Part shown: positions 1-64,000 of the stretch, piece after piece
How the letters are laid out: each line of letters starts with the position of its first letter
Numbering within the stretch: position 1 is the first letter of the stretch
From: Halosegnis marinus
GTDB lineage: Archaea; Halobacteriota; Halobacteria; Halobacteriales; Haloarculaceae
Length of the DNA: 64,000 nucleotides
Direction of reading: 5' to 3'
Assembly (NCBI RefSeq): GCF_029338355.1
Contig: NZ_CP119802.1
Location: forward strand, 2,170,001-2,234,000
Translations under genes and position numbers: made by a program
The notes under the pieces: generated by a model
What the model was told of the DNA's origin: nothing
The model's database searches: none
The model's input: only the letters and a program-made list of their open reading frames with translations

Positions 1-24
1 TCGTCAACGTGAACGGGGGGATGT

Positions 25-471
25 ATGGCTGACTCCGTCCGGGCGGGCCGCTACCGCGCCATCCTCGTCCCGACGGACGGGAGCCGCGGCGCGATGCGGG
101 CCGTCGAGCGCGCGCTCGACATCGGCCGACAGTCCGACGCCACCATCCACGTGATGCACGTCATCGACGAGCGCTCGCGCGCCGAGACGCCCGCGCTGAG
201 CAGCGAGGAACTCGTCCTGGAGAAGCTCGGCCGCGTCGCCGACGAGACGATAGAACGGGTGGCCGCGGAGGCGGAGCGGGCGGGGCTCCCCGCGGTGCGC
301 CACTCCTGTCGCGGCGTCCCCCACGAGCGCATCCGCGAGTACGCGGAGCGCAACGACGTGGACCTCATCGTGATGGGGGTCCACGGCGTCGGCCGGGAGG
401 GACGACCGCACATGGGGAGTACGACCGCGCGGGTCAGGGAGACCTCGACGGTTCCCGTGCTCCCGGTGTGA
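25..471 (+). CDS. universal stress protein (UspA family)
   Basis: 148-residue single-domain UspA-like protein, the usual length for the family. The N-terminus runs into the first beta strand with ILVPTDGS, the usual ATP-contacting start. The C-terminal part holds MGVHGVGR, then HMGSTTARV, which fits the G-x2-G-x9-G-S/T nucleotide-binding motif of the ATP-binding subclass, so nucleotide binding is likely. The ATG at 25 gives the full N-terminus. It stands alone, with a tRNA gene downstream on the other strand. The specific stress is unknown; haloarchaea carry many paralogues. Confidence 0.93.
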   Translation: MADSVRAGRYRAILVPTDGSRGAMRAVERALDIGRQSDATIHVMHVIDERSRAETPALSSEELVLEKLGRVADETIERVAAEAERAGLPAVRHSCRGVPHERIREYAERNDVDLIVMGVHGVGREGRPHMGSTTARVRETSTVPVLPV

Positions 472-511
472 GCGGCCGCTCGGCTCCGAATCCGGCGTGT
501 TCGGCAGAAGA

Positions 512-583
512 GCCGGAGGAGGGATTTGAACCCTCGGCCTATTCCTTACGAAGGAATCGCTCTGCCAGCTGAGCTACTCCGGC
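512..583 (-). tRNA. tRNA-Thr (anticodon CGT)
   Basis: On the minus strand a 72-nt cloverleaf can be drawn: 7-bp acceptor stem GCCGGAG/CTCCGGC, D arm GCTC-AGCTGGCA-GAGC, anticodon stem ATTCC/GGAAT with loop TTCGTAA, and T arm GAGGG/CCCTC with loop TTCAAAT. The anticodon CGT reads ACG (Thr). There is no intron, and the CCA end is not encoded. Confidence 0.96.
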
Positions 584-655
584 GCTACCGTATTCTGGTA
601 CGATGAACAGTATAAGGGTTGCGAACCGGCCCGGCGTGTGCGGGTTCGCGCGGCG

Positions 656-1639
656 TCACCGCCGGACCAGCCGCGCGTCCAGACAGACGTTCACCTCGTG
701 GGGCGCGTAGGAGCGGACGACCCGCTCCGTCTCCGTGCGGACCTCGTACTCCTCGCCCGCGGCCTCGCGCAGGGCGCGCTTCCCGGCTGCGAACGGGTCG
801 TCCTCGTGCTGGATGTCGTAGAGGTGGACGACGCAGTCGTCGCCCGCGAGCGCGACGGCGGTGTCGGCGAACGCGCTCGCGGAGTGGGGGAGGTTCGCCA
901 CGACACGGTCGGCCCACCCCTCGTAGTCGGTCGCTATCTCGCGCACGTCGCCCTCGCGGGCGGTGACCCGCTCGGCGACGCCGTTGCGCTCGGCGTTCCC
1001 GCGGAGGTACTCGACGGCGACGGGGTTGAGGTCGCAGGCCACTACGTCGGTGCCCCGCTTCGCCATCGGGACGGCGAAGGGGCCGACGCCGGCGAACATG
1101 TCGAACGCGTGCTCGTCCGCCTCCACCTGCTCGACCACGCGGTGGCGCTCCGTCGCCAGGCGCGGCGAGAAGTACACCTCCGCGATGTCGAGCAGGAACT
1201 CCGTGCCGTACTCCGTGTGGACGGTTTCGGTGCCGTTCCCGGCGAGCACGTCCCACTCGCGCACGCGGTACTCGCCCTTCACCTTCGACGCGCGGTTGAC
1301 GACGGTGTCGCAGGGGAGGTCGGAGGCCATCACGGCGTCGGCTATCTCCCGGGCGCGGGCGTCGTCGTCCTCGTCGAGCACGACGATGCGCCCCAGCCGT
1401 TCGAGCGACGGCTCGAAACCCAGGATATCGGCCGGGAGTGTGTGTGTCTGGCGGCGCTCGGCGTCGAACGGGACCACCTCGTACTCCGCCGGCACGGCGT
1501 CGGCGTCGGCCACGGGGAGGTAGAGCCAGCCGTCCGCGACGGTGATGTCGTACGCCTCGGCCAGCAGGTCCCGCTCGGCGAGCGCCTGTCGGGTCGCCTC
1601 GCCCGCCTGCGGGCGGACGCGGACGCACGGGACGGTCAT
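656..1639 (-). CDS. trm5: tRNA (guanine-37-N1)-methyltransferase Trm5
   Basis: 327-residue class I SAM-dependent methyltransferase that forms m1G37 next to the anticodon (also the first step to wyosine in archaeal tRNA-Phe). Visible are a variable N-terminal part, a central VYFSPRLATER region, the SAM-binding loop FDMFAGVGPFAVPMAK near residues 179-194, DLNPVAVEYL after the next strand, and the NLPHSA motif near 249 that supplies the catalytic-site NLP. Length fits archaeal Trm5. It ends just downstream of tRNA-Thr on the same strand and is divergent from dph5, whose start lies about 75 nt away. Confidence 0.95.
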   Translation of the reverse strand: MTVPCVRVRPQAGEATRQALAERDLLAEAYDITVADGWLYLPVADADAVPAEYEVVPFDAERRQTHTLPADILGFEPSLERLGRIVVLDEDDDARAREIADAVMASDLPCDTVVNRASKVKGEYRVREWDVLAGNGTETVHTEYGTEFLLDIAEVYFSPRLATERHRVVEQVEADEHAFDMFAGVGPFAVPMAKRGTDVVACDLNPVAVEYLRGNAERNGVAERVTAREGDVREIATDYEGWADRVVANLPHSASAFADTAVALAGDDCVVHLYDIQHEDDPFAAGKRALREAAGEEYEVRTETERVVRSYAPHEVNVCLDARLVRR

Positions 1640-1715
1640 CGCCGGCTCTCCGCGACCGGCGGCGGTAAGGCTGACGTTTCACCGCGTTTATTCGCGGCGG
1701 GAGCGAGGGTCGGCC

Positions 1716-2489
1716 ATGCTCACGTTCGTCGGCCTCGGCCTGTGGGACGAGGACTCGATAACCGTCGAGGGCCGCGATGCGCTCCGCGCTGCCGACCGCG
1801 TCTTCGCGGAGTTCTACACCTCGCGGCTGATGGGAACCGACGTCGAGTCGCTCGCCGACCACCACGGCGTCGATATCGAGGTTCGCGACCGCGTCGGGGT
1901 CGAACAGGAACCGGAACCGGTACTCGACGCCGCGGCGGCCGGCGACGCCGTCTTCCTCACCGCCGGGGACACGATGATATCGACCACGCACGTCGACCTG
2001 CGGCTCCGCGCGCACGACCGCGGGGTCGAGACACGGGTGATACACGGGACGACCGCGGAGGCCGCCGCGGCCTCGCTCACCGGCCTCCAGAACTACCGCT
2101 TCGGGAAGGCGACGACGCTCCCGTTCCCGTACGCCCACGGGGCCGACACGGTCCCGGGGTCGGTGTGCGACGTCCTCGACGACAACCGCGAGCGCGGCCT
2201 CCACACGCTCGTCTACCTCGACATCAAACAGGAGCGCGGCGAGTACATGACCGCCGATGTCGCGGCCGACCTGCTCGCCGAGGGGTACGGGGACGTCCTC
2301 GCCGTCGCGGTGTGTCGGGCCGGCTCCCCCGACCCGCGCGTCGAGGCGGACCGCCTGAGCGCGCTCGCCGAGCGCGACTTCGGCGACCCGCTCCACCTGC
2401 TGGTGGTGCCGGGCGACCTCCACCACATCGAGTCCGACGCGCTCCGGGCGCTCGCGGGCGCACCCGACGACATCACGGAGCCGGTCTGA
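1716..2489 (+). CDS. dph5: diphthine synthase
   Basis: 257-residue SAM-dependent methyltransferase of diphthamide synthesis, which successively methylates the modified histidine of elongation factor 2. Starts MLTFVGLGLWDEDSIT, as in archaeal DphB/Dph5. The tetrapyrrole-methylase fold motifs FLTAGDTMISTTHVDLRLRA and the PFPYAHGADTVPGSV stretch are characteristic. The frame is open upstream to 1542, but homology starts at the ATG at 1716, preceded by a TTTATT TATA-like element near 1687. Confidence 0.95.
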   Translation: MLTFVGLGLWDEDSITVEGRDALRAADRVFAEFYTSRLMGTDVESLADHHGVDIEVRDRVGVEQEPEPVLDAAAAGDAVFLTAGDTMISTTHVDLRLRAHDRGVETRVIHGTTAEAAAASLTGLQNYRFGKATTLPFPYAHGADTVPGSVCDVLDDNRERGLHTLVYLDIKQERGEYMTADVAADLLAEGYGDVLAVAVCRAGSPDPRVEADRLSALAERDFGDPLHLLVVPGDLHHIESDALRALAGAPDDITEPV

Positions 2490-2493
2490 CGGC

Positions 2494-3423
2494 TTACTCC
2501 TCGTTCTTCCCGCCGTCGGCGAGCGCGCCGCCCTGCGGCGGGTCGCCGCCGCCGAGGTCGTACTCGGTTCCGGTGACGAGGTAGAGGACATCGGCCACGA
2601 CGGCCTTCAGCTCGGGGACGTAGCGGAGCACGGCGAGGAGGATGGCCACGAGCGCGACCACGGACGCCGACTGGGCGAGTACCTTGTCCGCGATGTAGTA
2701 GGAGGCGAGCTCGGGGCTGGAGCCGGTCGCGCCGAACACCCCGATGACCTGCGGGACGAACACCTGGAACCACTGCGCGCCGAACGCCGCCGCGATGAAG
2801 ACGTTGCGGACGATGTTGAGCACCCAGATGGTCGGCACGGAGACGAGCAGCGCCTTCGCCTTCCGCTCGCGGGAAGCGTCCACGGCGAGAATCAGTCCCG
2901 CGAGGATGGCGATGCTCCCCAGTCCCGTGCAGGCGAGCAGTATCTCCGTCGAGCGCGCCGCGTCCGTCCCGGGGTTGAACAGGATGACGCTGTCGACGCC
3001 CTCGCCGTTGCCGACGATTACCGGGTCGTAGCCCAGCAGCTCGATGCCCCACTGTGCCTGGACGGCGACGAGTTCGATGAGCGGCTCGAACAGCGGGTCG
3101 AGCGTCGTCGCGGGGAGGTAGATGACGCCCATGACGGCGACGGCTCGCGAGAGGACGAACAGCGAGTCGCGCCCGCGGTAGAGGAGGTAGCCGGTGTACG
3201 CACACGCGGGGACGGCGACGACCGAGAGGCCCGCCTCGATGAAGGAGGCCTTCGCGAACCAGAAGTGCGGGACCAGCGTCCCCCAGAAGACGCCGAAGAC
3301 GACCCACGCGCCGGCCGTGACGAGGCGGCCGGCCCGGGCGTCGTAGCGCGGGAGGAGGACGCCGCCGGCGAAGGCGACGACGACGACCCACGCGAGGACC
3401 GTCGTCAGGAGGGACGTAGCCAT
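2494..3423 (-). CDS. artA: archaeosortase A
   Basis: 309-residue multi-pass membrane cysteine transpeptidase-like enzyme of the exosortase/archaeosortase family. In haloarchaea ArtA processes PGF-CTERM surface proteins (such as the S-layer glycoprotein) for lipid attachment. About seven hydrophobic segments are visible. The active-site Cys is in LLACTGLGS (Cys165) and the conserved Arg is in NIVRN (Arg206), 41 residues apart. The third basic catalytic position seems to fall at ADKVLAQ, where I see Lys247 rather than Arg; this is from reading, not from an alignment. A hydrophilic tail ends the protein. A companion protein (4311-4790) lies nearby. None of the surface proteins in this window carries an obvious PGF-CTERM tail. 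Confidence 0.93.
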   Translation of the reverse strand: MATSLLTTVLAWVVVVAFAGGVLLPRYDARAGRLVTAGAWVVFGVFWGTLVPHFWFAKASFIEAGLSVVAVPACAYTGYLLYRGRDSLFVLSRAVAVMGVIYLPATTLDPLFEPLIELVAVQAQWGIELLGYDPVIVGNGEGVDSVILFNPGTDAARSTEILLACTGLGSIAILAGLILAVDASRERKAKALLVSVPTIWVLNIVRNVFIAAAFGAQWFQVFVPQVIGVFGATGSSPELASYYIADKVLAQSASVVALVAILLAVLRYVPELKAVVADVLYLVTGTEYDLGGGDPPQGGALADGGKNEE

Positions 3424-3501
3424 GTCGTTCGTTCCTGCGTGCTTCGGGGGTAAATCCTTCCCGGTCGTTCGCGGGTCGCGCGACCGGGGCGTGCCGCCCG
3501 G

Positions 3502-4278
3502 TCAGTCGTTCGTGACGTGGCTCTCCAGCAGTTCTATCTCGTGGCCCTCGTTGTCGAAGGTGAACGCGTAGAGGTCGTCGCAGGCGGCCGGGTCGCGGTG
3601 GTCGTCGGCCTCGCGGGTCATCAACTGGTCCCACGCCTCGTCGAGGTCCTCGACCTGCACGGCGAGGTGGCCCCACGCGTCGCCCATCGTGTACTCGCGG
3701 CCGTCGTAGTTGTAGGTGAGTTCGAGCGCCATCGACTCCTGCGGCGCGTCGGCGGGCGTCATGAAGTAGTTCGCGAAGGTGTCCGACTCCCAGCGGCCGA
3801 CGTGTTCGTACTCGAACTTCCGGGTCCAGAAGCCGAGCGCCTCGTCGGCGTCCTCGACGCGGATCATCGTGTGGTCGAGCGAGTACAGCGGCCCGTAGTC
3901 GCGCTTGACGATCTCGATCTCGTGGCCGTCGGGGTCCTTCACGAACGCGTAGCGGTTGCCGCAGGACTCGGGGTCGCGGTAGTCCTCGACGCCGCCGTCC
4001 ATCAGTTCGTCGTAGCGCTCCTGTAGTTCGCCCTCGGGGACGCGCACGGCGATGTGGCCCCACGCGTCGCCCACCTCCTCCGGCTCGGAGTCGTGATTGG
4101 ACGTGAGTTCGAGGACGGCCCCGGCCTCGTGGGCGTCCTCGGGGCCGAGGTAGACGTTGGTGAACGTGTCGGCCTCCCAGCGGCCCTTCTCCTCGTAGTT
4201 CAGGTGGGTCGTGTACCAGTCGAGCGACTCATCGAGGTCGGAGACCCGCATCATGACGTGGTCGAGCGGCGCGTACAT
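3502..4278 (-). CDS. two-domain VOC (glyoxalase-like) protein
   Basis: 258 residues made of two tandem vicinal-oxygen-chelate domains (about 1-130 and 131-258). Each starts with a LDHVMMRV / LDHTMIRV motif, has a GRWE-DTF strand and a GDAWGH-AV metal-ligand strand, and ends in GHEIE. The duplicated H/E ligand pattern supports a metal-dependent lyase or isomerase. Haloarchaeal proteins of this type are usually called lactoylglutathione lyase-like and may detoxify methylglyoxal with gamma-glutamylcysteine, but the substrate is inferred only. The start chosen is ATG at 4278, since the upstream open frame is antisense to the next gene. Confidence 0.88.
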   Translation of the reverse strand: MYAPLDHVMMRVSDLDESLDWYTTHLNYEEKGRWEADTFTNVYLGPEDAHEAGAVLELTSNHDSEPEEVGDAWGHIAVRVPEGELQERYDELMDGGVEDYRDPESCGNRYAFVKDPDGHEIEIVKRDYGPLYSLDHTMIRVEDADEALGFWTRKFEYEHVGRWESDTFANYFMTPADAPQESMALELTYNYDGREYTMGDAWGHLAVQVEDLDEAWDQLMTREADDHRDPAACDDLYAFTFDNEGHEIELLESHVTND

Positions 4279-4310
4279 CGCCGAAGTCAACGACCGGGGC
4301 GCTTGAAAAC

Positions 4311-4790
4311 CTACCCGTCGCGGCCGAGCGTTCCGCGGAACGCCGGGCCGTAGTACCACCACGCGAGCGCGAGCGCCGCGAGCGCCCCCGCCGGGAGGGA
4401 GGTGTACACGAGGCGGTGCGAGAAGGCCCACGTCACCCCGAGGCCCGTGAGGCCCGCGAGCGCGAGCGCACCCCCGGTGAAGCGCGGGTCCTCGCGGCCG
4501 AGGACGTGGCCCGAGGCGGCGCTCGCGAGCGCCACGAGATACGTGAGCACGCTCGTGGGCCAGAGTTCGGGGTTGCGCGGGATGCCGCCGCCCGCGAGGA
4601 AGAAGCGCCACACCGGGATGACCCGCACCGGCGGCGAGAGCGCGAGGTTGGCGTCCAGGACGAACAACGGGAACACGCCGTTGACCGCGGTGCCGTTCGG
4701 CCCCGTGATGACGAGGACGGTCCACGGGCAGGCGAGGAGGAGCGCGACGGCCGTCAGCCGCCGCCGGGGGGACGCGAGCGCACCGGCCAT
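4311..4790 (-). CDS. haloarchaeal membrane protein, probable near-ArtA (TIGR04206) family
   Basis: 159 residues with about four hydrophobic segments and a polar loop VWRFFLAGGGIPRNPELWPTS. From memory it resembles the TIGR04206 'near_ArtA' family, small haloarchaeal membrane proteins found beside archaeosortase A, and its position two genes from artA agrees. Its start codon abuts the stop codon of the GTPase gene upstream (stop ends at 4791, start at 4790), so the two are likely translated in series. Function unknown; a helper role in archaeosortase processing is a guess from context. Confidence 0.7.
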   Translation of the reverse strand: MAGALASPRRRLTAVALLLACPWTVLVITGPNGTAVNGVFPLFVLDANLALSPPVRVIPVWRFFLAGGGIPRNPELWPTSVLTYLVALASAASGHVLGREDPRFTGGALALAGLTGLGVTWAFSHRLVYTSLPAGALAALALAWWYYGPAFRGTLGRDG

Positions 4791-5906
4791 CTACTTGCGG
4801 GCGACGATGCGGAGGACGTCCTCGTCGGCGAGTTCGTGGTCGCGCCCGACCTGCTGTTCGTCGTGTTTGGCGCTCTCGCCGGTGACGCGCGCGAACCGGA
4901 ACCGCTCCTCGAAGCTCCCGCCCAGCCTGTGGAGCGCGTCGTCGACCGTGTTCTCCGACTCGGTGAGGATGAGCGGCTCCTCGCGGTCGACGCCGCGGCC
5001 CGGCTTGTTCATGTAGATGCGGATGAGCCCGAGCTTCTCGAATATCTCCTCCTTCAGCCCGTCGAGGCCGCGCTCCTCCTCCGCGGAGATGAAGACGGCG
5101 TCGTCGGGGTCGATGCCGTGCGAGCGGAGGTCCTCGTGGACCGTGTCGAGGTAGTCCGGCTCGATGAGGTCGGCCTTGTTGACGGCGACCGCGGAGGGGA
5201 GATAGACGCGGTTGTCCATCAGCGCGTCCACCAGCCGGTCGATGGTCAGGTTCTCCCGGAGGGTGATGTCGGCGTTGACGTAGCCGTACTCGCGACACAC
5301 CTCCTTGATGGTGTCCTCGTCGAGGTCGACGCCGTCGGCCGTGGTCACCTTCAGCCCGCCCTTGTGGCGCTTCGTGACGGAGATGCTCGGCGGCTCGCTG
5401 TCGAGCCGGACCTTGTTCTCGTACAGCTCCTTTCGGAGCCGCTCGTACTGGTCTATCTCGAAGACGGAGAGCACGAAGAGGACGAGGTCGGCGGTCCGGA
5501 CGACGGAGAGCACCTCCCGGCCGCCGCCGCGGCCGCCGGCCGCGCCCTCGATGAGGCCCGGCACGTCCATCAGCTGGATGTTCGCGCCGCGGTACTTCAG
5601 CATCCCCGGGTTCACGTCGAGGGTCGTGAACTCGTAGGAGCCGACCTCGCTCTCGGCGTTGGTGAGGGCGTTGAGGAGCGTGGACTTGCCGACGGAGGGG
5701 AAGCCGACGAGCGCGACGGTGGCGTCGCCCGTCTTCTCGACGGCGTAGCCGCCACCGCCGCCGGAGCCCGACTGCTGGCGCTCCAGTTTGTCCTTCTTCT
5801 GGGAGAGCTTCGCTTTCAGCCGACCGATGTGCGCCTCCGTGGACTTGTTGTAGGGCGTGTTGGCGATCTCCTCCTCGATCTCGTCGATCTCCTCCTCGAG
5901 CCCCAT
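4791..5906 (-). CDS. DRG/Rbg-family GTP-binding protein
   Basis: 371 residues. An N-terminal charged helical segment (about 1-55) with a Gly-rich linker precedes a G domain: G1 GFPSVGKST, switch and G3 DVPGLIEG, G4 NKAD. The DRG-typical S5D2-like insertion and a C-terminal TGS domain (from about 285, IRIYMNKPGRGVDREEPLIL) follow. The family (eukaryotic DRG1, archaeal homologues) is ribosome-associated and in the Obg superfamily. Its gene is directly followed without spacing by the near-ArtA gene. Confidence 0.95.
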   Translation of the reverse strand: MGLEEEIDEIEEEIANTPYNKSTEAHIGRLKAKLSQKKDKLERQQSGSGGGGGYAVEKTGDATVALVGFPSVGKSTLLNALTNAESEVGSYEFTTLDVNPGMLKYRGANIQLMDVPGLIEGAAGGRGGGREVLSVVRTADLVLFVLSVFEIDQYERLRKELYENKVRLDSEPPSISVTKRHKGGLKVTTADGVDLDEDTIKEVCREYGYVNADITLRENLTIDRLVDALMDNRVYLPSAVAVNKADLIEPDYLDTVHEDLRSHGIDPDDAVFISAEEERGLDGLKEEIFEKLGLIRIYMNKPGRGVDREEPLILTESENTVDDALHRLGGSFEERFRFARVTGESAKHDEQQVGRDHELADEDVLRIVARK

Positions 5907-6007
5907 TCACCCCGACTCCGGCGCTGTCGGCCAAAAGCCTGTCCGTTAGCGGTCCAGGCCGCTTCCGCGAGGCCCGCAGTTATGCCTCCCGGCCGCCTAC
6001 GCGGGGT

Positions 6008-6172
6008 ATGGAGAAGCGCCGACTCGTCGCGAACCTGCTCCTGGTCGCGCTGCTGTTCGTCGCCGTCGCACACACCCTGCTCGCGCTGTTCGCGTTCGAC
6101 ACGGGGCTGGCCGACGTCGGCTACCTGCTCATCGGTGTCGCCCTCATCGGCCTCGTCGCCGTCAACCTCTGA
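6008..6172 (+). CDS. small two-helix membrane protein, 54 aa
   Basis: 54-residue ORF starting MEKRRLVANLLLVALLF. Two hydrophobic stretches (about 7-30 and 36-53) are separated by a short acidic turn FDTGLAD, and positive residues sit at the N-terminus, so it is likely N-in with two membrane spans. It lies in an otherwise empty 300-bp gap between the divergent GTPase gene and the next plus-strand gene. Family not recognised. Codon use and the coherent topology support a real gene. Confidence 0.65.
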   Translation: MEKRRLVANLLLVALLFVAVAHTLLALFAFDTGLADVGYLLIGVALIGLVAVNL

Positions 6173-6189
6173 GCGAGGCGCTTCGCCAC

Positions 6190-6196
6190 TTTAATA
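6190..6196 (+). promoter_or_regulatory. TATA-like element before the 66-aa gene
   Basis: TTTAATA lies 32 nt before the ATG at 6222, the spacing expected for a leaderless or nearly leaderless haloarchaeal transcript. Confidence 0.6.
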
Positions 6197-6221
6197 CGGT
6201 ATTGCGGACAAACAACAAGTG

Positions 6222-6422
6222 ATGCCCGACGCCGCGAGTCTCCGGGACAGTACGCAGATCGTCCTGCCGTGGGAGACGTTCGAGGGGCTCCGCGACGAGG
6301 TCGAGGAACACTTCACCGTGACGGTCGTCGACGACGGGCCCAACGCCCGCATCGTCGGCAGCCCCGTCGAGATAAAGGGAGTCAACGACTTCCTCACGCG
6401 CTACGGTATCACCGTCGCGTGA
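6222..6422 (+). CDS. small conserved haloarchaeal protein (VNG_1110C-like)
   Basis: 66 residues, MPDAASLRDSTQIVLPWETF onward, with a compact KH-like alternation (EHFTVTVVDDGPNARIVGSPVEIKGVNDFLTRYGITVA). It resembles the VNG_1110C family of Halobacterium, which also lies just upstream of rpl11, so the gene order is conserved. The ATG at 6222 is preferred over the GTG one codon upstream. Function unknown; the position suggests a link to translation. Confidence 0.8.
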   Translation: MPDAASLRDSTQIVLPWETFEGLRDEVEEHFTVTVVDDGPNARIVGSPVEIKGVNDFLTRYGITVA

Positions 6423-6478
6423 GTCGCGCTCGCGCCCCCTGCCGGGCGGTAGGGGCGCGCCCGCCGCCGAAAAACAAT

Positions 6479-6486
6479 CCTTAAAC
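6479..6486 (+). promoter_or_regulatory. TATA box of rpl11
   Basis: CCTTAAAC about 28 nt before the rpl11 ATG, consistent with a leaderless rpl11 transcript separate from the rpl1 operon. Confidence 0.7.
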
Positions 6487-6509
6487 GCCCGGACCCGGTT
6501 TCCCGTAGT

Positions 6510-6998
6510 ATGGCTGGAACTATCGAAGTGCTCGTCCCCGGCGGGCAGGCCAACCCCGGGCCGCCGCTGGGTCCCGAACTCGGGCCGACGCCGGTGGACG
6601 TGCAGGCAGTCGTCCAGGACATCAACGACCAGACCGCCGCGTTCGACGGCACCGAGGTCCCCGTCACCGTCACGTACGACGACGACGGTTCCTTCGAGAT
6701 CGAGGTCGGCGTCCCGCCGACGGCGGCGCTCGTCAAGGACGAACTCGGCTTCGACACCGGCTCCGGCGTCCCGCAGGAGGACTTCGTCGCCGACATGTCC
6801 GTCGAGCAGCTGAAGAAGGTCGCCGAACAGAAGCTCCCGGACCTGCTCGCGTACGACGCGAAGGGCGCGGCCAAGGAGGTCGCCGGCACCTGCGTCTCGC
6901 TCGGCGTCACCATCGAGGGCGAGGACGCGCGCACGTTCAAGCAGCGCATCGACGACGGCGAGTACGACGACGTGTTCGCCGAGGAAGCGGCGGCGTAA
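6510..6998 (+). CDS. rpl11: 50S ribosomal protein L11 (uL11)
   Basis: 162 residues, the archaeal length. The N-terminal domain starts MAGTIEVLVPGGQANPGPPLG, with the proline-rich switch PGPPLGPELGP. The C-terminal rRNA-binding domain includes VAEQKLPDL and AAKEVAGTCVSLGVTIEG. It forms the base of the L12 stalk and the GTPase-associated centre. It has its own TATA box and is separated from the rpl1-rpl10-rpl12 operon by a membrane glycosyltransferase-like gene. Confidence 0.98.
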   Translation: MAGTIEVLVPGGQANPGPPLGPELGPTPVDVQAVVQDINDQTAAFDGTEVPVTVTYDDDGSFEIEVGVPPTAALVKDELGFDTGSGVPQEDFVADMSVEQLKKVAEQKLPDLLAYDAKGAAKEVAGTCVSLGVTIEGEDARTFKQRIDDGEYDDVFAEEAAA

Positions 6999-7107
6999 GC
7001 CGACGCGACGACGGCGTACGCCGACCGTCCCTTTTCCGCCCGCGGTTCTCCGCTCCGGTAGCCCCGCGACAAAAGACACTTAGCCGCCGCCCGATACCTC
7101 CGCGTCG

Positions 7108-8355
7108 ATGCCCTCCCTCGCGCGGCTCCGCGCCCTGTGGAACGACCGGCCGGCGTTCGCCGGGCTCGCGGCCGCCTTCGCCTGTTTCCTCCTCGTGTAC
7201 CCGGCTATCGATTGGTGGCTGCGCTCGATCGATCTCGCGCCGCCGTTCGTCTTCTGGGACTTCGGGGCCTACGGCGGCGCGGTCGAGCGGTGGCTGGCGA
7301 ACGAGCAGATATACGAGCGCAACGCCGACGGCGGCTTCTTCGGGACGTATCTCTACCCGCCGGTGTTCCTCGTGTTGTTCCGCCCGTTCGCACAGCTCCC
7401 CAACGGCGCGCTCGTGTGGGCCGTCTCGTCGCTGCTGTTCCTGTGGGGCTGTCTCGTCGCCGTCGTGCAGACCCTGACGCGCCGGCTGTCGTGGCCCGAA
7501 CGGCTGTTCGGCCTGTGGCTGCTCGTCGGCTTCCAGCCCGTCCTGTTGAACGTCAAGATGGGACAGACGGGCGCGTTCATGGCCGGCCTGCTCTGTCTCG
7601 CCTTCGTGGCGATGGAGCGCGGCCACGCGGACCGGGGGGCGCGGCTCGCCAGCGGCGCGGCGACCGGCGTCGTCGGCGTCTTCAAGTTCGCGTACGCGCC
7701 CGTCGGCGCCCACCTCCTCGCGAACCGCGAGCGGTTCCTCGCGGCGGTCGGCGCGGGGGTCGGCCTCGTGGCGCTGTCGCTCTTGCTGTTCGGGCTCCCG
7801 ATCCACCTGCGCTACCTCGATGTGTTGGCGTGGGGCGTCGGACAGGGCGGGGTAGCCCGGTCGCCGGCGCTGTGGCAGGCGCCGTACTTCAAGCCGCTCG
7901 GCGCGCTCGGCGGGGAAGCGGTGTGGCTCCGGGTCGCCGGGTCGGCCGTCGTGGCCGGCTACGCGCTGCTCGCGCGCGACGCCGACCGGGAGGTGTTCGC
8001 GCTCGGCGTCGCGGCGTTTCCCCTCCTGACGCCGCTCGGCTACACCTACTACCTCGTCTCGCTGCTGCCGGCGGCGGCGATACTGCTCCACGGCGAGTTC
8101 GCCCGCGACGGGCGGCCGGTCGTTCCGCTGCTCGGGCTGGTCCTCGCGAGCCTCCACTCGTACGGGACGTACGGCGTCACGCGGCTGCTGCCCGAGGTGG
8201 CCGCGCCGCTCGTCGAGGCGTGGCCGGACGTGTACTTCTACCTCCAGCCGGGGCTGTGGGGCTGTCTCCTGCTCACCGGCACGGCGCTGGTCCGCGTCGC
8301 CGACCGCGTCGAGCTCTCGGAGCGGTTCGCGCGGGCGGACGGCTCGGACGGGTGA
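7108..8355 (+). CDS. GT87/DUF2029-type polytopic membrane glycosyltransferase
   Basis: 415 residues with about ten membrane spans. Early aromatic/acidic loop FVFWDFGAYGGAVERWLANEQIY, then FFGTYLYPPVFLVLF, then a long run of hydrophobic helices and PLGYTYYLVSLLPAAAILLH. This fits the GT-C superfamily member DUF2029/GT87 (mycobacterial mannosyltransferases are in this group), in which lipid-linked sugar donors are used. The acidic pair in the first extracellular loop is the likely catalytic site. It lies between rpl11 and rpl1, with no functional link to either. Confidence 0.82.
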   Translation: MPSLARLRALWNDRPAFAGLAAAFACFLLVYPAIDWWLRSIDLAPPFVFWDFGAYGGAVERWLANEQIYERNADGGFFGTYLYPPVFLVLFRPFAQLPNGALVWAVSSLLFLWGCLVAVVQTLTRRLSWPERLFGLWLLVGFQPVLLNVKMGQTGAFMAGLLCLAFVAMERGHADRGARLASGAATGVVGVFKFAYAPVGAHLLANRERFLAAVGAGVGLVALSLLLFGLPIHLRYLDVLAWGVGQGGVARSPALWQAPYFKPLGALGGEAVWLRVAGSAVVAGYALLARDADREVFALGVAAFPLLTPLGYTYYLVSLLPAAAILLHGEFARDGRPVVPLLGLVLASLHSYGTYGVTRLLPEVAAPLVEAWPDVYFYLQPGLWGCLLLTGTALVRVADRVELSERFARADGSDG

Positions 8356-8380
8356 GCCGGCCGTCGGCGCCCTTCGACGG

Positions 8381-8387
8381 ACTTAAC
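8381..8387 (+). promoter_or_regulatory. TATA-like element of the rpl1-rpl10-rpl12 operon
   Basis: ACTTAAC in a short AT-richer patch. A start about 27 nt downstream would give a leader of roughly 65 nt that contains both hairpins described next. This leader length resembles the one I recall for the Halobacterium L1-L10-L12 transcript. Confidence 0.5.
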
Positions 8388-8414
8388 TGTCGCATCGGCG
8401 TTGCTTCGAGCGAG

Positions 8415-8469
8415 ACAGGCTTCGCCTGTTTCACACCGTAGTAGCCGAACGGCTACGACTACGGAGGTG
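8415..8469 (+). promoter_or_regulatory. structured rpl1 leader, probable L1 autoregulatory site
   Basis: Two hairpins precede rpl1. The first is ACAGGC-TTC-GCCTGT (8415-8429). The second has outer stem CCGTAG/CTACGG (8436-8441 with 8459-8464), a one-sided CGA bulge (8456-8458), inner stem TAGCC/GGCTA and a GAAC loop (8447-8450). The bulged helix resembles the asymmetric-loop helix by which L1 binds 23S rRNA and its own mRNA. Its 3' strand includes the first two G of the Shine-Dalgarno GGAGGTG (8463-8469), so folding would partly hide the ribosome-binding site. Confidence 0.7.
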
Positions 8470-8473
8470 AAAG

Positions 8474-9111
8474 ATGGCAGATTCGATACAAGACGCAGTC
8501 TCTCGCGCACTAGACGAGGCCCCCGAGCGGCAGTTCCGCGAAACGGTGGACCTCGCTATCAACCTGCGCGACCTGGACCTAAACGACCCCAACAACCGTG
8601 TGGACGAGTCTATCGTCCTACCGCGGGGGACGGGGCAGGAGACTCGAATCGTCGTGTTCGCGGAGGGCGAGACCGCCCTTCGGGCCGAGGACGTCGCGGA
8701 CGACGTGCTCGACGGTGACGCCCTCGAGGAGCTCGGGGACGACACCGACGCCGCAAAGGACCTCGCCGATGAGACGGACTTCTTCATCGCCGAGGCGAAC
8801 ATGATGCAAGACATCGGCCGCTACCTCGGGACCGTGCTCGGTCCCCGCGGGAAGATGCCGACCCCGCTCCAGCCCGACGACGACGTCGTCGAGACGGTGA
8901 ACCGCATGAAGAACACCGTGCAGGTTCGGAGCCGGGACCGGCGGACGTTCCACACCCGCGTGGGTGCCGAGGACATGTCCGCCGAGGACATCGCCGACAA
9001 CATCGACGTCATCGTCCGTCGACTCGAAGCGGACCTGGAGAAGGGCCCGCAGAACATCGACTCGATATACGTCAAGACGACGATGGGGCCGGCACAGGAG
9101 GTGCCTAACTG

Positions 9112-9112
<1 letters not shown>
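8474..9112 (+). CDS. rpl1: 50S ribosomal protein L1 (uL1)
   Basis: 212 residues, starting [20 protein letters not shown]. The universal L1 motif [12 protein letters not shown] lies near residues 118-129 and the C-terminal YVKTTMGP strand near the end. L1 forms the mobile E-site stalk and often represses its own operon. A strong GGAGGTG site lies 4 nt before the ATG. The stop overlaps the rpl10 start by one base (TGATG), so the genes are translationally coupled. Confidence 0.98.
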
Positions 9113-10167
<1,055 letters not shown>

Positions 10168-10173
10168 TTATCC

Positions 10174-10512
10174 ATGGAATACGTTTACGCAGCACTCATC
10201 CTGCACGAAGCTGACGAAGAGATCAACGAAGACAACCTGACCGGCGTGCTCGAAGCCGCCGGCGTCGACGTCGAGGAGTCCCGCGTCAAGGCGCTCGTCG
10301 CCGCGCTGGAGGACGTCGACATCGAGGAGGCCGTCGAGCAGGCGGCCGCCGTGCCCGCGGGCGGCGCGTCCTCCGGCGGCAGCGCCGGCGGCGACGCCGA
10401 CGAGGGGGGCGACGACTCCGAGGAGGAGGCCGAGGAGGCCGAGGCCGAGGAGGAGGACGACGACGAGGACGACGACGCCGGCGGCGAGGGGCTCGGCGAG
10501 CTCTTCGGCTGA
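10174..10512 (+). CDS. rpl12: 50S ribosomal protein L12 (archaeal P1)
   Basis: 112 residues. The helical N-terminal dimerisation domain ([20 protein letters not shown]) is followed by an Ala/Gly hinge, a highly charged acidic stretch and the conserved end GEGLGELFG that contacts elongation factors. It lies 6 nt after rpl10, as the last gene of the rpl1-rpl10-rpl12 operon. Confidence 0.97.
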
Positions 10513-10615
10513 ATCGGCGACCGTCCGGTCCGTCGAGGACCGCGACTTCTCACATTTATCGCGCCCGCGAGCGGCCGCGCCGGGATTCAAGTAGGAAGCC
10601 GCGGCCACGCCCCGC

Positions 10616-11845
10616 GTGTTCGGCGTCACCCTCGCGGCGGAACCGGCGCTCGCCGCCCTCGGCTTCGTCGCCGCGGGCGTCGCGCTCGGGACCGTCTCGG
10701 GGCTGGTGCCCGGCCTGCACGCCAACAACATGGCGCTGCTGCTCGCGGGGGTCGCCCCTGCGCTCCCCGGCCCGCCGCGGCTCGTCGCAGCCGCGATGCT
10801 CGCCGCCGGCGTGGTCCACACCTTCCTCGACGTGGTGCCGACGCTGGCGCTGGGCGTCCCCGACCCGGCGATGGCCGCCGGCGCGCTGCCCGGCCATCGC
10901 CTAGTGATTCAGGGCCGCGGTCGCGAGGCGCTTCGACTCTCGGCGCTCGGCTCGGGGCTCGCGGTCGCGCTCGCCGTCCCGCTCGCGATACCCGTGACGC
11001 GGGCGATGACGGCGCTGTATCCGCACGTCGAGGCGCACCTCCCGGTCGTCCTGCTGGCGACGGCCGCGCTGCTCGTCTGTACGGAGTCGTCGCTCCCGGC
11101 GGCGCTCGCCGGCGCGGGCTGTTTCTGTGCGAGCGCGGCGCTCGGGGCCGTCACGCTCGACCTCGACCCCGTCGCGCCGCTCGCGGCGGGCGGGATGCTC
11201 GCGCCGCTGTTCGCCGGCCTGTTCGGCGCGCCCGTGCTCGTGGAGGCGTACGGCGGGAACGGCGTCCCCCGGCAGGACGACGCGACGGTCGCGCTCCCGC
11301 GGTCGGTCACGGGCGCGGTCGCCGGTGTGGGCACGCTCGCGGGCGCGGCCGTCGGCTACATCCCGGGCGTGTCGTCCGCGGTCGCGGCCACCGTCGCCCT
11401 GCTCGCCGTTCCGGGTCGGCTCGGCGCGCGCGGCTTCCTCGTCTGCGTCTCGGGCGTCAACACCGCCAACACGATATTCGCGCTCTTCGCCCTCGTGGCG
11501 CTCGGGTCACCGCGGACCGGCGTGCTCGTCGCGGTCGAAGCGACCGGTGCCCCCGTCTCGCTGGGACTGTGGCTGCCGGCCGTGGGCATCGCCGCCTGTG
11601 TGGGCTTCCTGCTCGTGCCGGCGGTCGGGGACCGCTACCTCCGGGTCGTGGGCGCGATGGACTACGCGCGCCTGTCGGTCGGGACGCTCTGTCTGCTCGT
11701 CTGTGTCGCGTACCTGTTCGCGGGGCCCGTCGGCGTCGCGACGCTCGGGGCCGCGACGCTGCTCGGCCTCGTGCCGCCGCGCTTCGGCGCCCGGCGCGTC
11801 CACCTGATGGGCGTGCTCGTCGGCCCGCTCGCGCTCGGGCTATAG
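10616..11845 (+). CDS. TctA/DUF112-family membrane permease
   Basis: 409 residues with about ten to twelve hydrophobic segments. Two inverted repeat signatures are visible: GLVPGLHANNMALLLAG near residue 30, and GYIPGVSSAVAATVALLA near 245. Such G-x-x-PG motifs mark the large membrane subunit of tripartite tricarboxylate transporters (TctA, DUF112). No solute-binding TctC or small TctB gene is nearby, so it may work alone, as haloarchaeal DUF112 proteins appear to. The GTG at 10616 is the only start giving the complete N-terminus. It converges with corA; the stops share CTATAG. Confidence 0.85.
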   Translation: MFGVTLAAEPALAALGFVAAGVALGTVSGLVPGLHANNMALLLAGVAPALPGPPRLVAAAMLAAGVVHTFLDVVPTLALGVPDPAMAAGALPGHRLVIQGRGREALRLSALGSGLAVALAVPLAIPVTRAMTALYPHVEAHLPVVLLATAALLVCTESSLPAALAGAGCFCASAALGAVTLDLDPVAPLAAGGMLAPLFAGLFGAPVLVEAYGGNGVPRQDDATVALPRSVTGAVAGVGTLAGAAVGYIPGVSSAVAATVALLAVPGRLGARGFLVCVSGVNTANTIFALFALVALGSPRTGVLVAVEATGAPVSLGLWLPAVGIAACVGFLLVPAVGDRYLRVVGAMDYARLSVGTLCLLVCVAYLFAGPVGVATLGAATLLGLVPPRFGARRVHLMGVLVGPLALGL

Positions 11846-12820
11846 GTAGTCCATCCGGTAGAAGTAGCCGAGCATCACGCCGGCGACGAGGGTCATCCCG
11901 ACCATCGCCGCCGGGTAGCCGTACGTCCACGCGAGTTCGGGCATGTTGTACGGCGACCCCGAGAAGTTCATGCCGTAGATGCCGGCGATGAAGGTGAGCG
12001 GCAGGAAGATGGTCGCGACGACGGTGAGCGTCTTCATCACCTCGTTCGTGGACTGCGACAGGGTGTTGAGGTAGATGTCGCGCGCGCCGGCGACGAGGTC
12101 GCGGTACGTCTCCGTGAGGTCCACCACCTGGACGAGGTGGTCGTACACGTCGCGGTAGTACTTCTCCGTGGCCTCGGCGACCTGGTCGGGGTCGCCGCGC
12201 GCGAGGACGCCGACGGCCTCCCGGGCGGGCCACGCGACCTTGCGGAACGAGAGCAGGTCGCGGCGGACGCCGTTGATGCGTTCGAGCGTCTCGATGTCCG
12301 TGGAGACGAGCACCTCCTCCTCGATTGCCTCGATAGCGTCCTCCACCCGGTCGAGCAGGTCGAAGTAGCCGTCCACCACCACGTCGAGCACGCGGTAGGC
12401 GGTGAAGTCCGGCCCCCGCTGGAGGAGGCGTTCGTCGCCGCGCTCGACGGCGTTCCACACGCGCTCGACCGCGGGTATCGCCGCGGTGGAGAGGGTGACG
12501 ACCCAGTCGTCCCCGATGAAGACGCCGACGGGGTCCTCGCGCACTTCCTCGTCGAACGGGCGGTCGCCCTTCGTGAGTTCGGCCGCCTTCACGAGGACGA
12601 AGGTGTAGTCGGCGTACTCCTCCGTCTTCGGCCGGACGTTGTTCGCCACGTCCTCGACGGCGAGGGCGTGGATGCCGAACACCTCGGCGACCGATTCCAG
12701 CGCCGCGAGGTCCGCGTCGTGTGCCCGAACCCACGTCGTGCCGGCCGCGTCGCGCGCGGCGACGAGGTCGCCGAACGGTTCGACGCCCCGCTCGGCCGAG
12801 TACACCACCGCGCGGCTCAC
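11840..12820 (-). CDS. corA: CorA-family magnesium/cobalt channel
   Basis: 326 residues. An alpha/beta cytoplasmic domain and long helices (to about 265) precede two membrane helices with the signature YGMNF between them near residue 285 (the GMN selectivity loop), followed by the acidic turn and a short positively charged end YFYRMDYL. This gives a pentameric Mg2+ channel. The GTG start at 12820 overlaps the stop of a small upstream ORF by four bases (GTGA). Confidence 0.95.
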   Translation of the reverse strand: MSRAVVYSAERGVEPFGDLVAARDAAGTTWVRAHDADLAALESVAEVFGIHALAVEDVANNVRPKTEEYADYTFVLVKAAELTKGDRPFDEEVREDPVGVFIGDDWVVTLSTAAIPAVERVWNAVERGDERLLQRGPDFTAYRVLDVVVDGYFDLLDRVEDAIEAIEEEVLVSTDIETLERINGVRRDLLSFRKVAWPAREAVGVLARGDPDQVAEATEKYYRDVYDHLVQVVDLTETYRDLVAGARDIYLNTLSQSTNEVMKTLTVVATIFLPLTFIAGIYGMNFSGSPYNMPELAWTYGYPAAMVGMTLVAGVMLGYFYRMDYL

Positions 12821-12972
12821 GCCGACCCCCTCCCGAGGAAGAACAGCGACGCGCCGGCCATCAGCCCCACGAGCGTCAGCTCCCGTCCCGGATACGGTGC
12901 CGCGACGCCGGCGGCGTAGCCGACGAGCGCGAGGAGCGTACAGACCCCGCCGAGGAGCGCGAGCGGCTGCAT
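12817..12972 (-). CDS. small membrane protein upstream of corA, 51 aa
   Basis: 51-residue ORF, MQPLALLGGVCTLLALVGY onward, with two hydrophobic segments (3-24 and 31-48) joined by a loop APYPGREL. It ends in a four-base GTGA overlap with the corA start, so the two are likely one cistron pair. Family not recognised. Its coupling to corA hints at a role in Mg2+ transport, but that is inference. Confidence 0.7.
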   Translation of the reverse strand: MQPLALLGGVCTLLALVGYAAGVAAPYPGRELTLVGLMAGASLFFLGRGSA

Positions 12973-13014
12973 GTCAGCCGAATCCCCGGGCGGGAGGAAA
13001 AGCGTTGCCCGCCG

Positions 13015-13659
13015 TCAGGCCGGGTGGTCGAGCCCCTCGATGAGGGCGTCGATGTTCGCCTGCTCGTCCACCCGCGTCGGGTGGACGCCTACCGCGATGA
13101 CGTAGTCGCCCTCGTGTTCTATCTGCGTGATGTGGAGAAAGACCTCGACCTCCTGCCCGCCGGAGAGAGTGGCGTCGGCGCGGAACTTCGAGACGCGCAC
13201 CTCCTGGCCGAGCGTCGTCAGCGTCCGGTTGGACTCGAACCGGATGTTGTCGATGCTGCTGTACTGCTCCTGCAGGCGGAGCGCGAGCTCGCGGTTCGAG
13301 AGGTCCGAGACGGGGTTGAACGGCCCCTGACCGGCGATACGGACCTGCGGCGTGGAGAAGGCCGTGAAGCGCGCGACCTGCTGGTCGCCGAACAGCGTGT
13401 CGGCGGCCCGCGAGTACTCGGCGAGGTGGTTCGTCACGGACACCTCCCGCTCCTGCCCGGCGACGGAGAACGTCCGGTTCCGCTGGTCGGTCGTGACCCG
13501 CTGTTCGCTGTAGCCCGTCTCCTCCAGCGCCGCGTCCGATACCGCGACGGACTCGGCCTCGAAGGTGAGCGACTCGCTTCCGGTGAGGAAGCCGATACAC
13601 CCGCTCGTCAACAACAGGGCGGCCAGCGCGAGCGCGGCCGCGGCACGTCGGTTTTCCAT
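13015..13659 (-). CDS. haloarchaeal lipoprotein (DUF6517-like)
   Basis: 214 residues. A short basic N-terminus (MENRRA), a hydrophobic stretch and the lipobox LTSGC put a lipidated Cys at position 21. The mature part is a mixed beta domain (VFLHITQIEHEGDYVIAVGVHP). It fits the DUF6517 group of haloarchaeal lipoproteins of unknown function, held on the outer face of the membrane. It stands alone between the corA pair and cysS on the same strand. Confidence 0.8.
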   Translation of the reverse strand: MENRRAAAALALAALLLTSGCIGFLTGSESLTFEAESVAVSDAALEETGYSEQRVTTDQRNRTFSVAGQEREVSVTNHLAEYSRAADTLFGDQQVARFTAFSTPQVRIAGQGPFNPVSDLSNRELALRLQEQYSSIDNIRFESNRTLTTLGQEVRVSKFRADATLSGGQEVEVFLHITQIEHEGDYVIAVGVHPTRVDEQANIDALIEGLDHPA

Positions 13660-13708
13660 CGGTTGTCGTCGCGTACTCCCGTCGAGGTCATAAAAACGGT
13701 GGCTCCCC

Positions 13709-15193
<1,485 letters not shown>

Positions 15194-15273
15194 GCGCGCG
15201 AGTATTCCGGGCGACGGTTTCAACGCGTCGGTCCCGGCCCCGAGACCGTTCGGGGTCAGGGGCCGACGAGGGC

Positions 15274-15744
15274 CTACGCCGACAGCGCGTCCTCGACGTA
15301 GCGTAGCGCGTCCACGCCGTCGTCGCGCCCGACGAGACAGACCAGATGCCCCTCGCTCGCCCCCGCGGCCTCCGTCTCGACCCCCTCGACGTCGAGGCGC
15401 GCGAGGACGCGAGAGAGGTCCGCGACGACCACGTCGCCGGTGGCGAGGACGGCCGTGAAGTCGCCCCCGTCGGGACCGAACGCGGCGTCCCCGACCGACA
15501 GGAGCGCGTCCGCCACGTCCACGGGGCCGAGCCCGCTCCGCATATCGACGCGGGCCTCGCGGTCGGGCGACTCCGGGGTCGGCAGTTCGTCGGCGTAGCG
15601 GCGCAGCGCGGTCGCGACCGTCTCCTCGTCCCCGACGCCCAGATGTCGGGCCGCGGCGTTGTAGTTCACGACGCCCGCGGAGAGGGCCGCGTGGAGGAAG
15701 GGACGGCGGCGGACCGCCTCGCGCGTCTCGCTCGCGATGGTCAT
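15274..15744 (-). CDS. haloarchaeal conserved protein (DUF7523-like)
   Basis: 156 residues from MTIASETREAVRRRPFLHAALSAG. An N-terminal helical part looks like a helix-turn-helix (ALSAGVVNYNAAARHLGVGDEETVATALRRYA). The C-terminal part is ACT-like (DVEGVETEAAGASEGHLVCLVGRDDGVDALRYVEDAL). This layout suggests a small regulator with a sensing domain; I recall such proteins as DUF7523, without a known role. It is divergent from cbiX, sharing an 83-bp intergenic region, so it may control it. Confidence 0.7.
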   Translation of the reverse strand: MTIASETREAVRRRPFLHAALSAGVVNYNAAARHLGVGDEETVATALRRYADELPTPESPDREARVDMRSGLGPVDVADALLSVGDAAFGPDGGDFTAVLATGDVVVADLSRVLARLDVEGVETEAAGASEGHLVCLVGRDDGVDALRYVEDALSA

Positions 15745-15827
15745 ACGAGAGGCGTCCCGCAGAGGCACGAAAAGCGTGTCGCCTCCCCGTCCGAAGCCAC
15801 TAAGCGCCGCGCGGCCCTCGTTCGGGT

Positions 15828-16700
15828 ATGCAGGCGCTCGTCATCGTCGCCCACGGGTCGCACCTCAACCCCGACTCCTCGACGCCGACGTACACCCACG
15901 CCGACACCGTCCGCGAGGCCGGCGTCTTCGACGAGGTGCGGACGGCGTTCTGGAAGGAGGAGCCCCACTTCCGGGAGGTGCTCCGCACGCTCGAGTCCGA
16001 CGAGGTGTTCGTCGTCCCGCTGTTCGTCTCGGAGGGGTACTTCACCGAACAGGTCATCCCCCGCGAACTCCGGCTCGACGGCTTCGACGTCGAACAGTGG
16101 GACTCCGACGGCACCTCCGCCGATTCCACGACGCTCTCGGCCACGGACGTGGCTGGCAAGACCGTCCACTACTGCGGGCCGGCCGGCACCCACGACGCGA
16201 TGACCGACGTCATCGTCCGCCGGGCGGAGTCCGTGACCGGCGACCCCGACGTGGGGCCGGGGTTCGGCCTCGCCGTCGTCGGCCACGGCACCGAGCGCAA
16301 CGAGAACTCCGCGAAGGCCATCCGCTACCACACCGAGCGCATCCGCGACCTGGACCGCTTCGACGAGGTCCGCGACCTCTACATGGACGAGGACCCCGAG
16401 GTGGACGACGTGACCGAGTTCTTCGAGAGCGACGACGTGGTCGTCGTTCCCCTCTTCATCGCGGACGGCTACCACACGCAGGAGGACATCCCCGAGGACA
16501 TGGGCCTGACCGACGACCACCGGACCGGGTGGGACACCCCGACCGAGGTGGACGGGACCCGCATCTGGTACGCCGGTGCGGTCGGCACGGAGGAACTGAT
16601 GGCGGACGTGGTGCTCGAACGCGCCCGCGACGCCGGCGCGGACGTGGGCGACGCCGTCGAACGGGTACGCGAGGCGACGCGCAGGGCGGGCGCGGACTGA
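15828..16700 (+). CDS. cbiX: CbiX-type sirohydrochlorin cobalt chelatase
   Basis: 290 residues formed by two class II chelatase half-domains. The first half has VIVAHGSHLNPDS with the catalytic His at residue 9 and VVPLFVSEGYF; the second has VVGHGTERNENSAKAI and VVPLFIADGYH. It inserts cobalt into sirohydrochlorin in early-cobalt cobalamin synthesis (some homologues insert Fe or Ni). It is followed after 66 nt by a DR2241-type Fe-S protein gene. No other cobalamin gene is visible in the window. Confidence 0.93.
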   Translation: MQALVIVAHGSHLNPDSSTPTYTHADTVREAGVFDEVRTAFWKEEPHFREVLRTLESDEVFVVPLFVSEGYFTEQVIPRELRLDGFDVEQWDSDGTSADSTTLSATDVAGKTVHYCGPAGTHDAMTDVIVRRAESVTGDPDVGPGFGLAVVGHGTERNENSAKAIRYHTERIRDLDRFDEVRDLYMDEDPEVDDVTEFFESDDVVVVPLFIADGYHTQEDIPEDMGLTDDHRTGWDTPTEVDGTRIWYAGAVGTEELMADVVLERARDAGADVGDAVERVREATRRAGAD

Positions 16701-16766
16701 CGGCCGGCGGCCACGCGGTCCCGCCGCTTCGGGAGGATTCTTGAGCGTCCCGCGACTACCGCGGGT

Positions 16767-17855
16767 ATGCACGCGACACAGGTCGAGCGGCTGGCGACCG
16801 CGGCCCGCGAGGGGGGCGCCGAGCGGGACGGGCTCGCCGTCGACCACGGGGACGACGGCTTTCGGTTCTCCATCCCGGCCGAGGGGGTCGACGAGGACGG
16901 GCTCACTGAGGCCGACCTCGACCGACTGGCACGCGAGTACCCCGACTACGTCACGAACTTCGCCGTCTGGACCCGCGACCGCGCCGCCGCGGACGCCGCC
17001 TTCCTCCGGTGGGCCGAGCGCGCCGACGAACTGTCCGTGCCGGAGCGGTACGACCGCCTGCGCGAGGGCGCGGCCCGGACGTGGGGCGAGGTCCGCGTCG
17101 CCGTCTTGCTCGACGAGGACGGCGAGCGCCGGTACGACCTCCGCCACGAGGACGACGCCGGCGTCCCGACCGGGGACCTCGACCGCTACGACGACCCGCT
17201 CGACGCGCGGTCGCTCGTCAAGACGGACGACGACGGCCGCTACCGGCCGCTGAAGGCCGCGCCGTCGCTCCCGCACGGCTGGGTGTTCCCGGACCTCGAC
17301 GGCCGCGCCGCCGCCGAGACGGTCGAGTACGTCTATCCGGCGACCATCGCGAACTGGCACCTCGAAAACGAGGGCGAACTCGACGTCGACCACTGGCGCG
17401 AGACGATGGAGCGCCAGAGCGGTATCTACGGCGTCGTGAAGACGTGGGACCGCGGCGAGGGCCACGAGCACGTGAACTGGGTCGCGGAGGCGTGTTGTGA
17501 CGACTCGCAGTGTCTCAAGCGCCGGGAGTGGCAGTACGACGAGAAGACCGACCTCGACGTGGACGGCGGCGACGGCGTCTTCCCCTGCCGCGAGCCGTGT
17601 TCGCTCGTCGTCTCCGCGGCCCGCAAGTGGACGCGGCTGGAGGCGGAGACGGAGCGCACCTACGAGTTCACGCTGACGCCCTCCGAGAAGGAACAGGTCG
17701 AGGCCGTCATCGACGCGGTGGCGGACGGCCGGACGCGCGACATCCGCGAGGCGGACGTGAAGGACCCGGCGAACCGCTACCGGACGCGCTTCCTCCGCGC
17801 GAAGCGGTTCGACGGGGCGGGGAACCTCTCGGGGACGCCGACTGACGAGGAGTAA
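16767..17855 (+). CDS. DR2241-like [4Fe-4S] protein next to CbiX
   Basis: 362 residues. An N-terminal alpha/beta region is followed by a Cys-rich block in the middle-to-late part: AEACCDDSQCLKRREW, then about 35 residues on FPCREPCS, five Cys that fit a [4Fe-4S] site. The DR2241 family of Deinococcus (CbiX fused or paired with a 4Fe-4S domain) is the closest family I know. Pairing with cbiX supports a role in cobalt chelation or redox protection of the tetrapyrrole. Partner function is inferred. Confidence 0.8.
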   Translation: MHATQVERLATAAREGGAERDGLAVDHGDDGFRFSIPAEGVDEDGLTEADLDRLAREYPDYVTNFAVWTRDRAAADAAFLRWAERADELSVPERYDRLREGAARTWGEVRVAVLLDEDGERRYDLRHEDDAGVPTGDLDRYDDPLDARSLVKTDDDGRYRPLKAAPSLPHGWVFPDLDGRAAAETVEYVYPATIANWHLENEGELDVDHWRETMERQSGIYGVVKTWDRGEGHEHVNWVAEACCDDSQCLKRREWQYDEKTDLDVDGGDGVFPCREPCSLVVSAARKWTRLEAETERTYEFTLTPSEKEQVEAVIDAVADGRTRDIREADVKDPANRYRTRFLRAKRFDGAGNLSGTPTDEE

Positions 17856-17856
17856 C

Positions 17857-18402
17857 CTATCGGAGCGTCGCGAGGCCGCCGGCGACGAGCCCCGCGAGCA
17901 CGGCGAGGACGCCGAGCGCGACGTTCACGCCGTCGGCGGCGAGGACGGCCCCGGCGGCCAGCAGTACCGCGACGAGGCCGAGCCCGAGCGCCGAGACGGT
18001 CAGCGGGTCGGCGTCCGCGAGCGGTCCCCCCGGCTCGGGGTCGCGCGGCGTCCCGAGGTCCGGGTCGACGCGCACCTCGCTGACCGTCGTGTCGATGCCG
18101 ACGGTGACGTACCGGGTCTGTGCGCCGTGGGCGGTGACGATCTTCAGGCTGCCCGTCCGGTCGATTCCGTCGCCGCCCACCTCGACGCGGACCCGGCGCG
18201 CGTCGCCGCTGCGGACGTAGTGGTTCGTCGCGTCCAGCCGCGCGACGGAGGAGAGCGCGTCGTCGAGGTGGAGGTGGACGTGGGTGGACTCGCCGCGGTT
18301 GCGGAGTTCGACGACGAACGTGTCGTCCGTCTCGAACGCCTCGGGCACCTCCAGCGAGTGGAGCCCGGTGCGGTTTATTTCGGCGACGAGCGTGTCGGTC
18401 AC
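17857..18402 (-). CDS. haloarchaeal membrane protein (DUF7524-like)
   Basis: 181 residues from the GTG at 18402 (MTDTLVAEINRTGLHSLEVP). An N-terminal all-beta domain with a TFVVELRNRGESTHVHLHLDD core resembles a CARDB/Ig-like fold. Two C-terminal hydrophobic segments follow (from about 128). No signal peptide is seen, so the beta domain orientation is uncertain. It converges with the DR2241-like gene (one base between stops). Function unknown. Confidence 0.7.
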   Translation of the reverse strand: MTDTLVAEINRTGLHSLEVPEAFETDDTFVVELRNRGESTHVHLHLDDALSSVARLDATNHYVRSGDARRVRVEVGGDGIDRTGSLKIVTAHGAQTRYVTVGIDTTVSEVRVDPDLGTPRDPEPGGPLADADPLTVSALGLGLVAVLLAAGAVLAADGVNVALGVLAVLAGLVAGGLATLR

Positions 18403-18440
18403 GCCAGTCACCTCTCCCGCTCGTGACAAAAAGCGTTCGC

Positions 18441-18626
18441 TCAGGCCTCCCGCATGTCCGGCGGGAGCAGGTTCGGGATGCCCTCCTCGACGGGGTACTC
18501 CTCGCCGCACTCCGTGCAGACGAGCCGTCCCTCAAGTATCTCCTCGTCGTCCCGGCGGATGACCTCCAGTTCGAGCTCGGACTTGTCGAGCGGACAGCAG
18601 ATGATGTCCATCAGGTCCTCCTTCAT
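18441..18626 (-). CDS. Trm112-like methyltransferase activator
   Basis: 61 residues starting MKEDLMDIICCPLDK. It has a Cys pair in IICCPLDK and a second pair in LVCTECGEEYPVEEGIPNLLP, the zinc-ribbon and C-terminal PVxxGIPxLLP signature of Trm112/UPF0434. Archaeal Trm112 is a hub that stabilises and activates several tRNA, rRNA and protein methyltransferases; Trm5-like and other partners may be encoded elsewhere. The start chosen is at 18626; the open frame goes further without homology. Confidence 0.9.
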   Translation of the reverse strand: MKEDLMDIICCPLDKSELELEVIRRDDEEILEGRLVCTECGEEYPVEEGIPNLLPPDMREA

Positions 18627-18685
18627 GTCCGTTCGTGGGCGTGTCGGCGGCAAAAGCGTGCCGGAGCGCCGCGGTCGGTCGCGCG

Positions 18686-20062
18686 CTACCAGACGTCCTC
18701 GACGACGACGGTCTGCTCGCGGCCGGGACCGACGCCGACGCAGTAGACGGGCGCGTCGAGTTCGTCGGCGACGTATTCGAGGTAGGCGCGGGCGTTCTCC
18801 GGGAGCGCGTCGTACCCCTCGGCGGCGACGGCCTCGGAGTCGAACGCCGGCCAGCCGTCGAACGTGCGGAAGTTCGCCTCACACCGGCCCCACTGCTCGG
18901 TGGTGGCGGGCATCGTCAGCGTCTCCTCGCCGTCGAGCGTGTACGAGTGGCCGACCTTCACCTCGTCGAGGCCGGCGAGCACGTCCACGTGGTTGACGGC
19001 GATACCGGAGAAGCCGTTGACGCGCGCCGAGTGGCGAAGCATCGGCAGGTCGAGCCAGCCCACTCTGCGCGGACGGCCGGTGACGGTGCCGTACTCGCCG
19101 CCCTCCTCGCGGATGTAGGTGGCGAGGTCCTCGTTCTCGCCGGCGCCCTGTTCGTCGTAGCCGGGGGTGTCGCCGACGACGCCGCCGAGTTCGGTGGGCA
19201 TCGGGCCGGAGCCGACGCGGGTGAGGTACCCCTTCACGATGCCGAGTATCTCGCCCGCGCCGACGACCGCGGGGCTCGTCCCCGAGCCGACGGCCGCGCC
19301 GCCGGCGGTCGGGTTCGAGGAGGTGACGTACGGGTAGTTCCCGTGGTCGATGTCGATGATGGTCCCCTGTGCGCCCTCGAACATCACCTGCTGCCCCTCG
19401 TCGCGGGCGGCGGCGACGTACTCGCCGGCGTTGACGACCATGTCGCGCTCCGCGAGGCGTTCGCCGAACGTGCGGGCGTGGTCGTACATCGCGTCCACGT
19501 CGAGCGCCTCGGGGCGGTCGAGGTCGTCGGCAGGAACGCCGAACACCTCCTCGACGACGGCGCGCTTCTGGGGGACGACGCGTTCGAGCCGCGAGCGGAG
19601 CACGTCGGGCGCGAGCAGGTCGCCGACGCGGACGCCGCGCCGGCCCGCTTTGTCCTCGTAGGTCGGGCCGATGCCGCGGCCCGTGGTGCCGATCTCCTCG
19701 TCGTCCTCCTCCTTCGCCTTCTCCTCGATGCCGTCGAGCACGCGGTGGTACGGCATGATGACGTGGGCGCGCTCCGCGACGCGGACATCCGGGTCGAGGC
19801 CGCGCTCCGAGAGCGCGTCCAGTTCCTCGAACAGCGTCGCGGGGTTGACGACACAGCCGTTACCGAGCACGCCCACCTTGCCGCGGACGGCCCCCGACGG
19901 AACGAGCGAGAGCTTGTACTCCTCGCCCTCGTGAACGACAGTGTGACCCGCGTTGTCGCCGCCCTGATAGCGGACGACGACGTCGGCCGCATCGCCGTAG
20001 ACGTCGACGATGCCGCCCTTCCCTTCGTCGCCGAGTTGCGCGCCGACGATAGTGACGGTCAT
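18686..20062 (-). CDS. purA: adenylosuccinate synthetase
   Basis: 458 residues. GTP-dependent joining of IMP and aspartate, the first step from IMP to AMP. Motifs: VGAQLGDEGKGGIVD at the N-terminus with the catalytic Asp (the usual second Lys of GDEGKGK is Gly here), RYQGGDNAGHTVV with the catalytic His, TGRGIGPTYEDKAGR, and GAQGTIIDIDHGNYPYVTSSN. The C-terminal VGVGPGREQTV is the GTP-site loop. Start MTVTIVGAQ at 20062. Confidence 0.96.
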   Translation of the reverse strand: MTVTIVGAQLGDEGKGGIVDVYGDAADVVVRYQGGDNAGHTVVHEGEEYKLSLVPSGAVRGKVGVLGNGCVVNPATLFEELDALSERGLDPDVRVAERAHVIMPYHRVLDGIEEKAKEEDDEEIGTTGRGIGPTYEDKAGRRGVRVGDLLAPDVLRSRLERVVPQKRAVVEEVFGVPADDLDRPEALDVDAMYDHARTFGERLAERDMVVNAGEYVAAARDEGQQVMFEGAQGTIIDIDHGNYPYVTSSNPTAGGAAVGSGTSPAVVGAGEILGIVKGYLTRVGSGPMPTELGGVVGDTPGYDEQGAGENEDLATYIREEGGEYGTVTGRPRRVGWLDLPMLRHSARVNGFSGIAVNHVDVLAGLDEVKVGHSYTLDGEETLTMPATTEQWGRCEANFRTFDGWPAFDSEAVAAEGYDALPENARAYLEYVADELDAPVYCVGVGPGREQTVVVEDVW

Positions 20063-20225
20063 TACACGGAGAGGTCCGAGGCACCGACTAAACCGGTTTC
20101 GATAGCGCGGGCGCGCCGCCCCGGCCCCGGACGGAGACTGTAACACGGGAGAGGGTCACAAGGGCTATAACCGAGGACCGCGGAACGTGAACTCGTGCGT
20201 TGTTCCTCACCCGCATAGGGGAACC

Positions 20226-20232
20226 TTTAAAA
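20226..20232 (+). promoter_or_regulatory. TATA box of the small wHTH regulator
   Basis: TTTAAAA starts exactly 33 nt before the ATG at 20259, indicating a leaderless transcript. This TTTAAA form contrasts with the ATAACAAAG form used from 40.9 kb on. Confidence 0.75.
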
Positions 20233-20258
20233 GCGGACAACACAAGTTAACAAATGCC

Positions 20259-20564
20259 ATGATAGACAGGCTTGAGAAGGAGGTCGATATGCTCGAACGG
20301 CACCTCCAGGTCCTCCGGATGGTCATCGAGAACGAGCCTATCGGCATCGTCAAGATGTCGAACGAGACGGGCTACCCCCACCACAAGGTGCGCTACTCGC
20401 TGCGCGTGCTCGAGGAGGAGAACCTCATCGAGCCCTCCAGCCAGGGCGCCATCACGACGGAGACCACCGTGGAGTTCGTCGGCGACCTCGACGGCAAGAT
20501 AGACGAGATCGTCGACAAACTCGACGGAATGAAGATAGACGACGTGCCGGAGATAGAGTCCTAG
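20259..20564 (+). CDS. small winged-helix transcriptional regulator
   Basis: 101 residues. A short N-terminal helix MIDRLEKEVDMLERHLQV (coiled-coil-like, probably dimerising) precedes a winged helix: IENEPIGIVKMSNETGYPHH (turn), KVRYSLRVLEEENLIEPS (recognition helix), QGAITTETTVEFV (wing). The C-terminal tail LDGKIDEIVDKLDGMKIDDV is charged and helical. I recall this as a highly conserved haloarchaeal protein without a studied role. The start is fixed by the TATA spacing. Confidence 0.85.
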   Translation: MIDRLEKEVDMLERHLQVLRMVIENEPIGIVKMSNETGYPHHKVRYSLRVLEEENLIEPSSQGAITTETTVEFVGDLDGKIDEIVDKLDGMKIDDVPEIES

Positions 20565-22861
20565 AGGTCCGGAACCGAGAGGTGGAACTCGTCGTCGCGG
20601 GACTCGACGAGCGAGAGGTGGAAGCCGCGATTTCTCGACTCCTTCACGTAGCTCAGCCGCGAGTCCCGACTGAGTAGGCTCCCGCTCGTGGCGTCGCGAG
20701 CCGTCTCCAGGGCGGGCGACTCGTAGAACGCCGCCGTGAGGTAGAACGCGCCCGCGAACGTCCGCTCCGCGCGACACACCGCGACGGCGTCCCGGACGAG
20801 TTCGGCCATCTCCTCCTCCCCGACGGGCTCGCGGGACGCGTCGAGGTTCGCCGCGAACAGCGGCTCGCCCATCCGGTCGCGACAGACGACGTCGAAGCCG
20901 ACCTCGACCTCCTCGTCGCCGTCCGGGACCGCGATGGCCCCGTCCAACTCGATGCGGTCGATGTCGGGCAGGGCGTCGTAGAGGTCCCCCATCCGGTCGG
21001 CGTTGCCCGTGTCGCGCACCTCGAAGACGAGCCGCGCGACGAGCCACTCCGCGAACCGGTAGCGCTGGCTCGCGTGGAGCCACTCCTCGAACGGGCGGCC
21101 GTCGACGCTCGCGCCCTCGGCCTCGAACCGCGTGTGCGAGGTGATACGCAGGTTCTCGCGTAACTCCTCCGGGCTCCCGTTGCCGTCGCGGGCGTCCTCC
21201 ACCGTCGTCTTCCCCTTCGACGCGTAGCGGACGAACAGGTTCGTCCCCGCGAGCGCCTCCGCCTCGGTCAGCGACGGGCCGTCGCCGCTTCCCCCGAGCT
21301 CCGCCTCGAGGTCGTTGATCCGGCCGCGCAGACGCTCGGCCTCCCCGCGGAGGTCGTCCCGTTCGGCTTCGAGGTCGTCACGGTCGTTCCGGACCCGTTC
21401 GAGCTCCGACTCGACGCGGGCCAGCTCCTCCCGCGCCTCGTCGCGCTCGGTCTCGGCGACGGCGAGCGACTCGCGGACGCCGGCCAGTTCCTCGCGGAGC
21501 TCGGCGAGCTCCTCGGGGTCCGCGCCGTCGGCCTCCCGCGATTCGGGCTCCCGCTCGGGGTCGGGCGACGGGTCCGGCTGCCGGCGCGCGCCGGGTCGGT
21601 CGCGCCGACCGCCGACCGCCGCCGCGGCCGACCCGTCGCCCTCCGCGGTCCGCTCGGGGTCGAGCGACGGGACCGACCGGGAGGCGAGCCGTTCGGTCGG
21701 CGACGCCGCCGCGCCGGCCGGCTCCGACGCCTCCTCCGCCGGCGGCGCCTCGGGCGCGTTCGACACCGCGCTCGCGGCCGTCCCCTCGTCGGCGTCGCGA
21801 CCGACGAGGTCGTCGCCCGCGGGCGGCTCCTCCTCGCGGGAGACGCGCGCCACCGCGCCGACCGGGTCGTCGCGGTCGGCGGCGCCGTCCCGGTCGTCGG
21901 ACTCGTCCCCGGCGGGGTCGCCCCCCGCCGGCTCGGCGACGTCTGCTTCCGGGCCAGCCGTCCGGGCCGCGGTCCCGTCCGGCTCGGCGTCGGGCTCTGT
22001 CCCGTCGTCCGCGTCGGCCTCCGCGTCCGGCTCGTCTCCCGTACCATCGGCCTCCGGCTCCTCGTCGGTCACGGCGTCCGCCTCGGCGGTCGAATCCGCG
22101 TCCCCGGTCGCCGCGGCGGCCACGGCCGCGCCGCCCGCGGCGCCGGCCACCCCGTCCTCGCGACCGACCGAGTCGTCGTCGGGCTCCGCTCCGTCGTCCG
22201 CGTCGGCCTCGTCGTCCACGTCGGGCGCGGCCCCCGCCGCTGCGCCGCCCGCGCCGACGCCCGCGGCGGCCCCCGGCGACGAGTCCTCGGTCTCGGGTAT
22301 CTCGGTCACGTCGATGTCGGCGGCGACCACCTCGTAGATACCCACTTCGTCGTGTGCGTCCTCGCGGGCCTCGTCGCCGGTCTTCAGGCGCCGGGCGTTG
22401 CCGACGAACGCGAGGTCCATCGAGCGCCCGGCCTGATACACGGTGTAGTAGTCGCCGGAGAGGACGTTCTCCGAGAGCTCGACGTAGCCCGTGAAGCCGC
22501 CCTCGGTGAGGGTTCCGTCCACCTCCTCGATGGGCGTCTGCTGGGTGTAGTAGCGGCCGCGCGTCTCGCCGCCGGCGAGCATCATCGCGACGAGCAGGGG
22601 GACGGAGGGATGGGGTGCCTCGTACACCGTGCCGTCGGCGTCGGCGAACCGCTCGATGTCGCCCGCCTCGAACTCGGGGCCGGCGGCCGTCTGCTTGTAC
22701 AGGCGGACGGCGACGACGCGGCCGTTCACGAACAGCGCCCACGTGCTGCCGGCGGAGACGGCCCCGGAGAAGTCGGCGTCGGCGAGGTCGTGCAGGCCGG
22801 CGTAGCCGCCCGAGAAGGGACGGCTCTTCCAGCCCTCTATCTCCTCGACCCAGGTGTCCAT
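20561..22861 (-). CDS. large haloarchaeal protein with two conserved ends and acidic linker (DUF7527-like)
   Basis: 766 residues in three parts. Residues 1-190 form a conserved globular domain (GWKSRPFSGGYAGLHDLADA, STWALFVNGRVVAVRLY). Residues 190-430 are low-complexity, rich in Ala, Glu, Asp and Gly. Residues about 440-530 are a strongly predicted coiled coil (RVESELERVRNDRDDLEAER). Residues about 540-766 form a second conserved domain (GTNLFVRYASKGKTTVEDA). No membrane span. It resembles haloarchaeal DUF7527 proteins, role unknown. Its stop shares a CTAG with that of the convergent regulator gene. Confidence 0.78.
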   Translation of the reverse strand: MDTWVEEIEGWKSRPFSGGYAGLHDLADADFSGAVSAGSTWALFVNGRVVAVRLYKQTAAGPEFEAGDIERFADADGTVYEAPHPSVPLLVAMMLAGGETRGRYYTQQTPIEEVDGTLTEGGFTGYVELSENVLSGDYYTVYQAGRSMDLAFVGNARRLKTGDEAREDAHDEVGIYEVVAADIDVTEIPETEDSSPGAAAGVGAGGAAAGAAPDVDDEADADDGAEPDDDSVGREDGVAGAAGGAAVAAAATGDADSTAEADAVTDEEPEADGTGDEPDAEADADDGTEPDAEPDGTAARTAGPEADVAEPAGGDPAGDESDDRDGAADRDDPVGAVARVSREEEPPAGDDLVGRDADEGTAASAVSNAPEAPPAEEASEPAGAAASPTERLASRSVPSLDPERTAEGDGSAAAAVGGRRDRPGARRQPDPSPDPEREPESREADGADPEELAELREELAGVRESLAVAETERDEAREELARVESELERVRNDRDDLEAERDDLRGEAERLRGRINDLEAELGGSGDGPSLTEAEALAGTNLFVRYASKGKTTVEDARDGNGSPEELRENLRITSHTRFEAEGASVDGRPFEEWLHASQRYRFAEWLVARLVFEVRDTGNADRMGDLYDALPDIDRIELDGAIAVPDGDEEVEVGFDVVCRDRMGEPLFAANLDASREPVGEEEMAELVRDAVAVCRAERTFAGAFYLTAAFYESPALETARDATSGSLLSRDSRLSYVKESRNRGFHLSLVESRDDEFHLSVPDL

Positions 22862-22909
22862 GTACGAGTCGAAACGCCACCGGACGCAAATACGTTCCGG
22901 CCGGCGGAC

Positions 22910-23866
22910 TCAGCGGTTCCGCCCGACCGGGAACGACACCCGGTCGGGATGCTCGTTCAGCGCCGCGAGCAACCGTTCGTAGAGGTCGTTACGCACGCGC
23001 GTGCCGCGGCGCGGGTGGACGAGGTAGCGCAGGCGGAGTTCCACCCACGACTCGCCCTGCCGGACGTTCACGCTCGGTCGCTCGCCCACCTCCAGTTCGA
23101 CGGGCGTCTCCGCGAGCCGTTCGCGGTACTGCGCGACGTGTTCCGCCATCTCGGCGCCGAGGTAGTCGTCGGCCGTCTCGACCATCAGCTCCCGCGCGAA
23201 CGCGAGGTCCGTCTCGTAGGCGACCTGTATCGACAGCTCGTTCCACACGTACGGGAACCCCTCCCACGAGTAGTTGTGGACGTGGGAGGAGAGCACGACG
23301 GAGTTGGGGAGCGTGACGATGCGGCCGGAGGGCTGGTGGGTCGAGACGAGGTCGCCGTTGATCTCCCACAGCGTCGTGACGAGGAAGTCCACCGCCACCA
23401 CGTCCCCCTTCGACCCCTCGATGGCGACGCGGTCGCCGACCTGGTACGGCCGCTTCAGCATGATGTAGAGCCAGCCGATGAGCGAGAACAGCGGCTGTTG
23501 GAGCGCGAAGGTAACCGCGAAGCCCACGACGCCGAGCGAGACGAGCAGGCCGACCCACTGCTCGGTGACGACGCCGAAGCCGGCCGCGAGCGCCGCGCCG
23601 CCGACGGCGAGCTTCACGACGTTGCGGACGTCGTGCTTCCGGCGCTTGTCGGCCGCCCGCGCGACGAGGAATCCCGCGACGACGAGGTAAACGCCGTAGG
23701 CCGCGAGCGCCACCGCGGCGAGCGTGAGCCCCTTCACCACGAGGAACTGGAGGGTGAGGTCGCCGAGCGGGGTCGCGATGGGCTCCGCGAGCGCGCGCTC
23801 GACGACGCGGGCGGCCACGACCGCGAGGGCCGCGAGCACGAGCGAGACGTAACCGACGCGTTTCAC
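22910..23866 (-). CDS. MscS-family mechanosensitive channel
   Basis: 318 residues. Three to four N-terminal hydrophobic segments (4-25, 50-70, 88-108, 118-135) lead into the MscS beta domain with GDRVAIEGSKGDVVAVDFLVTTL, then VVLSSHVHNYSWE and the alpha/beta C-terminal domain. Length fits small-conductance MscS proteins that release osmolytes on hypo-osmotic shock, a likely need in a halophile. Confidence 0.92.
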   Translation of the reverse strand: MKRVGYVSLVLAALAVVAARVVERALAEPIATPLGDLTLQFLVVKGLTLAAVALAAYGVYLVVAGFLVARAADKRRKHDVRNVVKLAVGGAALAAGFGVVTEQWVGLLVSLGVVGFAVTFALQQPLFSLIGWLYIMLKRPYQVGDRVAIEGSKGDVVAVDFLVTTLWEINGDLVSTHQPSGRIVTLPNSVVLSSHVHNYSWEGFPYVWNELSIQVAYETDLAFARELMVETADDYLGAEMAEHVAQYRERLAETPVELEVGERPSVNVRQGESWVELRLRYLVHPRRGTRVRNDLYERLLAALNEHPDRVSFPVGRNR

Positions 23867-23994
23867 GGCCGGGGGTCGAGGGGGACGGGGGAAAAGGTTC
23901 CGTCCGGTCCGGGGGTCGTCGGTCCCGTGTGGGCGCGAAACCGTACGGTGTGGGCCGTGTGAGCGCCTTTCATGCGGGTGGTCGTCACGCTGAG

Positions 23995-24001
23995 TTTAAA
24001 T
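23995..24001 (+). promoter_or_regulatory. TATA box of the 62-aa membrane protein gene
   Basis: TTTAAAT, 31 nt before the ATG at 24026, the spacing of a leaderless transcript. This supports the start at MTNLLAALG rather than further upstream. Confidence 0.7.
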
Positions 24002-24025
24002 GGCCGAGACGGTTTGAAACCGGTA

Positions 24026-24214
24026 ATGACGAACCTCCTCGCCGCGCTCGGCGTGGCCGCCGGCGGGCTCGCCCTCTCGGGCCTCGGCGCCACGCTCGAC
24101 AGCGTCCTCATCACGGCCGTCGGCCTGCTCTCCGTCGGCCTCGTCGTCGCGCCGCTGTTCGCCGCCCGCCTCGCCGACCTCGTCGGCGGGCGCGCGGCCG
24201 GCGCGGGGAAGTAG
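24026..24214 (+). CDS. small membrane protein, 62 aa
   Basis: 62 residues, MTNLLAALGVAAGGLALSG onward, with two hydrophobic segments (about 3-24 and 27-50) and a short basic Gly-rich tail. Not recognised; likely a two-span membrane protein. It converges with the thioredoxin-like gene, stop codons one base apart. Confidence 0.7.
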   Translation: MTNLLAALGVAAGGLALSGLGATLDSVLITAVGLLSVGLVVAPLFAARLADLVGGRAAGAGK

Positions 24215-24215
24215 C

Positions 24216-24788
24216 TCAGGCCTCCGGCCACTTGATGGAACAGCCCCGCGAGGGGTTGTCGTCCAGTTCCACGTCCTCGCCCGCGAGCACCGCGTCGATA
24301 GCTCGCCGCGCCTCGGAGCCGGGGCCACCGGACGGCTCGTCGTCGGGGTTGAGCGCGTCGTCGAGCCGGCCGTGGTACTTCAGCACCCACTCCCCGTCCT
24401 CCCGTCCGAAGAGGAACGGGTCCGGGGTGCAGACGGCGCCGTACGCGTCCGCGACCGAGGCGTCGTCGTCGCGGAGGTACGCGTCGTAGGCGACCGTCCC
24501 GTCGTCCACGAGTTCGCACATCCGCTCGTAGGAGTCGTCGGGGTACTCCTCGGCGTCGTTGGGGTTGATGCCGACGACGGCGCAGTCGTCGTAGTCGGCC
24601 GCGATGGCGTTGAGCGCGCCGAACTTCGCCTTCGCGTACGGACAGTGGTTGCAGGTGAAGACGACGAGCAGCGCGTCGTTGTCGGCGAAGGAGTCGGGGG
24701 TGTAGCTGGCCCCGTCCGTGCCGTCCAGCCGGAAGTCGGGGGCGACGTCGCCGCGGTGCAGTTCGGACTCGGATTCTGCCTGGACCAT
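24216..24788 (-). CDS. thioredoxin-fold peroxiredoxin/redoxin protein
   Basis: 190 residues of the AhpC/TSA-redoxin class: APDFRLDGTDGASYTPDSF at the N-terminus, then LLVVFTCNHCPYAKA, with the thiol motif CNHC (a CxxC at about residue 49) rather than the single peroxidatic Cys of classic AhpC, then CTPDPFLFGREDGEW with a cis-Pro region. The family (RedB/DUF-type thioredoxins with CNHCPY) may be a thiol reductase or peroxidase. A late Cys in GCSIKWPEA might be a third redox Cys. It is cytoplasmic: no signal peptide. Confidence 0.9.
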   Translation of the reverse strand: MVQAESESELHRGDVAPDFRLDGTDGASYTPDSFADNDALLVVFTCNHCPYAKAKFGALNAIAADYDDCAVVGINPNDAEEYPDDSYERMCELVDDGTVAYDAYLRDDDASVADAYGAVCTPDPFLFGREDGEWVLKYHGRLDDALNPDDEPSGGPGSEARRAIDAVLAGEDVELDDNPSRGCSIKWPEA

Positions 24789-24826
24789 ACCCGCAGTAGC
24801 GGCGCGCCGGCCAAAGGCGTTGTGCG

Positions 24827-25243
24827 CTACTCGACGGCGACGAGGTAGACGGCGACGATCGCGAGCGCGACGCCCGCGACCTTCCGGGCCGTGAGCGGTT
24901 CGTCGAGGAGGAACACGCCGGCGGCCGCCGAGGTGACGAGGAACGTCCCGAACACGGGGACGACGACGGAGACGGGGCCGAGCGCGAGCGCCCGGTAGTA
25001 GGCGATGATGCCGACCGAGAGGAACGCGCCGGCAGCGAACATGTACTTGGCGTCGGGGTGAGTGAGCGAGGCGACGGGGTTGCCGTTCGTGGCGAGGACG
25101 ACCGCGAGCGCCGCGACGGCGAGCATCCCGTTCGTGACGAGCGCGACGGTCGTGCTGGGGAGGTCGCGCGTGGCGAGCTTCGTCAGCGGCGCGACGAAGG
25201 TGTACGCCGCCAGCCCGAGCAGGGCGTAGGGGAGATAGCGCAT
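24827..25243 (-). CDS. EamA-like half-length membrane transporter
   Basis: 138 residues with four to five hydrophobic segments, equal to one EamA/DMT repeat: YALLGLAAYTFVAPLTKLA, IAYYRALALGPVSVVVP and FLLDEPLTARKVAGVALAIVAVYLV, the characteristic last two helices. Small EamA proteins act as dimers, like EmrE-type transporters. Start at 25243 (MRYLPYALLG); the eight codons upstream are Arg-rich and unlikely. Substrate unknown. Confidence 0.85.
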   Translation of the reverse strand: MRYLPYALLGLAAYTFVAPLTKLATRDLPSTTVALVTNGMLAVAALAVVLATNGNPVASLTHPDAKYMFAAGAFLSVGIIAYYRALALGPVSVVVPVFGTFLVTSAAAGVFLLDEPLTARKVAGVALAIVAVYLVAVE

Positions 25244-25310
25244 ACCGCGGCGACGGGCCGCGGGCACAAACGGCCGTCGGCTTCATGCGGGAGGGTTGTG
25301 AACGCCATCT

Positions 25311-27131
25311 ATGGTCACACGCGGAACGGCGCTGAAGGTGGGAGCCGTGCTGCTCCTGCTCGTCGGCGCCGGGGTCGGAGCGTATCTCTACCAGCTCGGC
25401 TCCGACTTCCAGCAGCCGACGGTCGAGTCCGTCGAGTCGGAGTTCGGCGCGGTCGAGGGCGACACGACCGAGATACGGACGCGGCTGGTGCTCGACAACC
25501 CCAACGACCAGTCCATTCCCGGTGCGGCGCGGCTCGGGTTCGCCGTGACGATGAACGGCGTTCCGGTCGCCGACGGGTCGAAGGGCGGCGTCGGCCTCCG
25601 GCCGGGACGCAACGAACTGAACGTCACCGTCCCGCTGCGCAACGAACAGATACCGGCGTGGTGGGTCACCCACGTCAACAACGACGAGCGTACGGAGCTC
25701 GTGACGGCCCCGAGCGTCTCGCTCCCGGGCCTGCCGGTGAGCGTCGACCTGCCGAACCGGACCCGGACCATCGAGACGGACCTGCTCGGGGCCGTCACCT
25801 CCGAGGGCGAGCGCACCGTCGCGGTGGGGAACACCTCGGTGATGACCGTCTCGAACCAGCGCGCCTCGTGGGGCGAGGCGACGGCCGAGGAGACGCCCCT
25901 CGAAGTCCGGACGGACATCGAGAACGTCCACGACTACCCCGTCAGGCTCGACGGCACCGCCTACACCATCGAGATGAACGGCGTCGTCGTCGGCAACGGG
26001 ACCACGGACGACTCCTTCGTCCTCCAGCCGGGCGAGTCGGGCACGTTCGCCGCGAACCCGGTCATCGACACGCCGCGGATGGCCGACTGGTGGGCGAGCC
26101 ACGTCGCGGCGAACGAGACGACGCGCCTCTCCGTGCGGGTGTACGGACTGGTCGAGCAGGACGGCGAGCTCGAACGCGTCCCCATCACCGTCTTCGAGCG
26201 GGAGGCCGAACTCCGCACCGACCTCCTCGGCGAGGGGGGTACCGAGGTGGAGAGCATCGACACGGGCGCCGACGAGTTCGCCTACGAGCAGCCGTCGCTC
26301 GTCGCCTCCGCCAGCGGCTGGGGCGAGGTCGGGGAGACGACGACCGAAATAGAGACCGAGGTCGTCGTGAACAACCCCAACGACGGAGCCGTGGGCGACC
26401 TCGTCTCGCTGTCGGTCGCCGAGGAGACACACATCAACGGGGTCCGGGCCGCCTCCGGCGAGGGGAGCCTCGACGGGCTGGCGCCGGGGAACAACACCCT
26501 CGCGCTCGTCAGCGAGTTCCGCCACGACGCGGTGCCGGAGTGGTGGGCGCGCCACCTCAACCGCGGCGAGGCCTCGACCGTCGTGACGACGACGAACGCG
26601 ACGGCCGACATCGGCGTGACGCGCCTCGCCGCGCCCGAACCCGAGCGGACGCGCACCGTCTCGACGGACCTGCTCGCGGGCTTCAACAGCACCGAGCCGG
26701 ACGAGATACGGCAGTCGGGGCAAACCGTCGCGACCATCACCGAGACGCGGGCGACGTGGGGCGAGGCGACCGCGGAGACCGCGCCCATCGACACCGCCGT
26801 CACCATCCGCAACGAGCGGAGCCGGTTCATCACCGTCCGCGACATCACCTACACGGTGCGGCTGAACGACGTGGCGCTGGCCGACAACCGCACCGTCGAC
26901 GAGACGTACACGATATCGCCGCTCTCGACGCGGACCATCGAGCCGCGGTTCCTGTTGAACAACTCCCGGATGGCCGACTGGTGGCCCACCCACGTCCGCA
27001 ACGGCGAGGAGTCCGTGATGACGACGGAGGTGTACGCCACCGTCGAGACGGCGCTCGGCACCCGGCGAGTCCGCCTCGACTCGTTCAGTCAGAACCGGAC
27101 GGTCGCGACGGAGTTCTTCGCCGAGAGCTAG
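25311..27131 (+). CDS. four-repeat LEA14/WHy-domain membrane-anchored protein
   Basis: 606 residues. One N-terminal membrane anchor (about 6-27, KVGAVLLLLVGAGVGAYLYQL) is followed by four tandem WHy (LEA type 2) domains starting near 40, 195, 340 and 480. Each copy has a TEIRTRLVLDNPN-like strand and ends in a WW-x2-H motif: AWWVTHV, DWWASHV, EWWARHL, DWWPTHV. The WHy fold is linked to desiccation and stress. Four copies in one protein is longer than the usual one or two. It is probably outside the membrane. The stop shares CTAG with the convergent MFS gene. Confidence 0.88.
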   Translation: MVTRGTALKVGAVLLLLVGAGVGAYLYQLGSDFQQPTVESVESEFGAVEGDTTEIRTRLVLDNPNDQSIPGAARLGFAVTMNGVPVADGSKGGVGLRPGRNELNVTVPLRNEQIPAWWVTHVNNDERTELVTAPSVSLPGLPVSVDLPNRTRTIETDLLGAVTSEGERTVAVGNTSVMTVSNQRASWGEATAEETPLEVRTDIENVHDYPVRLDGTAYTIEMNGVVVGNGTTDDSFVLQPGESGTFAANPVIDTPRMADWWASHVAANETTRLSVRVYGLVEQDGELERVPITVFEREAELRTDLLGEGGTEVESIDTGADEFAYEQPSLVASASGWGEVGETTTEIETEVVVNNPNDGAVGDLVSLSVAEETHINGVRAASGEGSLDGLAPGNNTLALVSEFRHDAVPEWWARHLNRGEASTVVTTTNATADIGVTRLAAPEPERTRTVSTDLLAGFNSTEPDEIRQSGQTVATITETRATWGEATAETAPIDTAVTIRNERSRFITVRDITYTVRLNDVALADNRTVDETYTISPLSTRTIEPRFLLNNSRMADWWPTHVRNGEESVMTTEVYATVETALGTRRVRLDSFSQNRTVATEFFAES

Positions 27132-28396
27132 TCGCCGGGCGCGCCCGCCACGCCGGGCGTCCCGAGCCCCGTTCGCTTCACCGCGAGCGTGAGGGCGAGC
27201 GTCACGGCACCCACCGCGGCCACGGCGTAGAAGGCGACGCCCGCGCCGACGCTCTCCACGACGTAGCCGAAGGCGGGCGGCGCGACGGCCCCGCCGGCCG
27301 AGATACCGACGGTCATCAGCGCGAAGTTCTTCCCCACGTCGTCGCGGGCCGAGGCCGCGTCGGTGAGCTTCGAGCGCGCGGGCCGCGACACGTCGATGGT
27401 CGCCGACAGCGAGAGGACGACCACCACGGCCGCCGCGGCGGGGAGAGCCCCCCACGCGAGCGTTCCGGCGACGAGGACGAGCGCGGCGTAGCCGGCCGTC
27501 ATCACGGGGAGCGAGCCGACCCGGTCGGCGAGCACGCCCCCGCCGAGCAGGACGACGGCCCCGACGCCGAGCATCGCCGAGGAGACGAGGCTCGCGTCGG
27601 CGGGCGCGAGGCCGTAGCCGCCGAGCAGCGCGGGCGTGTACGTCTTGACGCCCCACCCGGCGACGCTGTTCGAGAACCACAGCAGGGTGAGGAGCAGGAC
27701 GGGAGGCGCGCCCGCGAGCGAGCGGGCCTCGGCACGGAGCCCCCGGCCGGCGCGGCGCGCGACGGGCACGGCGTTACTCGGACGGAACGCCCCGCGGCCG
27801 GGGAGCGGGCGCGGGTCCGGCGGGTGGGTCACCTCGCGGCCGACGGGGCGGAGCGCGACCAGCGCGACGGCGGCGTAGAGCCCGCCCGCGACCGCCACCG
27901 CCCCGAACGCGACCCGCCAGTCGTAGCCGAGCAGGTACGCGGCGGGGACGACGGAGAAGGGGGCCGCGAGGCCGAGCGCCCCGGCGAAGCCGTGGACGGA
28001 GTAGGCCCGCCCGCGCCGCTCCTCGTCGGTCGCCGAGGAGAGCATCGGGTAGTGGGCGGGGTGGTGGCCGGCGACGCCGATGCCGACGACGACCTGTCCG
28101 GCGAGGAGCCACGCGTAGGAGGGGGCGAGCGCCACGGTTCCGGCACCGAGCGCGCCGAGCGTGAGCGACCCGGCGAACACGAGCCGGCGCGAGTAGGTGT
28201 CCGAAACGTAGCCGAGCGGCAGCTGGAGCAGGGTGACGACGCCGCCGGCCAGGCCGACCGCCAGCCCGAGCGCGGCCGTGGAGACGCCGAGGTCGGCGGC
28301 GAGATAGGGGAACGCGGGCGCGAGGAGGACGAGGTAGGCGTGGTTGAAGAGGTGGGAGCCGCCGACGAGGCCGACGACCCGGGCGGTGTGACTCAC
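27128..28396 (-). CDS. MFS transporter
   Basis: 422 residues with about 12 membrane segments in two halves. The loop between helices 2 and 3 is GYVSDTYSRRLVFAG, the MFS G-x3-D-x-x-x-R-R motif; the matching position of the second half is GVLADRVGSLPVM. A polar central loop lies near residues 195-225. It is probably a drug or metabolite exporter; substrate unknown. It starts at MSHTARVVGLVGGS. Confidence 0.9.
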   Translation of the reverse strand: MSHTARVVGLVGGSHLFNHAYLVLLAPAFPYLAADLGVSTAALGLAVGLAGGVVTLLQLPLGYVSDTYSRRLVFAGSLTLGALGAGTVALAPSYAWLLAGQVVVGIGVAGHHPAHYPMLSSATDEERRGRAYSVHGFAGALGLAAPFSVVPAAYLLGYDWRVAFGAVAVAGGLYAAVALVALRPVGREVTHPPDPRPLPGRGAFRPSNAVPVARRAGRGLRAEARSLAGAPPVLLLTLLWFSNSVAGWGVKTYTPALLGGYGLAPADASLVSSAMLGVGAVVLLGGGVLADRVGSLPVMTAGYAALVLVAGTLAWGALPAAAAVVVVLSLSATIDVSRPARSKLTDAASARDDVGKNFALMTVGISAGGAVAPPAFGYVVESVGAGVAFYAVAAVGAVTLALTLAVKRTGLGTPGVAGAPGD

Positions 28397-28438
28397 ACGG
28401 TCGCTACCGGCGGGAGGGGCAAAGGCGAGTCGCTCGCG

Positions 28439-28639
28439 TCAGTCGGCGGCGGCGCGGCCGCGCGCCTTCACGTCCTCGGGGACGTGGCCGTCGGTCTCGA
28501 CGCCCCGGCGGGCGAGACAGTCGAGCAGCCGCGACTCCTCGACGCCGGCCTGCTGGGCCGCCATCGACAGTGTGTACGTCCCGCTCTCGTAGAGCGACAC
28601 GGCGGTCTGCAACGCGTGCTGGTGCATGCTCATAGCCAT
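28439..28639 (-). CDS. small UPF0175-like DNA-binding protein
   Basis: About 66 residues. The core ALQTAVSLYESGTYTLSMAAQQAGVEESRLLDCLARRGVE has the helix-turn-helix pattern of the UPF0175 family (often antitoxins or regulators of small TA-like pairs). Several in-frame ATGs (28651, 28639, 28633, 28627) leave the start uncertain; 28639 fits the TATA-like stretch best. No toxin gene lies next to it. It is divergent from an Lrp-type gene across an AT-rich region with repeated motifs, so it may be autoregulated. Confidence 0.75.
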   Translation of the reverse strand: MAMSMHQHALQTAVSLYESGTYTLSMAAQQAGVEESRLLDCLARRGVETDGHVPEDVKARGRAAAD

Positions 28640-28658
28640 CCACGGGGGCATAATAAGA

Positions 28659-28740
28659 ATATCGTGAGATAATATATCATAGTATGACAGTACGCCACAA
28701 GGAATGAGATGCGGAATCATTGTATATCATGAAATATCAT
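28659..28740. promoter_or_regulatory. AT-rich divergent control region with ATATCRT repeats
   Basis: Four copies of ATATC(A/G)T lie at 28659-28665, 28674-28680, 28724-28730 and 28734-28740, with the last two exactly 10 bp apart (one helical turn). The stretch is far more AT-rich than its surroundings. The first copy overlaps the expected TATA position for the minus-strand gene. It looks like an operator array for one or both flanking DNA-binding proteins. Confidence 0.55.
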
Positions 28741-28812
28741 GTCGGACGGCGGCGGCCCGAAAACGCTGACGGCGACGCAAGCGTTAACCCCGCCGTGGCC
28801 GCCGGTCGGGGT

Positions 28813-29301
28813 ATGGACGAGCGTGCAGAACTCCTCGACCTGTTGCGGGAGAACGCCCGCTACACGACCGCCGACCTCGCCCGGATGCTCGGGACCGACG
28901 AGGCAGCAGTATCCGAGGGGATCGCCGCGCTCGAAGCGGAGGGCGTCGTCGCCGGCTACCGCGCCGTCCTCGACCCGGCGAAACTCGACCCCGAACCGGT
29001 GCAGGCCCACGTCGAGTGTAACGTCACGCTCGACCGCGAGACCTCCTACGACGACATCGCCGAGCGGCTGGCCGGCTTCCCCGAGGTGGAGTCGCTCCGG
29101 CTCATGTCCGGCGACTACGACTTCGCCCTCGAAGTGGAGGCCGACTCGATGGGCGAGGTGTCGCGGTTCGTCTCCGAGAAGGTCGCGCCCCTCCCCGAAA
29201 TCACCCAGACGGTGACCCACTACGTGATGGAGACGTACAAGCGGGCGGGCCACCGGTTCGAGGACGGCGACGGCGACGACCGCCTCGCCTACTCGCCATG
29301 A
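28813..29301 (+). CDS. Lrp/AsnC-family transcriptional regulator
   Basis: 162 residues. The N-terminal winged helix (ELLDLLRENARYTTADLARM) is followed by the RAM/ACT-like ligand domain (PEPVQAHVECNVTL, ESLRLMSGDYDFALEVEA). It lacks the first Arg-rich region of some Lrp proteins but has the right length. It ends in a four-base ATGA overlap with the aminotransferase gene, so it probably senses an amino acid and controls this pair. Start at ATG 28813, 28 nt after a TTAAC element. Confidence 0.92.
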   Translation: MDERAELLDLLRENARYTTADLARMLGTDEAAVSEGIAALEAEGVVAGYRAVLDPAKLDPEPVQAHVECNVTLDRETSYDDIAERLAGFPEVESLRLMSGDYDFALEVEADSMGEVSRFVSEKVAPLPEITQTVTHYVMETYKRAGHRFEDGDGDDRLAYSP

Positions 29302-30452
29302 GCGGCGACGGGCCGCTCGCGCCCTCCGAGCGGGTCGCCTCGGTGCCCGAGTCCGGCATCCGGAAGTTCTTCGAGGTGGCCGCGGAGATGGACGACGTCG
29401 TCTCGCTCGGCGTCGGCGAGCCGGACTTCGCGACGCCGTACCGCGCCCGCGAGGCCGCCATCGACTCGCTCCAGCGCGGGAAGACCTCCTACACCGCGAA
29501 CAAGGGGATGGCCGCGCTTCGCGAGCGCATCGCCGACCACGTGACGCGCTACGACCTCGACTACGACCCCGACGCGGAGGTACTCGTCACCGCGGGCGCG
29601 AGCGAGGCCATCGACCTCGCCTTCCGCGCGCTGGTCGACCCCGGCGACACCGTCGCCATCGCCCAGCCGTCGTACGTCTCCTACGAGCCGGGCGTCCGCT
29701 TCGCGGACGGCGAGCCGCTGCCCGTCCCGACCTGCGCCGAGGACGAGTTCGCGCTCACCCGCGAGGCGCTCGAAGCCGCGGGCGCGAGCGAGGCCGACCT
29801 GCTCGTCTACTGCTACCCGAACAACCCTACCGGGGCGACGATGAGCGAGGAGGCGCTCCGCGAGGTGGCGGCCTTCTGCCGCGAGCACGACATCGGCGTG
29901 CTGGCCGACGAGATATACGCCGCGCTCACCTACGAGGGCGAGCACACCTCCATCGCGACGCTCCCCGGAATGCGCGAGCGAACCGTCGTCTTCAACGGCT
30001 TCTCGAAGGCGTACGCGATGACGGGGCTCCGGCTGGGCTACGCGCTCGCGCCGCCGGCGGTGGTCGACTCGCTCAACCGCGTCCACCAGTACACGATGCT
30101 GTCGGCCCCGACGACGGCCCAGCACGCGGCCATCGAGGCGCTCGACAACTGCGAGTCGGACGTCGCCGAGATGCGCACCCAGTACGATCGTCGGCGGAAC
30201 TTCGTGCTCGCGCGGCTCGACGAGATGGGCATCGACTGCTTCGAGGCGACCGGCGCGTTCTACGTGTTCCCCGAGTCGCCGTGGCCCGACGCGGGCGAGT
30301 TCGCCGAGGCGCTGCTCGAAGCCGAGCAGGTCGCCGTCGTCCCGGGCGACGCGTTCGGCGAGGGCGGCGAGGGGCACCTCCGGATGTCGTACGCCTCCTC
30401 CATGGCCGACCTGCGGACCGCGATGGACCGGCTCGAACGGTTCCTCGACTGA
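29298..30452 (+). CDS. class I/II PLP-dependent aminotransferase
   Basis: 384 residues, fold-type I. SLGVGEPDFATP is the N-terminal substrate region; CYPNNPTGATMS (about 172-183), ADEIYAALTYEG with Asp204 and NGFSKAYAMTGLRLGY with the PLP Lys at 237 follow; RMSYASSM near the end holds the substrate carboxylate Arg. This is the AspC/aromatic-aminotransferase group. Exact substrate unknown. It is co-transcribed with, and translationally coupled to, the Lrp regulator. Confidence 0.93.
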   Translation: MSGDGPLAPSERVASVPESGIRKFFEVAAEMDDVVSLGVGEPDFATPYRAREAAIDSLQRGKTSYTANKGMAALRERIADHVTRYDLDYDPDAEVLVTAGASEAIDLAFRALVDPGDTVAIAQPSYVSYEPGVRFADGEPLPVPTCAEDEFALTREALEAAGASEADLLVYCYPNNPTGATMSEEALREVAAFCREHDIGVLADEIYAALTYEGEHTSIATLPGMRERTVVFNGFSKAYAMTGLRLGYALAPPAVVDSLNRVHQYTMLSAPTTAQHAAIEALDNCESDVAEMRTQYDRRRNFVLARLDEMGIDCFEATGAFYVFPESPWPDAGEFAEALLEAEQVAVVPGDAFGEGGEGHLRMSYASSMADLRTAMDRLERFLD

Positions 30453-30502
30453 CAGTACGCACCCGTTAACCGCCGCTTAACGGGGGCCGAAATCGGGGCA
30501 AA

Positions 30503-30510
30503 CCTTTTTC
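30503..30510 (+). promoter_or_regulatory. TATA-like element of the pilB operon
   Basis: CCTTTTTC about 30 nt before the ATG at 30534, suggesting a leaderless transcript and supporting that start over the earlier ATG at 30519. Confidence 0.5.
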
Positions 30511-30533
30511 TTCGTCGTGTGTTCTCTCGTGCA

Positions 30534-32876
30534 ATGGCTATCGACGACGCCGACGCCGGCGACACCGAACCGAGCGGGACGCCCGGCGTCGAGGTCGCGG
30601 ACGAGGGGGCCGCGACCGAGGCGGGCGGGGCGACCGTCGGCGAGTACACCTGGGAGGACTACAAGCGGGAGTTCTTCTACGACGACGAGGGGAACGCCCC
30701 GGAGGGCGAGACGTTCGACGAGGACGGCGCGCTCCCCTACGAGGGCGACACCCGCGCCGTGCTCGGCGAGGGGAGCGCCGTCGCGGACCTCGTCGCCGGC
30801 ATCCGCGAGTACAACACCGTCCGGGTGAACCCGGACCTCGACGAGGACGCCTTCTTCTCCGACGCCGACGGCGTCCCCACCGTCGTCTCCCGCTACGACC
30901 TGGAGAAGGCGGTCCCCCACGAGAAGAAGAGCCACTTCCGCGAGGTGGACCGCTACTGGGTGAACGAGCCGTACGCGTTCGTCATCATCTTCCACTCCGA
31001 GAAGGAGAACGAGAAGAAGTACTACCTCGTGGAGCCGTACCTCACCCCCATCGAGCGGGACCTGAAGGACTTCCTCTCCGGGAAGCTGAAGACCGCCATC
31101 AAGTACTCCTCGGACGACGTGGTCGTCGAGGGGAGCGACGACGCCCGCGCCGGCGTCATCGAGCGCGAGACGCGGAACCTCCTCGACCGCTACGACCTCT
31201 ACGAGACGGGGTCGGAGCCCGCCCAGGCCGGCGGCGACGGCGGCGACGGCGGCCTGATGGCCCAGCTGAAGGAGGGGCTCGGCATGGCCGAGGAGTCCGA
31301 CGACGAGCGGCTCCCCCAGCCGCTCCGAGGGCTGTCCGTCCGTCCCGAACCCGCGCTGCTCGCGGAGGACGGCGACACCCTCTCCGAGTACCAGATAGAG
31401 AAGCTGCTCTACCTGCTGAAGCGGAACTTCATCGGGTTCGAGCGCATCGACGGCATCAAACACGACATCAACGTGGAGGACATCTCCTGTGACGGCTACA
31501 ACTCCCCCGCGTTCGTCTACCACTCCGACTACGAGCAGATCATCACGAACGTCTACCACGACGAGACGGAGCTCGACGACTTCGTGGTGAAGATGGCCCA
31601 GCGCTCGGGGAAGGGTATCTCGAAGCGCCAGCCGCAGGTGGACGCGACCCTCCCCGACGGCTCCCGTGCCCAGCTCACCCTGGGGCGGGAGGTGTCGGAC
31701 CACGGGACGAACTACACGATTCGGCAGTTCAAGGACGTCCCGTTCACCCCCGTGGACCTCATCAACTGGAACACCTTCTCGCTGGACGAGATGGCGTTCC
31801 TGTGGCTCTGTATCGAGAACAACAAGAGCCTGATATTCGCGGGCGGGACGGCGTCGGGGAAGACGACCTCGCTGAACGCGGTGTCGCTGTTCATCCCGTC
31901 GAAGGCGAAGATCGTCTCCATCGAGGACACCCGCGAGGTCGAACTCCCTCAGCGGAACTGGATCGCCAGCGTCACGCGTCCGTCCTTCTCGGACGACGAC
32001 AAGGGCGACGTGGACGAGTTCGACCTGCTGGAGGCCGCCCTGCGTCAGCGGCCCGAGTACATCGTGATGGGTGAGATCCGTGGCGAGGAGGGCCGCACCC
32101 TCTTCCAGGTCATGTCCACCGGCCACACCACGCTCACCACCTTCCACGCGGACTCCGTCGGGGAGGTCATCAAGCGGTTCACGACCGAGCCGATCAACGT
32201 CTCGAAGACGATGTTCACGGCGCTCGACCTCGTGTCGATTCAGACGCAGACACGGGTGCAGGGTCGGAAGGTCCGCCGGAACAAGTCGCTCACCGAGATC
32301 AACCACTACGACCCGGAGAACGACGAGATCAACGTCCAGGACGTCTACCAGTGGCAGGCCGAGACCGACGAGTACCTGAAGATGGGCCAGTCGAACACCG
32401 TCGAGCAGATCATGTTCGACCGGGGCTGGTCCTACGAGGAGCTCGATCGTCAGCTGGAGACGCGCAAGATCGTCCTCGCGTACCTCATCCAGCACGGCCT
32501 GAACACGTACACGCAGGTCGCGGCGTCGCTGCAGGCGTTCATGAACGACGAGGAGACCATCCTCACGCTCGTCGCCAACGGCCGCCTGGAGCGCTCGCTG
32601 GAGGACCTCCGCGAGATGGAGTCCGTCCAGATCGACATCGACCCCGAGAAGGAGGCGATGGTGCCCCGGCCGGACGCGGGCGAGGAGATGCTCGCCGAAA
32701 CCGGGGAGACGCTGGAGGCCGCCGAACCCCTCCTCGAGGAGTACCGCGGCGAACACAGCGAGGGGGTCGCGAGCGCCCTGCTGGACGGGCTGGACGCCGA
32801 CACCGGCTTCGACTTCGGCTCCATCGCCGGCGCGCTCGGCACGGACGGCGGCCGGCCGCAGGGTGACGAGTCGTGA
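30534..32876 (+). CDS. type IV pilus/Tad-type secretion ATPase (PilB-like)
   Basis: 780 residues. An acidic N-terminal extension (about 1-115) and a winged N-domain (about 270-400, KLLYLLKRNFIGFERIDGI) precede the hexameric GspE/VirB11-type motor. Walker A is GGTASGKTT (about 437-445), the Asp box IVSIEDTREVELPQRNW, Walker B YIVMGEIRGEE (about 509-519) and His box STGHTTLTTFHAD (about 528-540). It powers pilus assembly or export in archaea. A C-terminal acidic tail follows. It overlaps the PilC-like gene by four bases (GTGA). Confidence 0.94.
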   Translation: MAIDDADAGDTEPSGTPGVEVADEGAATEAGGATVGEYTWEDYKREFFYDDEGNAPEGETFDEDGALPYEGDTRAVLGEGSAVADLVAGIREYNTVRVNPDLDEDAFFSDADGVPTVVSRYDLEKAVPHEKKSHFREVDRYWVNEPYAFVIIFHSEKENEKKYYLVEPYLTPIERDLKDFLSGKLKTAIKYSSDDVVVEGSDDARAGVIERETRNLLDRYDLYETGSEPAQAGGDGGDGGLMAQLKEGLGMAEESDDERLPQPLRGLSVRPEPALLAEDGDTLSEYQIEKLLYLLKRNFIGFERIDGIKHDINVEDISCDGYNSPAFVYHSDYEQIITNVYHDETELDDFVVKMAQRSGKGISKRQPQVDATLPDGSRAQLTLGREVSDHGTNYTIRQFKDVPFTPVDLINWNTFSLDEMAFLWLCIENNKSLIFAGGTASGKTTSLNAVSLFIPSKAKIVSIEDTREVELPQRNWIASVTRPSFSDDDKGDVDEFDLLEAALRQRPEYIVMGEIRGEEGRTLFQVMSTGHTTLTTFHADSVGEVIKRFTTEPINVSKTMFTALDLVSIQTQTRVQGRKVRRNKSLTEINHYDPENDEINVQDVYQWQAETDEYLKMGQSNTVEQIMFDRGWSYEELDRQLETRKIVLAYLIQHGLNTYTQVAASLQAFMNDEETILTLVANGRLERSLEDLREMESVQIDIDPEKEAMVPRPDAGEEMLAETGETLEAAEPLLEEYRGEHSEGVASALLDGLDADTGFDFGSIAGALGTDGGRPQGDES

Positions 32877-34900
32877 GCCTCCGGACGCGCGACGGGGGAG
32901 GGGGCGGCCAGCAATACGGCGACGCGGACGCGCTCTCGGACGCCTTCTACCCGCTGTACCGCCGGCTGTTCGACGAGGACTCCGACTTCGTCGCCGGGAT
33001 GGAGACGAAGCTCGCGGAGGCGCGGATGCCCGCGACGGTAGAGATATATCTCTCGCGGGCGCTCGCCATCGGGGCCATCGCCGGCGTCGCGCTGTGGCTC
33101 GCCGGCACCGCCGCCGGCTGGCTCGTCGTCGAACTGTTCATCCGTGACGCGCCGCTGCTGCTGGGACTGCCGCTCCCGGACTCCCTCATCCCCATCGTGA
33201 ACGCGCTGAAGCTCCCGGCGTTCATCGTCGTGACGGGGCTCGTCTTCGGCTCCATCGGCTTCGGGCTGGGGTTCGGCTCGATGGCGTCGGTTCCGTACTT
33301 CCGCTCCGACGCGCGCAAACGCGAGATAAACGTCCTCCTCTCCGACTCGGTCTCCTTCATGTACGCGCTGTCCGTCGGCGGGCTCAATCAGCTCGAGATC
33401 CTCCAGGCGATGGCGAAGGCCGACGACACCTACGGCGAGGTGGCACAGGAGTTCCAGTCCATCGTCCTCGAGACCGACTACTTCGACACGGACTACCGGA
33501 CCGCCATCCGCAATCAGGCGCTCCAGACGCCCTCCGACGAACTGAGCCAGTTCCTCACGGACATGCTCTCCATCGTCAACTCCGGCGGGGACATGGAGCA
33601 GTTCCTGGAGGACCAGAAGGAGAAGCACATGCGCACCTCCAAGCAGGAACAGGAGATGGTGCTGGAGACGCTGGAGCTGTTCGGCGAGATGTTCATGACG
33701 CTGTCGCTGTTCCCGCTGCTGCTTATCATCATCCTCGTCATCATGTCGATGCTGGGCGAGGCCCAGACCATCCTGCTGTACGGGACGGTGTACGGCCTCA
33801 TCCCGCTCATCGGCGCGGGCTTTCTCGTGTTGGTCTCGACGGTCGTCCAGGACGAGGTCGGCGACGGCTACCTGCAGGCCGACGACGAGGAGGTCGGCAC
33901 CTCGACGGGGAAGATGTTCGACCTCGGCCTCGTCGAGGGGTACGAGGGCCGGTGGGGCGTCTTCGACCGCATCAAGTCCCGCGAGGGGACCCACGAGACC
34001 AAGGAACTGCTGAAACAGCCCCACCTGTTCTTCCGCGACCACCCGCTCACCATCCTCGCGGTGACGCTGCCGGCGACGGCCGTCCTGCTCGGGTTCTTCG
34101 CCGCGGCGGGCGTCGGCCCCACGAGCATCGAGGGGATGAAGAGCCAGCCCATCCGCGGCACCTTCGTCTGGATGTACCTGCCGCTGTACCTCAACGGCAT
34201 CCCGCTGACGGTGTTCTACGAGTGGAACGTCCGCTCGCGGACGGGTATCACGAAGAGCCTCTCCGACAACCTCCGGAAGCTCTCCTCCGCGAACGACACG
34301 GGGATGACCCTGCTCGAATCCATCAAGGTCGTCTCCGACACCTCGTCGGGAAAGCTCGCGGACGAGTTCGACGAGATGCACGCGAAGGTGAACTACGGCA
34401 CCGGGCTGAAAGCCGCGCTCATCGAGTTCAACAACAAGTACCACATCCCGCGGCTCGCCCGGACGGTGAAGCTCATCTCGAAGGCACAGGAGGCCTCCTC
34501 AGAGATAACGCAGGTCCTCTCGACGGCGGCACAGGCCTCCGAGAACCAGGACGACATCGAGCGCGACCGCAAGTCGCGCACCCGGATGCAGGTGGTCATC
34601 ATCATCATGACCTACCTCACCCTGCTCGGCGTGATGGCCATCCTGAAGCTGAAGTTCCTCGACGTGATGGCCGGCCTCGCACAGCAGGCTTCCGGCGGCG
34701 GGGGCGGCGCGAGCGCGGGCGGCTTCGCCGGCGGGGTCGACACCGACCTGCTGACGATGCTGTTCTTCCACGCCGTCACCCTCCAGGCCATCATCTCCGG
34801 GTTCATCGCCGGCTACATCCGTGACGTGTCCATCCTTGCGGGGATGAAGTTCGCGGTCGTCCTCCCGACGTTCGCGTTACTGGTGTTCCTGTTCATATGA
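32873..34900 (+). CDS. type II/IV secretion inner-membrane platform protein (PilC/TadC-like)
   Basis: 675 residues with two T2SSF domains, each followed by membrane helices. First copy near residues 155-330 (SVSFMYALSVGGLNQLEILQ, KQEQEMVLETLELFGEMFM), second near 450-600 (LSDNLRKLSSANDTGMTLLE, RDRKSRTRMQVVIIIMTYL). About nine membrane segments. It is the platform on which the ATPase acts. GTG start at 32873 overlaps the previous stop; the stop overlaps the next start (ATGA). A Gly-rich loop (ASGGGGGASAGGFAGG) lies near residue 610. Confidence 0.94.
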   Translation: MSLRTRDGGGGGQQYGDADALSDAFYPLYRRLFDEDSDFVAGMETKLAEARMPATVEIYLSRALAIGAIAGVALWLAGTAAGWLVVELFIRDAPLLLGLPLPDSLIPIVNALKLPAFIVVTGLVFGSIGFGLGFGSMASVPYFRSDARKREINVLLSDSVSFMYALSVGGLNQLEILQAMAKADDTYGEVAQEFQSIVLETDYFDTDYRTAIRNQALQTPSDELSQFLTDMLSIVNSGGDMEQFLEDQKEKHMRTSKQEQEMVLETLELFGEMFMTLSLFPLLLIIILVIMSMLGEAQTILLYGTVYGLIPLIGAGFLVLVSTVVQDEVGDGYLQADDEEVGTSTGKMFDLGLVEGYEGRWGVFDRIKSREGTHETKELLKQPHLFFRDHPLTILAVTLPATAVLLGFFAAAGVGPTSIEGMKSQPIRGTFVWMYLPLYLNGIPLTVFYEWNVRSRTGITKSLSDNLRKLSSANDTGMTLLESIKVVSDTSSGKLADEFDEMHAKVNYGTGLKAALIEFNNKYHIPRLARTVKLISKAQEASSEITQVLSTAAQASENQDDIERDRKSRTRMQVVIIIMTYLTLLGVMAILKLKFLDVMAGLAQQASGGGGGASAGGFAGGVDTDLLTMLFFHAVTLQAIISGFIAGYIRDVSILAGMKFAVVLPTFALLVFLFI

Positions 34901-35616
34901 ACGACCGTGGCCAGACCGTCCTCGACTTCGCCGTCGGCATCAGCGTCTTCCTCGTCGTGGTGGCGTTCGTGCTCACGTTCGTCCCCGGGATGGTCCAGCC
35001 GTTCCAGTCCTCGACGCAGGCCGAGACGGCCGCGGCCGACCGGCTGGCCGAACAGGTCGCCGCCGGCATGCTGGTCGAGGACGTCTCGGAGCCGTACCTG
35101 CTCGACGCCGGGTGCGTCTCGACGTTCTTCGCCCTGGAGAACTCCGACGGCGACCCGGCGAACGACCGCGACGCCTACGGGGACAACGACGGCGTCGTCC
35201 GGTCGGACCTCTTCGACATCACCGGGTCCGACCTCTACACCGCCGGCGACTGCGGGTTCTCCGTGTCCGACGGTGTCTTCGAGCGACTCGCGACGGACAC
35301 GAGCGACATGAACGTCCGCGTCAGCCTCGTCGGCGACCTGGACGGGGACGGCACGGCGAACCTCCTGTGTATCGACGCCAACGAGGCGGGGGCGGACACC
35401 CCCGACAGCGGCGACACGCTCGTCGAGACCACGGACCCCTACGCCTCGGGGACCGACTGTGACATGACCGGGGACGACTACGACCTCGCGTTCGAGACCG
35501 GAAACGACCCGCCGGCCGACTCCTCGTCCGTCGTCACCGCGCGGCGGCAGGTGACCGTGGACGGCGCGTTCTCCAACGGCCGCGTCGACGCCGCCCTCGT
35601 CGTGGAGGTGTGGTGA
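34897..35616 (+). CDS. pilin-like protein 1 (DUF7287-like)
   Basis: 239 residues. The N-terminus MNDRGQTVLDFAVGISVFL has a class III-type signal: short polar leader DRG, then a 24-residue hydrophobic helix with a D five residues in. This resembles archaeal type IV pilins cut by PibD, but cleavage is inferred. The ectodomain has four Cys (AGCVS, GDCGF, LLCID, TDCDM) that could form two disulfides, and Asp-rich calcium-like loops (NSDGDPANDRDAYGDNDG). First of five pilin-like genes after pilC, overlapping it by four bases. Confidence 0.82.
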   Translation: MNDRGQTVLDFAVGISVFLVVVAFVLTFVPGMVQPFQSSTQAETAAADRLAEQVAAGMLVEDVSEPYLLDAGCVSTFFALENSDGDPANDRDAYGDNDGVVRSDLFDITGSDLYTAGDCGFSVSDGVFERLATDTSDMNVRVSLVGDLDGDGTANLLCIDANEAGADTPDSGDTLVETTDPYASGTDCDMTGDDYDLAFETGNDPPADSSSVVTARRQVTVDGAFSNGRVDAALVVEVW

Positions 35617-36207
35617 ATGGACAGAGGACAGGCGTTCACGCTCGAATCCATCACCGCGGGGCTGTTGCTCATCGGCGGACTCGTCTTCGCCCTGCAGGCG
35701 ACGGCCGTGACGCCGCTGTCGGCGTCCACGTCGAGCCAGCACATCGAGAACCAACAGCAGGCGGTCGCCGAGGGCGTCCTCGCCGCCGCCGTGGACGACG
35801 ACGCGCTGTCCGTGACGCTCCGCTACTGGAACGATTCGGGCGCGACGTTCCACGACAGCAGCGATGAGGCGTACTACGTGGACGAGGACCTCGACACGCG
35901 GTTCGGGGCGCTGTTACAGCGGGCGCTCACCTCCCGGTCCATCGTCGCGAACGTGTACGTCCACTACGAGACGCCTGCCGGCGGCTCCCGCGTCCAGCGG
36001 GTCGTCTACCGCGGCGCCCCCTCGGACAACGCCGTCTCCGCGAGCGCCCGGACGGTGCTGTTCGACGACGACCCGCTGCTCGACGCGGACGCCCGCCCGA
36101 CGGGGACGACGCTCGCCGACGCGGACACGTTCTACGCGCCGGACGCTCACCCCGACAGCATCGTGTTCAACGTCGTGCGCGTGGAGGTGGTCGCGTGGCG
36201 GCAGTGA
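35617..36207 (+). CDS. pilin-like protein 2 (DUF7288-like)
   Basis: 196 residues. MDRGQAFTLESITAGLLLIG closely matches the type IV prepilin consensus G-x-FTLxE, with the Glu at the +5-like position, then a hydrophobic helix to about 27 and a mixed alpha/beta ectodomain without Cys. It starts directly after the stop of the previous gene. Like the other genes of the row it probably forms a pseudopilin complex with them. Confidence 0.82.
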   Translation: MDRGQAFTLESITAGLLLIGGLVFALQATAVTPLSASTSSQHIENQQQAVAEGVLAAAVDDDALSVTLRYWNDSGATFHDSSDEAYYVDEDLDTRFGALLQRALTSRSIVANVYVHYETPAGGSRVQRVVYRGAPSDNAVSASARTVLFDDDPLLDADARPTGTTLADADTFYAPDAHPDSIVFNVVRVEVVAWRQ

Positions 36208-37556
36208 CCGGCGACCGCGACCGCGCCCAGCTCATCCTCATCGGGGGGCTCGCGCTCGCGATAAGCTTCGTCGCCATCGCGCTGGTGCTCAACTCCGCCA
36301 TCTACACCCACAACCTCGCCAGCCGCTACGACGGCGGGGGCGACGACGCGACGACCTTCGCGCGCGACGCCCGCGCCGGCGCGGGGGCGGCGCTCGACCA
36401 CGCCAACGGCGCCGGCGGGAGCTACGCGGCGGTCGAGGGCAACTACAGCGAGGCGATAGGGAACGTGAGCGAGGCGTTCGGCCGGTCGGCGGCGGTGAGC
36501 GGCCGCCTCGTCTCCATCGACCACCTGAGCGAGTCGCGCGGCGTCCGCGTCGTGGACGACGAGCCCGGCGGGAGCGACTTCCGGCCGGCGAACGGGAGCG
36601 CGTCGTCGTGGTACGTCGCCACCGACGCGACGGTGCGGAACTTCGAGATGACCGTCGACCGGACCTCGTTGGACGACCTCGGCGACAGCTTCGACCTCGG
36701 AAGCCTCTTCGGGCTGTTCGGCGGGAGCGAGACGCCGTTCACCGTCCGGTTCGAGGACGGAACCGACACGTACCTCGTCGCCGTCTACGCCGACGAGGCG
36801 GACGACGAGGTGAAGGTGCAGGTGTACGAGGGCGACGACGGCAGCGGCACCGAGGTCGGCACCTGCTCCGTCGTCGCGGACACGGCGACCGTCGAGTACG
36901 CCGCCGCGCGGGTCAACGGCGAGCGGTGTGCCCCGCTGGAGGCGCTTGACGACCTCGGCGGGAGTCTCGACGTTCGCTACGACTACCCCGACTCGGCCGT
37001 CGGGAGCTACGAACTCGTCGCCGACCGCCTGGTCGCGGGCGAGGACGCCGTCGGGCCGTTCGTCAGCGCCGTGAACGACCGGAACTTCGGCTACGGCTGT
37101 ACGGACGGCGGGTCGGTGTTCAACGGCACGGCCGACCCCGGGCCCCACGCGGTCCCCGCGCTGTACGACACGACCGTCGAGACGACCTACGAGTCGGCCG
37201 ACGCGACGTTCACGAGCGAGTGGCGCGTCGCGCCCGACGAGCGGACGGTTCCGACCGCCCCGCGTATCGAGTCGTTCGTGGTGAACGACGGGACGAGCGG
37301 GGACGACCAGTTCGACCTCTCGTGGTCGGCGACGGACCCGAACGGCGACCCCGTCTCCGTCGAGGTCACGTTCGTCGATAGCGACGGCGATACCGAGACG
37401 TTCACGGCTCCCGGCACGGTGACGCTGCCGACGGCCCTCCAGGGTGACGGCCCGTACGACGTGACGATAACGGCCACGGCCGGGGGCGAGTCGCGTTCCG
37501 TCAGCGAGCGCCACGCCGACGACGGCACGAGCGGTCCCGTGGGGTGTCCGACGTGA
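36204..37556 (+). CDS. pilin-like protein 3 (DUF7261-like)
   Basis: About 450 residues, the largest of the five. The N-terminal helix is RAQLILIGGLALAISFVAIA. The start at GTG 36204 gives a four-base GTGA overlap like its neighbours; GTG 36195 is possible. The ectodomain includes four Cys (TCSVV, ERCAPL, YGCTDGG, VGCPT) and an Ig-like C-terminal domain (about 345-440, VEVTFVDSDGDTETF). It may be the tip-type subunit of the set, by size only. Confidence 0.8.
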   Translation: MTGDRDRAQLILIGGLALAISFVAIALVLNSAIYTHNLASRYDGGGDDATTFARDARAGAGAALDHANGAGGSYAAVEGNYSEAIGNVSEAFGRSAAVSGRLVSIDHLSESRGVRVVDDEPGGSDFRPANGSASSWYVATDATVRNFEMTVDRTSLDDLGDSFDLGSLFGLFGGSETPFTVRFEDGTDTYLVAVYADEADDEVKVQVYEGDDGSGTEVGTCSVVADTATVEYAAARVNGERCAPLEALDDLGGSLDVRYDYPDSAVGSYELVADRLVAGEDAVGPFVSAVNDRNFGYGCTDGGSVFNGTADPGPHAVPALYDTTVETTYESADATFTSEWRVAPDERTVPTAPRIESFVVNDGTSGDDQFDLSWSATDPNGDPVSVEVTFVDSDGDTETFTAPGTVTLPTALQGDGPYDVTITATAGGESRSVSERHADDGTSGPVGCPT

Positions 37557-37996
37557 GCGAGCGCGGCGTCTCCACCGTCGTCGGCTTCGTGTTGACGCTC
37601 GGCATCACCTCGCTGCTCATCATCGGCCTGCTCATCGCCGCGGGCGGGTTCGTCTCCGACCAGCGGCAGGACACCGTGCGCGACGAACTGGAGGTCATCG
37701 GCCAGCAGGTGGCGGCCGACCTCGCGGCGAGCGACCGGCTGACCCGCGCGGGCGGGACCGAGGTGGGTATCGCGCGGTCGTACCCGCGCACGGTGACGGG
37801 GAGCGGTTACCAGGTCAGGGTGTCGGACCCCGGCACCCCCGGGGAAAGGGTCCGGGTGACGCTCACCGCGGACGACCCGGCGGTGACCGTCGTCGTGGAC
37901 GTGCGCGTTCGGACCCCCGTGCGAGCGACGACCGTCCGGGGCGGCGACCTGACCGTCGCGCTCGACGCCGGGGAACTGGAGGTGCGGAATGACTGA
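37553..37996 (+). CDS. pilin-like protein 4 (DUF7266-like)
   Basis: 147 residues. MSERGVSTVVGFVLTLGITS has the haloarchaeal pilin pattern R-G/A-V-S-x-V-x-G-F/V-x-L. A helix with AAGGFVSDQRQDTVRDELEV continues and the ectodomain is all beta. GTG start at 37553 overlaps the previous stop by four bases (GTGA). Confidence 0.82.
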   Translation: MSERGVSTVVGFVLTLGITSLLIIGLLIAAGGFVSDQRQDTVRDELEVIGQQVAADLAASDRLTRAGGTEVGIARSYPRTVTGSGYQVRVSDPGTPGERVRVTLTADDPAVTVVVDVRVRTPVRATTVRGGDLTVALDAGELEVRND

Positions 37997-38765
37997 CCGC
38001 GCGGTGAGCGAGGTCATCGGGTTCGTCCTCGTGTTCTCGCTCGTGCTCTCGTCGGTGAGCGTCGTGTACGTCGTCGGCTTCGGCGGCCTCCAGGACGCCC
38101 GCGACGCCGAGCAGCTGACGAACGCCGAGCGCGCGTTCGACGTCCTCGCGGACAATATGGACGATATCCACCGCGACAACGCGCCCAATCGCGCGACGGA
38201 GTTCAAACTGTACGACGCGCGCATCGACGTCGGCGACCCGGTGACGTTCAACGTCACCGTGGACAACGGCACCGGCACGCAGAGCTTCTCCGTCGACGCG
38301 CGCCCGGTCGTCTACGCGCCGACCACGGGGGAGACGACGCTCCGGTACCTCAACGGGGCGGTGTTCCGGACGGGCGGGAGCGGCTCCGTCCTGCTGAACG
38401 AGCCCCGGTTCCTGTTCCGCGAGTCCGGCGGCCTCCGCACGGCGGCGTTCCCGCTCATCGAGACGCGACCGGACGGCGTGAACGCCATCGGCGGCTCGAC
38501 GACCGTCCTCATCCGTGCGGACCTGGCGCGCGCCGAGTTGCTGGGCTCGCTGCCCGACGCCGCCGGGCGGTACGACGTGACCTTCCGCGTCGAGACGGCG
38601 GCGGCGCGCGCGCCGACGTGGGAGCGGTTCCTGGAGGCGGAGCTGAACGACGCCTACGGCGACGCCGACCGGTGTACGGTGTCGGGCGGAACCGTCGAGT
38701 GCGCGTTCGAGACGGACCGGCTGTACGTCTCGGCGACGCGCATCGACGTGGCTATCGACTCGTGA
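37989..38765 (+). CDS. pilin-like protein 5 (DUF7289-like)
   Basis: 258 residues. MTDRAVSEVIGFVLVFSLVL is close to the haloarchaeal pilin signal DRAVSxVIG. Hydrophobic helix to about 32, then a beta-rich ectodomain with two Cys (RCTVSGG, VECAFE) near the end. Overlaps the previous gene by eight bases. The stop abuts the stop of the convergent gene with no spacer, so the operon ends here. Confidence 0.82.
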   Translation: MTDRAVSEVIGFVLVFSLVLSSVSVVYVVGFGGLQDARDAEQLTNAERAFDVLADNMDDIHRDNAPNRATEFKLYDARIDVGDPVTFNVTVDNGTGTQSFSVDARPVVYAPTTGETTLRYLNGAVFRTGGSGSVLLNEPRFLFRESGGLRTAAFPLIETRPDGVNAIGGSTTVLIRADLARAELLGSLPDAAGRYDVTFRVETAAARAPTWERFLEAELNDAYGDADRCTVSGGTVECAFETDRLYVSATRIDVAIDS

Positions 38766-40355
38766 CTACGCCATCCGGACGTCTATCTCGTTGCGGGTGA
38801 CGTGGAGGTAGGTGACGTAGCGGGCCGACCCCCCGGTGACGATGCGCCCCGACGACGCGCCCTCGTTCACCGTGTCGGAGTTCTTGTCGTCCACGGCGAG
38901 GTCGAACTCCGCGGGAAGCTCGGCGAAGTAGTGGTTGAGGAGCCGGTCGATGCTCTCGGTGTCGCCGACGGTGTACGTCTCGGACTCCCAGTCGCCGTGG
39001 CCGGAGAACGTCGTGGAGTCGCTCGTCCCGCCGAAGTCGTCGCCGGCGTTCTTGAAGTAGACGAGCTGGTCGATGTTGCTCGTGTAGGTGAGGTTCACGT
39101 CGCCCTCGCCGTAGTCGACGTAGCTGCCGTCGCCGTCCTCGTCGTCCACGAAGTCCATCGTCAGCCGTATCTCGTCGTCGACCCCGTCGCCGTCGCCGTC
39201 CACACAGGTGGCTTCGTAGGCGTCGTCCGCGTGCCAGGCGTCGTAGGTGTCGCCCCCGTCGTCGGAGTAGTAGATGTTCAGGCTCACCGCGAGGTCGCTC
39301 GTTCCGCCGGAACAGCCGCTCCCGCCGGACTTTCGCGCGTGTATCTCGAACTGCTGTTGTCCCTCGTCGACGTACATCGACCACTGGAGGTTGTTGAAGT
39401 TCGCCGAGTCGCTGTCGTCGGGCGAGAGCGTGATGGCGAACTCGCTGGTGGCGTGGCCGCCCGAGGCCCCGGAGACGGTGACCGACCCGCCCTCCCCGGG
39501 CATCTCGAAGTCGCCGATCTGGCCCAGCGAGACGAGCGAGATGGTGACGACGTCGTCGTCGGCCCCGTCACCGTCGGTGTCGAAGTACGTCACCTCGCCG
39601 GTCGTCCGCGTCTCGAAGTACTCGCCCCACGCCCGCGCGTACTCGCTCTCGATGCGGACGATGACGTTGCCGTCGGTGATGGGGTTGCGGAACGGCTCCC
39701 CGCCGCAGTCGGGCGACGAGGTGGGGAAGGCGTCCGAGGCGTTCGGGAACACGCGGACCGGGTCCCGCGGCGCGGTCACCGTCGCGCGAGCCGCTCCGGA
39801 GGCCCCGCCCCCGCCGCGCGTGAGCACGATGGGGAGCGTCAGCGTCGCGTCGCGGTAGTGGAACTCCGGCGGCGACACCATCGCGGAGCCGCCGTCGCCG
39901 TCGCCGCTCCAGACGCCGCCGCCCTGGTACGCCAGCGTGCGGCCGTCCGTCGTCGTGTACCGCACCGCGCCCAGCGGCGTCGGGTCGAGGATGTACGCGT
40001 CGTCGCCGCCGAGCACGTCGCTCTCGTTGTCGTACGGGGCCCCGTCCGGGCCGTCGTCGTCACAGTCCAGTTGGACGATGGAGACGCTGCCGGCGTCGGG
40101 GTCCACGCTGTACGTGCCGTCGCCGCGGCCGAAGTCGACGGTCTGGACGTTCGAGTCGCCGAGCGCGACCTGTGCGGCCTGCGAGTCGAACAGCGTCATC
40201 GCCTGCTCGGCGCGCGCGAACTCCGACTGGTCCTGCGTGTCGGTCAGCGCCGCGCCGCCGAACGCGACGACCGCCGTCGTCCCGAGTATCGTCAGGCCGA
40301 GCAGCAGCGCCACGCCGAGCGGGGCTGACTGCGCGCGCTCGTCGGGACGGGTCAT
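38766..40355 (-). CDS. secreted pilin-like protein with calcium-loop motifs
   Basis: 529 residues, opposite strand to the operon. The N-terminus MTRPDERAQSAPLGVALLLG resembles pilin signals, with helix to about 38. The large ectodomain has several Asp loops of the DxDxDG type (FDTDGDGADDD, VDGDGDGVDDE, DDEDGDGSYVDYGEGD, CDDDGPDG), as in thrombospondin-3/dockerin calcium sites, and Cys in QLDCDDD, SPDCGGEP, GSGCSGG and ATCVDGD. Probably a cell-surface, calcium-stabilised protein exported with the neighbouring system. Family not recognised with certainty. Confidence 0.75.
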   Translation of the reverse strand: MTRPDERAQSAPLGVALLLGLTILGTTAVVAFGGAALTDTQDQSEFARAEQAMTLFDSQAAQVALGDSNVQTVDFGRGDGTYSVDPDAGSVSIVQLDCDDDGPDGAPYDNESDVLGGDDAYILDPTPLGAVRYTTTDGRTLAYQGGGVWSGDGDGGSAMVSPPEFHYRDATLTLPIVLTRGGGGASGAARATVTAPRDPVRVFPNASDAFPTSSPDCGGEPFRNPITDGNVIVRIESEYARAWGEYFETRTTGEVTYFDTDGDGADDDVVTISLVSLGQIGDFEMPGEGGSVTVSGASGGHATSEFAITLSPDDSDSANFNNLQWSMYVDEGQQQFEIHARKSGGSGCSGGTSDLAVSLNIYYSDDGGDTYDAWHADDAYEATCVDGDGDGVDDEIRLTMDFVDDEDGDGSYVDYGEGDVNLTYTSNIDQLVYFKNAGDDFGGTSDSTTFSGHGDWESETYTVGDTESIDRLLNHYFAELPAEFDLAVDDKNSDTVNEGASSGRIVTGGSARYVTYLHVTRNEIDVRMA

Positions 40356-40443
40356 TGTACCGTAGTCGGGAGACGCGGTAATAAACGCCGTGGCCGCCGG
40401 GTAGGCGCGGGGTTCGGCGTCATAATATGCTATTAAGTCTTAT

Positions 40444-40470
40444 ACGAAGGTTGTACGAACGTTCAAATAC
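40444..40470 (+). promoter_or_regulatory. operator-like repeats and TATA before the 37-aa gene
   Basis: Direct repeats ACGAAGGTT (40444-40452) and ACGAACGTT (40455-40463) are 11 bp apart; the second is part of the palindrome GAACGTTC (40457-40464). They overlap the start of TTCAAATAC (40462-40470), the likely TATA box 34 nt before the ATG at 40496. A repressor bound here would block TBP/TFB. Confidence 0.5.
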
Positions 40471-40495
40471 GTGTATCGTGTGCTACTGTATCACG

Positions 40496-40609
40496 ATGAG
40501 CGCGACCGACGACGACGCACGACGAACCATGAAGGAGATCAGCCACACACCGCCGACGGGGGACTCCGTCACGGCGGTCTGGGAACGCGGCAGCGAGACC
40601 GGCGAGTAA
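40496..40609 (+). CDS. very small haloarchaeal protein, 37 aa
   Basis: 37 residues, MSATDDDARRTMKEISHTPP then TGDSVTAVWERGSETGE. Hydrophilic, no Cys, no membrane part. TATA-to-ATG spacing of 34 nt supports the ATG at 40496. Not recognised; may be a small regulator or chaperone-like mini-protein, of which haloarchaea have many. It lies alone between the convergent surface-protein gene and the RHH gene. Confidence 0.6.
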   Translation: MSATDDDARRTMKEISHTPPTGDSVTAVWERGSETGE

Positions 40610-40663
40610 CGGGCGGCTCTCCTCGGAGCGTACATTCAAAAGGGAGACGAACCGAGTAGACGC

Positions 40664-40906
40664 ATGTCCGAGACCACCATCGACCTCCCGGACCGCATCG
40701 ACAGCGAGATAGAGCGGTTCATCCAGCAGGGGGAGTTCATCAACCGCGACGAGGCCGTCGAGGAGCTGCTCACGCTCGGTCTCACCGCCTTCGACGTGGA
40801 CGACGAGCCGACGCAGAACCCCGGCGAGGACCTGTTCACGCAGGCGACCGACGACCAGCACGACCCCGCGGCGGACATGGACCCCGACGACGAGTACACG
40901 CTGTAG
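40664..40906 (+). CDS. ribbon-helix-helix (CopG-like) regulator (DUF7120-like)
   Basis: 80 residues. SETTIDLPDRIDSEIERFIQ gives the DNA-contacting ribbon and first helix; GEFINRDEAVEELLTLGLTAF the second helix of an RHH dimer. The acidic tail (residues 45-80) has the form of a haloarchaeal CopG-type extension. Likely a dimeric repressor; target unknown. Confidence 0.82.
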   Translation: MSETTIDLPDRIDSEIERFIQQGEFINRDEAVEELLTLGLTAFDVDDEPTQNPGEDLFTQATDDQHDPAADMDPDDEYTL

Positions 40907-40922
40907 GGCCGGTAGCCCCACG

Positions 40923-40931
40923 ATAACAATA
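40923..40931 (+). promoter_or_regulatory. ATAACAAAG-type promoter element (40956 gene)
   Basis: ATAACAATA, whose first base is 33 nt before the ATG at 40956. First member of the recurring ATAACAAAG-type element of this half of the window. Confidence 0.65.
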
Positions 40932-40955
40932 CCTCGGGGCCGAGACGCGGCCGGT

Positions 40956-41255
40956 ATGTCCCGCTCGCCCGAGGAGTGTACGGCCGTCGAGCCGCTGCCG
41001 CCGACCGTCGCCGCGGTGCTCGACGACCGCCCGGAGCGGCGGCGCGCGTACGTGTGCCTGCTCGGGACGCTCCGCGAGAACGGGGGACGGTGTTCCGCGG
41101 CGGCGCTGGCCGCGGCCCTCGCCCGGGCGGACGACGGCGCGGCCCGTCGGTCGGCGTACCTCGCCGTCCGCCGGGAGTACGTCCCGACGCTCGCGGCGCT
41201 CGGCGTCGTCTCCTACGACGGCGAGGACGGTACCGTGACGCTGCGCGCGGAATGA
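40956..41255 (+). CDS. DUF7344-like winged-helix protein
   Basis: 99 residues. RPERRRAYVCLLGTLRENGG begins the winged helix; AAALARADDGAARRSAYLAVRREYVPTLAALGVVSYDGEDGTVTL gives the recognition helix and wing, with the RRSAYLAVRREYVPTL pattern of the DUF7344 family. Unlike the two related proteins at 42970 and 51218 it has no membrane segments. Probably a DNA-binding regulator. Leaderless by TATA spacing. Confidence 0.8.
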   Translation: MSRSPEECTAVEPLPPTVAAVLDDRPERRRAYVCLLGTLRENGGRCSAAALAAALARADDGAARRSAYLAVRREYVPTLAALGVVSYDGEDGTVTLRAE

Positions 41256-41256
41256 G

Positions 41257-41445
41257 TTACTGCATCTCGTCGAGGCCGACGAACGACTCGCCGGCCGCCG
41301 TTATCCACACCGTCATCCGTTCGTCCTCGTCGGTCGTGCGGACCGGGTAGAGCGTACACTCGTCCGGGCCGCCGTCGTGTCGCTCTATCGCGGCGAGCAC
41401 GGTCCCGTCCCCGTGTCGGCCGTCGTCGTTCGCGTCGGTGCGCAT
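41257..41445 (-). CDS. small DUF7511-like protein
   Basis: 62 residues. The C-terminal part DGGPDECTLYPVRTTDEDER then MTVWITAAGESFVGLDEMQ matches the short DUF7511 pattern of haloarchaea (CTLYP ... WI/V-A ... FV-L). The N-terminus is disordered and acidic. Unknown function. Converges with the winged-helix gene, stops one base apart. Confidence 0.75.
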   Translation of the reverse strand: MRTDANDDGRHGDGTVLAAIERHDGGPDECTLYPVRTTDEDERMTVWITAAGESFVGLDEMQ

Positions 41446-41483
41446 CCCTTCGTCCCTCCGCCAGTGACGATTCCGGGAACGGG

Positions 41484-41492
41484 ATTTGTTAT
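41484..41492 (-). promoter_or_regulatory. ATAACAAAG-type promoter element (minus strand)
   Basis: ATAACAAAT on the minus strand, first base 47 nt before the DUF7511-like start, so a short leader (about 14 nt) is implied. Confidence 0.55.
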
Positions 41493-41521
41493 GTCGCGGC
41501 TACCCGACCGGCGGCGCGCGC

Positions 41522-41668
41522 TCACGGCTCCGGTCTGGCCCCCCGTCCCGCCATGAGGTTGGTCTGGGTACAGCAGTGCGGACAGGCGTGGACCTCGTGT
41601 TCGTTGTCCCCGAACACCCGGGCGAAGTCGGCGGTCACGAACGAATCACAGCTCCGGCATCTCGGCAT
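41522..41668 (-). CDS. 48-aa zinc-finger mini-protein (DUF7563-like)
   Basis: 48 residues, MPRCRSCDSFVTADFARVFG then DNEHEVHACPHCCTQTNLMA. Two Cys pairs (CRSC and CPHC) form a treble-clef-like or zinc-ribbon site, followed by a basic tail GRGARPEP. It matches the small DUF7563 family of haloarchaea, which often lies near surface or motility genes. No shorter start is possible without losing the first Cys pair. Function unknown; may be a regulator. Confidence 0.75.
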   Translation of the reverse strand: MPRCRSCDSFVTADFARVFGDNEHEVHACPHCCTQTNLMAGRGARPEP

Positions 41669-41830
41669 TCATACCACCTCGTGGGCGTCCGCCTGTCGTC
41701 GCGCGCCCCCGTGGTCGTTCGGCTTGGAGCGCGATGCGATTTAAGTAGGGCGCGCCGGGCCGCCCGGCCGCGCCGACCCGCTCGCGGGCGGCGCTTCCCG
41801 GTAACGCGGGGTTGTGCGGCGTGGCCGGTC

Positions 41831-41840
41831 TATAACTATA
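41831..41840 (+). promoter_or_regulatory. TATA element before the Bat-type HTH gene
   Basis: TATAACTATA, beginning 38 nt before the GTG at 41869. It shares TATAAC with the ATAACAAAG group but lacks the AAAG end. Confidence 0.55.
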
Positions 41841-41868
41841 CGGATATCGGGGCTACGCGGCTGTATCC

Positions 41869-42510
41869 GTGGTCTCGACCATCGATTCGACCGTGACCGT
41901 GCCGCCGGACGCGTTCGTGCTCTCCCGCTCGCTCTCCGGGCGGCCGGGGGTGCGCGTCGCGTTCGAGCGGGAGGTACCGCTGTCGCCGGCCGCGAGCACC
42001 TACGCCCGCGTCTCGAACGCCGACCGCGACTGGGTGGAACGACGCCTCCCCGGGGAGGACGGGGTCGCCGGGGTGGACGTCCTCGACGCCGACGCCGACG
42101 ACCGGCTGGTCCGCATCGCGTGGGACTCGCCCGTCGCCCCGCGGCCGGCCGGCCTGCCGCCGACGGACGCCACCTGCCTCGACGCCGTCGGGACCGACGA
42201 CGGCTGGCGGCTCGCGCTCCGCTTTCCGGACCGCGACGCGCTCGCCGACTGGTACCGGCGCTGTGGCGACCGCGGCATCGACGTCGACGTGCGCCGGCTC
42301 CGCGAGGACGGGGGAACGGCGACCCCCGACGGGCGGCTGACCGACCGCCAGCGGACGGCCCTCGCGACGGCGCTCGACGCGGGCTACTTCGAGGTGCCGC
42401 GCGGGGTGACGCTCGGCGAACTCGCCGCCCGGCTCGGGGTCTCCGACACCGCCGCCTCACAGCGGCTCCGCAGGGGTGTCTCCACGCTCGTCGAGGGGCA
42501 CCTCGGCTGA
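41869..42510 (+). CDS. Bat-type helix-turn-helix regulator
   Basis: 213 residues. The N-terminal domain (about 1-145) is of the type found in bacterio-opsin-activator proteins (FVLSRSLSGRPGVRVAFERE). The C-terminal HTH_10 domain (about 152-213) has LTDRQRTALATALDAGYFEVPRGVTL and LAARLGVSDTAASQRLRRG, a very typical end for Bat-like haloarchaeal regulators. GTG start at 41869 is supported by the TATA spacing. Target unknown. Confidence 0.9.
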   Translation: MVSTIDSTVTVPPDAFVLSRSLSGRPGVRVAFEREVPLSPAASTYARVSNADRDWVERRLPGEDGVAGVDVLDADADDRLVRIAWDSPVAPRPAGLPPTDATCLDAVGTDDGWRLALRFPDRDALADWYRRCGDRGIDVDVRRLREDGGTATPDGRLTDRQRTALATALDAGYFEVPRGVTLGELAARLGVSDTAASQRLRRGVSTLVEGHLG

Positions 42511-42576
42511 CGTGTCGAACGCGATATTCTCGGGCGAGAGAGCTTCTATCCGCCTGTCACGAGCTGGAGGTTCCGC

Positions 42577-42620
42577 CGATAGCCGTAGATATTTACGACG
42601 GCAACGGCCAATGGCTATCG
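42577..42620. promoter_or_regulatory. 8-bp inverted repeat around the HalOD1 gene promoter
   Basis: CGATAGCC (42577-42584) and GGCTATCG (42613-42620) are perfect inverse complements, 28 nt apart, with the TATA-like GATATTTACG between them. It could be an operator loop or, if transcribed, a hairpin ending 16 nt before the ATG at 42637. Confidence 0.45.
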
Positions 42621-42636
42621 AGGACTACCGAGCCAT

Positions 42637-42927
42637 ATGAGCGACTCCACACCGCTTCGCGAGGGGACGACACCGAACAACCACACCGTCGTGGTCGCGA
42701 CGACCGACGGCGACTCCGTCGGCGGGCGGGTGGTCGCGGGCGTCACGGAACTGCGCGACCGCGAGATGGAGGAACTGCCGACGCTGGCGGAGGCCGTCGA
42801 TCCGGACGCGCTGTCGTCGCTGTTCGACACGCCCGGCGGGACGCGCGGCAGCGTCACCTTCGAGTACGCCGACTGTCTGGTGACCGTCACCGCGGCCGGC
42901 GACGTCACGGTCGAGCGCGCGCGCTGA
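42637..42927 (+). CDS. HalOD1 output-domain protein
   Basis: 96 residues, almost entirely one HalOD1 domain: VVAGVTELRDREMEELPTLAEAVDPDALSSLF, a Gly turn, then GSVTFEYADCLVTVTAAGDVTVE. HalOD1 is an output domain of haloarchaeal signalling proteins, here free-standing as in many small proteins. Likely downstream partner of a response regulator or a regulator itself. Confidence 0.85.
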   Translation: MSDSTPLREGTTPNNHTVVVATTDGDSVGGRVVAGVTELRDREMEELPTLAEAVDPDALSSLFDTPGGTRGSVTFEYADCLVTVTAAGDVTVERAR

Positions 42928-42969
42928 GCCGACGACTTCTCCGGGTCGCCACATACACACAGCGGCGGC

Positions 42970-43590
42970 TCAGTCCGCGAACGCTCCCTTCTCCCGGCAG
43001 TGAACGAGCGAGCAGGTACCGAACGCGGCGACGAGGCAGGCGAAGGCGACCGTCGCGGCGAGCGCCGAGCCGACGACGGCGACGGGCACCAGCGTGCCGA
43101 CGCCGACCGCCGACAGCGCGAGGTACCGGTGTGACCACGACAGCTCGTCGTCGACGGCGTCGGTCCCGGTGAAGTCGAGATAGGGCGTGACGACTTGCGC
43201 GTTCCCCGCCAACCGCACCACCCCCCGCGGCTTGTTGAACTCGATGACGTCCATCGCGTCCATCTTCGGCAGGTGACACTGGTAGAGCCCGACGTAGGCG
43301 CGCTTGCGCTCGTCCGAGGTGAGCTGTCCGACCGGCTTCCCGGTCTCGAACGAGGCGACGTGTTCCGCGAGGTCGCCCGTCGAGGCGGCGCGCTCGCGCT
43401 CGGTGAGGTACTCCAACACGAGCCGCCGTCGCTGGTTCCTGAGCAGGTCGAACACCTGGTCCAGCGGGAGGTCGTCGCACCCCGATGCTCCCCCGTCGTC
43501 CGTGCCGTCGGTCGCGAGCGCCTCCCCCGCGCTCCCGTCGTCGACGCTCCGTTGCTCCCCTCTCTCGTTCGCTGTTTGTGACGTACTCAT
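42970..43590 (-). CDS. membrane-anchored DUF7344 winged-helix regulator A
   Basis: 206 residues. Disordered N-terminus (1-40), then the DUF7344 winged helix LDQVFDLLRNQRRRLVLEYL through DERKRAYVGLYQCHLPKMDAMDVIEF (about 42-130), and two hydrophobic segments at about 150-195 with a short C-terminal tail. Probably a one-component regulator held at the membrane with its DNA-binding head in the cytoplasm. A paralogue lies at 51218, and the two flank the minus-strand polysaccharide genes. A TATAAAT box on this strand lies at 43723-43729. Confidence 0.83.
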   Translation of the reverse strand: MSTSQTANERGEQRSVDDGSAGEALATDGTDDGGASGCDDLPLDQVFDLLRNQRRRLVLEYLTERERAASTGDLAEHVASFETGKPVGQLTSDERKRAYVGLYQCHLPKMDAMDVIEFNKPRGVVRLAGNAQVVTPYLDFTGTDAVDDELSWSHRYLALSAVGVGTLVPVAVVGSALAATVAFACLVAAFGTCSLVHCREKGAFAD

Positions 43591-43722
43591 TGTCGTCTCC
43601 CCGCCGCGTGTCGCTGGTCGTCTCTCCGCTTCCTCACAGTTGCCGGCCGAACCGTCTCCCCCTCGGCGCCCGGCGGCGACGGCCGTCCGTCGCTCGGCTC
43701 GTCTTAGTGTCTCTATCCACCC

Positions 43723-43729
43723 ATTTATA
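43723..43729 (-). promoter_or_regulatory. TATA box of DUF7344 regulator A
   Basis: TATAAAT on the minus strand, about 133 nt before the start codon, predicting a leader of roughly 100 nt, which is long for a haloarchaeon. Confidence 0.5.
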
Positions 43730-43788
43730 GATTCGCCTCGTCGGAGCGTCTCGACGCTGTTTTCCCGAATGTGTGATACAGCGGCTCA

Positions 43789-45602
<1,814 letters not shown>

Positions 45603-45603
<1 letters not shown>

Positions 45604-45710
45604 CAGTTCGCCCCTCCCCCGTGCGGGCCGCGGTCGCCCCTCGTGTGGCCGGGCCGCTCGTGTTCGTCGCTCGGTGCCCCCTCGTCGTGTCGTCTCTCGG
45701 TGACAGTCAT
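45603..45710 (-). CDS. short ORF coupled to glmS, 35 aa
   Basis: 35 codons, MTVTERRHDEGAPSDEHERP then GHTRGDRGPHGGGAN, with TGATG overlap of its stop and the glmS ATG. Hydrophilic, low-complexity, no known family. It may be a leader peptide for translational coupling rather than a functional protein; chance is possible in such GC-rich DNA. Confidence 0.4.
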
Positions 45711-45775
45711 CGTTGTTCCGTGCGGGACCCCGCCGCGGGGCGCTCCCGGACGGCGATTCCGTCGGCAGCGCCCGG

Positions 45776-45784
45776 CTTTGTTAT
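45776..45784 (-). promoter_or_regulatory. ATAACAAAG promoter element upstream of glmS
   Basis: Exact ATAACAAAG on the minus strand with GCCGGG following. Its first base is 74 nt before the short-ORF start and about 180 nt before glmS, so a leader of about 40 nt before the short ORF is implied. This gives glmS its own promoter despite the co-directional genes upstream. Confidence 0.6.
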
Positions 45785-45844
45785 ACTCGGGTTGCCGCTG
45801 TGACAGTTGTTGCCTAGCACGCGTAGGCGGTCCATACACCCCGG

Positions 45845-47209
45845 TCATCGCCGCTCCCCCCGGCCGACCGTGTACACCTCGCCCTCGACCGCCGCGGGGT
45901 CGACCGCGTCGCGCCCGTCCACGACCACGAGGTCGCCGAGCGCGCCCCAGTCGATACCCTCGAACTCCGGGTGGGCCGTGACCAGCACGGCCGCGTCCAC
46001 GTCGAGCTCGGGGAGGTCGGCGAGCGCGACCGCCTCGGCCGGGAACGCCGAGAGGTCGTCCAACACCGGGTCGGCGAGATAGAGGGTCGCGCCGTCGTCG
46101 GCCAGCGCCCGGGTCACGGGCATCGCGGGCGACTTGCGCGTCTCCGCGACGCCCGCGCGGTAGGCCGCGCCGAGGACGAGCACCCGCGCGTCGTGTATCG
46201 AGGTCCCCCGGTCCGCGAGCCGGTCGGTCAGCTCCCGCACCGCGAACAGCGGCATCCCGTCGTTGACCGCGCGCGCGGTCCGGGTCAGCGGCGCGTCCCG
46301 CCCGAACTCCGACAGCAGGAAGTACGGGTAGTAGGGGATACAGTGCCCCCCGACGCCGATGCCCGGGTCGTGGATGGCACAGAACGGCTGGGTGTTCGCG
46401 GTGTCGATGGCCGCGCGCACGTCCGCGCCGAGGTCGTCCGCGAACCGCGCCAGTTCGTTCGCCAGCGCGATGTTCACGTCGCGGTAGATGCCCTCGAACA
46501 CCTTCACGCACTCCGCGGTCGTCGCGTCCGCGACGGCCACCACCTCGTTCGTGGTGACGTGTTCGTACACCAGCCGCGCGGCGCGCGTACTCTCCGCATC
46601 GACGCCGCCGACGACCTTCGGGTACGCGCCGCCGATGTCGCGCAGCGCGCGCCCGCTCGACGTGCGCTCGGGGCAGAAGGCCAGCCCGTACTCCCCGGCC
46701 GAGAGCCCGCTCCCGCGTTCGAGCAGCGGCGCGACGGTGTCCGCACAGGTGCGCGGCGGCACCGTCGATTCGACGACCACGAGGTCGCCGGGCGACAGCC
46801 CCGCGGCCACGGTGTCCACGACGCTCCGCAGCGCCGAGAGGTCGGCCAGCCCGTCGTCGTCCACCGTCGTCGGCACGATGACGACGTGGACGCGCGCGTC
46901 CGCGGCGGCCGCCTCCCCGTCGGTCGTCGCCGAGAGCGCGCCCGTCGCGACGGTGTCCGCGACGAGGTGGCCGAGCCCCGGCTCCCGGCCGACGGGCGCG
47001 TCCCCGTCGTTCACCGCGGCGACGCGGTCCGGGTCGATATCGACGCCCGTCGCGTTCCCGGTGACCGACGCGAAGACGGCCGCCAGCGGCAGGCCCATCT
47101 TCCCGAGGCCGTACACCGCGACCGGGACCGCGCCCTCCACGAACTGCTGGCGGCGGACGGCCGCGGGAATCCCGTCGCCGTAGACGCTCGCCGTCGTCGC
47201 GCGGCTCAC
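45845..47209 (-). CDS. nucleotide-sugar 6-dehydrogenase (WbpA/WecC type)
   Basis: 454 residues. Rossmann motif VAVYGLGKMGLPLAAVF (about 30-46), the sugar-binding middle helix with ECVKVFEGIYRDVNIALANELA (about 234-255) and the catalytic Cys290 in GIGVGGHCIPYYP. This oxidises C6 of a UDP-GlcNAc- or UDP-ManNAc-type sugar to a uronic acid in two NAD+ steps; the ADATTAECVKVFEG type resembles UDP-HexNAc rather than UDP-glucose enzymes. GTG start at 47209 overlaps the Gfo/Idh stop by four bases. Confidence 0.92.
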   Translation of the reverse strand: MSRATTASVYGDGIPAAVRRQQFVEGAVPVAVYGLGKMGLPLAAVFASVTGNATGVDIDPDRVAAVNDGDAPVGREPGLGHLVADTVATGALSATTDGEAAAADARVHVVIVPTTVDDDGLADLSALRSVVDTVAAGLSPGDLVVVESTVPPRTCADTVAPLLERGSGLSAGEYGLAFCPERTSSGRALRDIGGAYPKVVGGVDAESTRAARLVYEHVTTNEVVAVADATTAECVKVFEGIYRDVNIALANELARFADDLGADVRAAIDTANTQPFCAIHDPGIGVGGHCIPYYPYFLLSEFGRDAPLTRTARAVNDGMPLFAVRELTDRLADRGTSIHDARVLVLGAAYRAGVAETRKSPAMPVTRALADDGATLYLADPVLDDLSAFPAEAVALADLPELDVDAAVLVTAHPEFEGIDWGALGDLVVVDGRDAVDPAAVEGEVYTVGRGERR

Positions 47210-48177
47210 GGCAGCGTCACCTCCGCGTCGGGCGCGGCCACCGCGTCCAGTATCTCCTCGGCGACGGCGAGCGCGCGCAGGCCGTCGCGCCCGCTCACGA
47301 CGGGGTCGCCCCCGGTGCGGACGGCCTCGGCGAACGCCGACAGCTCCGCGCGCAGCGGCTCGCCGTTCTCGACGGTCGGGTGTTCGGTGATGGACTCGTG
47401 GCGGTAGCGCACGTCGCCGTTGTTGACGATGTACTCCGGCAGCGAGTGGCGGTGTATCTCGACGGACTGGTCGCCGTAGTCGACGTTCACCTGACACTGC
47501 CGCGCGGTGAGCGACAGCGCCCGGACCTTCTCCTGGGTGACGCGGCTCGCGGTGAGCGTCGCCACGACGCCGCTCTCGAAGGTGAGCACCGCGGTCGCGT
47601 ACTGGCCGTCGTCCGTGCCCGACGCCTCGACGCGTTCGAGCGGGCCGTCCACGAGCGACAGCAACACGTCGATGTCGTGGATCATCAGGTCGAGGACGAC
47701 CCCGTCGTCCACCCGCCGGTCGAGGGGCGGGCCGAGCCGGTCGGCCGTCACCGCCACGAGGTCGAGGTCGGGGACGATGTCGGCGAGCGCGACGACGGCG
47801 GGGTTGAACCGCTCGACGTGGCCCACCTGCAACACGAGTCCCTCCCGGTCGGCGCGCTCGACGAGCGCCTCCCCGGTCGCCGCGTCCTCGACGAACGGCT
47901 TCTCGACGAGGAGGTGCGTCCCTGCGTCCATCGCGGCGTCGGCCACCTCGGCGTGGTAGGGGGTCGGCACCGCGACGGAGACGGCATCGACCTCGGCGAG
48001 CAGCGCGTCGCGGTCGTACGCGACGGTGTCGTACTCCTCGGCGACGCGGGCGGCGCGCTCCGCGTCCGCGTCCGCGACCCCGACGAGCCGCGTGTCGGGC
48101 AGTTCCCGGTAGAGGCGCGCGTGGTGGCGACCCATCGTGCCGACCCCGACGACGCCCGTCCGGACCGGCTCACTCAT
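47206..48177 (-). CDS. Gfo/Idh/MocA-family oxidoreductase (WbpB-like)
   Basis: 323 residues. N-terminal Rossmann fold GVVGVGTMGRHHARLYRELP, the EKP motif in HLLVEKPFVEDAATGEAL near residue 95 and the C-terminal alpha/beta domain with DLMIHDIDVLLSLVDGP, in which the conserved D-I-x-x-x substrate His is visible. In the Wbp route WbpB oxidises C3 of the uronate to give a 3-keto sugar. Its start overlaps the aminotransferase stop by eight bases, so the row is co-translated. Confidence 0.9.
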   Translation of the reverse strand: MSEPVRTGVVGVGTMGRHHARLYRELPDTRLVGVADADAERAARVAEEYDTVAYDRDALLAEVDAVSVAVPTPYHAEVADAAMDAGTHLLVEKPFVEDAATGEALVERADREGLVLQVGHVERFNPAVVALADIVPDLDLVAVTADRLGPPLDRRVDDGVVLDLMIHDIDVLLSLVDGPLERVEASGTDDGQYATAVLTFESGVVATLTASRVTQEKVRALSLTARQCQVNVDYGDQSVEIHRHSLPEYIVNNGDVRYRHESITEHPTVENGEPLRAELSAFAEAVRTGGDPVVSGRDGLRALAVAEEILDAVAAPDAEVTLP

Positions 48178-49282
48178 CGGCGACCACCTCCCGCACCGCG
48201 GCGACGACGCGGTCGATGTCGGTCCCCGAGAGCCGCGGGTGGACCGGGAGCGACAGCACCTCCTCGGCCGCGCGCTCGGCGTTCGGGTACGAGCCGTCCC
48301 AGCCGTCGTAGGCCGGCTGCCGGTGGACCGGCGTCGGGTAGTAGACGCCCGTGTCGATGCCGCGCGCGTCGAGCGCCTCGCGCAGGGCGTCGCGGTCGTC
48401 CGTCCGCACCGTGTACTGGTGGTACGCGTGGCGCCGGCCCGTCCGGACCGGCGGGAGGGTGAGCGGGGTGTCCGCGAGCGCGGCCGTGAGCGCGGCGGCG
48501 TGTTCCCGCCGCGCCTGGACGAACCGCGGGAGCCGGTCGAGCTGTGCCCGGCCGAGCGCCGCGGCCACGTCGGTCATCCGGAAGTTGTGGCCCACCTCGA
48601 CGTGTTCGTAGCTCGACCCGCCCGTCGCCCGGCCGTGGTTGCGGAAGCGGCGCGCGCGCTCGGCCACGTCGTCGCGGTCGGTGACGACCATACCCCCCTC
48701 CCCCGTCGTCATGTTCTTCGTCGGGTAGAAGGAGAAACAGCCGGCGTCGCCCACAGTGCCGGCCGGTTTCCCCCCGACGCCCGCGCCGTGCGCCTGTGCG
48801 GCGTCCTCGACGAGCGCGAGGTCGTGGTCGTCGGCGATGTCGGCGAAGCGGTCCGTTCGGGCGGGGAGCCCGTAGAGGTGGACGACGAGCAGCGCGTCGG
48901 CGTCGTGTTCGCGGACGGCCCGCTCGGCGGCGTCCGGGTCGAGGTTCAGCGTGCGCTCGTCCACGTCGGCGAACACGGGGGTCGCGCCGCACAGGCGGAC
49001 GGCGTTGGCCGTGGCGACGAAGGTGAACGGCGTCGTCACGACCGTGTCGCCCGGCCCGATGCCGAGCGCGTGGAGCGCGACGTGCAGCGCCGCGGTCCCG
49101 TTCGACACCGCGACGGCGTGGTCGACGCCGTGGGTCGCGGCGAAGGTGGACTCGAACGCCTCGACCTCCTCGCCGGCCGCGAGCGACCCGCTCGCGAGCA
49201 CCCGTTCGACGTTCTCGCGCGCGCGCTCCCCGACGTCCGGGGCGGCGATGGGGACGCGCGGCCGCTCCTCGCTGCGGCTCAC
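48170..49282 (-). CDS. DegT/DnrJ/EryC1/StrS sugar aminotransferase (WbpE-like)
   Basis: 370 residues, fold-type [50 protein letters not shown] with Asp160 and [15 protein letters not shown] with the PLP Lys189, then [19 protein letters not shown]. WbpE transfers an amino group from glutamate to the 3-keto uronate. The GTG start at 49282 overlaps the acetyltransferase stop by four bases. Confidence 0.93.
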
Positions 49283-49884
49283 GCGTCGTTCCCCCCGTCG
49301 AGTTCCGGCGGCAGCGGCTCGTGGCGCGCGGGCGCCCCGACCGCGAGCGTCCGCGCGGGCACGTCCTCGGTCACGACCGCGCCCGCGGCGACGAACGCTC
49401 CCTCCCCGACGGTGACGCCGGGCAGAACCGTCGCGTTGGCCCCGACCGAGACGTCGTCGGCGAGCGTCGGCCCCGCCAGTTCGGTCTCGCGGCGCAACGG
49501 GTACGGGTCGTTCGTCAGGGTCGCCGACGGGCCGACGAACACGTCGTCGCCGACCGTCGTCTCCCGCGGGAGGTACACCCCCGTCTGGAGGCTGACGCGC
49601 GACCCGAGCGTCGTCGCGCCGTCGATGACGGCGTTCGTCCCGACGAGCACCTCGTCGCCGGCGCGCGTCCCCTCGCGAATCAGGGCGTTGTGCCCCGTCG
49701 CGAAGTCGTCGCCGACGACCACGTCGCCGTAGACGACCGTCCCCGAGCGCACCGTCGCGCGCTGGCCGAACACCGGCGGGTCCCGTCCCTCGCCGGCCTC
49801 GACGACTACGTCGGGCGCGAGCGTGCAGTCGCGTCCGTGCTGTACCGTCCGTGCCGCGTCGCCGCGGTGGGTTGATGGCTCCAC
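49279..49884 (-). CDS. left-handed beta-helix N-acetyltransferase (WbpD-like)
   Basis: 201 residues. Repeated hexapeptide turns from about residue 40 to 180 ([60 protein letters not shown]) give a trimeric left-handed helix with the catalytic-type His in [12 protein letters not shown]. In the Wbp route WbpD adds the 3-N-acetyl group from acetyl-CoA. It is the first gene of the row of five; GTG start at 49884. Confidence 0.9.
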
Positions 49885-49911
49885 GTTGGGCGCGGCTACC
49901 CGGTATCCGGG

Positions 49912-49920
49912 CTTTGTTAT
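49912..49920 (-). promoter_or_regulatory. ATAACAAAG promoter element of the wbp-like row
   Basis: Exact ATAACAAAG on the minus strand, its first base 36 nt before the GTG at 49884. The transcript would be leaderless or have a very short leader. Confidence 0.65.
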
Positions 49921-49971
49921 GCAGAGCTTTGTGACCGTATGCCATGGCAGGATTCGGCCGACAGCGTCCGC

Positions 49972-50958
49972 CTACTCGGCCGTCGCGTTCGCGGGAACGT
50001 CGAGCCACACGTACACCGAGCGGTAGGCGGTCGCGTCGGTCGGCGCGGCCGGCGCGTCGCCGCGGTACACGAGGTAGAACAGCCGGAGGTCCGTGCCGGT
50101 CATCGTCGGCCGGACCGTGTGGGGCTCGACCCACCGCTCGCCGGCGGCGACCGTCGCGTCGAGCCGGTCGAGTTCGGCCCGCTCCGTGACGGTGCCGTTC
50201 GCCGCGACGCGCTGGAGCTGGACGACGACCGTGTAGCTCGTCGTCGCCGACTCGTGGTTCTCGACGGCCAGCACGAGCGGCGCCGACCCGCCGGCCGGCA
50301 CCGACGTCGGGTAGCCCGACGCGACGAGGTCCCCGCTCTCGTTCTCCGCGAGCAGCGCCGTCGAGGTGTACGACTCGCCGCCGGCCGGCGTCGTCACCGC
50401 GAGCCCCGCGGTCGCGACGGCCGCGACCACCGCGACCGCGAGCGCGACCGACCCGAGGCGGGACCCGAGCCCGCCCGACGGGAGCCGGAGCGAGCCGAGC
50501 CACGCGTCGTCGCGCAGTCGGAACCGCTCGCCCGGCGGCAGTCGGTTCCGGCGGACGACGGCGGCGACCAGCCCGGCGGCGACCAGCCCGGTCAGCGCGC
50601 CGACGAACGCCCGCGCCCCGAGGCCGACCCCCGAGACGTCGAGCGCGACGCCGACGAGCGGGAGCGCGGCGAGGCTGAGCCCGAACGACAGGGCGAGCCG
50701 CGCGGGCAGCCCCTCGCCGGCGGCGTCGCCGGCGCCCCCGGCGCGCGGGAACAGCGCCGCCTGGACGGCGTACCCGGGGAGCACGAACAGTACCAGCAGC
50801 CCGGCGCCGACCCTGAGCGCGCCGGGGGCGGCCGGCGTCCACACGAGGACGGCGTCGGCGACGACGGCGAGCAACAGCGGCACCAGGCAGTCGGCCGGGA
50901 GCTCGACCGCGCGGGCGGTCGGCCCGCCCGGGAGTCGCACGGTGATGGAGTCCTTCAT
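49972..50958 (-). CDS. DUF1616 membrane protein
   Basis: 328 residues. Four to five hydrophobic segments in the N-terminal part (LVPLLLAVVADAVLVW, LLVLFVLPGYAVQAALF, RLALSFGLSLAALPLVG) and another near residue 155; then an external beta domain (PLVLAVENHESATTSYTVVV). DUF1616 proteins are typical of archaeal surface-glycan loci, role unknown; the PGY in helix 2 is the family hallmark. Start at ATG 50958, 48 nt after an ATAACAATG box; GTG 50985 would lie in the predicted non-transcribed part. Confidence 0.85.
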   Translation of the reverse strand: MKDSITVRLPGGPTARAVELPADCLVPLLLAVVADAVLVWTPAAPGALRVGAGLLVLFVLPGYAVQAALFPRAGGAGDAAGEGLPARLALSFGLSLAALPLVGVALDVSGVGLGARAFVGALTGLVAAGLVAAVVRRNRLPPGERFRLRDDAWLGSLRLPSGGLGSRLGSVALAVAVVAAVATAGLAVTTPAGGESYTSTALLAENESGDLVASGYPTSVPAGGSAPLVLAVENHESATTSYTVVVQLQRVAANGTVTERAELDRLDATVAAGERWVEPHTVRPTMTGTDLRLFYLVYRGDAPAAPTDATAYRSVYVWLDVPANATAE

Positions 50959-50997
50959 GACGTCTGAGTCGCTATCCCGGCTCACCCGCTCGGCTCG

Positions 50998-51006
50998 CAT
51001 TGTTAT
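50998..51006 (-). promoter_or_regulatory. ATAACAAAG-type element of the DUF1616 gene
   Basis: ATAACAATG on the minus strand. Transcription would start near 50973, with a 15-nt leader before the ATG at 50958. It is back to back with the plus-strand element at 51122. Confidence 0.55.
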
Positions 51007-51121
51007 GACCGTCCTACGGGCGAGCCCGTGAGTGGGCGTGTCACGGGGTGTCGATACCGCCGCGTTACCGCCCGCGGGCGGCCGGAGGTCATACATCCCC
51101 GCTACCCGCGGTACACCGAGA

Positions 51122-51130
51122 ATAACAAAG
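51122..51130 (+). promoter_or_regulatory. ATAACAAAG promoter element of regulator B
   Basis: Exact ATAACAAAG with its first base 33 nt before the ATG of the 19-aa ORF at 51155, which itself precedes the DUF7344 gene at 51218. So the short ORF, not the regulator, sits at the predicted transcript start. Confidence 0.65.
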
Positions 51131-51154
51131 GGTCGCTGCGGGGTGTAAGCGACC

Positions 51155-51214
51155 ATGTCCGGCGCCCGAACGCCCAGCGCGATGGCCGAGGTCGCACCCG
51201 GCTCCGGTGAGTAG
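51155..51214 (+). CDS. 19-aa leader ORF before regulator B
   Basis: MSGARTPSAMAEVAPGSGE, stop TAG three bases before the GTG of the DUF7344 gene. Its ATG is at the exact leaderless position for the promoter at 51122. Likely a leader peptide that lets ribosomes reach the GTG start; no family. Confidence 0.45.
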   Translation: MSGARTPSAMAEVAPGSGE

Positions 51215-51217
51215 GAC

Positions 51218-51775
51218 GTGTCGCCGGACACCGACGACTCGCTCTCGCAGGACCTCGTCTTCGACCTGTTGAGCAGCCAGCGTCGTCGGATGGTGCTGTA
51301 CTACCTCCGCCGCCACGGCGGCGAGGGGACGATAACGGAGCTGGCCGACCAGATCGCCGCGCTGGAGAACGACGTCGAGCCGGCGGAGCTGACGAAACAA
51401 CAGCAGAAGCGGGTGTACGTCTCCATCTACCAGACGCATATCCCGAAGCTGGCGGACGCGGGCGTCGTCGAGTACGACCGCGACAGCGGCGAGGTGGCGC
51501 TCACCCGCCTCGCGCGCGAGATAGACCGCTACCTAACCCCCGGCTCGACGGAGTCGTACCCGTGGGAGCTCCACTACCTCGGGCTCACGACGCTCGGGGC
51601 CGTGGTGCTCCTGCTGTCGGTCGCGGGCGTCCCGCCGTTCGCGGGCCTGTCGGGCGCGCTGCTGGCGGCGCTTCTCGTCGCGGCCTTCGTCGTGTCGAGC
51701 GTCGTCCAGTTCGTCCGCTCGCGCGCGAACCGCGAGCGCCTGCCGGAGGAGCTGACGGAGGACGCGTTCCCCTGA
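51218..51775 (+). CDS. membrane-anchored DUF7344 winged-helix regulator B
   Basis: 185 residues. The winged helix LVFDLLSSQRRRMVLYYLRR to KRVYVSIYQTHIPKLADAGVVEYDRDSGEVAL (about 12-95), then two hydrophobic segments (about 122-168) and a charged tail RSRANRERLPEELTEDAFP. Same architecture as the protein at 42970 and clearly related (QRRRxVLxYL, VYVxIYQTHIPK). Probably a membrane-bound regulator of the surrounding polysaccharide genes. GTG start at 51218. Confidence 0.85.
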   Translation: MSPDTDDSLSQDLVFDLLSSQRRRMVLYYLRRHGGEGTITELADQIAALENDVEPAELTKQQQKRVYVSIYQTHIPKLADAGVVEYDRDSGEVALTRLAREIDRYLTPGSTESYPWELHYLGLTTLGAVVLLLSVAGVPPFAGLSGALLAALLVAAFVVSSVVQFVRSRANRERLPEELTEDAFP

Positions 51776-51956
51776 GTCCCGGTACTCCGGGCTTACGGGC
51801 GAGTAGGGCGGCCGAAACGCGCGAAACGGACGAAAGCCATAACACCCGGTCGGGGCCGACGGGCGAACAGCCATCCGGGAACGGAACGGTACGGACGGGG
51901 CGGGAAACGCAGGCCGGGCGCAACGACCCGGTACGTACTCGGAGGCGACACATGAC

Positions 51957-52262
51957 ATGGACCGAGCGAACACGGGGGAACCGACGGTGAACGCCGACTG
52001 GGACGAGATCGGCTACGTGATCAGCTCCCGCTATCGCGTGGCGGTGTTGCGGCGGCTCGCGGACAGCCCCGCGACGCCCTCGCAGATAGCGAGCGACGCC
52101 GACTGCTCCATCGCACACGTCTCGCGGGCGCTCCACGAGCTCCGCGAGCGCGACCTGCTCGAACTGCTGGTGCCCGAGGACAGGAAGAAGGGACGCGTGT
52201 ACGGTATCACGGAGCCGGGCCGGGCGGTGTGGAGCCGCATCGAGGCCGAGGACCTCGCCTGA
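51957..52262 (+). CDS. ArsR/MarR-type winged-helix regulator
   Basis: 101 residues. IGYVISSRYRVAVLRRLADS starts the helix bundle; ATPSQIASDADCSIAHVSRA (turn and recognition helix) and KKGRVYGITEPGRAVW (wing) follow. It fits haloarchaeal ArsR-like winged-helix proteins. Nearby promoter not clear; the region 51776-51956 has no other gene and one ATAACACCC that does not fit the spacing. Confidence 0.85.
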   Translation: MDRANTGEPTVNADWDEIGYVISSRYRVAVLRRLADSPATPSQIASDADCSIAHVSRALHELRERDLLELLVPEDRKKGRVYGITEPGRAVWSRIEAEDLA

Positions 52263-52266
52263 GTCG

Positions 52267-52371
52267 CTACTCCTCCTCCGGGACCAGCTGGTCCGGGTTG
52301 CGTCGGTACCTCGGCGTGTTCACGAACTGGCGTATCCGGTCGCGGTCGCTTTGTGACAGGTGGTCTGTCAT
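52267..52371 (-). CDS. 34-aa conserved-looking mini-protein
   Basis: 34 residues, MTDHLSQSDRDRIRQFVNTP then RYRRNPDQLVPEEE. A basic-acidic short helix followed by PxYxRxPxxLxPEE, which I faintly recall from haloarchaeal genomes. A GTAACTTT stretch on the minus strand at about 52398 is at the right distance for its TATA box. Function unknown. Confidence 0.5.
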   Translation of the reverse strand: MTDHLSQSDRDRIRQFVNTPRYRRNPDQLVPEEE

Positions 52372-52627
52372 AGTCGGGGGGAAGAACGGGGTGTGGAAAG
52401 TTACAACGGCGCTACCGACCGGGTAGCCGGCCCGTTCCGCGGCCGCGCCCTGCGCGCGAGAACCCCGGGACGGCACCGTGTAGTCAATCGTTACCACGGG
52501 ACGAGGTCGTCCTTTCGGCTCCCGAACGCGGGCGCCGAGCGAACCGCGCGCGGCCGCCGTAGCGAAACGTAGCTAACTGGCTGGCATCCTGTCGATTCGA
52601 ATATACTTCGGCACGGCGTACGCACGA

Positions 52628-52654
52628 ACGGTTCCGCCTTGGGGACGGAACCGT
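52628..52654. other. perfect 9-bp hairpin
   Basis: ACGGTTCCG (52628-52636), loop CCTTGGGGA, CGGAACCGT (52646-52654). No T-tract follows, so it is unlike an intrinsic terminator. It lies 30 nt after the AT-rich GAATATAC and might be part of a non-coding RNA. Confidence 0.45.
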
Positions 52655-52788
52655 CGGCCGGGTACCCTACCGCGGGCCCGGTCGCCTATCGCGTCCCGGG
52701 CTCTCCCCCGGCCCGGTGACCCCCTTGTACGCTCCCCCGGGGCCGGCGCGCCACGGCGCGACGGACCGCGAGGGCCCGTACCCGACGC

Positions 52789-52797
52789 ATAACTAAT
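52789..52797 (+). promoter_or_regulatory. ATAACAAAG-type element, weak
   Basis: ATAACTAAT, 79 nt before the short ORF at 52868; it would imply a leader of about 45 nt. Confidence 0.4.
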
Positions 52798-52867
52798 CGG
52801 TCGTCCCCCGACGGGGCGTCCGGGGACGGGACGGGCAGGTGGTCGCACCGGTCCCCTTTTCCATACC

Positions 52868-52939
52868 ATGCGCGACGGCCCGACGACACGACCGCGAGCA
52901 CCGACACACGGAGCGGCCGCGCCGGGGGGAGCCGACTGA
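52868..52939 (+). CDS. 23-aa leader ORF before the YdjM-like gene
   Basis: MRDGPTTRPRAPTHGAAAPG then GAD, stop TGA directly followed by the ATG of the next gene (TGAATG). Low-complexity Pro/Thr/Ala/Arg. May be a leader for translational coupling or chance. Confidence 0.35.
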   Translation: MRDGPTTRPRAPTHGAAAPGGAD

Positions 52940-53542
52940 ATGTGGCCGTGGGGCCACGTCGCGTTCGCGTACGTCTGCTACTCGCTCGGGAGTCGCGCGC
53001 TCGTCCGCGAGCCGCCCGCCGGTCGCGAGGCGCTCGTCGTCGCCGTCGCCGCGCTCGGCCCCGACCTCCTCGACAAGCCGCTGTCGTGGGGGCTCGGCGT
53101 CTTCCCGACGGGGAACGCGCTCGGCCACTCGGCGTTCGTCGCCCTGCCCGCGGGCCTCGCCGTGCTCGCGCTCGGGCAGCGATACGGTCGCCGGCGGGAG
53201 GCGGCCGCGGCCGTCGTCGGCTACTGGACGCACCTCGTCGGGGACGTGGGGTTCGGCGCGCTCGTCTCGGGCGACCTCGACCTCGGGGCGGTGCTGTGGC
53301 CGCTCGTCGCCCGCGAGCCGTACGCGACCGACGAGGGATTGGTCGGGCGCACGCTCCGGTATCTCCGCGAGTTCGCGGCCGACGCGGCCGACGGCGAGTT
53401 CGCCGCCGGGGTCCTCCTCGTCGCCTACGTCGCCCCGAGCGCCGTCGCGCTCGCGCTGTGGCTCCTCGACGGCCGGCCCGGCCCGGGGACGCTCCGCCGG
53501 CTGGTCGCCCGGCTCCGCCGCACCGCGGCCGGGACGGCCTGA
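52940..53542 (+). CDS. YdjM/DUF457-type membrane-bound metal-dependent hydrolase
   Basis: 200 residues. WGHVAFAYVCYSLGSRA, AALGPDLLDKPLSW, NALGHSAFVALPAGLAVL and VVGYWTHLVGDVGFG contain the family's His/Asp set (His6, Asp in GPDLLDK, His in GHS, His/Asp in THLVGD) within four hydrophobic segments. The LexA-binding-inner-membrane hydrolase family (YdjM) is similar. Its substrate is unknown; it is often near surface-glycan genes in haloarchaea. Confidence 0.85.
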   Translation: MWPWGHVAFAYVCYSLGSRALVREPPAGREALVVAVAALGPDLLDKPLSWGLGVFPTGNALGHSAFVALPAGLAVLALGQRYGRRREAAAAVVGYWTHLVGDVGFGALVSGDLDLGAVLWPLVAREPYATDEGLVGRTLRYLREFAADAADGEFAAGVLLVAYVAPSAVALALWLLDGRPGPGTLRRLVARLRRTAAGTA

Positions 53543-53554
53543 GGTATCCGACGT

Positions 53555-53563
53555 ATAACCAAG
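53555..53563 (+). promoter_or_regulatory. ATAACAAAG-type element (53588 gene)
   Basis: ATAACCAAG, first base 33 nt before the ATG at 53588, so leaderless. Confidence 0.65.
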
Positions 53564-53587
53564 CGGGCGAGCGGCGACCCCGCGAGC

Positions 53588-54349
53588 ATGGCTACTGACG
53601 GTGTCGGCGCCATCGCCGACCGACCCGCGGCGTTCACCCTCGACGAGTACGGGGCGCTGCTCGACGCGCTGTGCGACCGCGACCGCGAGTTCGTCGGCTA
53701 CGACGACCCGCTCGACGAGGGGAGCGTCCTCCTGCGCCACGACGTGGACTTCTCGCCGCGGCGCGCGCTCGACTGTGCCCGTATCGAGGCCGACCGCGGC
53801 GTGCGCGCGACGTACTTCTTCCTCGTCTCCTGTCCGCTGTACAACCTCGCCTTCCGGCCGAACCGCGACCTGCTCGTCCGGCTCCGCGCGCTCGGCCACG
53901 ACGTCGGCCTCCACTTCAGCACCCACCAGTACTGGAACGACGACCCCGGCGACGACGCCATCGAGGAGCGCGTCGCCGCCGAGCGCGACGTGCTGGCGGC
54001 GCTCGGGGCCGATCCCGTCGACGCCGTCTCGTTCCACCGGCCGCCCGAGTGGGTGTTCGAGCGCCGCTTCGACGGCTTCGACAGCACCTACGAGCCGCGC
54101 TTCTTCCGCGAGGTGGCCTACCGGAGCGACTCGAACATGCGCTGGCGCGCGGAGCCGCCCTTCGCCGACGGGGTTCCCGACCGGCTCCAGCTGCTCGTCC
54201 ACCCCGGGCTGTGGGGGCCCGAGGACGCCGACTTCGCCGAGCGCGTCCGGACCGAGGTGAACCACGAGCTGTCGCGCACCGCCCGGTACATGACCGAGAC
54301 GCTCGTCGACAAGCGGTACCACGCCGTCGAGTTCGGCCACGGCGGGTAA
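53588..54349 (+). CDS. polysaccharide-deacetylase-like (NodB fold) protein A
   Basis: 253 residues. GSVLLRHDVDFSPRRALDCA holds the NodB HD metal pair, GVRATYFFLVSCPLYNLAF the next strand, and GHDVGLHFSTHQYW the H-x3-H metal-binding motif (HFSTH). SFHRPPEWVF is the R-P motif. It probably removes acetyl groups from a sugar or from a lipid-linked intermediate; no signal peptide is visible, so it may act in the cytoplasm. Substrate unknown. Confidence 0.88.
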   Translation: MATDGVGAIADRPAAFTLDEYGALLDALCDRDREFVGYDDPLDEGSVLLRHDVDFSPRRALDCARIEADRGVRATYFFLVSCPLYNLAFRPNRDLLVRLRALGHDVGLHFSTHQYWNDDPGDDAIEERVAAERDVLAALGADPVDAVSFHRPPEWVFERRFDGFDSTYEPRFFREVAYRSDSNMRWRAEPPFADGVPDRLQLLVHPGLWGPEDADFAERVRTEVNHELSRTARYMTETLVDKRYHAVEFGHGG

Positions 54350-54397
54350 TCTCGCCGTTCGCCGACACAAGCTCGGCTTTCCGACGCGGCTCGGTCA

Positions 54398-54406
54398 ATA
54401 ACAATC
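54398..54406 (+). promoter_or_regulatory. ATAACAAAG-type element (54432 gene)
   Basis: ATAACAATC, first base 34 nt before the GTG at 54432; supports that start. Confidence 0.65.
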
Positions 54407-54431
54407 AGGCCGCCCCGCGGTGTAAGGTCCC

Positions 54432-55874
54432 GTGAGCGACCCCACGCGGACCGACCTCCGTCGGCGCGAGCTGCTGGCGACCCTGACCGCGGCCGGCGGC
54501 GCCGGCGCGCTGGCCGGCTGCTCGCTGTTCGAGTCGGCGCCGGCGCCGACGGACACGCCCGACGCCGGGACCGACACCCCCGCCGAGACGACGCCGAGCG
54601 ACGCCGCCGACACCGCCGAGATACCGTACGCCGACGAGTACGGGACGGTGGTGGACCTCGCGCGGGCGGGCGCGGACACGACCGGCCGGGAGAGCGTCGT
54701 CCCCCTCCTCGACGAGCACGCCGGCGACGACACGCTCCTCTACCTCCCCGAGGGGACCTACCTCGTGGACGAGCCCTGGCAGCTCGACGGGTTCGCGGAC
54801 GTGGCCGTCGTCGGCCCCGACGCCGTCGTCGTCCCGCCGAGCCGCTACGCGGGCACCCTCTTCGCCGTCACCGACGGCTCGGGCTTCCGCTTCGAGGGCG
54901 TCACCTTCGACTTCACCGCCGAGGGGACCGGCGCGCGCCCCATCGGCGCGCTCGTGGACGACGGGCTCGTCGTCCGGGACGTCACCGTCCGCGGCAGCCA
55001 GGACGTCGACCAGGACATGATGCGCTTCGACGTGACGGGCGAGGAGGGCACCGGGCTGGTCGAGCGGCTCCGCCTGCGCGACGGCGCGTCGTTCGACATC
55101 CCCGTCACCGGCTGTCTCGTCACCGGCGACAGCGTCGGCGAACTGACCTTCCGCGACTGTGAGATCGTCGGCTTCCCCGACAACGGGCTGTACGCCTCCG
55201 CAGCGACCGGCCGCGTGCGCGTCGAGGGGGGCTACTACGCGAACAACGCCATCTCGAACGTGCGCGTCGGCGACGGCGCGGTCGTCAGCGGCGTTCACGT
55301 CCGCGTCGACTACGAGGAGGACGTCCTGGAGAACACCCGGGGCATCCGGCTGCGCGAGGGCAGCGGCGTCCTCGTCGAGAACGCCACGATAGAGATGCTG
55401 AACGTCCCCGTCAGCGACGGCGCGCTCACCGTCTCCACCGGCGCGCGCGAGGTGACGGTGCGCGACACCGAGATCCGCGTCGACGCGGACGACGTGACCG
55501 GCCTGCTCGCGAAGAGTCCCGCCGACCGCTTCGAGGGAGAATCGACGGCCGTCACGGTCGAGAACGTCGTCGTCACCGGCGGCGCCGCCGGCAACGACGC
55601 CATCGACATCGTCGACCGCGACGGCTGCCGGCTCACCGGGCTGTGTATCCACCAGACCGGCGACGCCCGCGACGGGGTGCGGCTGCTCCGCTCGCGGGAC
55701 AACCGCATCGAGGACGCGACCATCGTCGTCACCGGCGAGGCGCTCGTGTTGGAGGACTCCACGGCGAGCACGACCGGCATCCGAACGGCCGCCGAATCCG
55801 GGGACTCGGCGGGCCTCTCCGCGCAGGACGGAACGGTCCCGCAGGGGCCGTGTGCGACCGACGAAGACCCATGA
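54432..55874 (+). CDS. Tat-exported lipoprotein with right-handed beta-helix
   Basis: 480 residues. DLRRRELLATLTAAGGAGAL then AGCS: a twin-arginine signal with a lipobox (LAGC), so folded export and lipid anchoring. A Thr/Asp/Pro-rich spacer follows to about 60, then a parallel beta-helix (RFEGVTFDFTAEGTG, LTFRDCEIVGFPDNGLYASA, VRVEGGYYANNAISNVRVGD, VLVENATIEMLNVPVSDGAL). This is the pectate-lyase/epimerase-like fold that works on uronic-acid polymers. No catalytic residues can be assigned. It overlaps a 27-aa ORF (ATGA) and then the ATP-grasp gene. Confidence 0.88.
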   Translation: MSDPTRTDLRRRELLATLTAAGGAGALAGCSLFESAPAPTDTPDAGTDTPAETTPSDAADTAEIPYADEYGTVVDLARAGADTTGRESVVPLLDEHAGDDTLLYLPEGTYLVDEPWQLDGFADVAVVGPDAVVVPPSRYAGTLFAVTDGSGFRFEGVTFDFTAEGTGARPIGALVDDGLVVRDVTVRGSQDVDQDMMRFDVTGEEGTGLVERLRLRDGASFDIPVTGCLVTGDSVGELTFRDCEIVGFPDNGLYASAATGRVRVEGGYYANNAISNVRVGDGAVVSGVHVRVDYEEDVLENTRGIRLREGSGVLVENATIEMLNVPVSDGALTVSTGAREVTVRDTEIRVDADDVTGLLAKSPADRFEGESTAVTVENVVVTGGAAGNDAIDIVDRDGCRLTGLCIHQTGDARDGVRLLRSRDNRIEDATIVVTGEALVLEDSTASTTGIRTAAESGDSAGLSAQDGTVPQGPCATDEDP

Positions 55875-55954
55875 CAACCCCTACCCACTCCACGACGGCA
55901 CCGCGCGGGAACCGACCGACGACTCGCTCCGCCCCGCGGGGTGAGACGCCGTGA
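55871..55954 (+). CDS. 27-aa bridge ORF between beta-helix and ATP-grasp genes
   Basis: MTTPTHSTTAPRGNRPTTRS then APRGETP. Its ATG overlaps the upstream stop (ATGA) and its stop overlaps the next start (GTGA), filling the gap exactly. Overlap at both ends favours a translated bridge. No family known. Confidence 0.5.
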   Translation: MTTPTHSTTAPRGNRPTTRSAPRGETP

Positions 55955-57135
55955 GCGACGACCCCGGCACCGTCGTCGTGACGACGGGGCACACGGCCTG
56001 TCTGCCCTGCCTGCGCTCGCTCGGCTCGCGGGGCATCCGAACCGTCGTGGCGGGCGACGACGCGCGCACCCCGGAGTTCGCCTCGCGCTTCTGTGACGAG
56101 CGGGTCGTCACCCCGCCCCACGACGGCGACCTGCTCGCCTACCGGGACGCGCTCCTCGGGCTGGCCGCGCGCCCCGATGTGCGGACGCTCGTGCCCACGC
56201 GCGAGGAGGACGCCTACCTGCTGGCGCGCTACCCCGACCTGTTCGACCGCTACATCGACACCGTCTCGCCCCCCTCGGCGGTGCTCGGCCGGGTCCACGA
56301 CCGGCTCCGGTTGGCCCGCGCGGCCGAGCGCGCCGGCGTCCCGGTGCCGGAGACGCGGCCGCTCGGCGAGGTGGACGACTGGAGCGAGCCGCTGGTCGTG
56401 AAGTCGCGGTACAACCTCCTCGCGGACGCGTATCTCCCGGACCTAGACGAGCGCTCCGCCTCGCAGGTGAAGTCGGTGCTCCACCTCGAACCGGACACGC
56501 CGCCCGACCTCGACGGGCTGTGTCGGACCTACGGCCACGAGCCGGTGGCCCAGGAGTTCGTCCCGACCACCGAGGAGTACATGGTCGCGGCGCTGTACGA
56601 CCACGGCGAACCGCTGGCGACGTACCAACACCGACAGCTCCGCGGGAACACGTATCTGGGCGGCGGCGGCGTCTACCGCCGCTCCGCGTACGTCCCGCAG
56701 CTCGACTCCGTCGCGCGCCGGCTGCTCGACGAACTCGACTACCACGGGCTGGCGTGTATCGAGTACATGCGCCGCCCGGAGACGGGGGAGTTCCTGCTGA
56801 CGGAGATCAACCCCCGGATGTGGCAGTCGCTCCCCTCCACGGTGCGGGCGGGCGCGGACTTCCCGTACTACTACTGGCTGGCGGCCACCGGCCGCGCGAG
56901 CGAGGTCGAGTGCGACTACGACATCGGCGTGTCGAGCCACCTGCTGAAGGGGGAGCTGTCGCACCTGCTCAGCGTCCGGCGCGAGCGCTCGGCGTACATG
57001 GCGCGGCCGAGCTTCCTCCGGCGCGCGGCCGAGATCGGCGTCTCCTGCGTGCGCGACCCGCACTTCGATTACCTCCGCGCGGACGACCCGGGGCCGTTCG
57101 TCCGGACGGTCGCGAACTACTTGCGTCGGAGCTGA
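55951..57135 (+). CDS. ATP-grasp ligase
   Basis: 394 residues. Pre-ATP-grasp domain (VVVTTGHTACLPCLRSLGSR, a PurT/carbamoyl-phosphate-type N-terminus), ATP-grasp core (PLVVKSRYNLLADAY near 142-156, VAQEFVPTTEEYMVAAL, HGLACIEYMRRPETGEFLLT, EINPRMWQSLPSTV with the Mg2+-binding E/N pair), and a C-terminal part DFPYYYWLAATGRASE. Such carboxylate-amine ligases make amide or peptide-like bonds. In this locus it may join an amino acid to a uronic acid or activate one; substrate unknown. GTG start at 55951. Confidence 0.88.
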   Translation: MSDDPGTVVVTTGHTACLPCLRSLGSRGIRTVVAGDDARTPEFASRFCDERVVTPPHDGDLLAYRDALLGLAARPDVRTLVPTREEDAYLLARYPDLFDRYIDTVSPPSAVLGRVHDRLRLARAAERAGVPVPETRPLGEVDDWSEPLVVKSRYNLLADAYLPDLDERSASQVKSVLHLEPDTPPDLDGLCRTYGHEPVAQEFVPTTEEYMVAALYDHGEPLATYQHRQLRGNTYLGGGGVYRRSAYVPQLDSVARRLLDELDYHGLACIEYMRRPETGEFLLTEINPRMWQSLPSTVRAGADFPYYYWLAATGRASEVECDYDIGVSSHLLKGELSHLLSVRRERSAYMARPSFLRRAAEIGVSCVRDPHFDYLRADDPGPFVRTVANYLRRS

Positions 57136-57290
57136 TTCGGCGCTAAGTCCCGCTTACCGGCGGTAGCGGCCTCTTACTTCCGTCTGGTAGCCAAGCGTAC
57201 GTATCCGCGTAGCATCCCGCGAGCAGTTGCGGTGTAGCTGGCGGCGAGGTCGTCATATCGCTTACGTCGGTAACCCCGTCCTACTCGGGC

Positions 57291-59327
57291 ATGGCAGATG
57301 GCCATGATCCGGATCCGGATCGTAAGCGAACGAATCTCACACGTAGGAACGTCCTAACCGCGGGTGCGGCCGCGGCGTCGGCGTTCGGTCTCGGCACGCT
57401 GGGCGCGGTCGGGCCCGCGAGCGCGGCGACGGAGGTGAACCTCGGGGACGAGGGGCTGTCGCCGGGCGACACCATCGACCCCTATCTGGACGAGTACTTC
57501 ACCGACGGCACCGTCGCAGTCGTGCCCGCCGGCGAGTACGAGTGGAACGGCGACGGCATCGGCGGGAACTTCGCCGACGCCGGCCTCGTCGGCGACGGCG
57601 AGGTCGTGCTCCGTCACGAGGACGGGATGCACCGCGCACCGACCACTCACGCGACGGGCGGCACCGTCCGCTTCGCCGACATCACCATCCGCGGCGAGTG
57701 CGACGGCGACGACAGCCGCTGGCGGCTCCAGGCCGACGAGGACGCCGACCTCGTCCTGGAGAACGTCGCGCTCCCCGACGGGATGGAGGGGCAGTTCGGC
57801 GACGCGACCGGCATCTACGTCCCGCCGTCGCACGCCGGTACCCTCACCCTCCGGAACGTCCACCTGGAGGACTTCTCGAACAACGGCCTCTACGCGAGCG
57901 CGCCGGGCAAGCCGTCGCAGGACGGCCAGCAGGGGGCGGTGTACGTCGAGGGCGGCCTCTACCGCAACAACAACGTCGCGGGCGTCCGGCTCGGCTCGAA
58001 CGGGAGCCACGCCATCGGCGTCACCATCGTCAACGACGCGCTCTCGACGGACATCGGCGACGAGGGGACCGCACAGCGCGGCCTCCGCATCCGCGAGCCC
58101 GGCGACGACATCCTCGTCGAGGACTGCGACATCTACCACTCCTTCTCGGACTCGGCCTCGCCGATACAGCTCCACCCCGGCGCGGAGGGCGGCACCGGCA
58201 CCATCCGGAACACGCGCGTCTACACCGAGACGGGCGCGTCGGCGGTGAGCTACGGGAGCGGCGTCCCCGACGGCTGGACCGTCGAGAGCCTCTCCATCAC
58301 CGGCGACGGCGACACGAGCTACCCCGACGGGTGGTCGAACGTCTGCGTCGGCGGGAGCTGTCCCGTCGCCGATCCCGAGCCGAGCGACTCCGAGACGACC
58401 TCGGGCGGCTCCGACGACGGTTCGACCGGGAGCGAGAACGACGGCGGCAGCGCGGAGGGTTCGGGCGACCTGTTCGTCGTCGAGGCGGCCGACGGCGGGC
58501 CGAAGTTCTCCTACGAGTTCGCCGGCACGGGCACCGTCACCCCCGTGCTGGACGGCTCCACGCTGGAGGCCGACGGCAACGACGACATCACGACGAAGGA
58601 GGACGGCACCTACGCCGTGGCGGGCGTCACGGGCAACGGCTACGGCGACTCCTTCCGCGTCGACGGCGACATCGACTCGTTCACCTCGACGACCGCGGCC
58701 GAGAACTACACGCTGCTGCTCGCGGGCGACGAGACGACCGCGGGCGAGCTGGTCGCGACGGACGCCGGTGACGAGCCGACGACCTCGCGGCTCGCCGTCG
58801 AGGCGGTCGAGAACGGCCCGCGCTTCGAGTACGAGTTCGTCGCGTCCGGCCCGGTCGCGCCCGTCGAGGACGCGGGCACGCTGAAGGCCGAGGGGAACGA
58901 CACGATCGTCGAGAACGACGACGGCACCTACACCGTCACCGGCGTCACGGGCAACGGCTACGGCGACTCCTTCGACGTGACCGGCGCGGTGACGGCCTTC
59001 TCCGCGACCGTCGCGGAGTCGAACTTCGTCCTCCGCGTGGACGACGAGCCGGTGAGCGTCGCGGAGCTCGTGGACGGCGGCGACCCCGAGCCGCTCCCGA
59101 ACAGCATCGTCTTCGACGGCGCGGGCAGCGCCGAAACGACGGCCTACGAGTTCGAGGTCACCGGCTCCGTGAGCGCCGGCGACAGCGTCGAGGCCGGCGA
59201 CGCCATCGAGGGCACGACCGTCTCGGGCGCCGTCACCGAGGGCGTCGACGCCTACCGGTTCTCCGGCGACGTGGCCTCCTTCAGCCTCGACGGCCCCGCG
59301 ACGGTCGCCATCGAGGACACCGACTGA
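57291..59327 (+). CDS. Tat-exported beta-helix protein with C-terminal repeat modules
   Basis: 678 residues. KRTNLTRRNVLTAGAAAASA is a Tat signal (RR-N-V-L), cleaved likely after ASA near 44. A beta-helix (about 45-360: DFSNNGLYASAPGKPSQDG, VEGGLYRNNNVAGVRLG) is related to that of 54432. A Ser/Gly/Asp linker (about 360-395) leads to two copies of a ~95-residue domain (GPKFSYEFAGTGTVTPV and GPRFEYEFVASGPVAPV; each with VTGNGYGDSF) and a third, diverged copy ending DGPATVAIEDTD. The repeats may be carbohydrate-binding or anchoring. No lipobox or PGF-CTERM. Confidence 0.85.
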   Translation: MADGHDPDPDRKRTNLTRRNVLTAGAAAASAFGLGTLGAVGPASAATEVNLGDEGLSPGDTIDPYLDEYFTDGTVAVVPAGEYEWNGDGIGGNFADAGLVGDGEVVLRHEDGMHRAPTTHATGGTVRFADITIRGECDGDDSRWRLQADEDADLVLENVALPDGMEGQFGDATGIYVPPSHAGTLTLRNVHLEDFSNNGLYASAPGKPSQDGQQGAVYVEGGLYRNNNVAGVRLGSNGSHAIGVTIVNDALSTDIGDEGTAQRGLRIREPGDDILVEDCDIYHSFSDSASPIQLHPGAEGGTGTIRNTRVYTETGASAVSYGSGVPDGWTVESLSITGDGDTSYPDGWSNVCVGGSCPVADPEPSDSETTSGGSDDGSTGSENDGGSAEGSGDLFVVEAADGGPKFSYEFAGTGTVTPVLDGSTLEADGNDDITTKEDGTYAVAGVTGNGYGDSFRVDGDIDSFTSTTAAENYTLLLAGDETTAGELVATDAGDEPTTSRLAVEAVENGPRFEYEFVASGPVAPVEDAGTLKAEGNDTIVENDDGTYTVTGVTGNGYGDSFDVTGAVTAFSATVAESNFVLRVDDEPVSVAELVDGGDPEPLPNSIVFDGAGSAETTAYEFEVTGSVSAGDSVEAGDAIEGTTVSGAVTEGVDAYRFSGDVASFSLDGPATVAIEDTD

Positions 59328-59360
59328 GCGCGGTCGGCCCGCGGTTCCGTCCCCACTCAT

Positions 59361-59402
59361 CCGTCCCCAAGCCCCCGTCCCCAAGCCCCCGTCCCCGAGC
59401 GC
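59361..59402. repeat. three tandem 14-bp units
   Basis: CCGTCCCCAAGCCC twice (59361-59374, 59375-59388), then CCGTCCCCGAGCGC (59389-59402), in a C-rich stretch between two genes. Likely slippage product; no function seen. Confidence 0.6.
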
Positions 59403-59532
59403 CCGGGCGCGTACCTATCCCCGTCCGCGCCCCCCGCTCCGCGACCCCCACACCCCCCCACCCTCACACGCGGTCCCCGCGCTTCGGCCCTTCACGCCCG
59501 GTAACCGCCGCTTTCCGCCCGACAAGCCCAGC

Positions 59533-59541
59533 ATAACGAAG
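59533..59541 (+). promoter_or_regulatory. ATAACAAAG-type element (DUF354 gene)
   Basis: ATAACGAAG, first base 33 nt before GTG 59566, so the GTG at 59566 is preferred to the one at 59554. Confidence 0.65.
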
Positions 59542-59565
59542 GGTCGTATCGGCGTGCGTCGGGTA

Positions 59566-60702
59566 GTGAGCACCGAGCGAACGCCGGACGGCGCGGAGGC
59601 CGAGCTGACCGTCGCGGTGACGGTCCAACACCCCGCGCACGTCCACTTCTACCGACACCCGATAGCCGAGCTCCGGCGCCGGGGGCACGCGGTCCACGTC
59701 TTCGCCCGCGAGAAGGACGTGACGACCGACCTGCTCGCGGCGTTCGACATCGACCACACCGTCCTCGCGCGCGAGCCGCGGTCGCGCGCCGACCTGCTGC
59801 GCGTGCAGGCGCGGTACGAACTCGGCCTGTTGCGCGCCTGCCGCCGGCTCGACCCCGACGTGTTGACCGCGGTCGGCGGCACCACCGCGGCCCACGTCGG
59901 GTGGCTGTTGGGCGCGCGCAGCGTCGTCTTCATCGACAGCGGCATCACGCCCTCGAACCGCGTGACGGTGCCGTTCGCCGACGAGGTGTGTAACCCCCGG
60001 CGGCTCGTCGCGGACTTCGGCGCGCGCCAGCGCCGCTACGACGGCTACCACGAACTCGCCTACCTCCACCCCGACCGCTTCGAGCCGGACCCCGAGCGCC
60101 TGCGCGCGCTCGGCGTCGAGCCCGACGACACCTACAGCGTCCTCCGGTTCGTCGCGTGGAACGCCCACCACGACGTGGGGAAGGCCGGGCTCTCGCCGGC
60201 CGGGAAGCGCCGCCTCGTCGAGGCGCTCGCCGAGCGCGGCGACGTGTACGTTACGACGGAGGGACCCCTCCCCGACGAGTTCGAGGACTACCGGCTCCCG
60301 GTGCCGCCCGAGGCGCTCCACGACCTGCTCGCGCACGCGGACCTCTACGTCGGCGACTCCCAGACCACGGCGACGGAGGCCGCCCTGCTGGGGACGCCCG
60401 CCATCCGGTCGAACTCCTACGCGGGCGACGGCGACATGTCGAACTTCGTCGAACTCGAGGACGAGTACGGCCTCCTGCGCTCGATTCCCGACGAGGACGA
60501 GGCGATAGCGACGGCCGCCGCGCTGCTCGACCGCCGGGACGCCCGCGCGGCGTGGGCACGCCGGCGCGACCGGCTGTTCGCCGAGAAGATAGACGTGACC
60601 GACTTCGTCGTCGAGCGGCTGACGGCGCCGACCGACCCCCCGACGCGGGGGACGCGGCTCGCCCGCCCGCTGGCCGCGCTCGCCGGACGGTGGTCGGGAT
60701 GA
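59566..60702 (+). CDS. DUF354 (GT-B-like) protein
   Basis: 378 residues from GTG 59566 (MSTERTPDGAEAELTVAVTV). VQHPAHVHFYRHPIAELRRR and AVHVFAREKDVTTDLLAAF form the N-terminal GT-B-like half; VVFIDSGITPSNRVTVPFAD, then HADLYVGDSQTTATEAALLG, PAIRSNSYAGDGDMSNFVEL and the C-terminal helices. DUF354 proteins are related to MurG/UDP-GlcNAc 2-epimerase folds and are common in archaeal polysaccharide loci. Its stop overlaps the epimerase start (ATGA). Confidence 0.87.
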   Translation: MSTERTPDGAEAELTVAVTVQHPAHVHFYRHPIAELRRRGHAVHVFAREKDVTTDLLAAFDIDHTVLAREPRSRADLLRVQARYELGLLRACRRLDPDVLTAVGGTTAAHVGWLLGARSVVFIDSGITPSNRVTVPFADEVCNPRRLVADFGARQRRYDGYHELAYLHPDRFEPDPERLRALGVEPDDTYSVLRFVAWNAHHDVGKAGLSPAGKRRLVEALAERGDVYVTTEGPLPDEFEDYRLPVPPEALHDLLAHADLYVGDSQTTATEAALLGTPAIRSNSYAGDGDMSNFVELEDEYGLLRSIPDEDEAIATAAALLDRRDARAAWARRRDRLFAEKIDVTDFVVERLTAPTDPPTRGTRLARPLAALAGRWSG

Positions 60703-61751
60703 AGGTGCTCTCCGTCGTCGGGACGCGCCCGCACTTCGTGAAGGCCGCGCCCGTCTCCCGCGCCCTCGACGGCGCCTGCGAGCACGTCCTGGTCCACACC
60801 GGCCAGCACTACGACGACGCGCTCTCCGAGCGGTTCTTCCGGGAACTGGACATCCCGCGGCCGGACCACGACCTCCGTGTCGGCTCGGCCGACCACGGCC
60901 CGCAGACCGCGATGATGCTGTCGAGCCTGTCGGCCGTGCTCCGCGCGGAGTCGCCCGACGTCGTCCTCGTGTACGGCGACACGAACTCGACGCTCGCGGG
61001 AGCGCTGGCGACGGCGAAGCTCCCGCCGACGCTCGCCCACGTCGAGGCCGGCGTGCGCTGTTTCAACCGCGACATCCCCGAGGAGGTGAACCGCGTGCTG
61101 ACGGACCACGCCTCGGACCTGCTGTTCGCGCCGACGGAGACGGCCGTGGACAACCTCGCCGCCGAGGGCGTCACCGCGGGCGTGACGAACACCGGCGACG
61201 TGCTGTACGACGCTCTGCTGTGGGCGCGCGACCGGCTCGACGCCGGCGTGCTCGACGAGTTCGGCGTCGTGCCGGGCGAGTACGTCCTCTCGACGGTCCA
61301 TCGCGCGCACAACACCGACGACCCCGAGCGGCTCGGCGCGATACTCCGGGCGTTCGGCTCGCTGGCGCTGCCCGTCGTCCTGCCAGCACACCCGCGCACC
61401 CGCGAGGCCGTCGCCGCCCACGGCCTCGACGTCCCCGCGAACGTGAAACTGGTCGAGCCGGTGAGCTACCTCGACTTCCTCGCGCTGCTCGACGGCGCGG
61501 CCCGGGTCGCCACCGACTCGGGCGGCGTGCGCAAGGAGGCGTTCTACCTCGACACGCCCTGCGTGACGCTGCGCGAGGAGACGGTGTGGCCGGAGACGGT
61601 CGCGGCCGGCTGGAACGAACTCGTCGGCACCGACGAGGGCGCCATCGTCCGGGCGCTGACGCGGGAGTGGGACCTCGGCGAGAAGCCCGCGCCCTACGGC
61701 GAGGGGGACGCGGCGCTCGCAATCAGGGAGGCGATACTCGGTGTCGAGTGA
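60699..61751 (+). CDS. wecB: UDP-N-acetylglucosamine 2-epimerase (WecB/WbpI-type)
   Basis: 350 residues, full GT-B-like fold. VVGTRPHFVKAAPVSRAL, TGQHYDDALSERFFREL, VYGDTNSTLAGALATAKL with the catalytic Asp94, AHVEAGVRCFNRDIPEEVNR with the two Glu, and DSGGVRKEAFYLDTPCVTLR, all signatures of non-hydrolysing 2-epimerases. It may act on UDP-GlcNAc (WecB) or on UDP-GlcNAc3NAcA (WbpI); the sequence alone does not decide. The start is fixed by a four-base ATGA overlap with the DUF354 gene. Confidence 0.94.
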   Translation: MKVLSVVGTRPHFVKAAPVSRALDGACEHVLVHTGQHYDDALSERFFRELDIPRPDHDLRVGSADHGPQTAMMLSSLSAVLRAESPDVVLVYGDTNSTLAGALATAKLPPTLAHVEAGVRCFNRDIPEEVNRVLTDHASDLLFAPTETAVDNLAAEGVTAGVTNTGDVLYDALLWARDRLDAGVLDEFGVVPGEYVLSTVHRAHNTDDPERLGAILRAFGSLALPVVLPAHPRTREAVAAHGLDVPANVKLVEPVSYLDFLALLDGAARVATDSGGVRKEAFYLDTPCVTLREETVWPETVAAGWNELVGTDEGAIVRALTREWDLGEKPAPYGEGDAALAIREAILGVE

Positions 61752-62667
61752 CCCGACCGAGGCGCCGTTCGCGCTGTGTCTCACCCACGACGTGGACCGG
61801 GTGCGCAAGTCGTACCAGTCGCTCTACTACGCGGTCCGCGACCGCGACCCCTCACACCTGCGCGGGCTGGTGCCGGGCCGGAACCCCTACTGGCAGTTCG
61901 ACCGCGTGATGGCGCTCGAACGCGACCTCGGGGTGCGCTCGGCGTTCTACTTCATGGACGAACAGCGGCTGTTCCGCGACCGGCCCCCGCGCGAGTGGCT
62001 CACGGTCGAGGGGTGGAAGCTGTACGCCGGCCGCTACAGCGTTGACGACCCGCGCGTGGCCGACGCGGTCCGCCGGCTGGCCGAGGGCGGCTGGGAGGTC
62101 GGCCTCCACGGCTCCTACGAGTCCTATCGCGACGGCGACCGCCTCGCCCGCGAGAAGGCGGCCGTCGAGGCCGTCCTCGGCGACGAAGTCCGCGGCGGCC
62201 GCCAGCACTACCTCAACCTCGACGCGCCCGCGACGTGGCGCCGGCAGGCCGACGCCGGCCTCCGCTACGATTCGAGCCTCGGGTCGAGCACGACCTACGG
62301 GTTCGAACACGGCTACGAGCCGCTGCGCCCGTTCGACGACGAGTTCGTCGTGTTCCCGCTGACGGCGATGGAGGCGGCGCTGCCCGACATCGCCGAGCGA
62401 CCCGCCGCCGCGTGGGCCGCCTGCGACGCCCTCCTCCGCGAGGCGTGCGACGAGGGCGCGGTGATGACTGTTCTGTGGCACCCCCGGACGTTCAGCGAGG
62501 CGGACTTCCCGAACCACGCCGACCTCTACCGCCGGCTGATAGAGCGAGCCCGGGAGCTGGGCGCGTGGGTCGGCCCGCCCGGCGAGTACTACGCCGCGAT
62601 GGACCATCCGGACCGGACCGAGGGGAAAACGGTGCCCGCGGCCGACCGGGCACCCTACGAGGGGTAG
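61741..62667 (+). CDS. polysaccharide-deacetylase-like protein B
   Basis: 308 residues. FALCLTHDVDRVRKSYQSLY gives the HDVD metal motif; SAFYFMDEQRLFRDRPPREW, GWEVGLHGSYESYRDGDRLA with the GLHGSY motif (H-x-S-Y in place of H-x3-H), and VMTVLWHPRTFSEADFPNH with the late His. It is longer than protein A and fits the subgroup common in glycan loci, some of which may lack deacetylase activity. GTG start overlaps the epimerase stop by 11 bases. Confidence 0.85.
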   Translation: MSSDPTEAPFALCLTHDVDRVRKSYQSLYYAVRDRDPSHLRGLVPGRNPYWQFDRVMALERDLGVRSAFYFMDEQRLFRDRPPREWLTVEGWKLYAGRYSVDDPRVADAVRRLAEGGWEVGLHGSYESYRDGDRLAREKAAVEAVLGDEVRGGRQHYLNLDAPATWRRQADAGLRYDSSLGSSTTYGFEHGYEPLRPFDDEFVVFPLTAMEAALPDIAERPAAAWAACDALLREACDEGAVMTVLWHPRTFSEADFPNHADLYRRLIERARELGAWVGPPGEYYAAMDHPDRTEGKTVPAADRAPYEG

Positions 62668-62674
62668 GTCGGGG

Positions 62675-62683
62675 ATAACAAAG
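62675..62683 (+). promoter_or_regulatory. ATAACAAAG promoter element (FemAB-like gene)
   Basis: Exact ATAACAAAG followed by CGGG, first base 37 nt before the ATG at 62712. Confidence 0.65.
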
Positions 62684-62711
62684 CGGGCCTCGGGGGGACG
62701 CGTCCGTACGA

Positions 62712-63716
62712 ATGGACGTGCGACCCATCACGATGGACGAGTGGCGGGCGGCGCTGCCCGACACCGGAACCGAGCCGTTCCACACCCCCGAGGCGCTCGG
62801 CGTGCTCGACGACCACGCCGACGCCGACCTCGAACTGTACGCCGGCTTCAACGGCGACCGCGCCGTGGCGCTGCTCCCCGTCTTCGTCTCCGAGCCGGCC
62901 GTCGGCCGGGCCGTCACCTCGCCGCCGCCCGGCTTCGGCGTCCCGCGGCTCGGTCCCGTGTTGAACCCCGCCAGCCCGAAGCGCCGCAAGCGCGAGAAGC
63001 GCAACGCCGAGTTCACCGAGGGCGTGCTCGACGCGCTCGGGGTCGACCGCTCGGGCACGCTGTTCCGAATGGTGACCGCGACGGGCTACCCCGACCCGCG
63101 CCCGTACACGTGGGCCGGGCTCGACACGGCGCCCGCCTTCACCTATCAGCTCGACACCGCCGACCGCTCGACGGATGAGGTGCGCGCGGGCTTCTCGAAG
63201 AGCCTCCGGCGCGAGATCGGCGACGCCGAGGAGCTCGATATCGCGGTGACGGTCGAGGGGGTCGAGGCGGCCCGCGCGGTGTACGACGCCACCGCGGAAC
63301 GCTACGCGGAACAGGACCGCGAGTTCGCGCTCGACTGGCCGTACGTCCGCGACCTCGTGGAGGCGCTCGGCGAGCGCGCCCGCGTCTACGTCGTCCGCGA
63401 CGGCGACGGCGAGTTCCTCGCGGGCGTCACCGTCCTCTACTCCGACGAACTGGCGTACTTCTGGCAGGGCGGCGTCCGCACGGTGTACGAAGGCGTCAGC
63501 GTCAACAGCCTGCTCCACTGGCGGATCGTGGCGGACCTCGTCGCGGAGCCGCCGCTCGACACCCTCCGCGGCTACGACCTGATGGGCGCGAACACCGAGC
63601 GGCTCTGCCGCTACAAGAGCAAGTTCGGGGCGTCGCTCGTCCCCTACTACCGCGTCGAGTCGGCCGGGCGCTCGATGGACGTCGCGAAGCGCGTCTACAA
63701 CCTCGTGGGTCGCTGA
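62712..63716 (+). CDS. FemAB/lipid-II-type peptidyl transferase-like (GNAT) protein
   Basis: 334 residues. Two GNAT-like halves: the first includes RAVALLPVFVSEPAVGRAVT and PPPGFGVPRLGPVLNP, the second begins near residue 165 with GFSKSLRREIGDAEELDIAV, then ELAYFWQGGVRTVYEGVSVN and DTLRGYDLMGANTERLCRYK ending SKFGASLVPYYRV. This is the FemX/BioF2-type family that transfers aminoacyl groups from tRNA or related donors. Archaea lack murein, so it may act on a surface glycan or lipid; the aminoacyl step is inferred. Stop directly adjoins the next start. Confidence 0.83.
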   Translation: MDVRPITMDEWRAALPDTGTEPFHTPEALGVLDDHADADLELYAGFNGDRAVALLPVFVSEPAVGRAVTSPPPGFGVPRLGPVLNPASPKRRKREKRNAEFTEGVLDALGVDRSGTLFRMVTATGYPDPRPYTWAGLDTAPAFTYQLDTADRSTDEVRAGFSKSLRREIGDAEELDIAVTVEGVEAARAVYDATAERYAEQDREFALDWPYVRDLVEALGERARVYVVRDGDGEFLAGVTVLYSDELAYFWQGGVRTVYEGVSVNSLLHWRIVADLVAEPPLDTLRGYDLMGANTERLCRYKSKFGASLVPYYRVESAGRSMDVAKRVYNLVGR

Positions 63717-64000
63717 ATGCGGGTCCTGAACCTCGTGACGAACGAGCGGGCGCGCTTCTACCGCCAGCAGGTCGAGGCGCTCGAACGGCGCGGCGTCGAC
63801 TGCACGACGCTGGCGGTGCCCGCCGCGGGCGACCGGGACTCCCGGTCGGTGCTCGACTACGCGGGCTTCTACCTTCGCGCCGTCCGCGGCGCGTTCGGCC
63901 GGTTCGACGTGGTCCACGCGAACTACGGGCTGACGGGCCCGCCCGCGGTGGTCCAGCCCGAACACCCCGTCGTGCTGTCGCTGTGGGGGACCGACCTGTT
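63717..64000 (+). CDS. family 4-type glycosyltransferase, partial
   Basis: Only the first 94 codons are in the window; the frame runs off the end. MRVLNLVTNERARFYRQQVE, then RRGVDCTTLAVPAAGDRDSR and FDVVHANYGLTGPPAVVQPE are the N-terminal GT-B donor/acceptor region of group 1 glycosyltransferases (VVHAN and then LSLWGTDL). It directly follows the FemAB-like gene (TGAATG). Confidence 0.85.
   Translation, partial: MRVLNLVTNERARFYRQQVEALERRGVDCTTLAVPAAGDRDSRSVLDYAGFYLRAVRGAFGRFDVVHANYGLTGPPAVVQPEHPVVLSLWGTDL

Follow-up and report, generated by a model that had tools for sequence, protein, structure and literature searches.

A predicted PilB4-type pilus locus with six pilin-like proteins in Halosegnis marinus and its relatives across the haloarchaea

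The window, here the whole 64,000-nucleotide stretch of the Halosegnis marinus genome that was analysed, carries at 30534-40355 an assembly ATPase gene, a PilC-type platform gene and six genes for pilin-like proteins. The initial annotation had described such a six-pilin locus, and gene calls, Pfam matches and recurring gene order all bore it out. The genes are as follows:

30534..32876, + strand: predicted PilB4-type assembly ATPase (B), 780 aa, with a long N-terminal and a shorter C-terminal extension
32873..34900, + strand: PilC/TadC-type membrane platform (C), 675 aa, with two T2SSF stretches (Pfam)
34897..35616, + strand: p1, pilin-like, DUF7287 (Pfam 4.8e-35)
35617..36207, + strand: p2, pilin-like, DUF7288 (Pfam 6.8e-61)
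36195..37556, + strand: p3, pilin-like, with an N-terminal DUF7261 match (Pfam 2.4e-07) and a sub-threshold fn3-like match near the C-terminus (0.0039)
37544..37996, + strand: p4, the smallest pilin, 150 aa, DUF7266 (Pfam 1.1e-24), candidate major pilin
37989..38765, + strand: p5, compact DUF7289 minor pilin, 258 aa (Pfam 5.3e-56)
38766..40355, - strand: p6, 529 aa, DUF7289 frame (Pfam 8.1e-27) with a DUF7308 ectodomain (3e-43)

Successive + strand genes from B to p5 overlap by 4 and 4 bases, abut, and then overlap by 13, 13 and 8 bases, lengths that vary with the start codons chosen. The p5 and p6 genes are convergent and meet end to end, and a TATA-like box for p6 can be read in the sequence at 40379-40386. 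These coordinates agree with the earlier description of five tightly packed pilin-like genes and a convergent sixth, and the assignment of that sixth gene to the locus was upheld. In Pfam, the six pilin-like proteins matched only families of unknown function (DUFs). As had been proposed, this type IV filament locus encodes not one pilin but six pilin-like proteins.

The window ATPase belongs to the VirB11/T2SSE class (Pfam T2SSE match 6.6e-31, residues 362-581 of 780 aa), and its nearest solved relative is the archaeal secretion ATPase 2oap (E 8.2e-111). Matches to the Pfam families PilB3_C and PilB3_N reached 25.7 and 21.5 bits, respectively, both below the cut-off of 27. The protein has the N- and C-terminal extensions specific to Halobacteria; an extended PilB with ∼66-76% identity to it over most of its length was found in most haloarchaea searched, and the N-terminal extension aligns in most relatives from about residue 22-37 onward. 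PilC lies next to the ATPase in 81/81 mapped loci.

Two signal-peptide classes can be told apart among the pilins: +1 Gln (p1-p3 and most p6 proteins) and +1 Val (p4 and p5). The p1 signal reads R-[GA]/Q-T-x-x-D-[FY], with +1 Gln and +5 Asp in 161/161 distinct orthologues, and the p2 signal reads R-[GA]/Q-A-x-T-L-E, with +1 Gln and +6 Glu in 160/160. A +1 Gln is present in 135/146 p3 sequences, and a +1 Val in 142/160 p4 and 139/157 p5 sequences. Judged by motif, the pilins of the locus thus form a set of its own and carry class III signal peptides. Combined with the recurrence of the gene order across haloarchaea, the fixation of this motif in orthologues rules out a chance arrangement. The +1 Gln and the acidic +5 residue are also found in the EppA-type pilins of Methanococcus, as described in excerpts of PMC4371748; however, reports of EppA are confined to clade 1 organisms, whereas the window genome has a PibD-type prepilin peptidase, recognised by family search. 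That gene, which lies elsewhere in the genome (Peptidase_A24 match 5.4e-11), bears out the expectation of a shared PibD-type peptidase outside the window.

The Cys pair of p1, at about residues 73 and 119, is conserved in most of the 20 aligned sequences; the paired cysteines previously ascribed to some of the ectodomains thus held for p1, and Asp loops are present in the window p6 protein. An AlphaFold2 model of p2 (pLDDT 92) has a long N-terminal helix followed by a small alpha/beta head; against the PDB it gave middling Z scores and no significant match, pilins included, a result that rules out nothing. For p4, the Pfam Pilin_N match (E 0.016) fell below the cut-off, and the best two PDB rows were archaeal type IV pilins with non-significant E values of 0.29 and 0.68, the latter to Natrinema PilA2. 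Profile searches of the PDB gave no pilin match for p1, p3, p5 or p6. A p1 match to sc-CC-5-24 (E 6.5e-05 over ∼50 residues) was taken as spurious. Among the mapped loci, p3 was not found in those of one family of relatives.

Almost all haloarchaea have the cluster. The p2 family, DUF7288, occurs above its cut-off in 184/194 good haloarchaeal genomes and, of the 14 control genomes, in Haloferax volcanii alone. The set p1, p2, p4 and p5 accompanies PilB-PilC in 69/80 loci chosen by PilB alone and in 64/67 sufficiently long named loci (80 named loci were fetched, of which 67 were long enough; no H. volcanii locus, HVO_1160 included, was among the sequences returned). The check for conserved synteny that the initial annotation had proposed therefore came out strongly positive. 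The pilin set moves as a module and has been duplicated and inverted: tandem cassettes were found at two loci (L135, L136), whole-cassette inversions at two (L087, L120) and cassettes with neither PilB nor PilC in view at four (L134, L137, L138, L141), each with a p6. A duplicate of the locus is present in much of the family to which the window belongs. Adjacent p5/p6 pairs lie on opposite strands in 54/54 and 46/47 cases, and the pair is flipped in 13 of these. We considered an invertible p5/p6 switch; since the five longest flanking inverted repeats per locus, in the window and at four further loci, were only imperfect pairs (70-84%), there is no sign of activity.

The window locus is most readily placed, from sequence comparisons, as the haloarchaeal PilB4 type. 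In 2016, Makarova et al. (PMC4858521) catalogued that system type under the type IV pili of euryarchaeal clade 2. According to the same paper, PilB4 of H. volcanii has N- and C-terminal extensions and its own pilin set, which comprises a predicted PilA-related major pilin (arCOG03926) plus a minor pilin whose length varies (∼250-550 aa). The extended ATPase, PilC and own pilin set are common to the window locus and the H. volcanii PilB4-PilC4 locus (HVO_1160), and the minor-pilin length compares with 258 and 529 aa for the window p5 and p6. We infer the link to HVO_1160 through other Haloferax species: syntenic loci were found in several of them, and a Haloferax denitrificans genome has a single PilB with the window-type N-terminal extension, located in a syntenic cluster. 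"Uncharacterised", the term used by the initial annotation, is therefore true of function only, because the locus type was already described as the PilB4 system. In the open-access literature searched, none of the six family names occurs and no experiment on PilB4 function was found, the passages retrieved being expression notes only. One of these notes (PMC7305310) records detection of PilB4 in a medium named GMM. The system is not new in kind; it was predicted earlier, and its function has apparently never been put to the test. The details that we have not seen described are the signal-class split, the modular duplication and inversion of the set and the two p6 ectodomains presented below; the excerpts of Makarova et al. 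2016 available to us contained no mention of a +1 Gln/+1 Val split, modular moves or two p6 ectodomains, and the word "glutamine" is absent from the main text of PMC4858521.

The PilA/PilB3 adhesion pili of H. volcanii and pil-1/pil-2 of Halobacterium salinarum use the same kind of ATPase and platform, and the +1 Val signals of the window p4 and p5 resemble that of PilA, but the PilB3 and pil-1 loci, unlike the window locus, are without pilins. An alternative reading is that p1-p6 are accessory pilins on PilA-type pili built by PilB3 and other ATPases, PilB4 being only another motor for a common filament. The cassettes at L138 and L141 that lack a PilB-PilC pair in view fit such sharing, as do a report that PilB paralogues cross-complement in H. 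volcanii (excerpts of PMC6491452) and the argument that pilin sets can be shared (excerpts of Makarova et al., PMC4858521). We nonetheless consider it unlikely: the pilin set stays with the window-type ATPase in the large majority of PilB-chosen loci counted above, and deletion of pilB3-C3 reportedly abolishes PilA pili despite pilB4-C4 expression (excerpts of PMC4371748).

The largest of the pilins, p6, consists of a constant pilin frame with one of two unrelated ectodomains. The DUF7289 frame was present in 34/34 scanned p6 relatives, combined with DUF7305 in 19 and DUF7308 in 15, and the p6 alignment shows the DUF7308 ectodomain inserted in the frame ahead of its conserved last strand. On the PilC tree, the p6 ectodomain type switched at least five times, with four switches forced by well-supported branches. 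The p6 frame tree, however, needs only two changes of type, and one is also compatible; thus, repeated grafting of domains is not required, and the types were probably switched by the simpler route of whole-gene replacement. The series ends at p5, with no p6 behind, in 25/81 loci (some near a contig end, and L085 with an upstream p6); the link between p6 and the cluster is therefore not strict. Among the structural matches shown, the p6 insert resembled galectins and further beta-sandwich domains that bind carbohydrate or act as glycosidases; these matches were weak (Z 5.2-6.8, all <8), the pLDDT of the region being mostly 55-85, and the best Foldseek rows for p6 were poor.

Large, possibly carbohydrate-binding domains in p6 would suit a bindosome-like assembly that displays binding proteins on the cell surface and forms no long filament. 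Indeed, the window ATPase also matches the model of the bindosome ATPase BasE (E 2.5e-51), although far below that model's cut-off, and its match to the model of the archaellum motor is far better (7.8e-118, also below the cut-off of that model). No solute-binding protein was found in the cluster, and we regard the bindosome reading as highly improbable.

The initial annotation had also called the locus a Tad-like exporter, a description that we reject. No Flp major pilin of 50-80 aa was recognised among the listed ORFs (≥90 aa), the smallest pilin having 150 aa; no TadE, TadF or TadG minor-pilin match was obtained in Pfam at E ≤ 1 for p1-p6; and the locus has a single PilC, with no separate TadB/TadC pair found there. 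A scan of the genes at 29298-41252 recognised no secretin, assembly protein, or dedicated substrate or channel gene, and thus no candidate exported substrate. A short pseudopilus that exports a surface enzyme or fibre, or serves as its piston, in line with the suggestion of the initial annotation, would account for several dissimilar pilins bearing large ectodomains, like those of the pseudopili of type II secretion, and for the +1 Gln and acidic +5/+6 residues of p1 and p2. We judge this distinctly unlikely, given that the scan just described revealed neither substrate nor channel, that the DUF7344 gene downstream of the window cluster was found in none of the other 180 loci, and that a small PilA-like candidate major subunit, p4, exists. 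Archaea of this group, to our knowledge, have no outer membrane to cross, which also counts against an exporter. What remains of the Tad reading is an analogy with modular Tad tips. Bacterial Tad pili with exchangeable TadEFG/Kil tips (PMC12075869) likewise have a minor-pilin set and one large pilin with a modular domain, their minor-pilin sets are duplicated in the genome as window-type sets are, and the acidic +5 residue of p1 resembles their G/XXXXE motif.

The reading that we favor, with a probability of roughly 0.65, is that the locus encodes a PilB4-type type IV pilus with p4 as its bulk, a minor-pilin complex at its tip, an exchangeable p6 and a role in attachment or recognition. PibD, shared with other systems, would cut the short basic leaders off the pilins, and the PilB4 ATPase and PilC platform would extract the mature pilins from the membrane into a filament made up mostly of the small, PilA-like p4. 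The pilins with +1 Gln (p1, p2 and p3), of which p1 and p2 are acidic at +5 or +6, may prime assembly, and together with the DUF7289 proteins p5 and p6 they would make up the tip complex. There, the large p6 would cap the filament and display its exchangeable ectodomain, which in the window is the DUF7308 domain with its weak ConA/galectin-like match. The genes with their families, order and conservation, the signal motifs, the PibD gene, the duplication and inversion of the module and the two ectodomain types are observed; processing, filament formation, p4 as major subunit, the tip position of p6 and an adhesive role are all deduced. The likely job would be to attach to, or recognise, other cells or surfaces.

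The locus is near-universal in a whole archaeal class, yet no known function for it was found in the literature searched. It is reported to be down-regulated in Haloferax gibbonsii during HFTV1 infection (excerpts of PMC12542753). Its fixed signal motifs and exchangeable p6 make the role of the other pilins testable in H. volcanii, a species in which deletion strains are feasible. More speculatively, and with real doubt, nearly all haloarchaea may possess a pilus with an adaptable tip, in which a replaceable and possibly lectin-like p6 of a six-pilin module decides which cells or surfaces are bound. If true, a pilus of this kind would be an archaeal equivalent of the exchangeable tips on the Tad pili of predatory bacteria, and it could underlie pre-mating cell-cell contact, the choice of biofilm partners or virus attachment.

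The locus at 30534-40355 of the window is real, ordinary in kind and was predicted in print before. The coordinates and gene overlaps reported for it in the initial annotation, which described an ATPase, a platform and a run of overlapping or abutting pilin-like genes, proved to be correct. Assignment of the six pilin-like proteins, p1 to p6, to Pfam families gave the following order:

30534-32876, + strand: PilB4-type assembly ATPase
32873-34900, + strand: PilC platform
downstream of PilC, + strand: p1, DUF7287
next, + strand: p2, DUF7288
next, + strand: p3, DUF7261
next, + strand: p4, DUF7266
next, + strand: p5, DUF7289
38766-40355, - strand, convergent with p5: p6, DUF7289 and DUF7308

Adjoining p6 are a small DUF7120 protein (40664-40906) and a DUF7344 protein (40956-41255); the DUF7344 gene was not found in the other 180 loci searched.

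The system is widespread in haloarchaea. Of 117 genomes of the order queried with the ATPase, 112 had a match with E ≤ 1e-100, a count that takes in shorter paralogues at ∼50% identity. From stretches fetched around 80 loci picked by ATPase match alone, which contain the second copy from the window's own genome together with a few distant or broken ATPases, p1, p2, p4 and p5 were all recovered in 69. Among the remaining 11, L067 is truncated by a contig end shortly past PilC, the series stops at p4 in L121, five (L097-L100 and L128) have a weak p5-like protein alone, and in L088, L125, L126 and L127 none of p1, p2, p4 and p5 was found in the stretch. In the set of 80 named loci, which overlaps the ATPase-picked set in some genomes, 64 of the 67 judgeable by length hold these four genes. 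L097, L099 and L100, from one genus, keep the same ATPase and platform but have a single large pilin behind them (465-522 aa, signal to stop) in place of the six-pilin set. The ATPase gene of L128 (G061:C4:48000-63000) appears to lie in two pieces separated by ∼7 kb, and one of the pieces has an in-frame stop; this would be an insertion or a broken gene. Of 194 good genomes in the class, 184 gave a DUF7288 match over the cut-off, and Haloferax volcanii was the only one of the 14 control genomes with such a match; according to a tally from the genome table, 28 of 41 genomes in the window's family carry at least two copies, versus 4 of 153 others. DUF7287 is wider: at the level of the phylum, 122 of 196 genomes have it over the cut-off, many with weak matches.

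The six-pilin set moves as a module. A second complete cluster of PilB, PilC, p1 to p5 and convergent p6 is present in the same genome (L049, C1:684000-702000), with a 67% identical ATPase and a ∼2 kb gap separating p3 from p4. Tandem pilin sets occur in L135 and L136, sets without PilB-PilC in the fetched stretch in L134, L137, L138 and L141, and in L087 and L120, from two genomes of different families, the entire p1-p6 set is in inverted orientation with respect to PilB-PilC. The convergent p6 accompanies the set in each of these duplicated, moved or inverted cases, which argues that p6 is part of it. p5 and p6 are in opposite orientation in 100 of 101 adjacent pairs. In L159-L164, L174, L178, L183 and four further loci, this convergent pair is flipped, with p6 instead of p5 after p4.

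The pilins fall into two signal classes. Signal residues were counted in distinct sequences from both locus sets pooled. ORFs below 60 bits and repeats were left out, as were 3 p3 and 13 p6 proteins without a clear signal; an earlier pass used a looser rule. After the predicted cut, the +1 residue is Gln in p1 (161/161), p2 (160/160), p3 (135/146) and p6 (72/107), and Val in p4 (142/160) and p5 (139/157). In addition, p1 has Asp at +5 (161/161) and p2 has Glu at +6 (160/160). EppA substrates of methanococci are described as marked by a +1 Gln with an acidic residue (PMC4371748). A peptidase of PibD type is encoded in the window's genome; thus, if the proteins are processed and the genome holds no other peptidase, PibD must take both classes.

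Alignment of p6 relatives revealed a common frame, consisting of the N-terminal pilin helix, the DUF7289 domain and the last strand, around a part that differs. DUF7289 was present in 34 of 34 relatives scanned, with DUF7305 in 19 and DUF7308 in 15. Our own profiles sorted all p6-class frames into 56 of DUF7308 type, 47 of DUF7305 type and 20 of neither, and found neither domain in any of 169 p5 proteins. L153, L155, L171 and L181 have poorly scoring p6 proteins of ∼690-730 aa, which may belong to kinds with neither domain. The window p6 is of DUF7308 type and that of L049 of DUF7305 type; two Halegenticoccus species also have different types. The PilC tree (44 rows) requires at least five changes of type, four of them forced by well-supported branches; on the p6-frame tree (53 rows) two changes suffice and one is also allowed. 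Therefore, two old kinds of p6 exist, one gene probably having been exchanged for the other across lineages.

The p2 model (pLDDT 92) combines a long, kinked helix with a small α/β head; structure searches with it gave no significant match. In the p6 model (pLDDT 76; insert mostly 55-85), residues ∼278-510 matched galectins, sialidase lectin domains and the β-sandwich parts of GH32 enzymes by VIA-align, with Z scores of 5.2-6.8, below the level that VIA-align calls reliable; Foldseek ranking for the whole model was uninformative. A lectin-like p6 tip is treated as a lead.

The best explanation is a PilB4-type type IV pilus. By homology, the ATPase, platform and peptidase would have their usual roles; p4, from its size and weak kinship to PilA, would be the major pilin; and, by analogy, the minor pilins may form a tip complex ending in p6. 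In Kil/Tad pili, a minor-pilin set, including one large protein with a variable domain, is reported to make interchangeable tips (PMC12075869). The haloarchaeal set would work alike in outline, but the tests run do not place it in that family.

The H. volcanii PilB4-type system is described as having an ATPase extended at both ends and its own pilin set, in which the major pilin is predicted to be related to PilA and a minor pilin measures 250-550 aa (PMC4858521, Makarova et al. 2016). A 2015 review had expected PilB4-C4 to assemble a structure resembling a pilus and containing two large pilins (PMC4371748). The window locus agrees with the H. volcanii system in every feature settled, the PilA-related major pilin not being among these. 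Haloferax loci, including those of H. gibbonsii and H. denitrificans, are syntenic with it, and H. denitrificans has one ATPase with the window's N-terminal part, its other paralogues being at ≤47%. Because the loci returned include no H. volcanii locus, we infer the identity of the window system with HVO_1160. The system is nearly universal and apparently untested; its two-class pilin set, which is conserved, and its exchangeable p6 are what make it interesting.

Follow-up and report, generated by a model that had tools for sequence, protein, structure and literature searches.

How might the genes that build the surface of a haloarchaeon be switched on and off together? The surface glycans of haloarchaea vary, and they are important for the S-layer, biofilms and adaptation to the environment. 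The question is raised by the window, the whole stretch of 64,000 nucleotides of Halosegnis marinus DNA analysed here, in which a set of genes that, judged from their families, appear to build surface glycans occupies the right-hand part. The original prediction had noticed a recurring sequence in front of several of these genes, had taken it for the TATA box of leaderless transcripts, and had suggested that a special TBP/TFB pair or an activator could read it and so let the glycan genes be switched together. The genes concerned are:

43789 to 63716, continuing to about 73.8 kb, strand unassigned: surface-glycan genes, with GlmS (named by its own sequence and its orthologues, without a Pfam scan), UDP-sugar dehydrogenase, GFO/IDH oxidoreductase, DegT aminotransferase, hexapeptide transferase and DUF1616
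43789 to 63716, strand unassigned: the remaining surface-glycan genes, with ATP-grasp, DUF354, UDP-GlcNAc 2-epimerase and FemAB-like proteins

Past 63716, a flippase, a GT2 protein, an epimerase and a phosphodiesterase follow up to about 73.8 kb. Among the other proteins encoded in the locus are three DUF7344 proteins, an HTH_10/BAT regulator, a winged-helix (wHTH) protein of the HVO_A0261 type (A0261 hereafter), HalOD1 and DUF7511; winged-helix genes thus accompany the recurring sequence.

All eleven copies of that sequence reported earlier were found again, each in its place and on its strand, and two things could be added to them, namely a further copy at 41832 (ATAACTATA) and a GTA triplet at a fixed gap of 8 bp upstream. 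With at most one mismatch, ATAACAAAG has 8 matches in the 64-kb window vs 0.25 expected from dinucleotide shuffles. As had been claimed, the sequence is absent from the first 40 kb, which holds few ATAAC words and none that forms ATAACNAW, all 12 copies of which lie at or beyond position 40,923. In seven of the window's sites GTA stands exactly 8 bases upstream. The sites are:

40912 to 40931, plus strand: bipartite GTAGCCCCACG-ATAACAATA, 33 nt before the ATG (40956) of a short DUF7344-like wHTH gene
41484 to 41503, minus strand: bipartite GTAGCCGCGAC-ATAACAAAT, 47 nt before the ATG (41445, minus strand) of DUF7511
41821 to 41840 (core at 41832), plus strand: variant GTG-N8-ATAACTATA, 37 nt before the GTG (41869) of the HTH_10/BAT regulator
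45776 to 45795, minus strand: variant GCA-N8-ATAACAAAG, 5' of a 35-codon ORF that is followed by GlmS (43789-45603), 181 nt to the gene
49912 to 49931, minus strand: CAA-N8-ATAACAAAG, 36 nt before the GTG (49884, minus strand) of the hexapeptide transferase
50998 to 51017, minus strand: bipartite GTAGGACGGTC-ATAACAATG, 48 nt before DUF1616 (start 50958)
51111 to 51130, plus strand: bipartite GTACACCGAGA-ATAACAAAG, before a 19-codon ORF (51155) and a DUF7344 gene (51218)
52778 to 52797, plus strand: bipartite GTACCCGACGC-ATAACTAAT, 151 nt before a membrane protein (52940)
53544 to 53563, plus strand: bipartite GTATCCGACGT-ATAACCAAG, 33 nt before 53588, a weak polysaccharide-deacetylase match
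54398 to 54406, plus strand: ATAACAATC lacking the GTA, 34 nt before the GTG (54432) of a beta-helix protein
59522 to 59541, plus strand: ACA-N8-ATAACGAAG, 33 nt before the GTG (59566) of DUF354, glycosyltransferase-like
62664 to 62683, plus strand: bipartite GTAGGTCGGGG-ATAACAAAG, 37 nt before 62712, a FemAB-like GNAT protein

The CAA triplet or a similar one also precedes the hexapeptide transferase gene in relatives. Directly 5' of the genes at 55951, 57435 and 60690 there is no copy of the element. Three of the leaders downstream of the element contain a short ORF, namely 51155-51217 (19 codons) ahead of the DUF7344 gene, 52868-52942 (23 codons) ahead of the membrane-protein gene and 45603-45710 on the minus strand (35 codons) ahead of GlmS; two of the three overlap or abut the next start codon, and these ORFs could possibly encode leader peptides or serve translational coupling. 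The right edge of the locus has, at window coordinate 73834, a GTA-N8-GTAACTAAC that stands 34 nt before the GTG of a 42-codon Cys-rich ORF (CRRCGK...). About 1.4 kb to the left of the window, the gene of an HTH_63 regulator (L006:10599-11212) carries GTG-N8-ATAACAATA 38 nt before its ATG and is possibly a regulon member outside the glycan locus.

The shared upstream element is therefore a two-part one, GTA-N8-ATAACNAW, in which the GTA half lies exactly 8 bases 5' of ATAACNAW; it is present at 8 promoters of the locus, with variants at others. The gap is rigid: in our own locus and the relatives' loci pooled, 97 pairs were found at N8 vs 0-7 at each other gap of 0-25, a ratio that is inflated because some of these loci had been chosen for the composite pattern, the N8 spacing itself having first been read off the H. 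marinus genome. The same spacing is also present in loci picked via a neighbouring protein. A profile of 71 sites, defined as ATAACNAW with a start codon 31-38 nt downstream, shows at positions -11, -10, -9 and -8 a G in.66, a T in.66, an A in.96 and an A/G in.77 of the sites, followed by ATAAC and then by A (.72), A, A/T, G (.51) and C (.59). The 5' half reads GYA, with its A in 96% of the sites, and single changes are tolerated in the core (A to G at the first base, A to T at the third). The consensus can be written GYA-N8-(A/G)T(A/T)AC-N-A-(A/T). Written as RTAR and RTAAC, the halves are 11 bp, one helical turn, apart on the same face and look like a direct repeat, which fits better than an inverted repeat because position -9 is A in 96% of the 71 sites and never T; the inverted-repeat reading was rejected on this ground.

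Within the genome, the element is a property of this locus. ATAACNAW occurs 67 times in 2.81 Mb vs 30 times for the reversed control, and 16 of the 67 fall within C1:2,210,923-2,242,957 (window 40,923-72,957), a 32-kb glycan locus that makes up 1.1% of the genome (binomial p ~5e-17, for an interval picked after the data were seen). Because this cluster reaches window coordinate 72,957, the glycan locus extends about 9 kb beyond the window's right edge. The exact composite GTA-N8-ATAACNAW is restricted to the glycan locus, as all 8 of its genomic copies lie in these ~33 kb of 2.81 Mb and its reversed control has 0 matches genome-wide; the relaxed form GYA-N8-RTWACNAW has 15 matches, 10 of them in the locus, and its reversed control 9. 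The whole-genome search that the original prediction had called for pointed the same way, in that the ATAACNAW sites outside the locus that were inspected (about half) were mostly coding or without an upstream GTA, with 3-4 promoter-like.

The distance to start codons indicates what kind of site this is. The seven distances given earlier (33, 36, 33, 33, 34, 33 and 37 nt) proved correct, with the qualification that at 51122 the ATG at +33 opens the 19-codon ORF only, the DUF7344 start (51218) being at +96. Counted from the first A of ATAACNAW, ATG codons peak at +33 (20 vs a mean of 1.6 per position), and when only the ATG starts of long ORFs are used and no motif is preselected, the hexamer that ranks first at -33 in the loci examined is ATAACA (16 seen, 39-fold). 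The canonical haloarchaeal core promoter consists of a BRE (CGAAA), a TATA box (TTWT) and a -10 WW (PMC4983044), and 49 ordinary promoters of the same genome show an A-rich, BRE-like signal at -35 to -32 and a TTTW box at -29 to -26. With its start at +33, ATAACNAW covers -33 to -26, i.e., the BRE/TATA positions, and keeps the canonical spacing of leaderless genes, which makes it compatible with leaderless transcripts; in contrast to the canonical promoter, the element sites carry CNAW where the T-rich box (TTWT/TTTW) would lie at -29 to -26, ATAA instead of the A-rich BRE, and in addition a GTA half at -44 to -42, beyond the core promoter. It is plausible, from this arrangement, that ATAACNAW replaces the usual A-rich and TTTW boxes in a TATA-like core role. 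Since most Haloferax transcripts are leaderless (PMC4983044), the genes at +33 to +38 are likely to start leaderless as well, although the TSS positions and leaderless mRNAs at the element are what we infer from the sequence. The proposed TATA box of leaderless transcripts thus stands as far as the core-promoter position goes, but the element is more than a TATA variant, given its second, GYA half, and the four sites farther from genes (41492, 51006 and 45784 on the minus strand, at 47, 48 and 181 nt, and 52789, at 151 nt) would imply leaders and not leaderless genes.

Conservation extends this picture to the order Halobacteriales. In 116 genomes, GTA-N8-ATAACAAW has 426 matches vs 64 for the reversed control, with 86 genomes above the control and 6 below. 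Composite clusters occur in other genera and families (10/11 copies in 35 kb in genome G035, 7 in 39 kb in G019, 6 in 38 kb in G013 and 5 on one contig stretch in G021). The regions share their gene families, the order of which is shuffled, and Halosimplex, Halorarius, Halorubrum and Haloferax are among the carriers with a name. Among orthologues of the locus genes, ATAACNAW lies at -170 to +30 in 97 of 335 and at +60 to +260, the in-gene control, in 0 (p ~4e-33, related genomes not being independent). The sequence, position, rigid spacing and locus specificity of the element and its conservation before orthologous genes are established at this level, and the element very probably serves a surface-glycan regulon as its dedicated and conserved promoter. 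That common descent or base composition and not selection should account for it, the copies having spread by duplication with the gene cluster, is already disfavoured and hardly credible to us: the locus does look modular, with gene order shuffled between genomes, but only GTA, ATAAC, the A at +6 and the W at +7 are kept while the bases of the 8-bp gap and the flanks vary, the distance to start codons is fixed, and the controls are far lower in both the 116-genome and the orthologue counts.

Because the element is locus-specific and stands before glycan genes, joint control of these genes, as originally proposed, is the natural reading, and the surface-glycan genes are probably switched together by a dedicated regulator. 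The GTA half lies beyond the usual TBP/TFB contact, and a separate sequence-specific protein is therefore indicated. The most likely mechanism would be one in which the cluster itself encodes a winged-helix protein that reads the element and activates. In the model that we favour, with a probability of roughly 0.5, the glycan regulon has a bipartite promoter dedicated to it, which depends on an activator and is bound by such a protein, most likely DUF7344. The 3' half would occupy the BRE/TATA positions in place of the A-rich and TTTW boxes, and ordinary TBP/TFB would bind the ATAACNAW core poorly; the winged-helix protein, most likely the membrane-anchored DUF7344 protein (51218-51775), would bind both halves and recruit or stabilise TBP/TFB, so that the glycan genes are switched on together, and its membrane part could sense the cell surface. 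Activation rather than repression, the identity of the reader and co-expression are steps that we infer, as the half-sites alone do not separate an activator from a repressor. The candidates for the reader in the locus, listed with a second DUF7344 gene, are:

51218 to 51775, plus strand: DUF7344 gene, best candidate reader, with a predicted winged helix (residues 11-106) and two C-terminal, probable membrane helices
42970 to 43590, minus strand: second DUF7344 wHTH gene
51957 to 52262, plus strand: A0261 winged-helix gene, second candidate reader, 57-71% identical in many haloarchaeal loci
41869 to 42510, plus strand: HTH_10/BAT-family regulator, a local candidate only, inconsistent in relatives' loci

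DUF7344 is our first candidate, held tentatively and at somewhat less than even odds. It is found in most element-rich loci, including three without A0261 (G035, G016 and contig C4 of G038). One copy in G038 (L052, C4:156685), GTAAATGGTGAATAACAAAG, is followed 67 nt downstream by a DUF7344 gene; this 19-mer or a one-base variant is present in most of the f17 genomes listed, the downstream gene having been inspected in G038 only. The AF2 model of the protein (pLDDT 83) predicts the winged helix followed by two long C-terminal helices, which likely span the membrane, and its Foldseek/PDB matches are weak (none at E<=0.001) and include MarR-type, BigR, F93 and Csa3 winged helices. Because the family is large and paralogous (9 genes in this genome and 28-30 in G013 and G038), the presence of DUF7344 near the element is weak evidence. 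Four loci of other DUF7344 paralogues in this genome lack the relaxed element, and some loci with the element, which had been chosen for it, have neither DUF7344 nor A0261. General autoregulation of the regulators was rejected: the element lies upstream of 0/28 A0261, 1/25 DUF7344b and 3/27 DUF7344a orthologues, and with only 3/27 DUF7344 autoregulation is not general. At C1:740042 (minus strand; L096), GTA-N8-ATACCTATC stands in the divergent region beside a DUF7344 paralogue, 34 nt ahead of a 273-aa gene; it is perhaps the sister element of another DUF7344 protein, an observation too weak to use. A search of the literature accessible without subscription found no publication on DUF7344 or HVO_A0261.

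The reader could instead be the small soluble A0261 protein, acting as an activator or as a repressor overlapping the core promoter, a reading that we consider unlikely though worth keeping in view. Most element-bearing loci in families f1, f5, f6 and f12 have a single copy of it, its 57-71% identity between genera makes it the most conserved regulator of the locus, and in families f4 and f12 a strong match to it tends to go with the element and its absence with absence; the G026 locus has A0261 and three exact GTA-N8-ATAACAAAG within 5 kb, whereas the 4 DUF7344 copies of G026 lie outside this locus. However, A0261 has no match at E<=1e-10 in the element-rich G035, G038 and G028, the Actinarchaeum and YIM A00013 loci contain it with hardly any element, and the number of elements per 20 kb is lower in the A0261 loci that lack DUF7344 than in those that have it (2.1 vs 4.9, p ~0.01, confounded by lineage). 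More doubtful still is the original idea of a special TBP/TFB pair for which ATAACNAW would be an alternative TATA/BRE, so that no further regulator is needed. ATAACNAW does lie exactly at the BRE/TATA positions, the 16 TFIIB-repeat matches in the genome amount to about 7 TFB genes, and the bop promoter (TATA GTTACA, no BRE) prompted the same proposal (PMC2121645); yet the GTA half at -44, with its rigid gap and beyond the usual TFB contacts, is left unexplained, and paralogues of these factors would be expected to serve promoters genome-wide, whereas the exact elements are confined to one locus. One TFB (TFIIB) gene lies at window coordinate 78459-79406 on the minus strand (L004:14459-15406), 5.5 kb past the last exact element; as a local reader it was set aside, since this linkage is not conserved, a TFB being near the locus in only one of the relatives' loci scanned. 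Least likely among the candidate readers is the local HTH_10/BAT protein, supposed to act in the manner proposed for Bat at bop: it is encoded in the locus, its own promoter carries a variant of the element (41832, +37), and it has counterparts in the G019, G016, G008 and L088 loci, but it is missing from most element-bearing loci, so that it was rejected as a universal reader and is at most a species-specific add-on.

Of the systems described in the literature, those nearest to the glycan element are the bop promoter, the CsmR sites and the EarA promoters. In the Bat/Brz regulon of Halobacterium salinarum, the bop promoter has the non-canonical TATA box GTTACA, no BRE, and an upstream activator sequence common to co-regulated genes (PMC2121645, PMC3184054). 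The glycan element shares with it the non-canonical core box and an upstream sequence common to co-regulated promoters, but differs in sequence, in target genes, in its rigid 8-bp gap and in its spread across the order in glycan loci, and the linkage of HTH_10/Bat to the regulon is seen here without being general. The CsmR motif of Haloferax volcanii (TATCA-N4-TGATA) is a site beside BRE/TATA proposed to enhance TFB recruitment (PMC13286277). It is likewise a sequence-specific site near BRE/TATA; however, it is a semi-palindrome beside a canonical TATA with motility and cell-shape targets, whereas in the glycan element the core boxes are replaced and the site is non-palindromic. At the archaellum promoters of Methanococcus, the wHTH activator EarA acts from upstream and bypasses a weak BRE (as described in PMC13286277); its motif and lineage are unrelated to the glycan element, and the likeness to wHTH activation depends on the candidate reader proposed here.

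A wider version, which we put forward as a tentative and rather unlikely possibility, is that of an order-wide promoter class in which a rigid bipartite site takes the place of BRE/TATA and is read by membrane-anchored DUF7344. If true, one-component membrane regulators would control the haloarchaeal glycan coat via core-promoter recognition. In all, an easily scored, conserved element may define the glycan regulon from sequence in most of the haloarchaeal genomes sampled, and it gives the uncharacterised DUF7344 and HVO_A0261-type wHTH families a testable function. It also offers a simple case for the question of how promoters are chosen without canonical TATA/BRE in archaea that have many TBPs and TFBs.
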